A program made the position numbers and the translations under genes. A stretch of DNA of 64,000 nucleotides from Chrysomallon squamiferum (Eukaryota > Mollusca > Gastropoda > Neomphalida > Peltospiridae). The notes beneath the pieces are model-generated. The model saw only the letters and a program-made list of their open reading frames with translations. It did not search any database and had not been told where the DNA came from. Positions 1-64,000 of the stretch are shown here, in pieces. Every line of letters begins with the position of its first letter. Position 1 is the stretch's first letter. The stretch lies in NCBI GenBank assembly GCA_012295275.1, contig CM022678.1:928894-992893 (forward strand), in the 5' to 3' direction.

Positions 1-377
1 ATTGTACTGGACTGGTGAAAAACCCACATTATATTATATTATAAACTGAAGATTTAAATTAAAACTAAATTCATGATCATTATACCAGTTACTAAACGTA
101 GTCAAGAGGTTAACAGAAAATTAAGAAATAGAAATAAAAATAAAATGTTATTGCATACACTGCATTCTTGTTTTATTCTGCTTGAATTTTAAATATAGTG
201 TTACTCTCCATGCAGAGATAACACATTGAGGATTAAATATACAGCCACTGTTAGTTGTCTGACAGTATTTTACTAACTTACTAACAGTTTTTATAATACC
301 ACTTTTTTGTATCACTATTCCCACTGTGCTCGTGTAATTTTATTTTTTTAATTATGTTTATTTTTGTTCACACCCAG

Positions 378-548
378 CACTAGGCCAGGCTGTTCAGCTT
401 GCTAAGGAAATCGCAAAACACCCACAGCTGTGTGTGAAGGCAGACAGGCAGTCTGCCTACTACAGCACATTCGATGCCAAAAACACTCTCGATGCCTTCC
501 AGTTTGAGTTTCAGAATGGAAGTAAAGTGTTAGAAGAATCGGTGGAAG
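378..548 (+). CDS. Crotonase-family (enoyl-CoA hydratase/isomerase) gene, penultimate exon
   Basis: The exon follows a pyrimidine-rich tract and CAG acceptor and ends at GAAG|GTAAG in phase 1. The frame reads LGQAVQLAKEIAKHPQLCVK, then DRQSAYY and an acidic helix ending EESVEG. This is the C-terminal helical part of a crotonase-fold protein, where a helix with a conserved xxxPQ.C.K.DR.S pattern packs on the CoA-binding core. The active-site part lies left of the window, so the substrate cannot be told. Positions 1-377 are intron. The family call rests on remembered patterns and the exact subfamily is open. Confidence 0.8.
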
Positions 549-1283
549 GTAAGAAGTCTTATTGTTGTTGTTATATTGTTATTGGTATTTCATTATTATC
601 ATTATTAATGTTATTTACTTGATACAAAACATTATTTGATCAATATTTTCACTAATTGTTTAATAAGTGAGTTTGTTGTATGGGTTTTTGTAAATTTTTA
701 TTGATAGATTATTGTTAATTAGTTGAGTTAAGTCAATAACTTTTTCTAAACTGTTTATCTAAGTTAAAAATGAAAAACCTCCTCACAGTGTTTATGCTTT
801 CTCCACTGTCGCACAGTAAGCTGCTGACATATTTATCCCAGTGCATCTTGAGAAGGATTTGAACTTTGATTTTAAAATGGGAAGTTGTGCAAAAAATGGC
901 ATGGACTAATGCCACAAAAAAAAGAAGAAAAAAATAATTATTAAAAAGTAAAACAGAATAAAAATTACATGTATTTTGGTTAATACTGCACTGGTAAAAT
1001 ATCCACTGCAATACATTTCAGAGACAAAAATTCTGTCTTCAAAATATCCTTAAAATGTTTTTAAATTCAATGTATTCACTGATATAAGAAACACACCAAA
1101 TGACAAAATCTAGTAAACTTAAAAAAAATAAAAATAATTTTAAAAATATTCCATTATCTAATTTCAGAAATTAAAAACAGAATTATTAATAATACATATA
1201 ATATTAATAATAATAATTAACTTTTATTCTGACAAGGCAAATTTTTGTTAAATAGTTCCAACATACATGTCTTTTTTTATCAG

Positions 1284-1351
1284 GTGCTAAAAGATTTGCC
1301 AGTGGTATTGGTCATCATGGAAACTTCAACACAACAAAATCAAAACAATGA
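1284..1351 (+). CDS. Crotonase-family gene, last coding exon
   Basis: After a T-rich tract and CAG, this exon completes the split Gly codon and reads GAKRFASGIGHHGNFNTTKS, then KQ and TGA (1349-1351). The GA-RFA-G-G-HG-F ending is typical of a bacterial-like enoyl-CoA hydratase group, whose proteins end near this point. The phase (1) matches the exon ending at 548, giving a 735-bp intron. No peroxisomal SKL-type signal is seen at the C terminus, so mitochondrial or cytosolic location is undecided. Confidence 0.8.
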
Positions 1352-1992
1352 ATAGAAGCATGAAATTGTGATGTTAAATATGAAATCAGTGACTTGTACA
1401 TTTTTGATGGATGGTAAAAATGAATATTCAGTTTTAATTGTTGACATTTGCTGTTACGTTTCATTTATTTGTAGTTTTTTATTTTGTATTATTATATTTT
1501 TTTTTTCCTGGGGTTTATTATTATTATTATTATTATTATTACTGATGTAAAAAAAAATATGATTTGATATTTTTAATATTGTAACTTTTTTTTTATTAAT
1601 ATCATTAATATTATGATTATTATTTTATGATCAAAAATCTTTTTATGTTGGTAGAATTGTGTGACAGCTTTACTAAAACAATTATGTGATAAAGATGTAT
1701 TTGTTTAGTTGTTGTTGTTGTTTTATTTTACTTTTTATTCTTTTCATGTATATCATCGTACCAATATTATACAGTTATACTGTTATTTTTCACACCACAT
1801 AACTTTTTGGTAAATTTGTCATCATCATCTGAGAGAAATCTGACAAGATGCAGTTTAGATATTTAAATAGATCACAGACAGCTCCATGTTTCTTACAGAT
1901 TTTATAGAAAACTACTTCAGATCATTTTATTAGTGTTTTTAGCAAACCGTCTGAAACAAGGATTTACTGAATGAAAGTGTTATGATTAGTTA

Positions 1993-1998
1993 AATAAA
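1993..1998 (+). terminator. Possible poly(A) signal of the crotonase gene
   Basis: An AATAAA hexamer lies about 640 bp after the stop codon at 1351. Other AT-rich hexamers exist nearby, so the exact 3' end is uncertain. Confidence 0.35.
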
Positions 1999-2571
1999 AC
2001 TTTCAGGAAGCACAACTGTAGATACAGACATACTGTAAAATTAACATGTCAGAATTCATTCAAGTAGTCGTTGTAGTCAGTACTGATATGACAAAGTATA
2101 TATCATGTTATTCATTGTATCATTCAAAGTTGAAATGTTGCTTGAACTGAACATATGAAACTTGTCTGCTTTTATAATTTAATGACGTTCATACTATTTG
2201 TTTAAGTGTTATACATATTTTTTTATGTAATAATATGTTTTGTGACAAATAATTTACATTGCATCTTACAGCAGACAGCTGCATCTTTTCTTGACTCAAT
2301 GCTGGCAGGCACTTTGTACACATCAGTTTTTCTTATACTAAACACAGAACACTTCTTCCCCCTATTACTTATAATCAGTTTCCATTGTATGTGATGAAAT
2401 GTAACTATTAATGATGATTCAAATTGAGTTTCTAGTGAAGACATCAGAATTTGTTTTAAATATAATCACAAAAAATTATAATGTTGTTTATAACTTTCTA
2501 GTGATCAGTTTCTTTATTTCAAATGTAAAACTCTGGCTTATAACTTTTTATTTTTGTTTTATTTTATTTTG

Positions 2572-2613
<42 letters not shown>

Positions 2614-3640
2614 CCATAAGAGGGTAATGCAAAAAAGAATTCAAAAATACTATTTTTGTTTCCTTAACTCAGAACATTTGTTTTCCTTCTCTTGCACCAT
2701 TCACACACAAATAATTGTTTTCAAGTTTGTTTTCTCTTGTAAAGAAGTGAAAAAGAAATCCCTCTAGTTGATTAATAACATAATCCTGTTATCTTGTTCT
2801 AAACAGTTGAATACATGATACAAATATTCCATCAGATGATGCAGGTGTAGTATTTTATTTATTTATTTTTTCCTGCCTCTTCTAATTTGTTCATGGAAGA
2901 AAATTTTATTTTGCAAACAATTTTCAGTTTCTTCTATTACACAAGATATACAGAATGCTTGAAGCATGTTACAATTCTGTCTGTGTAAAGTTAAATTTTG
3001 CTTTTAGAAGACACAAAACTGTAGATACTGACACACTGTAAAAATTACTTACGTTTTGAAGTAATACTAACAATCTTAGCACTTAGCTGCCATCAGTTCT
3101 TCATTATTCATTTACATCTGTAAATGTTCAAATGGTTTGTGAGTTTTTGTTGTTCTTTTTGTCAAATATCCACATTACAGCATCTTGGAACTGAGAGTTG
3201 GATGTTTCTTGATTTCAAAATAACAGATTTTTAATATTAAACACAATATAAAACCTTAATATTTCTAATCATTTTCTCTTATGTGACAATGTTTAACAAG
3301 TACAAATCCAGTTTCTAGTGAAGATGTGAAACTCTATTTTAAATGTAATTACTGATGAGTACAAGTCTGTTTTATAACTTTCTAATGAAGATGTCTGTTT
3401 ATTTTAAATGTAATTATTAATGAGTGCAAGTCTGGTTGGACTGTTTTTTCTTTTGATTTTGTTTGTTTCTTGTTCTTTTTTAATTTCTTTTTTCATGTTC
3501 ATCTTTATATTTGTTTATTATTATTATTATTTTCGTTTATTTATTATTGATTGATTGATTTATTGTTTTGCTTAAAATTCAGTTAGCTGGTTCCATCCAT
3601 TACACAAGTTATACGCAAAATTAGTATAAAAATTATATAG
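1999..3640. other. AT-rich intergenic stretch
   Basis: No coding pattern was seen. It contains a (TA)n run at about 2573-2606 and several diverged copies of a segment near 2470-2500, 3320-3370 and 3380-3430 (a 'gtctgttt...aaatgtaattattaatgagt' theme). The short frames here are low-complexity. Confidence 0.6.
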
Positions 3641-3819
3641 AAGCTGAGTAATTATTAACGCACCAAAAATATGAAATTAAAGGAAATCTATCGATCCATG
3701 AATGAATCGAATTTCACACACACACACACACATATCATTATTTCAGATTACACGAGTTGTAAACTACGAAGGAATCATTAAAGACAGTTAAAACCGTATT
3801 CAATGAAGCAAGACGATAA

Positions 3820-4269
3820 AATGATTAATAAAATACGCAGAGTAGTAATCTTTCCCCAAACCTCAACCTATTTCCCAATTCTCGAGTTCGCCCTGCTTCA
3901 TAGCCGATAAAACTGTTCGCTACATATTCCGCTGGATTTACGTCTGCTTCCGGTCTGAATGTGTCATGTCCGGTGCATGCTTGAATAACGCTGAATGTTT
4001 TTATTTTCACCAACTTACTTGGGCAAATGTTATATTGTTTAACTTTTTAACTTTAATCCGAAGATGTACCCGTCGAGGGATTACTAAAGACTTTAGTAAT
4101 GTCCTGATTGTGTTTAGATGTTGAAAATCATTATTTGTTTCGTCAGCGTAGTGCTGTTGCTATGATTACCCATTTCGATTTTGTAAACTTTAATATTTTT
4201 CTGGATTTCCGTTTACAAAATACTCTTTCATTAGCCAGTTAAAATTACTGTTTACCCTTTACAGTAAAC
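3820..4269 (+). promoter_or_regulatory. Probable promoter and 5' UTR of DNAJC27
   Basis: This block just upstream of the DNAJC27 start is richer in G, C and CpG than its surroundings. It contains an ETS-like CTTCCGG (about 3947-3953). No TATA box is clear. The call is from position and composition only. Confidence 0.35.
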
Positions 4270-4356
4270 ATGTCGAGTTTTACAAAAAGTGGTTTCAAAA
4301 TAAAACAGCCTTTGAGGATTAAAATCATCAGCATGGGAAATGCAGAAGTGGGAAAA
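4270..4356 (+). CDS. DNAJC27: DNAJC27 (RBJ), exon 1
   Basis: The ATG at 4270 opens 29 codons reading MSSFTKSGFKIKQPLRIKII, then SMGNAEVGK, and stops at a GTGATT donor. DNAJC27 is a Rab-like small GTPase with a C-terminal J domain and no prenylation cysteines; in vertebrates it is linked to MEK/ERK signalling. The P loop (GNAEVGKS) is split by intron 1 between K and S. The seven exons give 272 codons, matching the roughly 273-residue vertebrate protein. The start is chosen because LRIKIISMGNAEVGK aligns directly with the vertebrate N-terminal region and the frame opens only shortly before it. Confidence 0.93.
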
Positions 4357-4500
4357 GTGATTATTTATTTATTTAAGTATTTATTATTTGATGATCTAGT
4401 AGATTATATTTTAATCATGTATATGTATGAATAATTTAATATGGAAGAAATTGCAAGTAAATAAACATTAGTTTATCACACAGCAAAGTATTTTAATTAC

Positions 4501-4533
<33 letters not shown>

Positions 4534-4715
4534 TGTTCAGTAAAAACAACAGCTCCAAAAAGTGGTAGAGCAAGATAAATAAGAATGTTTATAATACCCC
4601 TCTAGAGAAAATCAGAAATATGTTAATAAATATTTTTTAAATATTGAATATATATTATGCTATATCAGTAAAATATTATATTAGTTAATACTGTGGACTT
4701 TCTGTTCTCTTTCAG

Positions 4716-4798
4716 AGTTGTATAATAAAAAGATACTGTGAGAAAAGATTTGTACATAAATATCTTGCCACTATTGGCATAGACTATGGAGTGACCAA
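4716..4798 (+). CDS. DNAJC27: DNAJC27, exon 2
   Basis: The acceptor is CTTTCAG and the donor AA|GTAAGA (phase 2). The exon reads SCIIKRYCEKRFVHKYLATI, then GIDYGVT. It supplies the P-loop Ser/Cys and the switch I region (ATIGIDYG), close to vertebrate DNAJC27 and unlike ordinary Rabs, which have a TIG(V/I)DF form. Confidence 0.93.
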
Positions 4799-5160
4799 GT
4801 AAGATTTTTGTTTTTGTTTGTTAATATAATAATTATATGAGTGAGAATGTATGTATGTAATGTTGGGGGTATGTGTGTATATGTGTAAACATCTATCTAT
4901 ACATATATATAAATATAAATACACACACAGTGACACACACAAACATCAGACTTTCAGCTGTTTTCATTTGTATCAGTCAAAAATTTAACACTCATAAAAT
5001 AAACCATTTAACCAATAATTTATTTGTGTGTGTGTGTGTATTTATTTTTTCATTCATTCATTATATAGTTATTGTTTATTCATTTATTTATATATTTATT
5101 TATTTGTATACTTGTTCTTTTGTATTTTTAATTTTAATATTCATTTTATTTTTTTTTCAG

Positions 5161-5230
5161 AATCAGTGTAAAAGACAGAGAAGTGAAAGTAAATATTTTT
5201 GACATGGCTGGACACCCAATATTCTATGAG
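5161..5230 (+). CDS. DNAJC27: DNAJC27, exon 3
   Basis: It follows a long T tract and CAG, enters in phase 2 and ends GAG|GTAAAC. It reads ISVKDREVKVNIFDMAGHPI, then FYE. DMAGH is the G3 (Walker B-like) motif in the form special to DNAJC27, where most Rabs have DTAGQ. Confidence 0.93.
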
Positions 5231-5261
5231 GTAAACTGTGTTTATTTCTTTGTTATTTTGA

Positions 5262-6953
5262 GTTTGTTGTAAGACTGACCAGTGTGCTGTATGACTGACC
5301 AGTGTGCAGTAACACTGACCAGTGTGCTGTAAGACTGACCAGTGTGCTGTAAGACTGACCAGTGTGTTGTAAGACTGACAAGTGTGCTGTATGACTGACA
5401 AGTGTGTTGTAAGACTGACCAGTGTGCTGTATGACTGACAAGTGTGCAGTAAGACTGACCAGTGTGCTGTAAGACTGACCAGTGTGTTGTAAGACTGACC
5501 AGTGTGTTGTAAGACTGACCAGTGTGTTGTAAGACTGACCAGTGTGCTGTAAGACTGACAAGTGTGTTGGATGACTGACCAGTGTGTTGTAAGACTGACC
5601 AGTGTGCTGTAAGACTGACCAGTGTGTTGTAAGACTGACAAGTGTGCTGTAAGACTGACAAGTGTGCTGTAAGACTGACCAGTGTGCTGTAAGACTGACC
5701 AGTGTGCTGTAAGACTGACCAGTGTGTTGTAAGACTGACAAGTGTGCTGTATGACTGACAAGTGTGTTGTAAGACTGACAAGTGTGCTGTATGACTGACC
5801 AGTGTGTTGTAAGACTGACCAGTGTGCTGTATGACTGACAAGTGTGCTGTAAGACTGACAAGTGTGTTGTAAGACTGACCAGTGTGCTGTAAGACTGACC
5901 AGTGTGCTGTAAGACTGACCAGTGTGTTGTAAGACTGACAAGTGTGCTGTATGACTGACAAGTGTGTTGTAAGACTGACCAGTGTGCTGTATGACTGACA
6001 AGTGTGTTGTAAGACTGACCAGTGTGCTGTAAGACTGACCAGTGTGTTGTAAGACTGACCAGTGTGCTGTAAGACTGACGAGTGTGTTGTATGACTGACC
6101 AGTGTGCTGTAAGACTGACCAGTGTGCTGTAAGACTGACTTGTATGACTGACGAGTGTGTTGTATGACTGACCAGTGTGCTCTAAGACTGACAAGTGTGC
6201 TGTATGACTGACCAGTGTGCTGTAAGACTGACGAGTGTGCTGTAAGACTGACCAGTGTGCTGTAAGACTGACGAGTGTGTTGTAAGACTGACGAGTGTGT
6301 TGTAAGACTGACGAGTGTGTTGTAAGACTGACCAGTGTGCTGTAAGACTGACCAGTGTGCTGTAAGACTGACCAGTGTGCTGTAAGACTGACGAGTGTGT
6401 TGTATGACTGACCAGTGTGCTGTAAGACTGACCAGTGTGCTGTAAGACTGACTTGTATGACTGACGAGTGTGTTGTATGACTGACCAGTGTGCTCTAAGA
6501 CTGACAAGTGTGCTGTATGACTGACCAGTGTGCTGTAAGACTGACGAGTGTGCTGTAAGACTGACCAGTGTGCTGTAAGACTGACGAGTGTGCTGTAAGA
6601 CTGACCAGTGTGCTGTAAGACTGACGAGTGTGTTGTAAGACTGACGAGTGTGTTGTAAGACTGACGAGTGTGTTGTAAGACTGACAAGTGTGCTGTAAGA
6701 CTGACCAGTGTGCTGTAAGACTGACCAGTGTGCTGTAAGATTGACAAGTGTGTTGTAAGACTGATCAGTGTGTTGTAAGATTGACAAGTGTGTTGTAAGA
6801 TTGACAAGTGTGTTGTAAGACTGATCAGTGTGTTGTAAGACTGACAAGTGTGTTGTAAGATTGACAAGTGTGTTGTAAGACTGATCAGTGTGTTGTAAGA
6901 CTGACCAGTGTGTTGTAAGACTGACAAGTGCGTTGTAAGACTGACCAGTGTGC
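5262..6953. repeat. 20-bp minisatellite in DNAJC27 intron 3
   Basis: About 84 tandem copies of a 20-bp unit (consensus AGTGTGCTGTAAGACTGACC) differ at a few fixed positions (C/T in GTG(C/T)TG, A/T in A(A/T)GACTG, last base C/A/G). A shortened unit (GACTTGTATGACTG) occurs at 6137 and again at 6450, inside a block repeated with a shift of about 313 bp, so there is higher-order duplication. Because 20 is not a multiple of 3, stop-free frames on the - strand give a 20-residue peptide period. Those frames are not genes. Confidence 0.95.
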
Positions 6954-7058
6954 TGATGAAAACATTACATTCATAAATTGTGTTACAACAATAATTTATG
7001 ACACAAATGATTAAAAATATAAATATGTATAAATGTATAAAGTAAGTATTTACTACAG

Positions 7059-7223
7059 GTTAGAAATGAGTTCTATCGAGACACACAGGGGGCGCTGCTC
7101 GTGTTTGACGTGACAGACAGGTCAAGTTTCGAGGCTCTCGATTCCTGGGTGTCGGAGATGTTGGGGGAGATGGGAGACAAGGCAGAGGCTGAAAACGTTG
7201 TCATATGTGTGTGTGCCAACAAG
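7059..7223 (+). CDS. DNAJC27: DNAJC27, exon 4
   Basis: Acceptor TACTACAG; 55 codons reading VRNEFYRDTQGALLVFDVTD, then RSSFEALDSWVSEML, to VVICVCANK|GTTGTT. It covers switch II and the central sheet, and ends inside the G4 motif (CANK|TD). The donor GTTGTT is weak but phase 0 joins the next exon correctly. Confidence 0.92.
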
Positions 7224-7599
7224 GTTGTTGTTTTTATTATTATCAGATTATTATTATTTTGTTTTGTTTATGGTATTACTAAGTTTTTTCTTTGTTTTTT
7301 TATATATATATATTATTTCACTCAATTATATTTTATTATGCTTTTTATATATTTTATTTATCTTTTTTATTTCATCAATGATACTTTGTGCCTTTTGCCA
7401 TATGTCAATCAGTTAACAATAAATAATGTATTTATTTAATTTATTTATTTTTTATTCTTTATTCTTTATTATTATTATTTTGTTATTATTATTTTAATTT
7501 TATTTTTATTCTGTGAACTGTTCTAGTTAAAACATCATACTTTCAATAATTAAATCAAATAATGTGTCCATTACATATTGTGTATGTCTCTGTGTGTGT

Positions 7600-8160
7600 G
7601 TATTTTTGGATCCAGTGATGTGTTTTCAGACAGACAAGAAGAGGAGTGTGTGTGTGTACGTCTGTGTGGTTGTGTCTGTGTCTGTGTGTGTTTGAATTCA
7701 GTGATGTGTGTTTTCAGACAGTCAAGAAGAGAAGTGTGTGTGTGTGTGTACGTCTGTGTGGTTGTGAGTGTGTGTGTGTGTGTTTGTGTGTTTGAATTCA
7801 GTGATGTGTGTTTTCAGACAGACAAGAAGAGGAGTGTGTGTGTGTGTATGTCTGTGTGTGGTTGTGAGTGTGTGTGTGTCTGTGTGTGTTTGAATTCAGT
7901 GATGTGTGTTTTCAGACAGACAAGAAGAGGAGTGTGTGTGTGTGTACGTCTGTGTGGTTGTGAATGTGTGTGTGTGTGTGTGTTTGAATTCAGTGATGTG
8001 TGTTTTCAGACAGACAAGAAGAGGAGTGTGTGTGTGTGGTTGTGGTTGTGTGTGTGTGTGGTTTGTGTGTGAGTGTGTGTGTGTGGTTGTGTGTGTTTGT
8101 GTGTGGTTGTGTGTGTGTGTGTGTGGTTGTGTGTGTGTGAGTGTGTGTGGTTGTGTGTGA
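7600..8160 (+). repeat. Tandem copies of the exon-5 splice acceptor in DNAJC27 intron 4
   Basis: Five imperfect copies of a block of about 90-100 bp contain TTTTCAG followed by ACAGACAAGAAGAGGAGTGT, the true start of exon 5, then GT-rich filler. Copied exon starts fall at about 7630, 7718, 7818, 7916 and 8010; the true one is at 8196. Copies at 7818 and 8010 are in frame with exon 5, the others are not. None continues into real exon 5 coding sequence. Confidence 0.85.
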
Positions 8161-8195
8161 ATTCAGTGATGTGACATAGTGTGGTGTGTTTTCAG

Positions 8196-8312
8196 ACAGA
8201 CAAGAAGAGGAGTGTGGACGAGGTTGAGGGGAGGATGTGGGCAGACACTCATCACTTCCACTACTTTGAGACATCTGCACAGACAGGCGAGGGTGTCAAC
8301 GATATGTTTAAA
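8196..8312 (+). CDS. DNAJC27: DNAJC27, exon 5
   Basis: 39 codons from TTTTCAG to a GTGAGA donor, reading TDKKRSVDEVEGRMWADTHH, then FHYFETSAQTGEGVNDMFK. TD completes the G4 NKxD-type motif and ETSAQTG is G5. This acceptor, not the five upstream copies, is chosen because only it continues into conserved sequence. Confidence 0.92.
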
Positions 8313-8315
8313 GTG

Positions 8316-10463
8316 AGAAACATCTTCACTTAATTACTAATAGTGTTACTAGTTTTACATCTTCATTTAATTACTAATAGTGTTACTAGTTTTACATCTT
8401 CGCTTAATTACTAATAGTGTTACTAGTTTTACATCTTCGCTTAATTACTAATAGTGTTACTAGTTTTACATCTTCACTTAATTACTAATAGTGTTGTTAT
8501 TTTTACATCTTCACTTAATTACTAATAGTGTTACTAGTTTTACATCTACACTTAATTACTAATAGTGTTGTTATTTTTACATCTTCACTTAATTACTAAT
8601 AGTGTTGTTATTTTTACATCTTCACTTAATTACTAAGTGTTACTTTTTTACATCTTCACTTAATTACTAATAGTGTTGTTATTTTTACATCTTCACTTAA
8701 TTACTAAGTGTTACTATTTTTACATCTTCATTTAATTACTAATAGTGTTACTAGTTTTACATCTTCACTTAATTACTAATAGTGTTACTAGTTTTACATC
8801 TTCACTTAATTACTAATAGTGTTGTTATTTTTACATCTTCACTTAATTACTAATAGTGTTACTAGTTTTACATCTTCACTTAATTACTAATAGTTGTTAT
8901 TTTTACATCTTCACTTAATTACTAATAGTGTTATAGTTTTTTACATCTTCACTTAATTACTAATAGTGTTACTATTTTTACATCTTCACTTAATAACATT
9001 ACTAATAGTGTTACTATTTTTACATCTTCACTTAATAACATTACTAATAGTGTTGTTATTTTTACATCTTTACTTAATAACATTAATAATTGTGTTATTG
9101 TTTTTAATATCTTTACTTATAATTTAATATTAACATTACTTATAGTGTTGTTATTTTTACATCTATACTTAATAACATTATTAATAGTGTTATTGCTTTT
9201 AATATCTTTACTTATAGTTTAATACTAACATTACTTATAGTGTTGTTATTTTTACATCTATACTTAATAACATTACTAATAGTGTTATTGCTTTTTACAC
9301 TTTTACTTAGTTTTATAATAAAATTACTAATAGAATTATTATTTTTATATCTTTACTTATAGTTTAACACTAACATTACTATTAGTGTTATTATTTTTAT
9401 ATCTTTACTTATAGTTTAATACTAACGTTACTATTAGTGTTGTTATTTTTATATCTTTACTTATAGTTTAATACTAACGTTACTATTAGTGTTGTTATTT
9501 TTATATCTTCACTTATAGTGTTATACTAACATTAGTAATAGTGTTATTGTTTTTAATATCTTTATAGTTTAATACTAACATTAGTAATAGTGTTTTTTTT
9601 GTTATATATGCTGTTACTGCTGTTCAGGTACCAACCCAGTCATTCACTGGGTTTCCAGTTATTTTTACATCTTCACTTAATTACTAATAGTGTTGTTATT
9701 TTTACATCTTCACTTAATTACTAATAGTGTTACTATTTTTACATCTTCACTTAATTACTAATAGTTGTTATTTTTACATCTTCACTTAATTACTAATAGT
9801 GTTATAGTTTTTTACATCTTCACTTAATTACTAATAGTGTTACTATTTTTACATCTTCACTTAATTACTAATAGTGTTGTTATTTTTACATCTTCACTTA
9901 ATAACATTACTAATAGTGTTATAGTTTTTTACATCTTCACTTAATTACTAATAGTGTTACTATTTTTACATCTTCACTTAATAACATTACTAATAGTGTT
10001 ACTATTTTTACATCTTCACTTAATAACATTACTAATAGTGTTGTTATTTTTACATCTATACTTAATAACATTACTAATAGTGTTATTGCTTTTTACACTT
10101 TTACTTAGTTTTATAATAAAATTACTAATAGAATTATTATTTTTATATCTTTACTTATAGTTTAACACTAACATTACTATTAGTGTTATTATTTTTATAT
10201 CTTTACTTATAATTTAATACTAACTTTACTATTAGTGTTGTTATTTTTATATCTTTACTTATAGTTTAATACTAACGTTACTATTAGTGTTGTTATTTTT
10301 ATATCTTTACTTATAGTGTTATACTAACATTAGTAATAGTGTTATTGTTTTTAATATCTTTATAGTTTAATACTAACATTAGTAATAGTGTTTTTTTTGT
10401 TATATATGCTGTTACTGCTGTTCAGGTACCAACCCAGTCATTCACTGGGTTTCCAGTTATTTC
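8316..10463. repeat. Minisatellite and 798-bp duplication in DNAJC27 intron 5
   Basis: A unit of about 37-38 bp (theme ACATCTTCACTTAATTACTA plus ATAGTGTTACTAGTTTT) is repeated through most of this stretch, drifting to longer variants with 'cttatagtttaatactaac'. A non-repeat landmark (GTTATATATGCTGTTACTGC, then TGTTCAGGTACCAACCCAG) occurs at 9601 and 10399, showing a 798-bp duplication. Confidence 0.9.
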
Positions 10464-10611
10464 CCCTGCCTTTCCAAAAACAACATCGGTCTTTTTTAAA
10501 ATTTAAACAATTGATTTTAATTTTTTTAGTCTCCTGATAAAAGTTTTATTATTTTTTATGATACTGTTACAATAAATAAATTATAACTGATAATATTATT
10601 TATTACTGCTG

Positions 10612-10646
<35 letters not shown>

Positions 10647-10970
10647 TTTTTTTATTTATTATTATTATTATTCTTACTATGGTTAAAACGTATATTTATG
10701 TGCAAAAATGGAAACAATCTAAATAATCTTGGAATGGGTCAGATTAACAAATACTAAATTTATATTGTACTTTCTTCAGCCTTTTTTCTCAGTGAAGACA
10801 TCAAATAATATACACAATCAGAATCGGAAAATTAGAACAAACGTTCCAGTTACCTAATCATATTTTAATAATTACATAAAGTGACAAGGTACACATATGT
10901 GTATATTCATACTGATACTCAGACAACATAAATGTAACTAAGTTATGGTTTAAAATCGCTGTTGTTTCAG

Positions 10971-11131
10971 ACGCTGTTTGACGGGGTTGTGTCTACCATT
11001 GACAACGGTGGCAGACGTCTGCCTGTTCAGACTCAGCTTGGTTACACCAAGGAGCAGATAGAAGCCATCCACAAACTGAAAAACTCAAAATCTGACTTCG
11101 AACGACTCGGACTTGAGGCCGGAGCCACAAA
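10971..11131 (+). CDS. DNAJC27: DNAJC27, exon 6
   Basis: From TGTTTCAG to ACAAA|GTGAGT (phase 2). It reads TLFDGVVSTIDNGGRRLPVQ, then TQLGYTKEQIEAIHKLKN, SKSDFERLGLEAGATK. This is the linker from the GTPase fold to the J domain; the last part corresponds to helix I and the start of helix II of the J domain, matching the position of vertebrate SWDMLGVKPGAS. Confidence 0.92.
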
Positions 11132-11599
11132 GTGAGTACTCAAATATTTACTCATTTTGGTTTTAATAAATATTATTGATCAAAAATATATAAAGTTAGG
11201 AATATCAGGTCTATAAAGTAGTTCTATATTTATTTTTATTTTTTTTAATCTTTTTTAGTTTGTTCATTTATTTACATTAAACAAAAGGTTAAAAATTAAA
11301 TTATACTTAATTAATCTATTTATTTATTTTTATTCTTTTCCTTTATTATTAATATTATTGTTACTACAGTTCATGTAGTTGATTCTTTGTCAGAATTAAT
11401 TTATAAAGTTAAAAATAAAAATTTATTAATTTACTTTTATGTTAGTGTTTTTAGGTATATAAGTGAATATATGTTCATATGTAGGTGTTTACGTATAATA
11501 ATGTACACACCTATATATATGTGTGTGTGTGTGTGTGTGTATTTAGTATTTGTTTGTTATGTTTGTTTGTTGTGTTTGTTTGTTATGTTTGTTATGTTT

Positions 11600-11900
11600 G
11601 TTTGTTTATTTGTGTGTGTGTATTTGACAGAGATGATGTGAACAAGGCATACAGGAGACTTGCTGTGTTGTTACATCCAGACAAGAGTGTGTTTATGTAT
11701 GTATGTATGTATGTATGTATGTGTTTATTATTTGTTTATGTGTGTGTGTGTGTATTTGACAGAGATGATGTGAACAAGGCGTACAGGAGACTTGCTGTGT
11801 TGTTACATCCAGACAAGAGTGTGTCTATGTATGTATGTATGTATGTATGTATGTATGTGTTTATTATTTGTTTATTTATTTGTGTGTGTGTATTTGACAG
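11600..11900 (+). repeat. Two partial tandem copies of the J-domain exon ahead of the real one
   Basis: Blocks beginning TATTTGACAG, followed by a near-identical copy of the first ~60 nt of exon 7 through HPDKSV, start at 11631 and 11763, with filler of (TATG)n. The real exon starts at 11901. Spacings are 132 and 138 bp, both multiples of 3, and the frame is open from 11631 through to the stop, so use of an earlier acceptor would insert in-frame repeats of the HPD-containing peptide. Confidence 0.9.
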
Positions 11901-12036
11901 AGATGATGTGAACAAGGCGTACAGGAGACTTGCTGTGTTGTTGCATCCAGACAAGAGTGTGGCGCCAGGCAGTGAGGAGGCGTTTAAACTGCTCGTGTCT
12001 GCACGTACAGCTCTGCTCAAACGATGTCAAACATAA
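11901..12036 (+). CDS. DNAJC27: DNAJC27, exon 7 (J domain, stop)
   Basis: The exon reads DDVNKAYRRLAVLLHPDKSV, then APGSEEAFKLLVSARTALLK, RCQT and TAA (12034-12036). The HPD tripeptide, needed in J domains to stimulate Hsp70 ATPase, is intact. The ending matches the vertebrate C terminus in place and length. The distal acceptor is chosen because it alone continues into APGSEEAF. Confidence 0.92.
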
Positions 12037-12310
12037 ACTCAGCGACTCACTTTAAATCTCATCTCATTGACAGATGTCTGGTTCCGCCCACATACTGCAA
12101 AGTGATTGGCTGTTTCTGTCACCACGTGTGATTGACTTGACATTCAGTGCAGTAATAATTATTAATATTTATTTCATAAATTACTGATCGTCTGCATGTG
12201 ATAGAAAACAGACTCCTCCCACAATTTACAATATACTATGTGTCTGTCTGTCTGTCTGTGTACATGTGTTACTCAAAATGTAAGCAATGTCTTAACCATG
12301 TGATTGGCCA

Positions 12311-12316
12311 AATAAA
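12311..12316 (+). terminator. Possible poly(A) signal of DNAJC27
   Basis: AATAAA about 275 bp after the stop codon. A further candidate lies near 12790. Confidence 0.4.
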
Positions 12317-12319
12317 AAT

Positions 12320-13195
12320 AATTATTAATATTTGGAACATAAATGATTGACACGTTGCTATTGGAAACTGCTCCACTTACATTTTACAAACTGATCAGTT
12401 CCTTTTACTTTCCATGTCCTTCACAATCCGTGCAGTAACTATTATTACTGTGCATTACACAAACACAGTGACCTCTTGACCATCTGACTGGACAAATTCT
12501 AGTTGTTACAGTCTATTACACAATCTTAATTATTTTATTTTTTTTCTTTGACCCTATGGCTGGTCATTCTGTGTACTTGTTACATTGTATTATACAAGTT
12601 GCAGTGGTCAGAATGTTCTTGTGATAACAGTTGTATATTTACAGCTTTGTTTTATAATTTGAGTCTTGTCTTGTCTTTCTTTTTCTTGTTTGTTTTTACT
12701 CTTATTTTATCTCTATTACTGCACATTGTACAAATCATTCACTAAATTTGATTCATTTTTTATTGGTTCCGTCCGTTAAAAACTACAGTAATAAATTACA
12801 TTTTGTATTGAAACACAGATCTGTCAGGGTGTGGTCTGGTCTCACAAGGGTGTGGTGCTTGCTGGTCCCATCCTGAGATACAGACACTGTAATAGAGTCC
12901 AGATGAAAACAGATGATAACGTTTATCAAAACGTTAGTTTACAAAATTAATGTACAGTTTGAAATTTTTTAGGTGACTTCATAGTCAGAATATTTGTGTT
13001 TAAATAGCAAAATAGTAACAAATATTCAGAAATTGTTTTGTTTAGATGGTGTTGCATTTATGTATTCTAATATATCTGTTTTTAATTTTAATTTTTAATT
13101 TTTTTTTAATAAATGCAGATATGACTGTTCATAAGTTTAAAAAATATCAAAGTACATATGTAAAATCTTTTCTTACTGTGTTTGTTATTTATGTA

Positions 13196-13231
<36 letters not shown>

Positions 13232-13302
13232 TTAGTTTATAATGTACATTACATTTAAACAGCATATATTATCATTAATAAGTAAAATTAAATTTTTTGG
13301 CA

Positions 13303-13333
<31 letters not shown>

Positions 13334-13600
13334 ATTTACAATATTTAGTTCAAATACATAACTGAAAAAAAAAAAAAAAAAAAAATCTTAGAAACTGAAA
13401 ATCATCTTAAATTCATGATAAAGTTTATGTCGAAGTGAGTTGTTAGCTCTAATGAATTAATTACTGTGTGATGTCAGATAAACCAGAGTATATTATAATG
13501 ACATCAGTTGTTACATTTCATTACTTTTTCGTTCTTTTTTTCATTTCTGTTTGAGGTTATCAAGTTTATATTTTCTTGTTAATTAAACAAAGAGTAACAC
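12320..13600. other. Intergenic, with microsatellites
   Basis: No gene seen. Contains (TTA)n at about 13197-13230, (TATC)n at about 13303-13333 and a poly(A) run at about 13365-13385. Confidence 0.6.
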
Positions 13601-13619
13601 ACACACACACACACACACA

Positions 13620-14210
13620 CAGAGACAGACAGACACAGGCACCTTGAACCAAAATTTGAGTTACAAGCGAGCTTCAGATATGCCACTGCTAGTTGGTGCA
13701 ACAAACAACTCAACATACAGCCAGCATCCCATGTTGCACTTGTTTGATTCACATGGTTACCTGGCCACATAAACATCTGTGTGGTGCTTATGCAGTGTTT
13801 TGCCTAATTTTCTGCCCATGGATTGTAAGAAAGTGAGTGCAAAGGACAGTACTTGTACGATATGTACCATACTGATTCAGAAGGAGTCGATAAAGGCTAT
13901 AACTCCAGCCAAAGGCATTACAATAAATTGTCTGATCTCCAAGATAAATACACTTCACAAAACCAATTTATATTTCTTTGCATTCTCATTTATTTTGCCT
14001 TTATACCATATTTGTCATTTATAAATACATTTTTTATTATTTAAAAACATGTTAAAAAACGTTGGGGTTGTTTTCAGGAGGCTGGAATGGATTAATGATA
14101 TTTCAATTAATTTCAGTTCTGAAAATCTGTTTGATATACAAGTAAACGGAGTTACCACCTCAGTCATGGAACGAATTAAACTCATAAGTCAAGGTACCAC
14201 TGTATATATT
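13620..14210. mobile_element. Candidate non-autonomous DNA transposon or related dispersed repeat
   Basis: The right end, read on the - strand, is TACAGTGGTACCTTGACTTA, then TGAGTTTAATTCGTTCC. This is a phrase I associate with dispersed DNA-transposon ends in animal genomes, though I cannot name the family. The left end (near 13637) reads CAGGCACCTTGA then ATTTGAGTTACAAG, a plausible degenerate terminal inverted repeat of the right end. The interior is less AT-rich than the flanks and has no long frame. An (AC)n run abuts the left end. Confidence 0.4.
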
Positions 14211-14349
14211 TAAAACAAGTAAAATAAATATTGTACAGATGATGTTATAATTCCCACATACTGATGTCCAATTAAAACAGAGCAGCTAAGAGATTTCAAA
14301 ATCACATTGATTTTACTTACTAGTTTACAATTAACAGTCATTCACCCTG

Positions 14350-15270
14350 ACTCTAAACATAAACTTTGAACATAACCTCAACACTAACTGTTCCTGTTCT
14401 TGACAACACAGCAAGTAATTGTGCTACTAAGATCATAATTATTCTCTGACCTAACCTGACAATTGCCCTAACACTAGCATAACCCTATACTCTAATATTA
14501 ACCCTTTTCCTAAGCCTTACTCTAACACTAACAAAACCCTATACTCTAATATTAACCCTTTTCCTAAGCCTTACTCTAACACTAACAAAACCCTATACTC
14601 TAATATTAACCCTTTTCCTAAGCCTTACTCTAACACTAACATAACCCTATACTCTAATATTAACCCTTTTCCTAAGCCTTACTCTAACAGTAACTCTTCC
14701 TAAGCCTAAGCGTAACCGCAAGACTAACTCTAAGCCTAACCCTAACCCTAATCCTAGTCATAACCTTGACTGTAAACCTAACCCTAACCCTAATAAAATT
14801 TACTTTAAATGTTATCCTAACACTCACTGTTAACTTTTAAAGTTATTTATTTATTCATTTATTTACTTAAATTTTTGTTTTTAAGTTATTTTATATTTTG
14901 TCCTAACACTCATCTTCAACCTTTTTTTGAAATAAAAACTTTTTTCAATTTTATCCTAATACATGTCACCACATATTTAAATATAACCCTAATACTAATG
15001 TAAACATAACCCTAACCATAATCATATGTACAATACGATAAATTAAGACTGTCAATATAAAACATATTTTAGACATCATCCTAACACTTTTCAAAGTTAA
15101 TGCTTTGAAATAAATCTTCTTTTAAATGATATCTCAAAACTCATTAACTTTCCCAAGTTAATTTTTTTTAAACAAAAACTTTAATTTTTTATCTGAACAC
15201 TCATCATAAGATTTTAAAGTTTTATATCAAAACTCTGAGGTAAACAGATGTTAATGCTAATGTTAACCCT
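14350..15270. repeat. Telomere-like degenerate repeat block with a 54-bp tandem unit
   Basis: The + strand is rich in CCCTAA-like words. A 54-bp unit starting CCCTATACTCTAATATTAAC repeats four times at 14483, 14537, 14591 and 14645. Nearby stretches read CCTAACCCTAACCCTAA. Remnants continue to about 15270. This resembles an interstitial, degenerate (TTAGGG)-type array, G-rich on the - strand. Confidence 0.75.
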
Positions 15271-15488
15271 AACTGTAATAATAATGAAAGAATTTATTTG
15301 ACCATTCATTTTATTTGTATGAAGACAGGTAAACATGATCAGTAGATGCTATACAAACATTTATGTCTCTTAAAAGAAAAACTTAATCTGTGCATTATGA
15401 AATGTGTTTTTGTTTAATTAAATATGATTTGGTAAATCTCAACAACAACAACAACAACAATAATGATAATAAAGAAAAAAATAATAAC

Positions 15489-15498
<10 letters not shown>

Positions 15499-15541
<43 letters not shown>
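15499..15541. repeat. (AT)n microsatellite
   Basis: About 42 bp of pure AT dinucleotide. Confidence 0.9.
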
Positions 15542-15548
<7 letters not shown>

Positions 15549-15999
15549 ACTCAGTGTAAAATTGTCTAGATATTTAAACTGAACAAAAGAGTGACACTTA
15601 TGCTAAATTTATTGCAATGTTTACCTGGAAAAATGTTGAGCATCCTCAGTGACTAATACAAAGACTTTACAGTAAACTGACAATTTCAGTTGTGAAACAA
15701 CAGAATGTAAAGTGTCAGATTATTTTTATCAAAGTATTCTCACATAATCACTAGTCCCATCTAACACTGAAAACAAAAGTATATTCACTGAAACATACCA
15801 AACATTACATTTATGATACTCCACCCCAAACCAACAGAATATACCCTGAAACATACCAAACATTATATTTATGATACTGACCCTAGATAAGTTACGTGAA
15901 GCATACTAAACAACAGAAAGATGTCCATGAACCATGGATAGGAAAACACAATAGGTATGAATAATTTATCACAGTCTATGATGAAATTAAGATAATAAA

Positions 16000-18600
16000 C
16001 TATGCCTTTCTTTTGTGAGAACATTTCCACAATTTACTTGCATGGTTAAGTCCATTAGTAGAGTTAGCAGACATGCTAATATTTAACACTGTCACTAGTG
16101 CTTTTCTTGAACAATACAGGAAATTTAGTTACCTAACAAGAAAAACAAAAGTAATTACTATTTATAAAATATATTTATTATGTTAATTGTCAGTGGAATT
16201 ACAAATTGTTATTTTAAAACATTAGCAATTTATCACATTTACAATCAAGGAAAACTTACGGCTATCATCCCATTTGTTACAACACTAACACAGAGTGAAC
16301 TGGTAATCAGTTGTGCTCTATCTAGTATACAATACTAGATTGGTCTACCCAGTTGTTACACAAAAAACTTACAAAATAATTAAAAAATTGTTCCATATTA
16401 CAATTTACCACAAGTCAAAACAAGAAAGAAAAAAAAGAAAAGCAATCTGAAGCAATTTGATTACTGATCATACTTGAACGTTAATTAATTTCCTGCATCA
16501 CCAATGGCAACATGAAAACAACAGCTTAAGACAACCCCACTATCACACAACCAACCAGACCAAATACTTTGTTAATCAGGTTTCCTGTTTCTGAAAGTGA
16601 AAACAAAAATATCTTATGACAGTTGTAGAGAAAACTTACATGAAGTATATACATGTCTCAACTGTATAACATTTTTGATTTTTTTTTCTTCTTTCTTGCT
16701 GTTATTATTATTACTATCATTATCATTATTTATTGTATGTAATGGCCAAGTATTACCCCCAAAAAATATTTTTATTTTTTTTATTTTTTATATCAGTGTA
16801 TTAAAAAATATACATGAACTCACTCATTTCATACATTATGTAACAGTGACATAACCAGCAGTTAAAACATTACACAACAGTAAATTAGAACACTAATAAA
16901 ACTTTGTTCATTCTCAATAATAATAATAATAATAATAATAATAGTAATAATAGTTTATTTTTTGTAATGAAGATAATATTAAAATTTTATCACCTTCATT
17001 AAATCAGTTTTACTGCACACTCATAATTAAATGTCAAACAGGTAAATGAAAACATTACTAAATATATAAATATTCCTAATTTAAATTTACATTATTAATT
17101 ATTTAATATTTTATAATTATAAAACAGATAAATGTAAACATTAACTGAAAATTTTCCCTATTAAAATTAATTTGCTTTAATAATTATTGACTATCTTTTA
17201 ATTAATAGATAAATACGAACATTATTAACCAAGAATATTCCTAACAAATTTACTTTATTAATTATTCACTATTTTACAATTATTAAATAGAAAAATGTAA
17301 ACATTATTAACAAGAACATTAACATTACTTTATTAATTACTACTTTTTAATTATTAAACAGATCACACCCACACCCACACACCCACACCCACACGTACAC
17401 ACACATATATATACATACATATATGTAATCATAAGCATATATATATATATATCTGTAATAGTTATCTTTGCTATATGGCAAACATCTTAAAACTAGTTAT
17501 TGTAAATGATAGTAAAATATTTAGTACTATAAAACTATTTTATATAATAAATATAGTTATACATTAATTTACTTGATAAATAAATAAATAAAATAAAATA
17601 AAACAACCTTTACATTTAACATTAATATACAAATTAGCTTAGCATAAACATATTAAACATTTATTAATACAGAACAATTTTACAAACTAAAAACTGTACA
17701 TTATAAATTTTACACGACATTAAAACACAACTTTAATTATAACATCCTGTATAACAGATATTTTCACACATGAACAGTCTAACACAAGTAATAATCAAGT
17801 CATCATGAATAACAAATCTGATTTAAAAACTGCTTGACTTTTTTCTGACTGAATAACCTGATCAAAATTAACATCATTATTAGTACTGTTGTATTATTAT
17901 TGGAAAACCTAAATTATCTTAACATCTTTTTAAACTGAACTGTGCAATAAATATCCCAAAATGCTTCAGTAAAAAGTAAAAATCAAGTGAAAATTGTATT
18001 TAAATAGATACAGCAAATTATACAATATAGTGATACATCATTAGTATGTATACAATACACTCTACCATACATTAATACAATATTTGAATAGATGGAATAG
18101 AGTAAAACAATATTTGGATAGAAACAACAGACATTGCAATATAATGATAGAATATCTGTGTAGAATCAAAAACTACACCATATATTAATAGAAACAATTT
18201 CTAGTATCTAGATATACACCAGACTACACAGCAATATAGACTGCCTTTAACTCTTCATCATAATGCATTTGTTTACAAATTTTATTTTGAAAATGCAGTG
18301 TGGCTAATATATCAATAATTATACTTTTTAATTGAAAAGTTGGAACTACATTTTACTTAAAACACAATTACTTACACTGATACAACACTACATTAAAAAT
18401 AAGCATAAATGATGCAGTTCAAAATAAAACCACATCAGAAATCAGTGTGTTTCAGGATGAAGTAGAAAATTAAGATTAAATTTGTACCACAGAAATTACA
18501 AACAGAATTTTGATTTCTTCACAACAATTATTCCATTTATTATAAACATCAGTTTAATACCAAAAATATTTCTGCAGAATTTTAAAATGATTCCACCACG
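16000..18600. other. 3' flank of copy A, duplicated at 29.6-35.1 kb
   Basis: No gene seen. Landmark phrases recur in the 3' flank of copy C: GAGAACATTTCCACAATTTA (16018 and 29635), TTATTATGTTAATTGTCA (about 16175 and 29816), GGTATCATCCCATTTGTTACA-like text (about 16262 and 30170) and the block before the last ankyrin exon (about 18541 and 34965). The order is conserved, so one segment carried gene and flank. Confidence 0.75.
18536..18541 (-). terminator. Possible poly(A) signal of copy A
   Basis: TTTATT on the + strand is AATAAA on the - strand, about 115 bp past the reconstructed stop at 18655-18657. Confidence 0.3.
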
Positions 18601-18654
18601 TAATCTTCCACCTAAAATGAAAGTCTGTGTACATAATGTACTTAACTGAAAAGT

Positions 18655-19669
18655 TCAGGGGTTTTCACCACTACTGATTTTGATATTTTCATCTACACCT
18701 TTTTCTATTAGTACTTTCAAAATTTCTGTATTTCCATGTTTTACAGCTACGTTAAAACAGAATTGTTATCATTGTCTGTTAAATTAGGATCAGCTCCATG
18801 TTCCAGTAAATACAAAGCTACTTCATTCTTTTGATACTGACGAGCTGTAAAAAGAGGAGTTTCACCTCTACAGTTTCTAATGTTTACATCAACACCTTTT
18901 TCAGTCAGTGCTGTCACAATGTCTAAATTTGCTTTTTCAGCTGCTCTGTGTAAAACAGAATTGTTATCATTGTCTGTTAAATTAGGATCAGCTCCATGTT
19001 CCAGTAAATACAAAATTACTTTGTTCTTACAAGTGCACACATCTGAATGTTGGTGAAAACTATATCTGTAGTGATTCAGAGCCATTAAAAGAGGAGTTTC
19101 ACCATGGCTGTTTTTAATATTTACATCAAAATATTTTTCAATCAGTGCTTTCACAATTTCTAGATTTCCAGATACAGATGCTACGTGTAAAACAGAATTG
19201 TTATTACTGTCCGTTAAATTAGGATCAGCTCCATGTTCCAGTAAATACAAAACTACATTGTTCTGTTCAAACTTAACAGCTGCAAAAATGGGAGTTTCAC
19301 CTTGACTGTTTTTAATATTTACATCAGCACCTTTTTCAGTCAGTGCTGTCACAATTTTCATATTTCCTTGGTTAGCTGCTTCATATAAAACAGAATTGTT
19401 ATGTATGTCTGTTAAATTAGGATCAGCTCCATGTTCCAGTAAATACCAAACTATATTCTTCTTATTAGAGTAAAAATGATATTTGTCGTTATTCATAGCT
19501 GTGAGAAGAGGAGTTTCACCTTTACGGTTTCTAATATTTATATCAACACCTTTTTCTATCAGTGCTTTCAGAATTTTTTGATTTCCATGTTCAGCTGCTA
19601 AATGTAATACAGAATTGTTATCATTGTCTGTTAAATTAGGATCAGCTCCATGTTCCAGTAAGCAAAAAA
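18655..19669 (-). pseudogene. nSTAND3-ankyrin copy A, C-terminal ankyrin part (two frameshifts)
   Basis: Read leftwards, the frame holds about five repeats of a double-ankyrin unit built on HGADPNLTDNDNNSVLH, then GN-EIV-ALIEKG-DVNI-N-GETPL. It is separated from the segment to its right by a 1-nt deletion near 19670-19690. A second 1-nt loss near 18748-18755 makes TTA-ACG-TAG where homologous units have TTA-CAC-GTA. Past that point the other frame continues as a normal ankyrin unit to TGA at 18657-18655. Ankyrin repeats bind other proteins; in STAND proteins they usually act as the sensor. Linkers of variable length (for example one with HQHSDVCTCKNK) sit between unit pairs. Confidence 0.7.
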
Positions 19670-21301
19670 CTACAGTATTATTACAGAGTACACAGATGGT
19701 GTATAACTAAATTCATATCTTTTGAACTTCAGAGCTCTATGAAGTGCAGTTTGACCTTTATTGTTTTTCTTATTTACATCAGCACCTTTTTCAATCAGTG
19801 CTGTCACAATTTCTATATTTCCATGTTTAGCTGCTAAGTGTAAAACAGAATTGTTATCATTGTCTGTTAAATTAGGATCAACTCCATGTTCCAGTAAATA
19901 ATAAACTACTTGACATTTTTCATCTTTCGGAAATGGAGCAATTTTATCATCATCAAAATAAACAGCTGCAGAAAGAGCAGTTTCACCTCTACAGTTTCTA
20001 ATATTTACATCTGCACCTTTTTCTATCAGTGCTGTCACAATATCTATATTTCCATGTTTAGCTGCTAGGTGTAAAACAGAATTGTTATCATTGTCTGTTA
20101 AATTAGGATCAGCTCCATGTTCCAGCAAATAAAAAAATAGTTTGTTCTCTTCAGAGATAATAGCTGTAAAAAGAGGAGTTTCTCCGCGACAGTTTCTAAT
20201 ATGTAAATCAAAACCTTTTTCAATCAGTGCTGTCACAATTTCTATATTTCTTTGTTTAGCTGCTAGATGTAAAACAGAATTGTTATGAGTGTCTGTTAAA
20301 TTAGGATCAGCTCCATGTTGCAGTAAATAAAAAGCTACTTCGTTCTTACGAGAGTACACATCTGGAAGGTTGGAAAAATGATATTCGTTGTAACTGAGAG
20401 AAGTAAGAAGAGGTGTTTCACCTAGACCATTTTTAATATTTACATCAACATCTTTTTCAATCAGTGCTGTCACAATTTCTATAATTCCATATTTAGCTGC
20501 TATGTGTAAAACTGAATTCTTATCATTGTCTGTTAAATTAAGATCAGCTCCATGTTGCAGTAAATAAAAAGCTACTTTGTTCTTACGAGAGTACACATCT
20601 GGAAGGATGGAAAATTGATATTTGTTGTAATTCACAGCTGTATGAAGAAGAGTTTCACCTAGACCATTTTTAATATTTACATCAAACCCTTTTTCAATCA
20701 GCGTTGTCACAATTTCTATATTTCCAAAACCAGCTGCTACGTGTAAAACAGAATTGTTATCACTGTCTGTTAAATTAGGATTAGCTCCATGTTTCAGTAA
20801 ATACAAAATAACTTTGTAACAAGAGTCTCTTTTGTCATATATATCATCTTTTTGGTCACTGACAGATCTGTGAAGTGGAGTTTGCTCTCTGCTGTTTTTA
20901 ATATTTACATCTGCTTCTTTTTCTATTAGAGCTTTCACAATTTCTATATTTCCAGATTGAACTGCTAGGTGTAAAACAGAATTGTTATCTTTGTCTGTTA
21001 AATCAGGATCAGCTCCATGTTCCAGTAAATACAAAACTACTTTATTCTGTTTATAATTAAGAGCTGTAAAAAGAGGTGTTACACCTTGAGTGTTTTCAAT
21101 ATTTACATCAAAACTGTTTTTACTCAGTGCTGTCACAATTTCTATATTTCCTTGTTTAGCTGCTCTGTGTAAAACAGAATTGTTATCATTGTCTGTTAAA
21201 TTAGGATCAGCTCCTTGTTTTAATAAGTATAAAGCTATTTCTGTTTTGTTGTTGTTCAAGGACAAAAAAAAGAGGAGTTTCCCCTTCAGAGTTAATTGCA
21301 T
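19670..21301 (-). pseudogene. nSTAND3-ankyrin copy A, main ankyrin array
   Basis: An open frame carries seven double-ankyrin units. Each contains GADPNLTD(N)DNNSVLHLAA, then a second half with ALIEKGADVNIRNCRGETPL and a linker. Several linkers share an insert of the form YSRKN(K/E)VAFYLL. Unit identity is high, pointing to recent internal duplication. The frame enters from the right through an 8-A run at 21264-21271; with seven A the frame would match the preceding segment. It could be a working gene with an assembly error at this run, but the other breaks argue for a decaying copy. Confidence 0.7.
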
Positions 21302-23405
21302 TTATTTCAACACCCCTTTTTGTTACTTCTTTCACCACATCTATGTGAATTTGACAAGCTATGTGCAATGCTGAATTCTTTTGTTTATCTGCAATGTTAG
21401 TATTAGCACCACTTTCCAGTAACAACAAAGCTACTTCCTTTCTGTTTGTCACCGCTTTTGCAGCTTCATGAAGTGGAGTTTTCCCATCTCTGTTTACTGC
21501 ACTAACATCAGCATTTCTCTCTATTAGTGATTTTATCACATCTAAATCACCACGCAGAACTGAAATGTGGAGAAGTGAATCTGAAGGCAACAACTGCAAA
21601 CTAGTTTTCACATCAAAAGACACTTTTAATTGATTTTCCTCTTCAAATAACTCAATTAATTTCTTGTTAATAGCTACATTCACATTAGGATCAGCTCCTT
21701 TATCAAGAAGACACTGAACAACATCTGCACTGTTAAACATCACTGCAACTTTCAGTACTTCACCTTTCTTCCAATTGTTCTTATCTGTATCATTACTTCT
21801 CTGCTCAGTGAGAAAATTCACTGTGTCAGCAGATCCCCACATTGCTGCTGCTAAAAGTACTTTATCTCTGTTCTCCTCATTTAAACAATCAGGTTTCAGT
21901 TTTACTATTTCTTTTATAACAGTTGAAGTACTCTGACCAGCAGCAATGATAGCAATGTCTTTAGTTTTGTTTATTATATCACAGGTAACCAGTTTCTTAA
22001 AAAGATGGCTTACATCAACAACTTTAAAAGTCTTTGAGTTACTTACAATCATGTCAAATACATTAATCAGCATATTATTTGGTTTAAATCTTACTAGTTG
22101 ATGGAAACAAACCAATAACAGCTTTACAGCTTTTTCCTTGATTTCACTGTTCTGTTTCTCACTGTTTATCATGTCAGCTAACAGACAGGCAATGTTCATA
22201 TTACCTGAACAAATTGAAATATGTAACAAGTGGGTACACAGAGTCATTTCTCTCTCATTTGTATACAGTAACAGTTCTTTGAGTATGGTAGCACTGTCTG
22301 TTTTTGAAAAAGCAGCTGCACTGAATGTTGCAAATGTTGGAATGACACCTGATTCTAGCAACATTCTCACAAGATCTTCATCACCAAACAAACAAAACAT
22401 ATTCAAAAGTTCTTCTTTCAGACATGTTAATTTCATTTTACTCAGAGTTGATAAGAAAACTCTTGACAATGTTTTCAATCCATTCACAATACAGTCACTT
22501 GTAACAGATGATGAATTTATAAAACATTTTATAACATCCAAATACCACATATTATTAAAATGAACCTTCGGATCACTGTTAAGCAGATATGAAATATTGA
22601 TAAATATTTTATTAGCACTGTCTACATCTACAAATACTATATGAATATATTCATATTGATTTATTCCATATAGTCTTGTATTCAATATTACTGATAACCT
22701 TTCATTAAAGTATTTTTCTTTTATCAGGTATTTTACAAATTCTTCATCTTTCAGTGATGGATGTAAAATAATTGTTCTTGCGTTTGATGCCAGCAGGTCA
22801 GTAAATCTGCGAGCAAGAAAGTCAAAGCAGTCAGGTCTCACAGTCATTGTAATATGACTTCTGTTAGACACTCCAGGCGTCACAACATATTCTAACAACA
22901 TGGAGACAGGACACACTTCTAGCAACTCTGCTGCTTTCTTTGGAAACTCTGATGAAAACATCAGAAACAAACAGTCAAACACTGACTGGTGAATAAATGT
23001 GTATTTATTGTCATAACACTTCAAATAGGTACCACACATTACATCAGCTGTTTTCTTTAAATCTGTGAGACCAGTGTTCAGACCAGTATTCAGACAGGCT
23101 TTCTCTAACAGTCTTATTAATTTCATTATGTCACTGTCAGAGTCATTTTCAAAAGGGTCCAGTGAATCAATGCTGAGATTGCCTTGTTTGAACAAAATCA
23201 GCAGTAGAACCAGGTAACTGATCTGTGAAGATCTGTCATTTTTCAATTTTTCCAGCTCTTGTCTGAGATATTCTACAGGTTTTTTAAAAAACTCAACTCC
23301 TCTTTTTTGTGCATCACTTGAATTAACATAAAACACACACACCTGAGGAAATGCTAACTCTGTACATGAACTTTCAATGGCAGTCAATTTATATATTTCA
23401 TCCAT
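21207..23405 (-). pseudogene. nSTAND3-ankyrin copy A, middle region and first ankyrin repeats
   Basis: About 730 codons are homologous to residues after about 180 of the copy C frame. The start is all-helical, including conserved CGTYLKC and FDFLARRFTDLLAS, which I take as the region following the NTPase (winged-helix/helical) and a long alpha-solenoid. Ankyrin-type repeats begin at about residue 575 (LLHISVLRGDLDVIKSLIER) and run to GETPLFFV, where the 8-A run shifts the frame. The right boundary is not a true start: the frame is cut from the NTPase segment by a 1-nt insertion near 23405-23425 relative to copy C. Confidence 0.75.
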
Positions 23406-23406
23406 T

Positions 23407-23939
23407 TTAACATCCTTTTTGTTTGAGATATTTGTTTAGAATTTCTTCCTTTTCATTATCAGTCAGACAACAGTCACAACTCTGCAGATCAAGAACATGA
23501 TTCTTTCTAAACAGATCAAATTCCTTCAAACTAGTTTCAGTTTCTGAAAATATTTGTTTTCTTAAAGTAATAATACATTTCAAAGAACCATCCTGAACAA
23601 GACTCCATAGCTTTGTAAATTTCAGTTTCCATGAGTCTATAAAATGTGAAACAAGATTAGTCTTACCAAATATATCATCAATGAGAACAACATATTTATT
23701 ATTTCCAGATACAGGGATGTCATTGAATTCAGAGTGATGAGTCAGCAAGTAGGATTCTCTTTTTTCTTCATTTTCTATCTGTCTCATCATACGCAAAGCA
23801 AGAGTTGTCTTTCCTGAACCTGGACATCCTATCACAATGACAACACCATTCTGCTTCAAAAGTTCAACACCTCTTTCTTCTGCTCTTGTTTCAACATAGA
23901 CTCTCCAGTCAGCTGAATTTAACAAAGACCTGGTAGACT
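23407..23939 (-). pseudogene. nSTAND3-ankyrin copy A, P-loop NTPase exon start
   Basis: The exon begins after a TTATGATACAG acceptor at 23940 in phase 1 and reads STRSLLNSADWRVYVETRAE. It then has a Walker A GCPGSGKTT and a Walker B-like VVLIDDIFG. The IDDIFG motif and the (T)RS....W.VY.ETRAE lead-in fit the novel STAND NTPase 3 (nSTAND3) family, AP-ATPase relatives used as switch domains in immune-type proteins. The frame ends early (ILNKYLKQKGC stop) because of a 1-nt insertion; in copy C the same place reads on without a break. Upstream coding probably comes from the small exons at 25341 and 26232. Confidence 0.75.
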
Positions 23940-24149
23940 CTGTATCATAATATTTAAAAATTAATAACCATTATTAGTTATTTTGAACATATGTTACTAT
24001 TTAGATATAAATAATATAATTCTTAACTGGTCATCAGATGTGAAGATTTTCTTAAGAATACAATAGTTTGTTGTCATAATTTTAATTCATCAGAATTTAA
24101 TCAAGATAATAACATGTCACAATTTTAGATGGTGTAAAAGTAACAAGAT

Positions 24150-24660
24150 GCATAAGGGTCATTCCGTGTCAAATCACCCAATGGTTTAAACCCGACCGTC
24201 TCAGATTTTTATGAAACTTGGTATACTTGTTGACTGGGATCCCACAGCACCAAATCTGAAATTTTAGCTCAATCAGACCAGTGGTGTGGGAGATACGGCC
24301 CACCGAATTTTGAGATTTTTGCCAAAAATGGGTGTGACCACCAACCTTAGAACCCTCATATCTCAGGAACTACTGGGCCAATCTTCATAAAATTGGTATT
24401 GTTAGAAAGGCAAAATGACAAGGATGCCAAATCTGCCATTTTTGTTTAGCTTGGAAAATACTGAAGTACCTTGACCTTTTGACCTTTGCTATGACCTTGA
24501 AACTGACCGTGTGGATCACGTGATCTTGAGATGACCTTTATTGAAATTTAATCTCCCACATGTTAACTAAAACATATAAAAGTTTCCTGGGTGTAATATT
24601 TTTTGTTTAGCCACAATATAGATTTAAAAAATGCACATACATGAAAATAACACCTTTTCA
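24150..24660. mobile_element. Dispersed-repeat-like insertion
   Basis: This block is markedly less AT-rich than its neighbours, starting GGGTCATTCCGTGTCAAATC and including CTCATATCTCAGGAACTACT. It lies exactly between the decayed copy B stub and copy A, and has no equivalent in copy C. It has no long frame. The phrasing recalls dispersed repeats of many invertebrate genomes, but I cannot name the family. Confidence 0.45.
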
Positions 24661-24707
24661 GCCATTAACATCTGATTAACTAAAACCTGAATGATCAATT
24701 CTGGATG

Positions 24708-25063
24708 CTAGGAATCACAGCAGTTCAGGTAGGTACCACACATTACATTGGCTGTTTTCTTTATATCTGTGAGACCAGTGTTTTTTACACTCTGACAGAC
24801 TCGCTCTAGCAGTTTTACTAATTTCATTATGTCACTGTCAGAGTCATTTTCAGATGGATCCAGTGATGAGTCAGCAAGTAAGATTCTCTCTTTTTTTTCT
24901 ATCTGTTTCATCATGCTCAAAGCAAGAGTTGTCTTTCCTGAACCTGAACTTCCTACCACAATGACAACACCGTTCTTCTTCAAAAGTTCAACACCTCTTT
25001 TCTCTGCTCTTGTTTCAACATAGACACTCCAGTCAGCTGAGTTTAACACTGACCTGGTAGGTT
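24708..25063 (-). pseudogene. nSTAND3 copy B, internally deleted stub
   Basis: It begins after a TTATTCAG acceptor in phase 1 (PTRSVLNSADWSVYVETRAE) and keeps Walker A as GSSGSGKTT. It then jumps from the segment equivalent to ESYLLTHHS straight to SLDPSENDSDSDIMKL, losing Walker B and about 190 residues. It ends CGTYLNCCDS with a stop, just before the dispersed repeat at 24150-24660. The deletion joint holds short shared sequence (TCACT), consistent with microhomology repair. Probably non-functional, though it could be spliced as a short decoy form. Confidence 0.75.
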
Positions 25064-25340
25064 CTGAATAACAACATTTAAAAAAATTAGCATCTGTTTT
25101 TAATTGTTTTTAATGTATTTTAATATTTAAATATAATATTTTAACTGGTCATCAGATGTGAAGTTTTTAAAATAAAATAGCAGTTTCTTGTCATACGTTT
25201 TTTTTTCAGCAGAATCTAATGCAGATAATAAGATGTCACAATTTTAGATGGTGTAAAACTAACGAGATAAATATCTTGTTATATATGAACATCTTTCAGA
25301 AGGAAAGCAACAACAAATAAATACAAAAATTAAATAATAC

Positions 25341-25373
25341 CTCTAATGTTGGATCCTCTTTCATCAATCTTTG
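25341..25373 (-). CDS. Possible 33-nt linker exon upstream of copies A/B
   Basis: On the - strand, ATTCCAG precedes 33 nt that read (x)KIDERGSNIR and end G|GTATTA. Both ends are phase 1, matching the ATG exon at 26232-26299 and the NTPase exons at 25063 and 23939. Eleven codons only, so the call rests on phase and position. Confidence 0.45.
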
Positions 25374-26231
25374 CTGGAATAATATAATTATAAAACAAAT
25401 ATGTTTGTGTAACTGATAATGAGTAAAAGAGAAAAAGCAGTTTATTTATGAAACTGTAAACATGTAACATTATTATTATATTTTTGTTATCTCTTTTACT
25501 ATAATTATTATTATTATTTTCAAAACAATTGCTGTTCTTTGTTATTACTGTTGTTACTGATGTCCTGTATTGTTTGGATTGTTATTGTTGCTGTTATTAT
25601 TATTATCTTCTTTATACTTTATTTCAGTATTTGCTATAAATAATAACAAATATATTTGTCTTGTTTAAATCAGGTTGAATTATATTAATATCATATATAT
25701 AAAAAGAGTAACAATACTTATAATTTGTGTTTGTATGTATGTTTCTATGTTGTTCAGATTAAAGTGTCTGACAGAAAATGACTACTGTGATGTGTATTCT
25801 GTTATTTATTAAACATGTAGAAAAAACACAACATTCCTGTTATTAGACACATCCTGGTAATTCTGAACTGTGCTGATATTTACATTGTGTTTTACCACTG
25901 GTTGTGTTCTTCTGACTGAGTAAAAGAAATTTATTTTTATCTACACTTAGAGATATGACACTGTACACTCTTAATACAGTCTGTCTTAACAGTATTACTG
26001 AATATATCAATAAAAGTTTGTTTTAAAAAATGTGTTTAATATTATTAACTAATTATGCATAAAATAATCTAACAAAATCCAAATCAAAATCTTTGAACTG
26101 TTAAAATATTATGAAAATAAAACAAAGATGTGTCATCTTACACAGCCTAAGAAAAATATATTAAAAAGTAGACAGGAATTGAAATACTTCATTATTAAAC
26201 ATTTAAAGATATAAAAAAAATGCTGTCATAC

Positions 26232-26299
26232 TTTCTAAGGAAGAAGCATCTCTGAAATTAGATGAATTTTCTGAATTCTCTTTGTCATCCATAGGCGAG
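26232..26299 (-). CDS. Possible first coding exon of copies A/B
   Basis: Read leftwards, TTTTACAG is followed by CTCGCCT and ATG (26292-26290), then MDDKENSENSSNFRDASSLE and an A|GTATGA donor in phase 1. The acidic, Asn/Ser-rich start resembles the candidate first exon near copy C (38628-38694). The acceptor just before the ATG implies an upstream untranslated exon. Confidence 0.5.
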
Positions 26300-27044
26300 C
26301 TGTAAAACATAATTTAATGATTTTTTTAATCACATGAAACAAAACAATGTTGTTTTTTCTTAATATATTGTATTCACAGTTATAAGTGGTCAAACTTATG
26401 ATTAAAGAGAATTAAGATAACAAAACAAAAGAGAAGAAACCCACTCTTTCTTATTAACAAACAAGTGATATTTCATTTACACCTACCCACAGATAGTACC
26501 TACTATAGCAGTTTCATACTGTTGTAATTCATTAATCTTGCATCATATTAGAATCAGTTCATTTGAAACATTTCATAACAATTAATTGATAATTATCACA
26601 AAACATTTGTAGGATGTTTCCTCAACTGCAGTACAAAAATATGTATATAAAATAATTATCACAAGAGTCATACAAATGATATACTGTCTTGGCTCTAAAT
26701 GTACTAATTATCAGAATAGTTATACAAAGTAACATTTTTGTTTTGTATTAAGAATAATAATTACATTATTTATTCTTAGTTATTTCTTAGATTTTTTTCA
26801 ACTATAGTAAATATATTAATTATCACAACAGTGTACAATGTTATATATTTGCTTAGTAAAATCTGAACCCAGCTTTTGGCAACTAAAGTTTTATAGTCTT
26901 CTATTGTACATTCTACACTTATATTAAAGTTAACTATTTTTACTGAGAATCACTTTTATTACACTTGAAGTTGTAATATGTACATGCATATGTGTTTATG
27001 TGTGTTTCTTCTTGTGTGTAAATTTAGGTAATTTAAACAAACAG

Positions 27045-27170
27045 AACATTTACTTACTTACAATTCAGTTTAACTCATCTTTAAATTTTAGTTGTTTTAT
27101 GTTAAACCAGTTGTCTGTCACTGACCATACAACTCTTCTGTCCTGTCAACAATACAAAACTTACACACTG
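27045..27170 (-). repeat. Duplicated exon-like block, copy 1
   Basis: On the - strand this reads TGTTGACAG, then about 100 nt, then a GTAAGTAAG donor. The last part would encode WFNIKQLKFKDELN and a stop if translated. Its twin lies at about 27428-27560. It may be an untranslated 5' exon of the copy A/B gene. Confidence 0.35.
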
Positions 27171-27427
27171 ATTTAACTTGTTTCTTAAATTAATACTGTC
27201 AAGTAATACATTTTCCTTTTTTATTATTATGAAAATATTTACCTAAAAATTAATAAATAACAAAAAACTGAAGAATTATCTGTTAAGAAAAAAGAAAGAA
27301 AAATACTAGAAAATCCATTGTAACTGCCATTTTTCAAAATATCAAAAATTATTAATGGACAGTCTGTTGTTCTTTTTCATAATACTGACTGCAGAATCAG
27401 ATATGTATACTGAAACATTACTCTCAA

Positions 27428-27560
27428 AACATTTACTTACTTTAATTCAGTTTAACTCATCTTTAAATTTTAGTTGTTTTATGTTAAACCACTTGTAAGT
27501 AATTGACCATACAGCTCTTCAGTCCTATCAACAGAATACTGTAAAACAAAAATGTTTCAA
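27428..27560 (-). repeat. Duplicated exon-like block, copy 2
   Basis: Near-identical to 27045-27170 over the AATTCAGTTTAACTCATCTT side, shifted by about 383 bp, with more changes at the acceptor side. Confidence 0.35.
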
Positions 27561-27837
27561 TTTACATTTAGAAAATAAAATAAATAAATAAATAAGTAAA
27601 TAAATAAATAAGAACAAAATACAATAAAAACATTTCTTTTCAAAAACTAAAACAACAAAAAAGAATTCTGCACACTCAAAAACTGAAAGAGACAGGATGA
27701 AATCTTCAGTTTTTCCATATCAATATTGTTGTTACGTTTAATTTCATTGATGAAATAATGTTATCTTTTCCTACAGAGAATTTCAGTTAATAAAGAAGAG
27801 ATTTGTCACAAACAATTACTACACATTGTTTTGGCCA

Positions 27838-27935
27838 AAAAAATCCAAATATCTAGATAGTGAGAAAATCCAAATAGTTAGATAGTGAGAAAATACAAAT
27901 ATCTAGATAGTGAGAAAATCCAAATAGTTAGATTC
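27838..27935. repeat. 25-bp tandem repeat
   Basis: About four units of AAAATCCAAATATCTAGATA plus GTGAG, with alternating ATCTAG/GTTAG forms. Confidence 0.85.
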
Positions 27936-27939
27936 AGAT

Positions 27940-29600
27940 GAATTCACATTTATAAATAATTTACTGAATCAAGTATAATATAATTTAAAAAAATCCAACT
28001 ACCTAGATATCAAGAAATTAATTTTACAAAATAGGAAGAAAATAAAATTAACTGCTTATTGGGCAAGCCCTGGTGGTATTTTGGGTCAAGTGTTGTGGTT
28101 TGTATTATGAAGTAATTCATTATCTCAGTGAACTTGTTTTATCACCTAACCCATTTTGATACCAACATTAGTTGAACACCAATGTCAGCAATATAAAGAT
28201 CTTTCACAGCACATAGTGGCAAGATGTAATGACTTAGTTAAATTCATTTTTAAGCACTCACTAAAAAATGAGGTTTTTCATGGATGTGCGTTTACTTTGA
28301 AAAATAATATATTTACTTACACACACATACAGTGTTCACAGTTACTTATTTAATGTTTGATTGCCAGTTTAGGTCTTAAAAGACTATTCTATAAACAGTT
28401 GTCATTTTCAAAAAACCCAATAAATTGTATTTATTTAAAAACTACCTTGCTTTGATTTGTAGTGCCAAACAAAAATTCATTTCTTGTAATATTTAGGATG
28501 CACATAAAAAGATATATTGGTTAACATATCAGGTGTATCCTGCTCAGGCAGAATAACAAATGCCTCGATGCAGTTCACATTGTAAAAAACACTTTAGCCA
28601 ACATCTTAAAGGCTCTTTAGAAATTGAACAGTAAATGCATAAGTAAAATCACAGAGTGGAATACAGATGAAACACTACCAAATTGTATATCTATTCAGAA
28701 ATGAAGTTTGCCTGGAGGTGATGTTCTTATGTATATTCTGCACATTCTGTCTTTTTTATAATTGTCTGAACTTATTTATTTATTTATTTACTTATTATAC
28801 AGCTTAACGTTAATACTTTCATTGATTACAAACATTATTGTGTAATTTTCATTAAAACCAGATTTTCTTGTGTCAGCTCATGCAAATTTTCCCTCATTCT
28901 TACGCAGCTGGTCACAACGGATAAAACATATTTTCTTATCTGTGAAGAGTTATACACTTATTCTTACTCATTTTTGTTTAGCTGTGTTTATTATTATTAT
29001 TATTATCTTTGTTTGTTTTTGTCGACAATCGCTCGTCCAAGTCGGTTATGGATTCGATTGTCTCCCTTTAACTGGTCTAAGACTTTTTTCTTTTTTTTTT
29101 CCCAATTACTTTGTAGACGACTCTAAAAGTTAAAAAATAAAAAAAAATAATATCATCTTACGAAACCAGTTGTAGCAAGTCTACTTCACTGTTAAGCAGT
29201 AGTACACTGTAACACAGAATACTCTTGTCTCATCAGGTTTAAAATAAACACAACACTAACAGTAATACACAGGTAAAAGCAAATAGTATTCGTGTGTTGA
29301 GAATCTGTAACTATTTATTATTATTATTATTATTAATTTCTTTTTCAGTTGAAAGACATTATTTTTACACAAAAATGAGTGATTATTATTCATTTGTGAA
29401 AGAGTCCAGAGTTTGTGCTGTTTTTTTCCCGAATATAAAATAGTTAATATTGTTTTTATACAGAGTAAAGACATTACAATCAGCTTTCTTCATAACAACC
29501 TACCCCATAATCTGCTGTCAACTGCCAACACTTCGGGCGACTTTTTAAAATTTGTATGCTGTTTTCTCGGCTTGTTTTGGAAACATAAAAATACGCATGA
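27940..29600. other. Intergenic or 5' intronic sequence, nothing identified
   Basis: AT-rich with short (TTA)n runs. A less AT-rich patch at about 28880-29130 has no convincing reading. Confidence 0.5.
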
Positions 29601-29619
29601 GTAATTTATTTGTTACCGT

Positions 29620-29999
29620 TTATATGGAAATTGTGAGAACATTTCCACAATTTAGTAGTCATGCTGGTTTGTAACTCTATGTCACTAGTGAATGTTAGAG
29701 GATGTCACAACAATTCGTACAATGCATTATTCCATTGCAGGATGTTTTTCTTGAACATAGGAAATATATCTCATCTAATAAAGAAAACAAATATAATTTG
29801 TATTTATAAAACATATTTATTATGTTAATTGTCACTGGAATTACAATGCACTCTGTATTAATAATAATAATAATAACCATTATAATATAATACTATAAAA
29901 ATTGATAAAACATTAATGACACAGCAAACTCTACTGTAATTTAATTTAATTTAAAAAAATAAAGATTTAATACTTACTCATTTAACAATATTATATTGG

Positions 30000-30043
<44 letters not shown>

Positions 30044-30866
30044 TGGTAATGGTTATTGTATTTCTCATTTAGTATTCAGAATAATGAAATTAGTTATATT
30101 ATTTTAAATGATTATTTTAAAATGTTAGCAATGTAATGAACATTTGATATCAAGGGGTATTCTTATGGGTATCATCCCATTTGTTACACATCTTATAAAA
30201 ACAGAGGTAATCAGATGTCCTCTTTCTAGTATATAATAATGGATTCATCTTCCCAGTTGTTACACAATCAGCTGAGGAGATAATTAAGCAACTGATCCAT
30301 ATTATGATTTATAAGAAGTTAAAACAATGGAATTTAAAGCAGTTTGATTACTGATTATAGTGGAAAGTTAATTAATTTTCTTTGAAAACAAATTGGTCAC
30401 AGGTGACTATTTCACTAATATTATTGGAATTGGCTTAATAAACCATCAAACTGACTGTAACATCTGGATGTGTAACAAAAATGAGAGAATCACCATTTGT
30501 CACTTTTCAAATATTAATTAAAGACTCAGTTAATTCTAAAACAGTATGTTGAACTTTTATCTAAAGTTTCTTGATACACAAAATAAATAAGATAAAAAAA
30601 ATCAGTGTAATCAAATTAATATACACATACACATACAAGTAAATTCATTTAATATATTTGAATGATTAAAAAGATAAAAGTAAAAAAAAAAACCAAAACC
30701 CACACAAACAAAACAAATATGAATATATTTTTAGAAATATTTTTTCAGTGTATTAAAAAGTATGCATAAACTAACACATTTCATACATTGTTTATGTAAA
30801 AGTGACAACAAGCAAAGGTCACATTACACAAAACGTTTTCCTTTTTTTTTCACTGATAAAAAATAA

Positions 30867-30917
<51 letters not shown>

Positions 30918-31302
30918 TATAATTATAATAATAATAATAACAACACTAATAATAATAATAATGGCAATAACAACAATAAAAATACATAATTAATAAAATA
31001 ATTTTTAAAAATCTTAAATTACCTCACACAGTAATAAAGAAAAAATATTTCAAAATTCAGTAACAAAATTAATATAATGCATCAAATAATTTCTGCAAGG
31101 AAACAATTATCAAGACACAAAAAATATATAATATATATACTATACAATTATTCAGTGCAATTTAAGGATCAGCACATTAGTAAATATATATAACTTAATA
31201 ACAAAATAATTTCATGTACAAAGCTATCATTCAATGTAATATAAAGTCCAATACATTCCTGAAAATAACTTTTGATAATAATAATAATAACAGTAATAAC
31301 CA

Positions 31303-31371
<69 letters not shown>

Positions 31372-31674
31372 AAGAAGAAGAAGAACAACAACAACAACAA
31401 TAATAATAATAACAAAAATAATAATAATAATCATAATAATAATAATAATATTAATAATGAAGAAAATGAATTCTTTCTCTTCTTATTCAGAGGATATCTA
31501 TAAAAATATGTAAGTATTACAATAAATATATTTTTAAAAATATTTTTTCAGTGTATTAAAAAGTATACATAAACTAACACATTTCATACACTGTTTATGT
31601 AAAAGAGATATAACAAGCAAAGGTCACATTACACAAAACGTTTTCCTTTTTTTTTTCACTGATAAAAAAAAAAA

Positions 31675-31731
<57 letters not shown>

Positions 31732-32061
31732 CAACACTAATAATAATAATAACGGCAATAACAACAATAAAAATACATTATTAATAAAATAATTTTTAAT
31801 AATCTTAAATTAGCTCACATAGTAATAAAAAATATTTCAGAATTCAGTAACAAAATTAATATAATGCATCAAATACTTTCTGCAAGGAAACAATTATCAA
31901 GACACAAAAAATATATAATATATATACTATACAATTATTCAGTGCAATTTAAGGATCAGCACATTAGTAAATATATATAACTTAATAACAAAATAATTTC
32001 ATGTACAAAGCTATCATTCAGTGTAATATAATGTCCAATACATTCCTCAAAATAAGTTTTG

Positions 32062-32138
<77 letters not shown>

Positions 32139-32300
32139 AAGAAGAATAACAATAACAGTAATAACAAAAATAATAATAATCATAATAATAATAGCAACAA
32201 CAATGACAATAATAATAATAAGAATAAGAAGAAGAAGAAGAAGAAGAAGAATAACAAAAATAATAATAATAATCATAATAATAATAACAACAACAATGAC

Positions 32301-32353
<53 letters not shown>

Positions 32354-32563
32354 AGACATAAAAAAATGAATTCTTTCTCTTCTTATTCAGAGGATATCTA
32401 TAAAATATATGTAAGTATTACAATGAATATATTTTTAAAAATATTTGTTCAGTGTACTAAAAAGTATACATAAACTAACACATTTCATACATTGTTTATG
32501 TAAAAGAGATATAACAAGCAAAGGTCACATTACACAAAACGTTTTCCTTTTTCTTTTTCACTG

Positions 32564-32596
<33 letters not shown>

Positions 32597-32952
32597 ATAA
32601 TAATAATAATAATAATAACAACACTAATAATAATAATAATGGCAATAACAACAATACAAATACATTATTAATAAAATAATTTTTAAAAATCTAAAATTAC
32701 CTCACATAGTAATAAAGAAAAAAATATTTCAGAATTCAGTATCAAAATTAATATAATGCATCAAATAATTTCTGCAAGGAAACAATTATCAAGACACAAA
32801 AAATACATAATATATATACTATGCAATTATTCAGTGCAATTTAAGGATCATCACATTAGTAAATATATATAACTTAATAACAAATAATTTCATGTACAAA
32901 GCTATCATTCAAAATAATATAAAGTCCAATACATTCCTGAAAATAAGTTTTG

Positions 32953-33019
<67 letters not shown>

Positions 33020-35060
33020 CAATATATCTATTATTATTATTATTATTATTCACCAAAAAGTAATTTGATGCAAGTTATTTACAAATAAAATAAAAGTAGT
33101 ATTAAAATTTCATCACACAATTTAAATCAGTTCAACTTGACACTCAAAGTTCAAAGTCAAACAGATAAATGTAAACAATATTAACTTAAAATAATATTCC
33201 TAATTTAAACTTACATATACTTTATTAATTACTCACTATTTTACAATTATTAAATAGATAAATGTAAACACTGTTAAATAAAAATATTCCTAAAATAATC
33301 TTAGTTTACTAATTATTTACTAGTTAATAGTCCTTGAATAGAAAAATGTAAACATTATTAAACTAATTTCCTCTTAAATTTAATTTATTAATTATTCACT
33401 ATTTTATAACTATTAAAGTTGTTTGTAGTTATTATTAAATAAAAATATTCCTAATATACTTTCACTTGCTATTTATTGATTTAGAATTATTAAACACACA
33501 CACATATATATATATATTAACTAAAAATATTCTACAACAAATGTATTTACTTTACTGATTATATAGTGCTTTGTAATGAACATTTTGACAGTGTCATAAC
33601 CACATCAGTTTCCTGTTATATATATATATATATTATTATTATAAAATTAGTCATCTTTGCTATATATCAAAATGAAATGTGAATGAAAATATCGATACTG
33701 TACATTACTGTGCACTGGTTTCTATTATTTATATAAATGTAGACAAAATGTATTAATAATGAAAACTTGAATTTGCTTCATTAATTTTGTTACTCTATTT
33801 TCTAATGAAAATTTAGTTAAATTTATAAATTCTATGAAAGTATCTCTTAATCAATAAAAGAAAAGAAAAAGATCTGTATGACAATAAAAGAAACCAAAGT
33901 AACAGTAAGAAATAGATTATAATATCAAATTTTTTTTTATATATATTTTCTAATTTTATACATAGTAAAATATATGTCTATATATATATACACATTAAAA
34001 TACAAATGCATTTATTAAAAAAATATAAAAAAAACAATATTTTAGAAAATAAAAATATAAAAATAATCTTATATTAAATATTGCAATACTAGTTTACCTA
34101 CCATAAACAAGTAAAAATATTTAGTACTACACAATTATTTTATCAAATATATATGTACATACATTTTACAATTAAAATTAAACTAAAAAAAAAAAAAAAA
34201 AAACAATCCTCTACACTTAACATTAATATACACATTTAGTAATGCAGAACTGTTGTATAAAATAAAATAAAGGTTTATTAAAAATTTTGCATTCAACATT
34301 AAAACACAACTTTAATTATAACATCCTGTTTAACAGATATTTTCACACATGAACAGTCTAATAGCAACACAAGTAATAATCAAGTCATCATGAATAACAA
34401 ATCTGATTTAAAAACTGTCTGACTTTTTACTGACTGAATAACCTGATCAAAACTAACATCAGTTTTAGTATTGTTGTATTATTATTGGAACCTTAACTTA
34501 TCTTAACACCTTTTTAAACTGAAATGTGCAAGAAGTCCCACAAAGTGTTTGAGTGAAAAGTAATAATCAAATGGATATTTCATTGTATTATACTATTCCT
34601 TGTTACATACAAATACAACATACAACAAAATATTTTGATACAAACAAAAGACTCAGAAGCATTAATACAATATTTGAACAAATACAACAGACTGTATCAT
34701 ATATAATACACTATTGGAATAGAAATATTAAAGTACACAGCATAGTAATGCAGTATCTGAATAGAAACAATTTACAGTATCTAGATACACACCAGCAATA
34801 TAGTTACACAAACGTACACTGGCTTTAATTATTTTGTTCACTAATTTTATTTTGAAAATCTTATATGGCTGATGCATCAATATGTTTCACGATTGAGTAA
34901 AAAATTAAGAACAATTTTATATAACAAACAAAATTTAGATTTCTTCAAAATAATTTTTCTTTTTATCATGAACATCATTTTAATACAAATATATTATTTC
35001 TGCAGAATTTTAAAATGTTCTCATCAGGTAACCTTCCACTTAAAAGTGACAGTCCATGTA
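29620..35060. other. 3' flank of copy C, homologous to 16.0-18.6 kb
   Basis: Shares ordered landmarks with the 3' flank of copy A. It is longer mainly because of the triplicated (TAA)n-bearing unit at 30.7-33.06 kb. A (CA)n run lies at about 30001-30041. No gene seen. Confidence 0.7.
30720..33060. repeat. Three tandem units of about 0.8-0.9 kb with (TAA)n and (GAA)n runs
   Basis: The phrase ATATTTTTTCAGTGTATTAA, then a block ending ACACAAAACGTTTTCC, occurs near 30727, 31529 and 32430. Each is followed by (TAA)n, about 330 bp of shared sequence and a second (TAA)n, in units 1 and 2 also (GAA)n (31343-31386; 32109-32144). The corresponding site in the copy A flank (about 16770-16950) has a single, diverged unit. 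Confidence 0.9.
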
Positions 35061-35139
35061 TATAACGTATTACATTGAACAATTTATTATTTTTTTTTAA
35101 TTTTTTTTTTAATAAATAATTATCTGTTTTATCTTTAGC

Positions 35140-35457
35140 ATCATGCTCCTGTAAATACAAAACAGATTTGTAACTATGAAATCTGCTATTCTTAGCTTTA
35201 TCATCAGAATTAATAACACCTATATCAACACCTTAAATCAGTACTTTCAAAAGTTTTGTATTTCCATGTTTAGCTGCTAATTGTAAAACAGAATTGTTAT
35301 CATTCTCTGTTAAGTTAGGATCAGCTCCTTGTTTTAGTAAATATAAAGCTACTTCCTGTCTGTTATTGTATAAGGACAAAAGAAAAAGAATTTTACCTTC
35401 ATTGTTAATTACATTTATTTAATCACATTTTTTATTACTTCTTTCACCACATGTACG
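35140..35457 (-). pseudogene. Ankyrin remnant at the 3' end of copy C
   Basis: The - strand still shows pieces of the repeat (GADPNLTENDNNSVLQLAAK-like) but with several frame breaks and stops. Only about one and a half double units remain, against about 12 in copy A. Confidence 0.7.
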
Positions 35458-38012
35458 TCAATTTGAGATGCTATGTGCTGAATTGTTTTGTTTATCTGTT
35501 ATGTTAATATCAGCACCATTTTCCAATAACAACAAAGCTATTTCCTTTCTGTGTGGCACTGCTTTTACAGCTTCATAAAGTGGAGTTTTCCCATCTCTGT
35601 TTACTGCATTTACATCAGCATTTCTCTCTATTAGTGATTTTATCACATCTAAATCACCACGCAGAACTGAAATATGGAGAAGTGAATCTGAAGGCAACAA
35701 TTTCAAACTCGATTTCTCATCAGACCACAGTTTTAATTGATTTTCCTCTTCAAACAGTTGAATCAATTTCAGGTTAACAGCTACATTCACATTTGGATCA
35801 GCTCCTTTATCAAGAAGACACCGAACAACATCTACTCTGTTAAACATCACTGCTACTTTCAGTACTTCACCTTTCTTCCAGTTGTTCTCATCTGTATCAT
35901 TACATCTCTGCTCAATGAGAAAATTCACTGTGTCAGCAGATCCCCACATTGCTGCTGCTAAAAGTACTTTATCTCTGTTCTCCTCATTTAAACAATCAGG
36001 TTTCAGTTTTACTATTTCTTTTATAACACCTGAAGTACTATGACCAGCAGCAATGATAGCAATGTCTTTAATTTTGTTTATTATATCAATGGTAACCAGT
36101 TTCTTAAGAAGGTGGCTTACATCAACAATTTTAAGAGGTTTTTCCAAACACATGCTGCTGGATTTAAATGTTACTTTTGTATGGAATCTAACCAGTAACA
36201 GTTTCACAGCTTCTTCCTTGATTTCATTGTTGTTTTTCTCTTTGCTTATGATCTCAGCCAGCAGACAGGAAATATTCATGTTACCTGAACAAACAGAAAG
36301 ATGTAACAAATGAGAACACAGATTCAATTTCATGTCCTTTTCATACTGAAACAGTTCTTTGAGTATGGTAGCACTGTCTGTTTTTGAACAAGCAGCTGCA
36401 CTGAATGTATCAAATGTTGGAATAACACCTAATTTTAGCAACATTCTCACAACATCTTCATCACCAACCAAACAAGAAATATCCAAAAGTTCTTTTTTCT
36501 GATCTGTTAATTCCATTTCACACAGTTTTGATGTGTAAAATCTTGACAATGTTCTTAGTCCATTTACAAAACACTCACATGCAACAGATGAAGAATTTAT
36601 AAAAACTTCTTGAACTTCTAAATTCCACATGCTATTAGAATGAAAACTTGACTCACTGTTAAGAAGATATGAAATATTTCTAAACAGTTCATTAGCAGTG
36701 TTTACATGTACAACTGATTTACAAAGGTACGAAGATGTATGATATACTCTTTGCTGTAAAATTTCAGGCAACCTACCATAAAAGTATTTTTCTTCTATGA
36801 GGTATTTTAGAAACTCTTCATCTTTCAGTGATGGATGTGAAATAATTTCTATGAAATTGTCTGATGCCAGCAAGTCAGTAAATCTGCGAGCAAGAAAATC
36901 AAAGCAGTCAGGTCTTACAGTCATTGTAATGTGACTTTTGTTAGACACTCCAGGCGTCACAACATATTCTAACAACATGGAAACTGGACACACTTCTAGC
37001 AATTCTGCTGCTTTCTTTGGAAACTGTGATGAAAACATCAGAAACAAACAGTCAAACAAAGACTGGTGAATAAATGTGTATTTATTGTGTGAACACTTCA
37101 AATAGGTACCACACATTTCATCAGCTGCTTTCTTTATATCTGCAAGATCAATTTTTTTTGAACTTGGACAGGCACACTCTAGCAGTTTTACTAATTTCAT
37201 TATGCCACTGTCAGTGTCATTTTTAGATGGGTCCAGTGAATCAGTATTGACAATTCCTTGTTGGAACAAGATTAACAGTAGAACCAGGTAGTTGATTTGT
37301 GAAGTTTTGTCAGTTTTCAAATTTTCCAGCTCTTGTCTGAGATACTCTACAGGTTTCTCAAAAAAATCAACTCCTCTTTTTTGTGCATCACTTGAATTAA
37401 CATAATACACACACATCTGAGGAAATCCTAACTCTGCACATGAACTGACAATGAAAGTGTATTTATCAATTTCATCCAATAGAACAAACTTTTCTATGAG
37501 ATATATATTTAGAATTTGCTCCTTTTCATCGTAAGTCAGGCAACAGTCATCACTCTGCAGATCAAGAACATGATTCTCATTAAACAGGTCAAATTCCTTC
37601 AAACCAGTTTCACTTTCTGAAAATATTTGTTTTCTTAAAGTAATAATACATTTCAAAGAACCAGCATGAACAAGACTCCATAGCTTTGGAAATTTCAGTT
37701 TCCATGAGTCTATAAAATGTGAAACAAGATTAGTCTTACCAAATATATCATCAATGAGAAAAACATATTTCTTATTTCTAGACAGAAAGATGTCATTGAA
37801 TTCAGAGTGATGAGTCAGCAAGTAAGATTCTCTTTTTTCTTCTTTTTCTATCTCTCTCATCATGCTCAAAGCTAGAGTTGTCTTTCCTGAACCTGGAACA
37901 CCTACTACAATGACAACACCATGCTCCTTCAAAAGTGCAACACCTCTTTTTTCTGCTCTTCTTTTAGCATAGACTCTCCAGTCAACTGAGTTTAACACTA
38001 GCCTGGTAAATT
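35458..38012 (-). CDS. nSTAND3-type NTPase with short ankyrin tail (copy C)
   Basis: One open frame of about 850 codons follows a CATACAG acceptor at 38013 in phase 1 and reads FTRLVLNSVDWRVYAKRRAE. Counting from VLNSVDW, Walker A GVPGSGKT is at about 33-40, Walker B FLIDDIFG at about 80-87 and a sensor-like CIITLRKQIF at about 117-126. A helical region follows, then ankyrin repeats from about 765 (LLHISVLRGDLDVIKSLIER). Such proteins act as NTP-driven switches in animal innate immune or death signalling by family analogy; no function is shown here. Relative to copy A, a 4-bp deletion near 35474 (TATGTG-CTGAATT against TATGTGCAATGCTGAATT) shifts the frame after DKQNNSA and ends the protein at HSISN. 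There is no start codon in this exon; it must be spliced from upstream, either the 38628-38694 exon or the microexon array. Confidence 0.85.
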
Positions 38013-38144
38013 CTGTATGAGAACATTAAAAGAATACAAAAATTAAAATTAAAATAAATGATGTATAATTGATTGTTTAGAATATATTTTACTATTCACA
38101 TATAAATAATATAATTTTTAATTGGTCATTGGATGTGATTTTAT

Positions 38145-38150
38145 TTTATT

Positions 38151-38185
<35 letters not shown>

Positions 38186-38190
38186 TTATT
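38145..38190. repeat. (TTTA)n run in the intron between the first exon and the NTPase exon of copy C
   Basis: About eleven TTTA units on the + strand. Confidence 0.85.
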
Positions 38191-38627
38191 ATTATTTTAT
38201 TTTTTATTTTTAAAAAAATGCAGTTGTTTGTTGTCAGAATTGTAGTTCATCAAAATTTAACAAAGATAATAAGATGTGACAATTTCAGATGGTGTAAAAG
38301 CAACAAGATGATTTCACTTTTTATCTTACCAGTTTCAAATGTTTGTTGTCTTGGTACATCATTCCTTTGTTTACTATTATTTTCATTATGTTGTTTTGTC
38401 TCCTAATATAAATTTTTCTACAGCGAGATATATTTACTGTCACTCAGGTCATAGCTGTTAATGTAGTGAATGGTGGTTTCATTTCAACCATAACAAACTA
38501 TCGTTCAGCATAGCACAACATTTGTGTCAACGATAATATATATATAAAACCCAACAACAAACAAACTAATGATTAATGCGAAATGGAGTTCTGTTGTCTA
38601 TTAAAAATGTTTCAGGTTTTAACTTAC

Positions 38628-38694
38628 TGGTGTCAACAGCTTCACCTTCTGATTCAATGTTCCTGTTAGTAGATTGATTTTTATGTCTGCTCAT
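38628..38694 (-). CDS. Possible alternative first exon of copy C
   Basis: ATG at 38694-38692 opens MSRHKNQSTNRNIESEGEAV, then DT, ending A|GTAAGTTAAAACC in phase 1, which joins the NTPase exon in frame. The sequence just after the donor matches the intron starts of the microexon array (CTGTTGTCTATTAAAAATGT on the + strand), so this exon sits in an array-derived unit. No phase-compatible acceptor was found before the ATG, which favours a first exon. Confidence 0.5.
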
Positions 38695-38759
38695 ATTTAA
38701 ATATGTTCTACCACTGCTTATGTTGTCGCAAATGTAGAAAAATAAATTATTTACATTCA

Positions 38760-39130
38760 CAGCCTACATGTAAAACATGCATATACATGTAAGATAATGA
38801 AAATGATGATTTTAGAAGCAGTGTTCAGAAACAGGTGAAATAAAGTTTAGCAGAGAACAGTAGATCGCAGAATCCTTGGAAGTGGACTGGCTATTGGTTG
38901 ACACAGGTCACATATGACATGTGGGCTTTGCATTCTGGGCAACATTAATGGTGTCAAGAATTAAACTCAGTGTTTGATTTAATGGAAAATAAGTAGTTTT
39001 GTTAGGTAATATTTACCGATGTGGTTGGTAGAAGGTCAGCACTGAACTAAAATGACTTCTAACAGTTACTGAGTGAGCTTGGTGACGTCAACTTTTCTGT
39101 TAATCAGGTTTTATATATATAGTTAGGGTT
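38760..39130 (-). promoter_or_regulatory. Candidate promoter for copy C
   Basis: A stretch unlike the array units, less AT-rich, just upstream (on the - strand) of the ATG exon at 38694. It has an inverted CCAAT (CTATTGG, about 38890) and a CRE-like TGACGTCA (about 39082-39089). Evidence is by position and motifs only. Confidence 0.35.
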
Positions 39131-39465
39131 CGAAACATTTTTCGAAACAAACAAAAACACTATTTTTATCCATATTTAGACATATGACAGCATACAGTTT
39201 CACCTACATACACAGTGTCTCTGTCTGAATATATTTGTGTGTAAATCTGAGTAATGCATGTCTACATCTATATTTGTCTGCATGTATGTGTTCTTTGTTC
39301 TAAGTGATGGTAGGGGTATGTATGTTTATATGTACCCTATTTATGTACACATTTAAACGTTACTCAGTTCACAGTTTGTGAAAGAAAAATACTAACGACT
39401 ACTATGTATTCTGTTATCTATTAAACATGTAGAGAAGAAAAAACAACTTTCAGTTTTTGACTTAC

Positions 39466-39531
39466 CAGTTATATAATTATATCCTTTTTGTGTAGAACAG
39501 GAATAAAATACGTTTGATACACGTCGACCTG
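39466..39531 (-). CDS. Microexon 1 (nearest the NTPase exon)
   Basis: 66 nt; core FYSCSTQKGYNY. One of the most diverged forms; acceptor CACAG and donor GTAAG intact. Its phase 1 donor fits the acceptor of the copy C exon at 38012. Confidence 0.65.
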
Positions 39532-39959
39532 CTGTGAAACAGAGTAAATACATTTTTATAATTCACAACTTCAATACACAATTTCTCAAAATTCTGAGAA
39601 TTAAATATAATTACTAAATGTATTTGCATTTTTTGAAACATGAACAAACTGTTTGTATCTATATTTAGACACATGACAGAATACAGTCTCACCTACATAC
39701 ACTATGTCTGTGTATGAATATATTTTCGTGAATGTCTGTGTAATGCATGTCTGCATGTATATGTGTCTGCATGTTTGTGTTCTGTGTATGTGCTAAGTGT
39801 AGCAACAGCTATATGTGATTATATGTACACTATGCATTTATGTGCACATTTCAACGTTACTCAGTTCACAGTTCGTGAGAGAAATATACAAATGACTTCT
39901 ATGTATTCAGTTATCTATTAAACATGTAGAGTAGAGAACACTTTCAGCATTTAACTTAC

Positions 39960-40025
39960 TGGTTGTGTAGTTATTTCCTATTTGTGTAGAACCGGAATGA
40001 GATTTATTTATTTGCTGTTCTCCTG
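39960..40025 (-). CDS. Microexon 2
   Basis: 66 nt; core SHSGSTQIGNNY after GEQQINK; splice sites intact. Confidence 0.68.
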
Positions 40026-40463
40026 CTGTGAAACAGAAAAAATACATTTTTATAATTCATAAATTCAAGGCATAATTTCCAAAACTGCAAAATCCGGAGA
40101 ATTAGATATAATTACTAAATATATTTCATTGTTTCAAAGAACAAAAAAACTGTTTTTATCTATATTCAGACATATGAGAGAAAACAGATTCAGATTCATA
40201 AACTGTGTCTCTGTCTGAATATATTTGCGTGTATGTCTGTGTAATGCATGTCTGCATGTATATTTGTGTGCGTGAATCTGTTCTTTTTACGTGCTGAGTG
40301 ATGGTACATGTATGTGTGTTTGTAGGCAACCAATATGTATTTAAGTGCACATTACTACCTTCCTTAGGTCACAGTTTCTTATAGAAAAATACTAATGACT
40401 ACTGTGTATTCTGTTATCTATTAGACAAGTGGTGAAGAGAAAAACGTTCAATTCTTAACTTAC

Positions 40464-40529
40464 AGGATATGTAGTTATTTCCTATGTGTACAGAACCGGA
40501 AGGAGATACAACTGAATCCTGTCCTCCTG
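40464..40529 (-). CDS. Microexon 3
   Basis: 66 nt; core SPSGSVHIGNNY after GGQDSVV; splice sites intact. The next unit to the right (near 40850) has lost its exon. Confidence 0.66.
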
Positions 40530-41160
40530 CTGTGAAACAGAGTAAATATATTTTTGTAATTCACAACTTTAATGCACAAATTGCGAAAATAATTTAAACT
40601 TAAAAATTCTGAAAATTAAATATAATTACTAAATGTAATAGCATTTCTTCAAACTCAAACAAACTGTTTTTATCTCCATTTAGACCTAAGAGAGAAAACC
40701 GTTTCCAGTGCCTACATTGTCTCTCTTTCTGAATATATTTGCGTGTATGTCGGTGTAATGCATGCCTGCATGTATATCTGTGTGCATGTATGTGTTCTTT
40801 GTATGTGATAAGTCATGGTAGAGGAATGCGAGTTTATGTATACTGTCACGTTTTAGTCTATATTTAGAGATATGTTAGCATGCAGATTTATATACATACT
40901 CTGTGTCTCTGTCTGAATATATGTGCGTGTATATCTGTGTAATGCATATCTGCATATATATTGTGCGCATGTACTTGTTCTATGAAAGTGCTCAGTGATT
41001 GTAGAGTATGTACGTCTATTTGTACCCAGTCTATGAATTTATGTTCATATTTATACGTTGCTCAGGTCACAGTTTGTGAGAGACAAATACTGATGACTAC
41101 TGTGTATTCTGTTATCTATTACACATGTAGAGAAGAGAAAACTTTCAAGTTTTAACTTAC

Positions 41161-41226
41161 CGGATTTGTAGATGTCTCTTATTTGTGTAGATCCGGAATG
41201 AGACACGTTTGGTTGCTGTCGTCCTT
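41161..41226 (-). CDS. Microexon 4
   Basis: 66 nt; core SHSGSTQIRDIY after GRQQPNV; acceptor TTCACAG, donor GTAAG. Exon and flanks are nearly the same as microexon 18, a 7.0-kb-spaced duplicate. Confidence 0.68.
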
Positions 41227-41671
41227 CTGTGAAGCAGACCAAATACGTTGTTACAACTGACAACTTCAATGCACAGTTTCTTAAAATATTTTAAACTGGT
41301 AAATTCGGACAATTAGATATAATTTTTAAGTACATTAGACTTTTTTGGAACATGAAGAAACTGTTTTAAGCTATATTTAGAGATCTGTCGGCATTCAGAT
41401 TAATATACATACTCTGCATATCTGAAAATATTTGCGAATATGCATGTGTAATGCCTGCCTCCATATATATCGGTTTTGATGTATGTGTTTTTTGTATGTA
41501 CTAAGTGATGGTACAGGTAGGTACGTTTATACATACTCTGTCTATGCATTGATGTGCACGTTTCGACATTGCTCAGACCAAAGTGTGGTATAGAAAAGTA
41601 CTAATGACTACTGTGTTTTCTTTTACCGATTAAACATCACGTGAATAGGAAACTTCAAGCTTTTAACTTAC

Positions 41672-41731
41672 TGGAAACATATTTATCTCCTATTTGAGAA
41701 GAACCCCAATGAGATACATCTGATTGTCCTG
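41672..41731 (-). CDS. Microexon 5 (60 nt)
   Basis: Two codons shorter in the first part; core SHWGSSQIGDKY; phase kept; splice sites intact. Confidence 0.65.
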
Positions 41732-42012
41732 CTGTGAAACAGAGTAAATAATTTTTTATAATTCACAACTTTAATTCACAATTTCTCAAAATATTTGAAA
41801 CTGCAAAATTCTAAGAATTAGATTATTTACTCAATGTATTAGTATTTTTTGAAACAGAAAAAAACAATCTGAATATTTGCGTGTGTAGAGGTATATATGT
41901 TTGTATGTTCACATATGTTCACAGTCTGTGCTAGACAAATACTGATGACTACTATATATTCTGTTATCTATTAGACATGTAGAGAAGACAAAACTTTCAG
42001 CTTTTTACTCAC

Positions 42013-42078
42013 TGGATTCACTGTTATCTCCCATCTGAGTAGTACCGGAGTGAGATACATTTGGTTCCTGTTGTCCTC
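42013..42078 (-). CDS. Microexon 6
   Basis: 66 nt; core SHSGTTQMGDNS after GQQEPNV; donor is GTGAG rather than GTAAG. Confidence 0.67.
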
Positions 42079-42521
42079 CTGTGAAACAGAGAAAATACAT
42101 ATTTATAATTCAGATCTTCAATGCAGAATTTCTAAAACTATTTTTAACTGTAAAATTCTCAGAAGTAGTCAAAATTACTAAACGTATTAGCATTTTTGAA
42201 ACATAAAAAACCTGTTTTTATCCATATCTACAGAAATTTTAGGATGCAGGTTCCCATACATGCATTCTGTCTCTGAATATATTTTCGAGTATATCTGTGT
42301 AATGTATGACTACATATATATTTGTGTGCATGTATGTGTTCTTTGTATACGCTCAGTGATGGCAGAGATACGTATGTTTATATGTACCCTATCTAAGTAT
42401 TTATGTGCACATTTCTAGGTTGCTCAGATCACGGTTTGTGAGAGGAAAATACTAATGACTGTTATGTATTCTGTTATCTATTAAACATCTAGAGAAGACA
42501 AAACTTTCAATATTTACTTAC

Positions 42522-42587
42522 CGGATTTGTAGTTATCTCCTATTTGTATAGAACCAGAATGAGACAGGTTTAATTCCTGTTTTCCTG
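42522..42587 (-). CDS. Microexon 7
   Basis: 66 nt; core SHSGSIQIGDNY after GKQELNL. The Ile before Gln gives IQIGDN, the form closest to a RHIM core. Confidence 0.68.
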
Positions 42588-43018
42588 CTGTGAAACAAAG
42601 TAAATACATTTTCATGATTCACAACTTCAGTGCACAATTTCTGAACTTATTTTAAAGTGCAAAATTCTGGGAAATAGATATAATTATCAAATTTATTAGC
42701 CTTTATTGAAACATACAAACATGTTTAATCTATATTTAGAGATATGTCACCATACAGATTAACATCCATGCACTGTGTCTATAAATATATTTGTGTATAT
42801 CTGTGTTTTATATGCCTACATATATATGTATGTAATCTTTATATGTGCTAAGTAATGGTACAGGTAGGTACGTTTATACATACTCTGTCTATGCATTGAT
42901 GTGCACGTTTCGACATTGCTCAGATCACAGTGTGGTATAGAAAAGTACTAATGACTGCTGTGTTTTCTTTTACCGATTAAATATGTAGTGACGAGAACAC
43001 TTTCAGCTTTTTACTTAC

Positions 43019-43084
43019 TTGATTCATAGTTATCTCCTATATGTGAAGAACCGGAGTGAGATACATTTGATTCCTGTTGTCCTT
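43019..43084 (-). CDS. Microexon 8
   Basis: 66 nt; core SHSGSSHIGDNY after GQQESNV; splice sites intact. Confidence 0.67.
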
Positions 43085-43522
43085 CTGTGAAAGACAGTAA
43101 ATACATTTTTATAATTCGCAACTTCAATTCACAATTTCTAAAAATATGTTTATCTGCAAAATTCTCAAAATAGTCGTAATTACTAAATGTATTAGCATTT
43201 CTTGAAACATGAAACCCCGTTTTTATCCATATTTAGAGAAATGTTAGAATGCAGGTTACTATACATACACTGTGTCTGAATATATTTGCGTGTTTATCTG
43301 AATAATGCATGACTGCATATATATTTGTGTGCATGTATATTTTCTTTTTATGTGCTCAGTAATGGTAGAGGTATGTATGTTTATGTGTAACCTATCTGTT
43401 TTTATGTGCACATTTCTATGCTGTTCAGGTCATAGTTTGTGAGACAAAAATACTAATGTCTACTTTGTATTCTGATATCTATTAGACATCTAGAGAAGAC
43501 AAAACTTTCAGTTTTAACTTAC

Positions 43523-43588
43523 CAGATTTGTAGTTATCTCCTATTTGTATTGATCCGGAATGAGATACGTCTGCTTTCTGTTGTCCTG
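43523..43588 (-). CDS. Microexon 9
   Basis: 66 nt; core SHSGSIQIGDNY (IQIGDN form) after GQQKADV; acceptor TTTTACAG. Confidence 0.68.
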
Positions 43589-44010
43589 CTGTAAAACAGA
43601 GAAAATACATTGTTACATTTAACAACTTTAGCGCAGAATTTCTGAACTTATTTTAAACTGCAAAATTCTGAGAATTAGATATAATAAATAAATGTGTTAG
43701 CATTTTTGGAAATACAAACAAACTGTTTTTATCGATATTTAGACATATGATAGGATACAGTTTCAGACGTCTGCACTGTAACTCTGTGTAATGAATGTCT
43801 CCACATATATTTGTGTGCATGTACGTGCTCTTTGTATGTGCTAAGTGACGGTAGAGGTATGTATGTTTCCATGTACCCTATCTGTGTATTTATGTGCACA
43901 TTTCTACGTTGGTCAGGTCACAGTGTGGATAGCAAAATACTGAAGACTTCTGTGTTTTCTATTATCTATTAAACTTGAAGTGAAGAGAAAACTTTCAGTT
44001 CTTAACTTAC

Positions 44011-44076
44011 TAGACTTATAGTTATTTCCTACTTGCATACATCTGGAATGAGATCCGTTTGATTGCTGTCGTCCTG
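44011..44076 (-). CDS. Microexon 10
   Basis: 66 nt; core SHSRCMQVGNNY after GRQQSNG; splice sites intact. Confidence 0.66.
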
Positions 44077-44516
44077 CTGTGAAAAACAGTATATACATTT
44101 TTATAATTGACATCTTCTATGAACAATTTCTGAAAATAGTTTTAACTGCAAGATTATGAGAATTAGATATAATTACTAAAAGTATTAGAATTCTTTGAAA
44201 CGTAAAGAAACTGTTTGAATCTATAATCTATATGTCAGCATGCAGATTAACATACAGACAGTGTGTCTCTGACGATATGTGCTGTATGTCTGTGAATGGA
44301 TGCCTGTATATATATTTGTGTGGATGTGTCTCTTGATTATATGTGCTAAGTGATGGTAGAGGTATGTATCTTTATGTGGACCCAGTCTATGTATTGATGT
44401 GCCTGTTTCTACGCTTCTGAGATCACAGTGTGGGATAGAATAACACTAATGACTACTGTGTTTTCTTTTACAGGTTAAACATGTTGTGCATAGGAAACTT
44501 CGGGGTTTTTACTTCC

Positions 44517-44582
44517 TGGGAAAATAGTTATCTCCTTTTTGAGTAGAACCGGAATGAGAGACGTTTGGCTCCTGTTGTCCTG
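44517..44582 (-). pseudogene. Microexon 11, donor lost
   Basis: 66 nt; core SHSGSTQKGDNY. The donor reads GGAAG instead of GTAAG (+ strand ACTTCC at 44511-44516), so the exon should be skipped or mis-spliced; the frame is open. Confidence 0.65.
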
Positions 44583-44848
44583 CTGTGAGACAGAGTAAAT
44601 ACACTTTTATAATTCACAACTTCAACGCACATCTGTGTAATGCATGCCTGCATAGATATTTGTGTGCATGTTTGTTTTCTTTGTATGTGCTCAGTGACGT
44701 AGCGCTTTATACGTTTATATGCTCCCAATCTATATATTTATGTCAACATTCCTACGTTGCTCAGGTCACAGCTTGTTAGACAAAAATATCAATGACTACT
44801 ATGTATTCTGTTTCTATGTATTCTGATAACTTTCAATGTTTAACTTAC

Positions 44849-44914
44849 CGGATTTGTATTTATCTCCTTTTTGTGTAGATCCGGAATGAGATACGTTTGA
44901 TTGCTGTCGTCCTG
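44849..44914 (-). CDS. Microexon 12
   Basis: 66 nt; core SHSGSTQKGDKY after GRQQSNV; acceptor TTTCATAG. Confidence 0.67.
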
Positions 44915-45322
44915 CTATGAAAGAGAGTAAATACATTTTTATGATTCACATCTTCAATACCCAATTTCTGAAAATATTCTTAACTGCAATATTCTCCAGA
45001 TTCGACATAATTACTAAATGTATTGGCATTTCTTGAAACATAAAAGAATAAAATTGAATCTAATTTTGGAGACACTGTGTCTCAATGTATTTGCGTCTGT
45101 GTAATTCAGGCTAGCATATCTATGTGTGTTGATGTATGTGTTCTTTGTATGTACTAAGTGATAATACAGGTATGCTTGTTTATATTACCGTGTCTATGCA
45201 TTGATATGCCTGCTTTACGTTGCTGAGAACAATGTGGGACAGAAAAATGCTAATGACTGTTGTGTTTTCTTTTATCGATTAAACATGTAGAGAAGAGAAA
45301 AAAGTTTGAGCTTTTAACTTAC

Positions 45323-45367
45323 TGTCAGTAGATCCGGAATGAGATACGTTTGATTGTTGTTGTCCTG
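45323..45367 (-). CDS. Microexon 13 (45 nt)
   Basis: A 21-nt in-frame loss removes the QIGDN core, leaving SHSGST then D; both splice sites and phase are kept. The next unit to the right (near 45795) lacks an exon. Confidence 0.6.
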
Positions 45368-46146
45368 CTACGAAAGATAGTAAATACATTTTTATAATTC
45401 ACATCTAAAATGCACAGTTTCTGAAAATATTTGAAACTGTAACATTCTGAGAATTAGATATAATTTCAAATGTATTAGCATTTTGTGAAACATAAGAAAC
45501 CTCTTTTTCTCTATATCTAGAGATTGATATATATACACAGTGTCTCTCAGTATATTTGCGTCTAGGTTTGTGTAATGCATATATATATATATATGTGTGT
45601 GTGCGTGTGTGTGTGTGTTTGGATATATCTTTTCTTTGTATGTGCTAATTGATGGGAGAGGTATATATGTTTATATCTACTGTGTGAATGCATTTATGTG
45701 CACGTTTCTACGTTGATTAGTTCACAGTGTGGGATAGAAAAAATACTAATGACTAGTCTCTATTCCGTTATCTATTACACATGCAGAGAAGAGAAAACTT
45801 CTAAATGTATTAGTATTTTTCGATACATGAACAACCCTGTTTTTATCGATATTTAGAGATATGTTAGCATACAGATTGACATACTACACTGTGTCTCTCT
45901 CTGAATATGTTTGTGTGTATATCTGAGTAATGGACGTCTCTATATATATTTGTGTGCACGTATATGTTCTTTGTATGTGCTCAGTGATGTAGAGGTATGT
46001 ATGTTTATATGTACCCTATCTATGATTTCACGTGCACATTTCTACGTTCTTCAGGTTACAGCTTGTGAGAAAATAACACTAATGAATTTGTATTCTGTTA
46101 TCTATTAAACATGTATGGTAGAGAAAACTTTCAATGTTTAACTTAC

Positions 46147-46212
46147 CGGATTTGTAGTTCTCTCTTATTTGTGTAGAACCGGAAAGAGATACGTTTGATT
46201 GCTGTCGTCCTG
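46147..46212 (-). CDS. Microexon 14
   Basis: 66 nt; core SLSGSTQIRENY after GRQQSNV; acceptor ATACCACAG. Confidence 0.66.
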
Positions 46213-46644
46213 CTGTGGTATAATGTAAACACATTTTAATAATTCACAACTTCAATGCTCAATTTCTGAAAATATTTTAAACTGTAAAGTTATGAGAATT
46301 AGATTTAATTTCAAATGTATTAGCATTTTGTGAAACATAAGAAACCTCTTTTTCTCTATATCTAGAGATTGACATATATACACAGTGTCTCTCAGTATAT
46401 TTGCGTCTAGGTTTGTGTAATGCATATATATATATATGTGTGTGTGTGTTTGGATATATCTTTCTTTGTATGTGCTATTTGATGGGAGAAGTATATATGT
46501 TTATATCTACTGTCTGATTGCATTTATGTGCATGTTTCTACGTTGATCAGATCACAGTGTGAATAGTACAACACTAATGACTACTACGTATTCTTTTATT
46601 TATTACACATGCAGAGAAGAGAAAACTTTGAATTGTTCATTTAC

Positions 46645-46710
46645 CAGACACGCAGGTATCTCCTATGTTTGTAGAACCGGAATGATATACGTTTGATACC
46701 CGTCTTCCTC
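46645..46710 (-). CDS. Microexon 15
   Basis: 66 nt; core YHSGSTNIGDTC after GRRVSNV; donor GTAAAT. Confidence 0.65.
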
Positions 46711-47156
46711 CTGTGAAACAGAGTAAATATATTTTTCGAAATTTTCAAATTCAATTCACATATTCTGAAAATATTTTTAAGTGCAAAATTCTCGAATTGG
46801 ATATAATTACCAAAAGTATTATCATTTTTGAACGATAAAGAAACTATTTTTATCTATATTTAGAGATATGTCAGCATGCAGATTAACATACTTACACTAT
46901 ATCTCTGTCTCAATATATTTGCTTGTTTATGTGTGTAACGCATTTCTGCATATATATTTGATTGGATGTATGTGCTATTTCTTTGTGCTAAGTAATGGTA
47001 CACGTATTTATGTTTATATGGACCCTATCAATACTTATGTGCTCATTTCTACGTTGCCCAGGTCATAGTTGGCGATAGTAAAATACTAATGACTAGTCAG
47101 TGTTCTTTTATTGATTAAACATGTGCTGATGAGAACACTTTCAATTTTTAACTTAC

Positions 47157-47222
47157 GGGTTGTGTAGTTATTTCCTATTTGTGTAGAACCGGAATGAGAT
47201 TTGTTCAGTTTCTGTAGACTTG
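47157..47222 (-). CDS. Microexon 16
   Basis: 66 nt; core SHSGSTQIGNNY after SLQKLNK; splice sites intact. Confidence 0.67.
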
Positions 47223-47650
47223 CTGTGAAACAGAGTAAATACATTTTTATAATTCATAAATTCAAGGCAGAATGTCTGAAAATATTTTAAACTGCAAAAT
47301 TCTGAGAATGACATATAATTATTAAACGTATTAGCATTTTTGAATGAGAAAGGAACAGTTTTAATATCTATTTAGAGATATGTCAGCATGTAGAAAGACA
47401 TACATACAGTAAGACTCTGAATATATTTGCGTATATGCCTGCATATCTATGTGTGTGAATATATGTGTTCTTTGTAAGAGCTAACTGATGGTACAGGTAG
47501 GTATGTTTATATTACAGTCTCTATGCATTTATGTGCACGTTACTACGTTGATCCGATCACAGTGTGGGATAGAAAAATACTAATGACTACTGTGTTTTCT
47601 TTTATCTATTATACATGCAGAGAAGATAAAACTTTGAATTTTTAACTTAC

Positions 47651-47716
47651 ACGATATGAAGTTATCTCCTATTTGAGTAAAACCGGAATGAGGTACATTT
47701 GATTCCTGTATTCCTC
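47651..47716 (-). CDS. Microexon 17
   Basis: 66 nt; core PHSGFTQIGDNF after GIQESNV; splice sites intact. Confidence 0.67.
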
Positions 47717-48170
47717 CTGTGAGACAGAGTAAATACATTTTTACGATTCACAATATCAATGCACATTTATCAAAATATCTTAAACTGGAATATTCTGAGA
47801 ATTAGGTATAATTACTAAAAGTTATTTGCGTTTTTGGAAAGATAAAAATAAACAAATTTCTTCTATATTTAGAGATATGTTAGCATATAGATTAAAATAC
47901 ATACACTGTGTCTCTGTCTGAATATATGTGCGTGTATATCTGTGCAATGCAATGCATATCTGCATATATATTGTGCGCATGTACTTGTTCTTTGAAAGTG
48001 CTCAGTGATTGTAGAGTATGTACGTCTATTTGTACCCAATCTATGAATTTATGTTCATATTTATACGTTTCTCAGGTCACAGTTTGTGAGAGACAAATAC
48101 TGATGACTACTGTGTATTCTGTTATCTATTAGACATGTAGAGATGAGAAAACTTTCAAGTTTTAACTTAC

Positions 48171-48236
48171 CGGATTTGTAGTTGTCTCTTATTTGTGTAG
48201 ATCCGGAATGAGATACGTTTGGTTGCTGTCGTCCTT
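48171..48236 (-). CDS. Microexon 18
   Basis: 66 nt; core SHSGSTQIRDNY after GRQQPNV; near twin of microexon 4 with its flanks. Confidence 0.68.
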
Positions 48237-48641
48237 CTGTGAAGCAGACCAAATACGTTGTTACAACTGACAACTTCAATGCACAGTTTCTTAAAATATT
48301 TTAAACTGGTAAATTCGGACAATTAGATATAATTTTTAAGTACATTAGACTTTTTTGAACATGCAGATTAATATACGCACCCTGCGTATCTGAACATATT
48401 TGCGTATATATGTCTGTGTAATGCATGCCTGCATATAGATGTGTTTTGATGTATGTGCTTTTTGTATGTACTAAGTGATGGTACAGGTAGGTATGTTTAT
48501 ATATACTCTGTCTATGCATTGATGTGCACGTTTCGACATTGCTCAGATCACAGCGTGGTATAGAAAAGTACTAATGACTACTGTGTTTTCTTTTACCGGT
48601 TAAACATCACGTGAATAGGAAACTTTTAGCTTTTAACTTAA

Positions 48642-48707
48642 TTAATATGTAGTTATCTCCTATTTTAGTAGAACCGGAATGAAATACTTTTGATTGCTGT
48701 TGTCCTG
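48642..48707 (-). pseudogene. Microexon 19, donor lost
   Basis: 66 nt; core FHSGSTKIGDNY. The donor reads TTAAG in place of GTAAG, so it should not splice normally; the frame is open. Confidence 0.63.
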
Positions 48708-49127
48708 CTGTGAGACAGAGTAAATACATTTTATAATTCACAACTATTGAAAATGTCTCAAGATATTTGAAAGTGCAAAATTCTAAGAATTAGATATAAT
48801 TATTAAATGTATTAGTACTTTTTGAAACAGAAAAAAACCCTGTTTTTTGACAATATTTTGAGATACGTTAGCATGGAGATTGACATATATACACTGTGTC
48901 TCTGTCTGAATATATTTGCGTTTATATCTTAGAAACACATGTATGTGGTTTTTGTTTGGTCTAAGTGATGTAGAGGTGTGTTAGTTTATATGTACCTATC
49001 TATGAATTTAATTGCACATTTCTACGTTGCTCAGACGAGAGTTTGTGAAAGAATAAGACTAATGACTATTATATATTCTGTTTTCTATTAAACACGTAGA
49101 GTAGAGAAATCTTTCAATGTTACTTAC

Positions 49128-49193
49128 CGGATTTGTATTTATCTCCTTTTTGTGTAGAACCGGAATGAGATACGTTTGATTCCTGTCGTCCTG
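49128..49193 (-). CDS. Microexon 20
   Basis: 66 nt; core SHSGSTQKGDKY after GRQESNV; splice sites intact. Confidence 0.67.
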
Positions 49194-49644
49194 CTGTGAA
49201 ACAGAATAAATATATTTTTACAATTCACAACTTAAATGTACCATTTCTGAAAATATTTAAAGTTCAAAATTCTGAGAATTAGTCATAACTAGTAAATGTA
49301 TTAGCATTTATTGAACAGTAAAGAAACTGTTTTATTTTATATTCACAGATATGTCAGCAGGTAGATTAACCTACATATACAGTGTGTCTGAATACATTTG
49401 CATATATGTCTGTGTAATGCATATATATATATATATATGTATGCGTGTGTGTGTGTGTGTGTCGATGTATGTGCTCTTTATAATGTCGTAAGTGATGGTA
49501 GAGGTATGTATGTTTATATTACCGTTTCTATGCATTGACATTGCTCAGTTCACAGTGAGGAATATAAAAATGCTTATGACTACTATATTTTCTTTTACCG
49601 AATAAACATGTACTGAAGTTAAAAATTATCTGCTGTTAACTTAC

Positions 49645-49710
49645 CGGATTTCTTGTTATCTCCTATCTGAGTAGATCCGGAATGAGACAAGTTTGATTCC
49701 TGTTGTCCTG
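49645..49710 (-). CDS. Microexon 21
   Basis: 66 nt; core SHSGSTQIGDNK after GQQESNL. It sits at the left edge of the 6.5-kb duplication; its counterpart is microexon 34, different in the left part and identical to the right. Confidence 0.68.
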
Positions 49711-50158
49711 CTGTAAAACAGAGAAAATACATTTTTATAATTCACAACTTCAATGCACAATTTCTGAAAATATTTTAACTGGAAAATTCTCTGAATTCGA
49801 TATAATTATTAAATGAATTAACACTTTTTAAAACATAATAAACCGATTTTTTATCCATATTTAGAAATATATTAGCATGCAGATTGACATACATACACTG
49901 TTTCGAAGTCTGAATATATTTGCGTGTATGTCAGTGTAATGTATGTCTGCATATATATTTTTGTCCATGTACGTGTTCTTCGTATGTGCTCAGAGATGGT
50001 AGATGTATGTATGTTTATATGTACCCTAACTACGTATTGATGTGCACATATCTACCTTGTTCAGGTCACAGTTGTGAGACAAAAATACTAATGAATACTA
50101 TGTATTCTTATATCTATTAGATATGTAGTGAAGAGAAAACTTTCAATTTTTATCTTAC

Positions 50159-50224
50159 CGGATTTGTAGTCGTCTCCTACGTGTTTAGAACCGGAATGAG
50201 ATGCGTTTGATTGCTGTCGTCCTC
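50159..50224 (-). CDS. Microexon 22
   Basis: 66 nt; core SHSGSKHVGDDY after GRQQSNA. Identical twin at microexon 35. Confidence 0.68.
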
Positions 50225-50670
50225 CTATGAAAGATAGTAAATACATTTTCATAAATCACAACTTCAATGCACTATTTTTGACAATATTTTTAACTGCAAA
50301 ATTCTGAGAATTAGATATAATTTCTAAATGTATTAGCCTTTTCTTGAAACACAAATAAACCGTTTTCATCTATATTAAAAGATATGTCATCACGCATATA
50401 AACATACATACACTGTTTCTCACAATATATATTGCGTATATGTTTGTGTAATGAGTGTCTTCATATATATTTGTGCGCATGTATTTGTTCTTAGTATGTG
50501 CTCAGTGTTGGTATAGGTATGTACGTTTATATGCATCCTATCTATGAATTTATGTTCACATTTCTACGTGGCTCGGGTAACAGTTTGTGAGAGAAAAATA
50601 CTAATGACTATTGTGTATTCTGATATGTGTTAGACATGTAGTGAAGAGAAAACGTTCAGTTTTAACTTAC

Positions 50671-50733
50671 CAGATTTGTAGTTGTCTCCTATTTGTATTG
50701 ATCCGGAATGAGATACGTCTGCTTTCTGTCCTG
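50671..50733 (-). CDS. Microexon 23 (63 nt)
   Basis: One codon shorter (GQKADV); core SHSGSIQIGDNY. Twin at microexon 36. Confidence 0.68.
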
Positions 50734-51161
50734 CTGTAAAACAGAGAAAATACATTGCTACAATTCACAACTTCATTGCACAATTTCTTAAAATATTTTA
50801 AACTGTTAAATTTTGAGAATTAGATATAATTATTAAATGTATTAGATTTTTTTGAAATATGAAGAAAATGTTTTAATATATATTTACAGATATGTCAGCA
50901 TGTAGATTAACATAAATACACTGCGTATCTGAAAATATTTGCGTATGTGTCTGTGTAATTTATTCCTCCATATATATGCTATTGGATGTATCCCTATTTT
51001 TCTGTGTGTGCTAAGTGATTTTAGAGGTATGTATGTTTATCTTACCCTGTCTGTGCATTGATGTGCCTGTTTCTACGCTGGTCTGATCACAGTGTGGTAT
51101 AGAAAAATACTAATGACTACTAGACATCTAGTAAAGAGAACACTTTCAATTTTTAACTTAC

Positions 51162-51226
51162 CGGATTTGTAATTATCTCCTATTTGTGTAGATCCGAATG
51201 AGATCCGTTTGATTGCTGTCGTCCTG
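51162..51226 (-). pseudogene. Microexon 24, 65 nt with a 1-nt loss
   Basis: One G is missing in the CCGG of the SGS codons (CCGAATG on the + strand), which would shift the frame. The twin, microexon 37, has the full 66 nt, so this may be an assembly error. Confidence 0.6.
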
Positions 51227-51671
51227 CAGTAAAATAAAATAAATACATTGTTACAATTCACAACTTCAGTGCACGATTTCTGAAATGTTTTTTAAACTGC
51301 AACATTCTCAGAATTAGATATAATTACTAAATGTTTTCCATTTTCAGAAACATAAAAACCCTATTTTAATCCATATTTAGAGATATGTTAGCATGCTGTT
51401 TGACATATATACACTGTGTCTCTGAATATATTTTCGTGTATAGCCTTGTAATGTATGACTGAAGTTATATCTGTGTGCATGTATGTGTTCTTTGTATGTG
51501 CTAAGTGGTGGTAGAGGTATGCATATTTATATGTACCCTATCTATGTATTTATGAGCTCATTTCTACGTTGATCAGGTCGCAGTTTGTGAGAGAAAAGTA
51601 CTAATGACTACCATGTATTTTGTTATGTATAAGGCAAGTAGAAAAGAGAAAAGTTTAAATTTTCAACTTAC

Positions 51672-51737
51672 CGGATTTGTAGTTATCTCCTATTTGTGTA
51701 GCTTCGGACTGAGATCCGTTTGATTGCTGTTGACCTG
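51672..51737 (-). CDS. Microexon 25
   Basis: 66 nt; core SQSEATQIGDNY after GQQQSNG; acceptor TTATAACAG. Twin at microexon 38. Confidence 0.67.
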
Positions 51738-52178
51738 CTGTTATAACAGAGCGCATATATTTTTATAGTTCACAATTCAATGTAAATTTCTGAACATATT
51801 TTTAACTCCAAAATTCTGAGAATTATATATAATTCCTAAATGTAAGAGCATTTTCTGAAACATAAAGAAACAGTTTTAATATATATTTGGAATTACGTCA
51901 GGATGCAGATTAACATACGTGCTCAGTGTCTCTGAATATATTTGGGTGTATGTGTGTGTAACGCATGCTCATTTATATATGCGTGAATGTGTGTGTTAGT
52001 TTAGTGTGTAAAGTGATGGTAGCGGCATGTATGTTTGTATGTACGGTGTTTATGCATTGTGTGCTCGTTTCTACGTCGCTCAGATCACAGTGTGGGATAG
52101 AAACATACTAATCACTACTGTGTTTGGTTTTACCAATTAAATATGTAGTAACGAGAAAACTTCGAGCTTTTGACTTAC

Positions 52179-52244
52179 TCGATACAAAGCTATGTCCTAT
52201 TTGAGTAGAACCGGAATGAGATACATTTGATTCCTGAGGTCCTG
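52179..52244 (-). CDS. Microexon 26
   Basis: 66 nt; core SHSGSTQIGHSF after GPQESNV. Twin at microexon 39. Confidence 0.67.
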
Positions 52245-52692
52245 CTGTGAAACAGAGTTAATTCATTTTTATAATTCACAAATTCAATACACAATTTCTC
52301 AAGATATTTTAAACTGCAAGTTTCTCAGCATTACATATAATTATTAAATGTATTAGCATTTTTTTAAATATAAAAATATTGTTTTTATCCATATTTAGAG
52401 ACATGTTAGGATGCAGATTGACATACACACATTCTGTCTCTGTCTGAATATATTTACGTGTGTATCTGAGTAATTCATGTCTGCATATATATTTGTGTGC
52501 ATGTATGTTTTCTTTGTTTGTTATAAGTGATGGTAGAGGTATGTATGTTTATGTGTACCCTATATATGTATTCGTGAGCACATTTCTACATTGTCCGGGT
52601 CACAGTTTGTGAGATAAGAATACTAATGAATACTACGTTTTCTGTTATGCATTAGACATGTAGAGAAGAGAAAACTGTCAATTTTAACTTAC

Positions 52693-52758
52693 CTGATGTG
52701 TAGTTATCACCTATTCGTGTAGAACTGGAATGAGATTCGTTTGATTGCCGTTGACCTC
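52693..52758 (-). CDS. Microexon 27
   Basis: 66 nt; core SHSSSTRIGDNY after GQRQSNE; acceptor GTCACAG. Twin at microexon 40. Confidence 0.67.
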
Positions 52759-52986
52759 CTGTGACACACAGTAAATAAATATTTATATAATTCACAATTT
52801 CAGTTCACAATTTCTGAAAATATTTTAAACTGCAAAAATCTGAGAATTAGATATAATTATTAAATGTATTAGCATTTTCTGAAAGAAACAAAAACCTTCT
52901 GTTATATATTTAGAGATATGTCAGCATTCAGATTAACATGCATACACGCCTATATGTCTGTGTAATGCATGCCTTCATATATATAC

Positions 52987-52996
<10 letters not shown>

Positions 52997-53050
<54 letters not shown>
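52997..53050. repeat. (TG)n microsatellite in an array intron
   Basis: About 50 bp of TG; its duplicate is at about 59497-59551 and is 2 bp longer. Confidence 0.9.
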
Positions 53051-53242
53051 TGTATCTATTCTTTGTATGTGCTAAGTGATGGTACAGGTAGGTACGTTTA
53101 TACATACTCTGTCTATGCATTGATGTGCACGTTTCGACATTGCTCAGATCACAGTGTGGTATAGAAAAGTACTAATGACTGCTGTGTTTTCTTTTACCGA
53201 TTAAATATGTAGTGACGAGAACACTTTGAGATTTGTACTTAC

Positions 53243-53307
53243 TCGATACAGAGTTATCTCCTAGCTGTGTAGAACCGAATGAGATACCTTCGACTCCTGT
53301 TGTCCTG
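53243..53307 (-). pseudogene. Microexon 28, 65 nt with a 1-nt loss
   Basis: The same G is missing as in microexon 24 (CCGAATG). The twin, microexon 41, is intact with core SHSGSTQLGDNS. Confidence 0.6.
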
Positions 53308-53748
53308 CTATGAAACAGAGTAAATACATTTTGTAATTCACAACTTCAATTCACAATTTCTCAAAATATTTTAAACTATAAAATTCTGAGAGTTAGTTAT
53401 AATAACTAAATGTACTAGCTTTATCTGAAACACAAAAAACTATTTTTCTCTATATTTAAAAAGATGTTAGCATGCAGATTGACATACATACATTGTGTCT
53501 CTCAATATATTCGCGTGTATCTCTGTGTAATGCATGTGTGCATATATGTGTGTGTGGATGAATCTGTTCTTTGTATGTGCTAACTGATCGTAGAGGTATA
53601 TATGTTTATATTACCGTGCCTATGCATTTATGTGCATGTTTCTATGTTGATCAGATCACAGTGTGAATAGTACAACACTAATGACTACTACGTATTCTTT
53701 TATTTATTACACATGCAGAGAAGAGAAAACTGTGAATTGTTCATTTAC

Positions 53749-53814
53749 CAGATACGCAGTTATCTCCTATGTTTGTAGAACCGGAATGATATACGTTTGA
53801 CACCTGTTCTCCTT
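53749..53814 (-). CDS. Microexon 29
   Basis: 66 nt; core YHSGSTNIGDNC after GEQVSNV; donor GTAAAT. Twin at microexon 42. Confidence 0.67.
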
Positions 53815-54261
53815 CTGTGAAACAGAGTAAATATATTATTATAATTCACAATTTGATTCCACAGTTTCTGAAAAATGTTTAAGTGCACAATTCTCAGAAT
53901 TAGACATAAGTACCAAATGTATTAGCAATTTATGAAACACAAATAAACTGTTTTCACCTATATTTAGAGATATGTCAGCATAGAGATTAAAATACATAGA
54001 CTGTGTCTGTGTCTGAATATTTTATGTGTATATATGTGTAATGCATGTCTGCAAATATATTTGTGTGCATGTACGTGTTCTTTGTATGTGCTAAGTGGTG
54101 GTAGAGGTATGTATGTTTATATGTACCCTATCTATGTATTTATGTGCACATTTCTACGTTGCTCGGGTCACAGTTGTGGTAGAAAAATACTAATGACTAC
54201 TGTGTATTCTGTTATCTATTAAACAAGTGGTGATGAGAAAAACGTTCAATTCTTAACTTAC

Positions 54262-54327
54262 CGGATATGAAGTTATCCCCTATTTGTGTAGAACCGGAAT
54301 GAGATACCTTTAATTCCTGTTTTCCTG
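54262..54327 (-). CDS. Microexon 30
   Basis: 66 nt; core SHSGSTQIGDNF after GKQELKV. Twin at microexon 43. Confidence 0.67.
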
Positions 54328-54707
54328 CTGTGAAACAAAGAAAATATATTTTTATAATTCACAACTTCAATGAACAATTTCTGAAAATATTTTAAACTGC
54401 AAAATTCTGAGAATTAGATATAATCAATAAATATATTAACATTTTTCGAAAGATAAAGAAACTGTTTTAATCTCTATTTAGATATACATCAGAATGCAGA
54501 TTAACATACATACACTGCCTCTCTGAATATATATGCGTATATGTCTGTTGAATGTATGGCTGCATATATATGTATCCTATCTATGTATTTATGTTCACAT
54601 TCCTAAGTTGCTCAGGTCATAGATTGAGATAGAAAAATACTGACTACTATGTATTCTGTCATCTATTAAACATGTAGAGAAGACAAAACTTTTAGTATTT
54701 AACCTAC

Positions 54708-54773
54708 TGGATATGTAGTTATCTCCTATTTGTGTAAAACCGGAATGAGGTACTTTTGATTGCAGCTCTCCTG
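54708..54773 (-). CDS. Microexon 31
   Basis: 66 nt; core PHSGFTQIGDNY after GELQSKV; donor GTAGG. Twin at microexon 44, from which it differs at three residues. Confidence 0.67.
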
Positions 54774-55174
54774 CTGTGAAAGACAGTAAATACATTTTTA
54801 TAATTCACAAGTTCAATTGACAATTTCTGAAAATATTTTTAAGTGCAAAATTTTCAGAATTAGACATAAATGTCAAATGTATTAGCATTTTCTGTAACAT
54901 AAATAAACCGTTTTTATCAATATTTAAAAATATCTTAGCATGCATTTTGAAACACGTACATTGTGTCTCTGTCTGAATATATTTGCATGTATATGTGTAA
55001 TGCATGTCTGTATATATATTTATGTGCATGCATGTGTTCTTTTTATGTTCTCAGTGATGGTATGTTCTGTTATATGGATGAATTTAAGAGCACATTTCTA
55101 CGTAGCTCAGGTCACAGTTTGTGAGAGAAATATACTGATGACTACTATGTATTCCGTTATGTATTAGACATAGT

Positions 55175-55212
55175 AGTTACGGAATGAGATATGTTTAATT
55201 CCTGTTCTCCTG
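55175..55212 (-). pseudogene. Microexon 32, truncated
   Basis: Only the first half is left (GEQELNISHS-like), the donor side is deleted and the acceptor CACAG has become CACCG. Confidence 0.6.
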
Positions 55213-55650
55213 CGGTGAAACATAGTAAATATATTTTTGTAATTCACAAATTCAATTTACAATTTCTGAAAATATTTTAACCTGCAAAATTTTGAGAATT
55301 AGATATAATTATTAAAACGATTAGGATTTTTGGAAACATAAAGATACCCTATTAATTGATATTTAGAGATATGTAATTATGTAAATTAACATATATACAC
55401 TGTGTCTCTATTTGAACATATTTACGTATATGTCTGTGCAATCTTTGCCTGCATATATAACTGTGTAGATGTATCTATCCTTTGTTCGTGCTAAGTAATG
55501 GTACAGGTATTTGTGTTGATATGTACCACCTCTATGTATTTCTGTGTCGTTTCTACATTGTGCAGGTCACAGTGTGGGATAGAAAAATACTAATGACTAC
55601 TGTGTTTTCTTTCAATTATTAAACATATGATTAGAAAACTTTTAACTTAC

Positions 55651-55716
55651 TGGATACAAAATGATCTCCTATTTGAGCAGAACCGGAATGAGATACATTT
55701 GGTTCCTGTTGTCCTT
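55651..55716 (-). CDS. Microexon 33
   Basis: 66 nt; core SHSGSAQIGDHF after GQQEPNV; splice sites intact. Confidence 0.67.
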
Positions 55717-56144
55717 CTGTGAAACAGAGTAAAAACATCTTTATAATTCACAAATTCAACTCACAATTTATGAAAATATTCTTAAGTGCAAAATTCTTAC
55801 AGTTAGTCATAATTACTAAATTTATTAGTTTTTTTTTCTTTTTAAACATAAAAAAATCTGGTTTTTTCTATATTTAGAAATATATTAACATGCAGATTGA
55901 CATACATAAACTGTGTCTATATCTGATAATACATGTCTGCATATGTATTTGTGTGCATGTAAGTGTTCTTTGTACCTGCTCAGTTATGGTAGAGATATGT
56001 ATGTTTATATGTACCCTATCAATATTTATGTGCACATTTCACGTTGCTCAGGTAACAGTTTAAGAGAGAAAAATAGTAATGACTATTGTGTATTCTGACA
56101 TCTATGAGACGTAGTGAAGAGAAAACTTTCTGTTTCTAACTTAC

Positions 56145-56210
56145 CGGATTTGTAGTTGTCTCCTATTTGTGTAGATCCGGAATGAGACAAGTTTGCTTTC
56201 TGTTGTCCTG
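56145..56210 (-). CDS. Microexon 34
   Basis: 66 nt; core SHSGSTQIGDNY after GQQKANL; marks the junction between the two 6.5-kb copies. Confidence 0.68.
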
Positions 56211-56658
56211 CTGTAAAACAGAGAAAATACATTTTTATAATTCACAACTTCAATGCACAATTTCTGAAAATATTTTAACTGGAAAATTCTCTGAATTCGA
56301 TATAATTATTAAATGAATTAACACTTTTTAAAACATAATAAACCGATTTTTTATCCATATTTAGAAATATATTAGCATGCAGATTGACATACATACACTG
56401 TTTCGAAGTCTGAATATATTTGCGTGTATGTCAGTGTAATGTATGTCTGCATATATATTTTTGTCCATGTACGTGTTCTTCGTATGTGCTCAGAGATGGT
56501 AGATGTATGTATGTTTATATGTACCCTAACTACGTATTGATGTGCACATATCTACCTTGTTCAGGTCACAGTTGTGAGACAAAAATACTAATGAATACTA
56601 TGTATTCTTATATCTATTAGATATGTAGTGAAGAGAAAACTTTCAATTTTTATCTTAC

Positions 56659-56724
56659 CGGATTTGTAGTCGTCTCCTACGTGTTTAGAACCGGAATGAG
56701 ATGCGTTTGATTGCTGTCGTCCTC
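56659..56724 (-). CDS. Microexon 35
   Basis: 66 nt; core SHSGSKHVGDDY; twin of microexon 22. Confidence 0.68.
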
Positions 56725-57170
56725 CTATGAAAGATAGTAAATACATTTTCATAAATCACAACTTCAATGCACTATTTTTGACAATATTTTTAACTGCAAA
56801 ATTCTGAGAATTAGATATAATTTCTAAATGTATTAGCTTTTTCTTGAAACACAAATACACCGTTTTCATCTATATTAAAAGATATGTCATCACGCATATA
56901 AACATACATACACTGTTTCTCTCAATATATATTGCGTATATGTTTGTGTAATGAGTGTCTTCATATATATTTGTGCGCATGTATTTGTTCTTAGTATGTG
57001 CTCAGTGTTGGTACAAGTATGTACGTTTATATGCATCCTATCTATGAATTTATGTTCACATTTCTACGTGGCTCGTGTAACAGTTTGTGAGAGAAAAATA
57101 CTAATGACTATTGTGTATTCTGATATGTGTTAGACATGTAGTGAAGAGAAAACGTTCAGTTTTAACTTAC

Positions 57171-57233
57171 CAGATTTGTAGTTGTCTCCTATTTGTATTG
57201 ATCCGGAATGAGATACGTCTGCTTTCTGTCCTG
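57171..57233 (-). CDS. Microexon 36 (63 nt)
   Basis: Core SHSGSIQIGDNY; twin of microexon 23. Confidence 0.68.
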
Positions 57234-57660
57234 CTGTAAAACAGAGAAAATACATTGCTACAATTCACAACTTCATTGCACAATTTCTTAAAATATTTTA
57301 AACTGTTAAATTTTGAGAATTAGATATAATTATTAAATGTATTAGATTTTTTTGAAATATGAAGAAAATGTTTTAATATATATTTACAGATATGTCAGCA
57401 TGTAGATTAACATAAATACACTGCGTATCTGAAAATATTTGCGTATGTGTCTGTGTAATTTATTCCTCCATATATATGCTATTGGATGTATCCCTTTTTT
57501 CTGTGTGTGCTAAGTGATTTTAGAGGTATGTATGTTTATCTTACCCTGTCTGTGCATTGATGTGCCTGTTTCTACGCTGGTCTGATCACAGTGTGGTATA
57601 GAAAAATACTAATGACTACTAGACATCTAGTAAAGAGAACACTTTCAATTTTTAACTTAC

Positions 57661-57726
57661 CGGATTTGTAATTATCTCCTATTTGTGTAGATCCGGAATG
57701 AGATCCGTTTGATTGCTGTCGTCCTG
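57661..57726 (-). CDS. Microexon 37
   Basis: 66 nt; core SHSGSTQIGDNY after GRQQSNG; intact twin of the frameshifted microexon 24. Confidence 0.68.
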
Positions 57727-58171
57727 CAGTAAAATAAAATAAATACATTGTTACAATTCACAACTTCAGTGCACGATTTCTGAAATGTTTTTAAACTGCA
57801 ACATTCTCAGAATTAGATATAATTACTAAATGTTTTCCATTTTCAGAAACATAAAAAACCCTATTTTAATCCATATTTAGAGATATGTTAGCATGCTGTT
57901 TGACATATATACACTGTGTCTCTGAATATATTTTCGTGTATAGCCTTGTAATGTATGACTGAAGTTATATCTGTGTGCATGTATGTGTTCTTTGTATGTG
58001 CTAAGTGGTGGTAGAGGTATGCATATTTATATGTACCCTATCTATGTATTTATGAGCTCATTTCTACGTTGATCAGGTCGCAGTTTGTGAGAGAAAAGTA
58101 CTAATGACTACCATGTATTTTGTTATGTATAAGGCAAGTAGAAAAGAGAAAAGTTTAAATTTTCAACTTAC

Positions 58172-58237
58172 CGGATTTGTAGTTATCTCCTATTTGTGTA
58201 GCTTCGGACTGAGATCCGTTTGATTGCTGTTGACCTG
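58172..58237 (-). CDS. Microexon 38
   Basis: 66 nt; core SQSEATQIGDNY; twin of microexon 25. Confidence 0.67.
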
Positions 58238-58678
58238 CTGTTATAACAGAGCGCATATATTTTTATAGTTCACAATTCAATGTAAATTTCTGAACATATT
58301 TTTAACTCCAAAATTCTGAGAATTATATATAATTCCTAAATGTAAGAGCATTTTCTGAAACATAAAGAAACAGTTTTAATATATATTTGGAATTACGTCA
58401 GGATGCAGATTAACATACGTGCTCAGTGTCTCTGAATATATTTGGGTGTATGTGTGTGTAACGCATGCTCATTTATATATGCGTGAATGTGTGTGTTAGT
58501 TTAGTGTGTAAAGTGATGGTAGCGGCATGTATGTTTGTATGTACGGTGTTTATGCATTGTGTGCTCGTTTCTACGTCGCTCAGATCACAGTGTGGGATAG
58601 AAACATACTAATCACTACTGTGTTTGGTTTTACCAATTAAATATGTAGTAACGAGAAAACTTCGAGCTTTTGACTTAC

Positions 58679-58744
58679 TCGATACAAAGCTATGTCCTAT
58701 TTGAGTAGAACCGGAATGAGATACATTTGATTCCTGAGGTCCTG
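58679..58744 (-). CDS. Microexon 39
   Basis: 66 nt; core SHSGSTQIGHSF; twin of microexon 26. Confidence 0.67.
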
Positions 58745-59193
58745 CTGTGAAACAGAGTTAATTCATTTTTATAATTCACAAATTCAATACACAATTTCTC
58801 AAGATATTTTAAACTGCAAGTTTCTCAGCATTACATATAATTATTAAATGTATTAGCATTTTTTTAAATATAAAAATATTGTTTTTATCCATATTTAGAG
58901 ACATGTTAGGATGCAGATTGACATACACACATTCTGTCTCTGTCTGAATATATTTACGTGTGTATCTGAGTAATTCATGTCTGCATATATATTTGTGTGC
59001 ATGTATGTTTTCTTTGTTTGTTATAAGTGATGGTAGAGGTATGTATGTTTATGTGTACCCTATATATGTATTCGTGAGCACATTTCTACATTGTCCGGGT
59101 CACAGTTTGTGAGATAAGAATACTAATGAATACTACGTTTTCTGTTATGCATTAGACATGTAGAGAAGAGAAAACTGTCAATTTTTAACTTAC

Positions 59194-59259
59194 CTGATGT
59201 GTAGTTATCACCTATTCGTGTAGAACTGGAATGAGATTCGTTTGATTGCCGTTGACCTC
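59194..59259 (-). CDS. Microexon 40
   Basis: 66 nt; core SHSSSTRIGDNY; twin of microexon 27. Confidence 0.67.
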
Positions 59260-59487
59260 CTGTGACACACAGTAAATAAATATTTATATAATTCACAATT
59301 TCAGTTCACAATTTCTGAAAATATTTTAAACTGCAAAAATCTGAGAATTAGATATAATTATTAAATGTATTAGCATTTTCTGAAAGAAACAAAAACCTTC
59401 TGTTATATATTTAGAGATATGTCAGCATTCAGATTAACATGCATACACGCCTATATGTCTGTGTAATGCATGCCTTCATATATATAC

Positions 59488-59553
<66 letters not shown>

Positions 59554-59745
59554 TGTATCTATTCTTTGTATGTGCTAAGTGATGGTACAGGTAGGTACGT
59601 TTATACATACTCTGTCTATGCATTGATGTGCACGTTTCGACATTGCTCAGATCACAGTGTGGTATAGAAAAGTACTAATGACTGCTGTGTTTTCTTTTAC
59701 CGATTAAATATGTAGTGACGAGAACACTTTGAGATTTGTACTTAC

Positions 59746-59811
59746 TCGATACAGAGTTATCTCCTAGCTGTGTAGAACCGGAATGAGATACCTTCGACTC
59801 CTGTTGTCCTG
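59746..59811 (-). CDS. Microexon 41
   Basis: 66 nt; core SHSGSTQLGDNS after GQQESKV; intact twin of microexon 28. Confidence 0.67.
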
Positions 59812-60253
59812 CTATGAAACAGAGTAAATACATTTTTGTAATTCACAACTTCAATTCACAATTTCTCAAAATATTTTAAACTATAAAATTCTGAGAGTTA
59901 GTTATAATAACTAAATGTACTAGCTTTATCTGAAACACAAAAAACTATTTTTCTCTATATTTAAAAAGATGTTAGCATGCAGATTGACATACATACATTG
60001 TGTCTCTCAATATATTCGCGTGTATCTCTGTGTAATGCATGTGTGCATATATGTGTGTGTGGATGAATCTGTTCTTTGTATGTGCTAACTGATCGTAGAG
60101 GTATATATGTTTATATTACCGTGCCTATGCATTTATGTGCATGTTTCTATGTTGATCAGATCACAGTGTGAATAGTACAACACTAATGACTACTACGTAT
60201 TCTTTTATTTATTACACATGCAGAGAAGAGAAAACTGTGAATTGTTCATTTAC

Positions 60254-60319
60254 CAGATACGCAGTTATCTCCTATGTTTGTAGAACCGGAATGATATACG
60301 TTTGACACCTGTTCTCCTT
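60254..60319 (-). CDS. Microexon 42
   Basis: 66 nt; core YHSGSTNIGDNC; twin of microexon 29. Confidence 0.67.
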
Positions 60320-60768
60320 CTGTGAAACAGAGTAAATATATTATTATAATTCACAATTTGATTCCACAGTTTCTGAAAAAATGTTTAAGTGCACAATTCT
60401 CAGAATTAGACATAAGTACCAAATGTATTAGCAATTTATGAAACACAAATAAACTGTTTTCACCTATATTTAGAGATATGTCAGCATAGAGATTAAAATA
60501 CATAGACTGTGTCTGTGTCTGAATATTTTTATGTGTATATATGTGTAATGCATGTCTGCAAATATATTTGTGTGCATGTACGTGTTCTTTGTATGTGCTA
60601 AGTGGTGGTAGAGGTATGTATGTTTATATGTACCCTATCTATGTATTTATGTGCACATTTCTACGTTGCTCGGGTCACAGTTGTGGTAGAAAAATACTAA
60701 TGACTACTGTGTATTCTGTTATCTATTAAACAAGTGGTGATGAGAAAAACGTTCAATTCTTAACTTAC

Positions 60769-60834
60769 CGGATATGAAGTTATCCCCTATTTGTGTAGAA
60801 CCGGAATGAGATACCTTTAATTCCTGTTTTCCTG
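60769..60834 (-). CDS. Microexon 43
   Basis: 66 nt; core SHSGSTQIGDNF; twin of microexon 30. Confidence 0.67.
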
Positions 60835-61214
60835 CTGTGAAACAAAGAAAATATATTTTTATAATTCACAACTTCAATGAACAATTTCTGAAAATATTTT
60901 AAACTGCAAAATTCTGAGAATTAGATATAATCAATAAATATATTAACATTTTTCGAAAGATAAAGAAACTGTTTTAATCTCTATTTAGATATACATCAGA
61001 ATGCAGATTAACATACATACACTGCCTCTCTGAATATATATGCGTATATGTCTGTTGAATGTATGGCTGCATATATATGTATCCTATCTATGTATTTATG
61101 TTCACATTCCTAAGTTGCTCAGGTCATAGATTGAGATAGAAAAATACTGACTACTATGTATTCTGTCATCTATTAAACATGTAGAGAAGACAAAACTTTT
61201 AGTATTTAACCTAC

Positions 61215-61280
61215 TGGATATGTAGTTATCTCCTATTTGTGTAGAACCGGAATGAGGTACTTTTGATTGCTGCTCTCCTG
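61215..61280 (-). CDS. Microexon 44
   Basis: 66 nt; core PHSGSTQIGDNY after GEQQSKV; twin of microexon 31. The next unit to the right (near 61557) lacks an exon. Confidence 0.67.
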
Positions 61281-61870
61281 CTGTGAAAGACAGTAAATAC
61301 ATTTTTATAATTCACAAGTTCAATTGACAATTTCTGAAAATATTTTTAAGTGCAAAATTTTCCGAATTAGACATAAATGTCAAATGTATTAGCATTTTCT
61401 GTAACATAAATAAACCGTTTTTATCAATATTTAAAAATATCTTAGCATGCATTTTGAAACACGTACATTGTGTCTCTGTCTGAATATATTTGCATGTATA
61501 TGTGTAATGCATGTCTGTATATATATTTATGTGCATCCATATGTTCTTTGTATGTTCAGAGTAAATAATTTTTATAATTCACAACTTCAATGCCCAGTTT
61601 TTGAAAATATTTTAAACTATAGAATTCTGAGAATTAGATATAATTATTAAATTTATTATTATTTTTCGAAACGTAAAGAAACTGTTTTAATCTATATTTA
61701 CAGACATGTCAGCGTGCAGATTAACACACATACACTGTTATTTCTATATGTAACTTTCTTTATCTATATGTAGAGATATGACAGCCTGCAGTTTAATATA
61801 TATACACCGTGTCTCTGTTTGAATATATTTGTGTGCATGTCTGTGTATGGATGTCTGCATATACATTTAC

Positions 61871-62080
61871 AGGTATGTATGTTTATATGTACTCTGTCTA
61901 TGTATGTTTATATGTACTCTGTCTATATATGTTTATATGTACTGTGTTTGTATATGTCTATATGTACTGTGTCTACGTATGTTTATATGTACTGTGTCTA
62001 TGTATGGTTATATGTACTGTGTCTATATATGTTTGTACATACTGTGTCTATATATGTTTATATGTACTGTGTCTCTGTAG
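61871..62080. repeat. 25-bp minisatellite in an array intron
   Basis: About eight units of TATGTTTATATGTACTGTGT plus CTATG, with small changes. It sits in a segment repeated at about 63650-64000 with a 1880-bp shift. Confidence 0.85.
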
Positions 62081-62202
62081 TTATGTGCACGTTTGTATGT
62101 TTTTCAGGTCACAGTGTGTGGCGGATAATTACTAATCACTACTATGTATTCTGTTATCAATTAAACAGGTAGACAAGAGAAAACATTTAGTTTTTGACTT
62201 AC

Positions 62203-62268
62203 TGGATTCCCAATTTTCTCCTATTTGTGTAGAACCGGAATAAAATGGGTTTGATAGCTGATGTCTGG
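62203..62268 (-). CDS. Microexon 45
   Basis: 66 nt; core FYSGSTQIGENW after RHQLSNP. Intermediate in character between the main array and the acidic exons to the right. Confidence 0.66.
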
Positions 62269-62438
62269 CTGTGAAGCAGATTAAACACATATTTATAATT
62301 CACAACTTCAATGCACAGTTTCCGAAAATATTTTTAACAGCAAAATTTAGTGTGGGATAGAAAGATAGTAATAATTATTGTGTTTTCTTTTTCCTGATAA
62401 ACATGTAGAGAAGAGAAAACTTTCAGTTTTTAACTTAC

Positions 62439-62504
62439 CGGATTCCCAAATTTCTCCTATTTGTGTAGAACTGGAATGAAATGGGTTTGATAGCTGATGT
62501 CTGA
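62439..62504 (-). CDS. Microexon 46
   Basis: 66 nt; core FHSSSTQIGEIW after RHQLSNP. Only 170 bp of intron separate it from microexon 45, the shortest spacing in the array. Confidence 0.66.
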
Positions 62505-62876
62505 CTGTGAAACAGATTAAACACATATTTATAATTCACAACTTCAATACACAATTTCTGAAAGACTTTTTACGCTACAGATTCTGAATTAATTCTTAAA
62601 TGTAGTAGCACTTTTTGAAGCAGGAAACACTGTTTTTAATCGATATGTAGAGATATGACAGCATGTTCTGCTTGAATATATCTGAGTGTATGTGTATATG
62701 TATATTTGTGCATATGTATCGATTCTGTGTTTCTGCTAAGTGTAGATACAGGTCTGTGTGATTATATGTATTGTGTCTATACATAGAGTGTGTGACGTAA
62801 AAATACTAATCACAACTATGTATTCTGGTATCTATTAAACATGTAGACACGAGAAAACTTTTAGTTTTTAGCTTAC

Positions 62877-62939
62877 CGGATTCTTCGTTGTCTTCTGTTT
62901 CAGTAGAATCAGAATCAGATTCTTCTGCTGGGGACTTTC
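62877..62939 (-). CDS. Microexon 47 (63 nt, acidic)
   Basis: Acceptor CATTCTAG; reads KSPAEESDSDSTETEDNEES; donor GTAAG; phase 1-1. It aligns with the main repeat (SDSDSTETEDNEES against SHSGSTQIGDNYKS) but the Gln and Gly of the core are replaced by acidic or small polar residues. Confidence 0.65.
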
Positions 62940-63440
62940 CTAGAATGAAAAATAGTGAATACATTTTTATAATTCGTAATTTCTTTATGCCTAATTTCTC
63001 CAAAAAATGTTTGACCTACAACATTCTGAGAGTTATATACTACTGTAAAATGATCTAGTACTTTTTGAAAGAGAAAAACGAATATTTTTATCTATATGTA
63101 GAGATATGACAGCATACAGTTTAACATATATAGACTGCGTCTCTGTTTGAATATATTTATGTGTATGTTTGTGTAATGCATGTGTACATGCGTATGTGTG
63201 TGTGTATGTTTCTGTCCTGTGCTAAGTCTGGGTACAGGTATAGGTTCATATGTACTGTGTCTATGCATGTTTATATTTACTGTGTCTATGTTTGTTTATA
63301 TTTACTGTGTCTATGTATTTATGTGCACGTTTCTATTTGTTCAAGTCACAGTTTTGTGAGAGAAAAATACTAATCACTACTATGAATTCTGTTATCAATG
63401 AAACAGGTAGACCAGAGAAAAGTTTCAGCTTTTAACTTAC

Positions 63441-63503
63441 TGGATTCGGGGTCATCTTCTGTTTGATTAGAATCGGAATCAGATACATCTGCTGGTACCG
63501 GAT
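63441..63503 (-). CDS. Microexon 48 (63 nt, acidic)
   Basis: Acceptor TCACTACAG; reads PVPADVSDSDSNQTEDDPES; donor GTAAG; phase 1-1. Rightmost exon seen, so probably nearest the N terminus. Confidence 0.65.
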
Positions 63504-63739
63504 CTGTAGTGAAACAAAGTAAATACTTTTTTTATAATTAGCAACTTCAATGTATAATTTCTGAAAATATTTCTACCTCAAACATAGATATAATTGTTGG
63601 ATATAGTAGCACTTTTTTTAATCACAAAAAACTTTTTTTATCTATATGTAGAGATATGACAGCCTGCAGTTTAATATATATACACCGTGTCTCTGTTTGA
63701 ATATATTTGTGTGCATGTCTGTGTATGGATGTCTGCATA

Positions 63740-64000
63740 TACATTTATAGGTATGTCTTTTTATATTTACTGTGTCTATGTATGTTTATATGTACTGAGT
63801 TTATGTATGTCTATATGTACTGTGTCTATATATGTTTATATGTACTCTGTCTATGTATGTTTATATGTACTCTGTCTATATATGTTTATATGTACTGTGT
63901 TTGTATATGTCTATATGTACTGTGTCTACGTATGTTTATATGTACTGTGTCTATGTATGGTTATATGTACTGTGTCTATATATGTTTGTACATACTGTGT
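63740..64000. repeat. 25-bp minisatellite, second block, cut by the window edge
   Basis: About ten units of the same repeat as at 61871-62080, preceded by the same lead-in sequence (CAGCCTGCAGTTTAATATAT at about 63660 and 61780). Confidence 0.85.

Follow-up and report, generated by a model that had tools for sequence, protein, structure and literature searches.

The window analysed here, a 64,000-nucleotide stretch of the Chrysomallon squamiferum genome, carries on its minus strand an array of microexons at 39466..63503. A profile search (nhmmer with a splice-site parse) counts 48 copies there, in agreement with the initial annotation, which had placed about 48 exons of 66, 63, 60 or 45 nt in this interval at a period of about 510 bp; by script, 35 of the 48 are 66 nt long, 5 are 63 nt, one is 60 nt and one is 45 nt, the median spacing is 507 bp, and 34 of the 47 intervals measure 480-560 bp. 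Its further claim that intact exons start and end in phase 1 holds in the splice-site parse, every intact exon being symmetric, and the segment is mostly made of very small symmetric exons, as in a micro-exon gene. Two features had been under-reported: the array has 60 copies in full, 12 of them outside the window and reaching coordinate 69747, 5.7 kb beyond the window end, and five exons within the interval are broken.

The first bases of the 48 exons (minus strand) are 63503, 62939, 62504, 62268, 61280, 60834, 60319, 59811, 59259, 58744, 58237, 57723, 57233, 56724, 56210, 55716, 55209 (broken), 54773, 54327, 53814, 53307 (broken), 52758, 52244, 51737, 51223 (broken), 50733, 50224, 49710, 49193, about 48707 (broken), 48236, 47716, 47222, 46710, 46212, 45367 (45 nt), 44914, 44582 (broken), 44076, 43588, 43084, 42587, 42078, 41731 (60 nt), 41226, 40529, 40025 and 39531. 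Exons that are a multiple of 3 with AG..GT sites number 42 of 48, or 43 with a gtgagt donor for copy 42078; across the whole array 53 of 60 are in frame and phase 1-1, and 6-7 are broken. Two of the broken exons keep intact splice sites: one of 65 nt at 53243..53307 (minus strand), whose duplicate at 59811 is intact, and one of 62 nt at 51162..51223 (minus strand), whose duplicate at 57723 is intact. A multi-exon block of about 6.4 kb at 55171..61557 aligns with a second copy at 48666..55050, both on the minus strand, at 94.6% identity over 6444 columns, and the two match exon by exon. Identical exons are common; 47 of the 59 parsed copies are unique, as are 36 of 48 in a sister array, C11.

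The gene behind the array had been left unnamed; the next coding exon by phase, at 35461..38012 (minus strand; acceptor CATACAG|AA, phase 1 entry), encodes an nSTAND3 NTPase followed by ankyrin repeats (Pfam on 35461-38025: nSTAND3 E 7e-25, Ank_2 E 3e-25). The Walker A and B residues of the NTPase are present, with G42, G45, G47, K48, D92 and D93 invariant in a 10-sequence alignment. The exon has 851 open codons and ends at a stop at 35460 that interrupts the ankyrin frame; an ankyrin-like fragment, recognised by eye in the ORF translation, continues in a different frame just 3' of it, at 35236..35418 (minus strand). Upstream, outside the window, the array is preceded by an ATG exon, MHEHSTVWKKQTWVHI, with a phase 1 exit; it is intact in 5 of 9 copies, the gene under study included, and damaged in 4 of 9, C11 included. 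An alternative second 5' exon, taken from the alignment, exits in phase 0 and would introduce stops in the microexons, and was replaced by the ATG exon. A transposase-like insertion sits in the 5' intron. Splice phases read from the DNA are compatible across ATG exon, array and NTPase exon, and by these phases the array would be the 5' part of an nSTAND3 NTPase-ankyrin gene whose product would be NLR-like; the C-terminal superstructure repeats typical of STAND/NLR proteins are supplied by the ankyrin repeats, though their frame breaks at 35460. With 6-7 of its 60 exons broken, and the ankyrin frame too, this copy of the gene may be decaying.

Four sister arrays were read elsewhere in the genome, one with 48 profile matches (C11) and three with 10, 19 and 10 (C14b, C14c and C14d). 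Frame-intact exons number 53 in the array under study, 48 in C11, and 6, 13 and 5 in the others. nSTAND3 exons also follow the three smaller arrays, and C11 lies upstream of a RING-Deltex ligase gene (RING E 9e-12, Deltex C-terminal domain E 4e-27) whose RING exon fits the array in phase.

That the microexons encode a segment of 22-residue repeats, as first proposed, is well supported by their phases, a protected frame and the lack of phase-1 stops. In C11, all 48 exons are multiples of 3, bounded by AG..GT and stop-free, with no frame-changing indel at about 25% divergence, against 15-31 of 48 copies in intron-only windows; the array under study has 3 in 59 exons against 16-32 of 59, the comparison covering 59 of 60 copies with the one lacking a parsed donor left out. 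No 66-nt exon has a stop in phase 1, where free substitution predicts 11.1 such exons in C11 and 15.9 in the array under study, the parser being slightly biased against stops; the two other frames contain stops in 24 and 37 of the 37 C11 exons and in 38 and 27 of the 41 from the array under study.

The base changes tell against part of the original argument, which held that introns drift while exons keep their sequence. Mean pairwise exon identity is 0.747 in C11 and 0.716 in the array under study, within the range of intron-only windows (C11 0.67-0.79, array under study 0.65-0.79); of these windows, 3 of 13 in C11 and 6 of 12 in the array under study are better conserved than the exon. pN/pS between exon copies, the comparison suggested alongside that argument, does not favour it either, at 1.43 for C11 and 1.00 for the array under study (66-nt exons only, 37 of 48 and 41 of 60, with 25 and 32 unique). 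Exon copies evolving as freely as introns had been named as grounds for giving up coding use; this holds for base changes, which fall in the intron range, and fails for the frame, which is strongly protected. Clear protection is limited to frame and length.

A transposable element or satellite is rejected as the whole story because the frame is protected and, at five loci, a coding exon lies downstream of the unit. It is very improbable that the array is a decaying satellite-like repeat that spread together with the exon and has lost expression: such decay would suit the higher-order block duplication, the broken exons and ankyrin frame of this copy and the insertion in its 5' intron, but not the 48 intact exons of C11 or the absence of the predicted phase-1 stops.

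The repeat consensus is xGxQxxNxSHSGSTQIGDNYxS, and its composition over 99 unique intact exons is rich in S (19%), G (11%), Q (9%) and N (8%). SHSGSTQIGDN is the majority consensus across the five arrays, with 90% reached in no column; among 64 unique pooled 66-nt exons, S11 is kept in 57, S13 in 58, N19 in 53, and Q15, I16 and G17 in 48 each, and codons 3, 5, 6, 8 and 21 are variable, with pooled pN above pS. For motif searches, 147 matches yielded 125 intact exons, 120 peptides of at least 20 residues and 93 unique peptides. Searched singly against 24,736 Pfam families, the 93 matched only HET-S (3), Eplus_motif (2) and RHIM (1), and 93 shuffled peptides matched none. All scores are below curated cut-offs: the best HET-S match has E 0.0064 and 16.8 bits (PF17108 cut-off 24.3 bits), and the single RHIM match (PF12721) has E 0.11. 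The strict RHIM tetrad (V/I)-Q-(V/I/L/C)-G occurs in 5 of 125 intact exons, or in 57 of 125 if its first position is left free. The fungal PP core NxGxQxGxN occurs in none of the 93 peptides, the partial form GxxQxGxN in 35, and QxGxN in 42, against a shuffled mean of 1.4.

Other searches returned little. NCBIfam gave no family for the 93 peptides, and a PDB sequence search gave no RHIM or HET-s structure, only antibody light chains, an scFv and a GPCR construct. Multi-repeat composites matched gerPA (E 3e-4), NosD, EAD10, Flavodoxin_NdrI and MucBP in Pfam, and ten hand-written repeat peptides matched EAD10, HET-S and DUF4074 once each, all below threshold and put down to composition or chance. 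A repeat composite run against 5.8 billion proteins, with the best 7,999 candidates scored, gave one match (PF13306, E 3.5e-4, 23% identity), judged unrelated. Genome-wide, HET-S had no match at E<=10 and Pfam-RHIM had 11 weak matches, with no array exon among them. Five of these 11 lie 0.66-8.7 kb upstream of an nSTAND3 exon on the same strand, where 0.012 would be expected under a 10 kb limit chosen with the matches already known; all five are on C10, near paralogous genes. Weak RHIM matches are linked, in their genomic positions, to nSTAND3 exons, just upstream of which the arrays also sit.

We propose, at a probability of roughly one in two, that an NLR-like gene uses the array as its N-terminal signalling arm, which works by multivalent self-association and whose motif number is set by splicing and array length. 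The ATG exon would be joined to 22-codon phase 1-1 microexons in any number, and these to the phase-1-entry NTPase exon, each microexon contributing one S/G/Q/N-rich repeat with the SHSGSTQIGDN core mostly retained. This core probably acts like the short homotypic cross-beta interaction motifs of the RHIM/HET-s class, which in fungi are found N-terminally in NLRs. Activation sensed by the ankyrin repeats would lead the NTPase to oligomerise and nucleate assembly of the arms, which other carriers of the repeat might join, for example the RING-Deltex ligase of C11. Array length, changed by unequal exchange of blocks, and exon inclusion would set motif number and therefore the signalling threshold; transcription, splicing pattern, assembly and immune role are here inferred from the DNA.

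The proposed arm has partial precedents. PMC5485727 and PMC9815663 describe fungal NLRs in which a motif of about 20-28 residues lies at the N-terminus of a STAND/NLR protein bearing ankyrin or other superstructure repeats, the amyloid motifs (HET-s/HRAM, PP, sigma) being single, double or triple. The gene under study shares the short motif, predicted to be N-terminal, the STAND domain and the ankyrin repeats, together with sub-threshold HET-S matches, but differs in having up to about 60 copies, each in its own exon, in being animal, in its nSTAND3 NTPase and in lacking the strict PP core. The repeats resemble RHIM proteins (RIPK1, RIPK3, ZBP1, TRIF) in length, given as 18-22 residues in PMC12881547 and PMC9444067, and in the Q-hydrophobic-G core described in the latter; unlike these, they mostly have T, rarely V/I, at the first tetrad position and are tandem and multi-copy. 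No kinase domain was found.

Exons that can join in any subset also invite a reading in which subsets yield receptors of differing specificity, a splice-variable immune diversification like that of Dscam or schistosome micro-exon genes. Dscam-type clusters hold mutually exclusive exons with complementary docking and selector elements. The array likewise consists of tandem duplicated exons in one gene, and the initial annotation had likened its logic to Dscam; the comparison draws no support, however. No complementary elements were found in the two arrays searched, where a scan with the low-complexity filter on gave no minus-strand self-match at E<=1e-3, and many exons are exact copies, so that single-exon choice makes little sense. 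Mutually exclusive choice is without sign here; the exons can join serially in one phase, and the flanking exon phases would admit any copy number. Dscam-like exon choice is therefore rejected, and we consider diversification in general unlikely: the symmetric phases and the variable codons 3, 5, 6, 8 and 21 would suit it, but not the missing complementarity, the numerous duplicates or the position of the repeats, which the NLR analogy would place on the signalling rather than the sensor side of the NTPase. The PEVK exons of titin are symmetric, and neither titin PEVK nor schistosome micro-exon genes are known to be tied to a STAND NTPase. The PEVK segment is a muscle spring, unlike the proposed arm; like the array, it has numerous small exons (PMC7274174). 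Schistosome micro-exon genes share the many small symmetric exons, which there permit alternative splicing (PMC4350168).

A possible alternative, to which we give well under even odds, is a long, mostly disordered S/G/Q/N-rich spacer in an NLR-like protein, with all exons included constitutively, an entropic tether in which length alone matters. The composition fits, as does free residue change (pN/pS about 1 or more) with length and frame protected; the broken exons here could just mark a dying gene. Against it, the SHSGSTQIGDN core is mostly kept (S11, S13, N19, Q15, I16, G17), and under constitutive inclusion the frame-broken exons at 53307 and 51223, with their good splice sites, would wreck the protein.

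Returning to the multivalent signalling arm, we offer one extension tentatively, as less probable than the arm itself: the NLR-like receptor of this animal may share with the RING-Deltex ligase encoded in the same genome a genetically adjustable tandem polymer of RHIM/HET-s type, with at most about 60 motifs, one per microexon. Splicing and array length would then adjust the threshold at which an amyloid-like signalosome nucleates, and receptor and ligase could co-assemble through their shared repeats. NLR amyloid signalling has been described from fungi and RHIMs from vertebrate necroptosis. If real, an NLR-like family in an animal with a splice-adjustable RHIM/HET-s-like arm would bridge the two and provide a natural dial for examining how motif valency governs the point at which immune signalosomes switch. 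C11, where all 48 microexons are intact, is a clean locus for such a test.

Two smaller observations concern the NTPase side of the gene. The protein closest to its nSTAND3 domain is from the gastropod Gigantopelta aegis, at 35% identity. Between array and NTPase exon, at 38628..38713 (minus strand), lies a likely relic linker exon akin to the microexon unit; alignment and translation of three copies find it frame-broken in the gene under study and in C14b, and open and phase 1-1 in a neighbouring gene outside the window (about 129990).

The microexon array extends well beyond the window: a search with a profile of the exon and its flanks finds 60 copies on the minus strand, running from 69764 to 39466 in window coordinates. 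The examined surroundings of the array, 164 kb of which 2.9 kb is N, hold no further copy at E ≤ 1. The initial annotation had counted about 48 microexons in 39466..63503, and the profile search places exactly 48 copies there. The usual length is 66 nt; the acceptor is TTTCACAG, with NAGNAG in 42 of the 59 parsed copies, and the donor is GTAAG in 50 of the 59. By script 53 of the 60 are frame-intact, or 54 if a gtgagt donor is taken for the copy at 42078. Blocks of the array (6.4 kb) are duplicated at 94.6% identity, so the copies are not independent; unique exons number 47 of 59, and 36 of 48 in a sister array of the same exon type on contig C11 (14.028-14.054 Mb, 48 matches).

Three tests indicate that the microexon array is coding. 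AG..GT sites, a length of 66 or 63 nt and an absence of stops are found in 48 of 48 C11 exons. None of the 48 C11 exons has a frame-changing length difference, as against 15-31 of 48 copies across 13 intron-only windows; in the array gene 3 of 59 exons do, as against 16-32 of 59 across 12 such windows. Among 66-nt exons there are no stops in 37 from C11 and none in 41 from the array gene, where free substitution would be expected to give 11.1 and 15.9, respectively; the exon parser itself slightly disfavours stops in this count. The earlier claim that exon sequence is kept while introns drift did not hold, since exon identity (0.747 in C11, 0.716 in the array gene) falls within the range of the intron-only windows (0.67-0.79 and 0.65-0.79), of which 3 of 13 and 6 of 12 are better kept than the exon. 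A dN/dS-type check between exon copies gave pN/pS of 1.43 for C11 and 1.00 for the array gene, a simple count uncorrected for mutation bias. The most conserved repeat residues are S11, S13 and N19; at the variable codons 3, 5, 6, 8 and 21, pN exceeds pS.

The next long open frame downstream of the array (38025-35461, minus strand) encodes an nSTAND3 NTPase and, C-terminal to it, ankyrin repeats. Its exon has an acceptor before 38012 and is entered in phase 1, and its Walker motifs show no variation across an alignment that includes nine relatives; the frame ends within the ankyrins after 851 codons, and ankyrin-like sequence continues past the stop in another frame. Upstream, outside the window, lies a 5' region that recurs at each of the eight arrays or parts of arrays examined, and within it an ATG exon (73006-72958, minus strand; ATG..G followed by the donor GTAAGT) that codes MHEHSTVWKKQTWVHI and exits in phase 1. 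Nine copies of this exon were found, one of them ahead of an array-less nSTAND3 gene; ATG and donor are retained in 5 of the 9, the ATG is lost from the C11 copy, and in three secondary copies the frame or the donor is changed. The parts of the candidate gene, their order and their phases can be read from the sequence, and with these phases the ATG exon, microexons and NTPase exon would join in frame whatever the number of microexons. The stretch between the ATG exon and the array carries an insertion whose open frame is presumably transposase-like. Open frames of this presumed type are seen outside the window on the plus strand at 70763-71744, within the array gene's 5' intron, and at 86498-87145.

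Across the genome (404.6 Mb, 22 contigs), three further sister arrays lie on C14, the contig that holds the window at 928894-992893, with 10, 19 and 10 matches (6, 13 and 5 frame-intact), and weak array-exon matches (E 0.2-1.8) occur on C15, C9 and C3. All three C14 arrays are upstream of nSTAND3 exons. The C11 array is upstream of a RING exon, which is entered in phase 1 and has a poor pyrimidine tract, and a Deltex C-terminal domain (E 4e-27) is also downstream of it. nSTAND3-type exons are heavily expanded in the genome, mainly on C14, C11, C10, C4 and C3; a genome-wide query returned 92 matches, with some exons matched in several pieces, and 26 of the 92 lie within open frames of at least 1500 codons.

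The repeat consensus from 50 hand-chosen peptides is xGxQxxNxSHSGSTQIGDNYxS, from which position 20 is lost once all 93 unique peptides are taken. Compared with 24,736 Pfam families, these 93 single repeats matched three, all below cut-off, namely HET-S (3 peptides, best E 0.0064), Eplus_motif (2) and RHIM (1, E 0.11); shuffled versions of the same peptides matched no Pfam family, and multi-repeat composites returned other sub-threshold families, gerPA first. HET-S and RHIM are amyloid-signalling motifs in a length class like that of the array repeat: the RHIM, with its tetrad (V/I)Q(V/I/L/C)G, is described as having 18-22 residues (PMC12881547, PMC9444067), and HET-s repeats as having 21, with a partner motif N-terminal on an NLR (PMC5485727). 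However, we do not class the array repeat as a RHIM or HET-s motif, because the strict tetrad is present in 5 of 125 intact array exons, the core of the fungal PP motif in 0 of 93 peptides (QxGxN in 42 of 93), and HET-S has no match at E ≤ 10 in the whole genome.

A whole-genome Pfam search for RHIM gave 11 matches, all of them weak (E 0.37-7.5); two sit at the cut-off and none is an array exon; among 14 control genomes one gives a match, and none is above cut-off. A cluster of three weak RHIM matches on one strand at C3:1.603-1.625 Mb (minus), with no nSTAND3 match nearby, is possibly another RHIM gene family. Five of the 11, all at C10:16.19-17.63 Mb, precede a same-strand nSTAND3 exon by 660-8665 bp, versus 0.012 expected within a 10 kb limit; the binomial value of 7e-13 comes out too low, since this limit was picked after the matches were seen, the five lie near paralogous genes and both sets cluster. 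The controls gave 0 on the opposite strand and 1 downstream, and the remaining six matches have no same-strand nSTAND3 match downstream. Thus, in some sister nSTAND3 genes, RHIM-type stretches hold the position of the arrays, which is our main reason for preferring a signalling motif to a plain S/G/Q/N-rich spacer.

As a signalling motif, the array arm would be transcribed with variable microexon inclusion, its repeats would self-associate when triggered by NTPase oligomerisation, and the C11 ligase might co-assemble. Titin has small symmetric exons like those of the array. Such exons are also described in schistosome micro-exon genes (PMC4350168). For the layout of the gene, the comparison is with fungal NLRs, in which N-terminal amyloid motifs accompany ankyrin or other repeats (PMC5485727, PMC9815663); in bivalves, TRADD-N proteins are described as expanded and joined to STAND NTPases and ankyrins (PMC8195603). 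The array-gene combination itself was not found among the matches listed in the open-access literature searched.

Frame breaks at 53307 and 51223 are the same one-base loss at CCGG, in exons with intact duplicates and good splice sites; the protein would be ruined if inclusion were always complete. Either these exons are skipped, or this copy of the gene is decaying, or the breaks are assembly errors, and the CCGG losses could be a systematic sequencing error. The C11 microexons are without frame breaks, though the C11 ATG exon is damaged.

Elsewhere in the window, a short J-domain-like gene exon, DDVNKAYRRLAVLLHPDKS (gene named by eye), lies at 11601-11961 on the plus strand, in about three tandem copies with a 132-bp period and 93% match. 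Two long minisatellites are also present, one with a 20-bp unit in about 85 copies (5268-6955) and one a 37-bp-based array (8320-10405).
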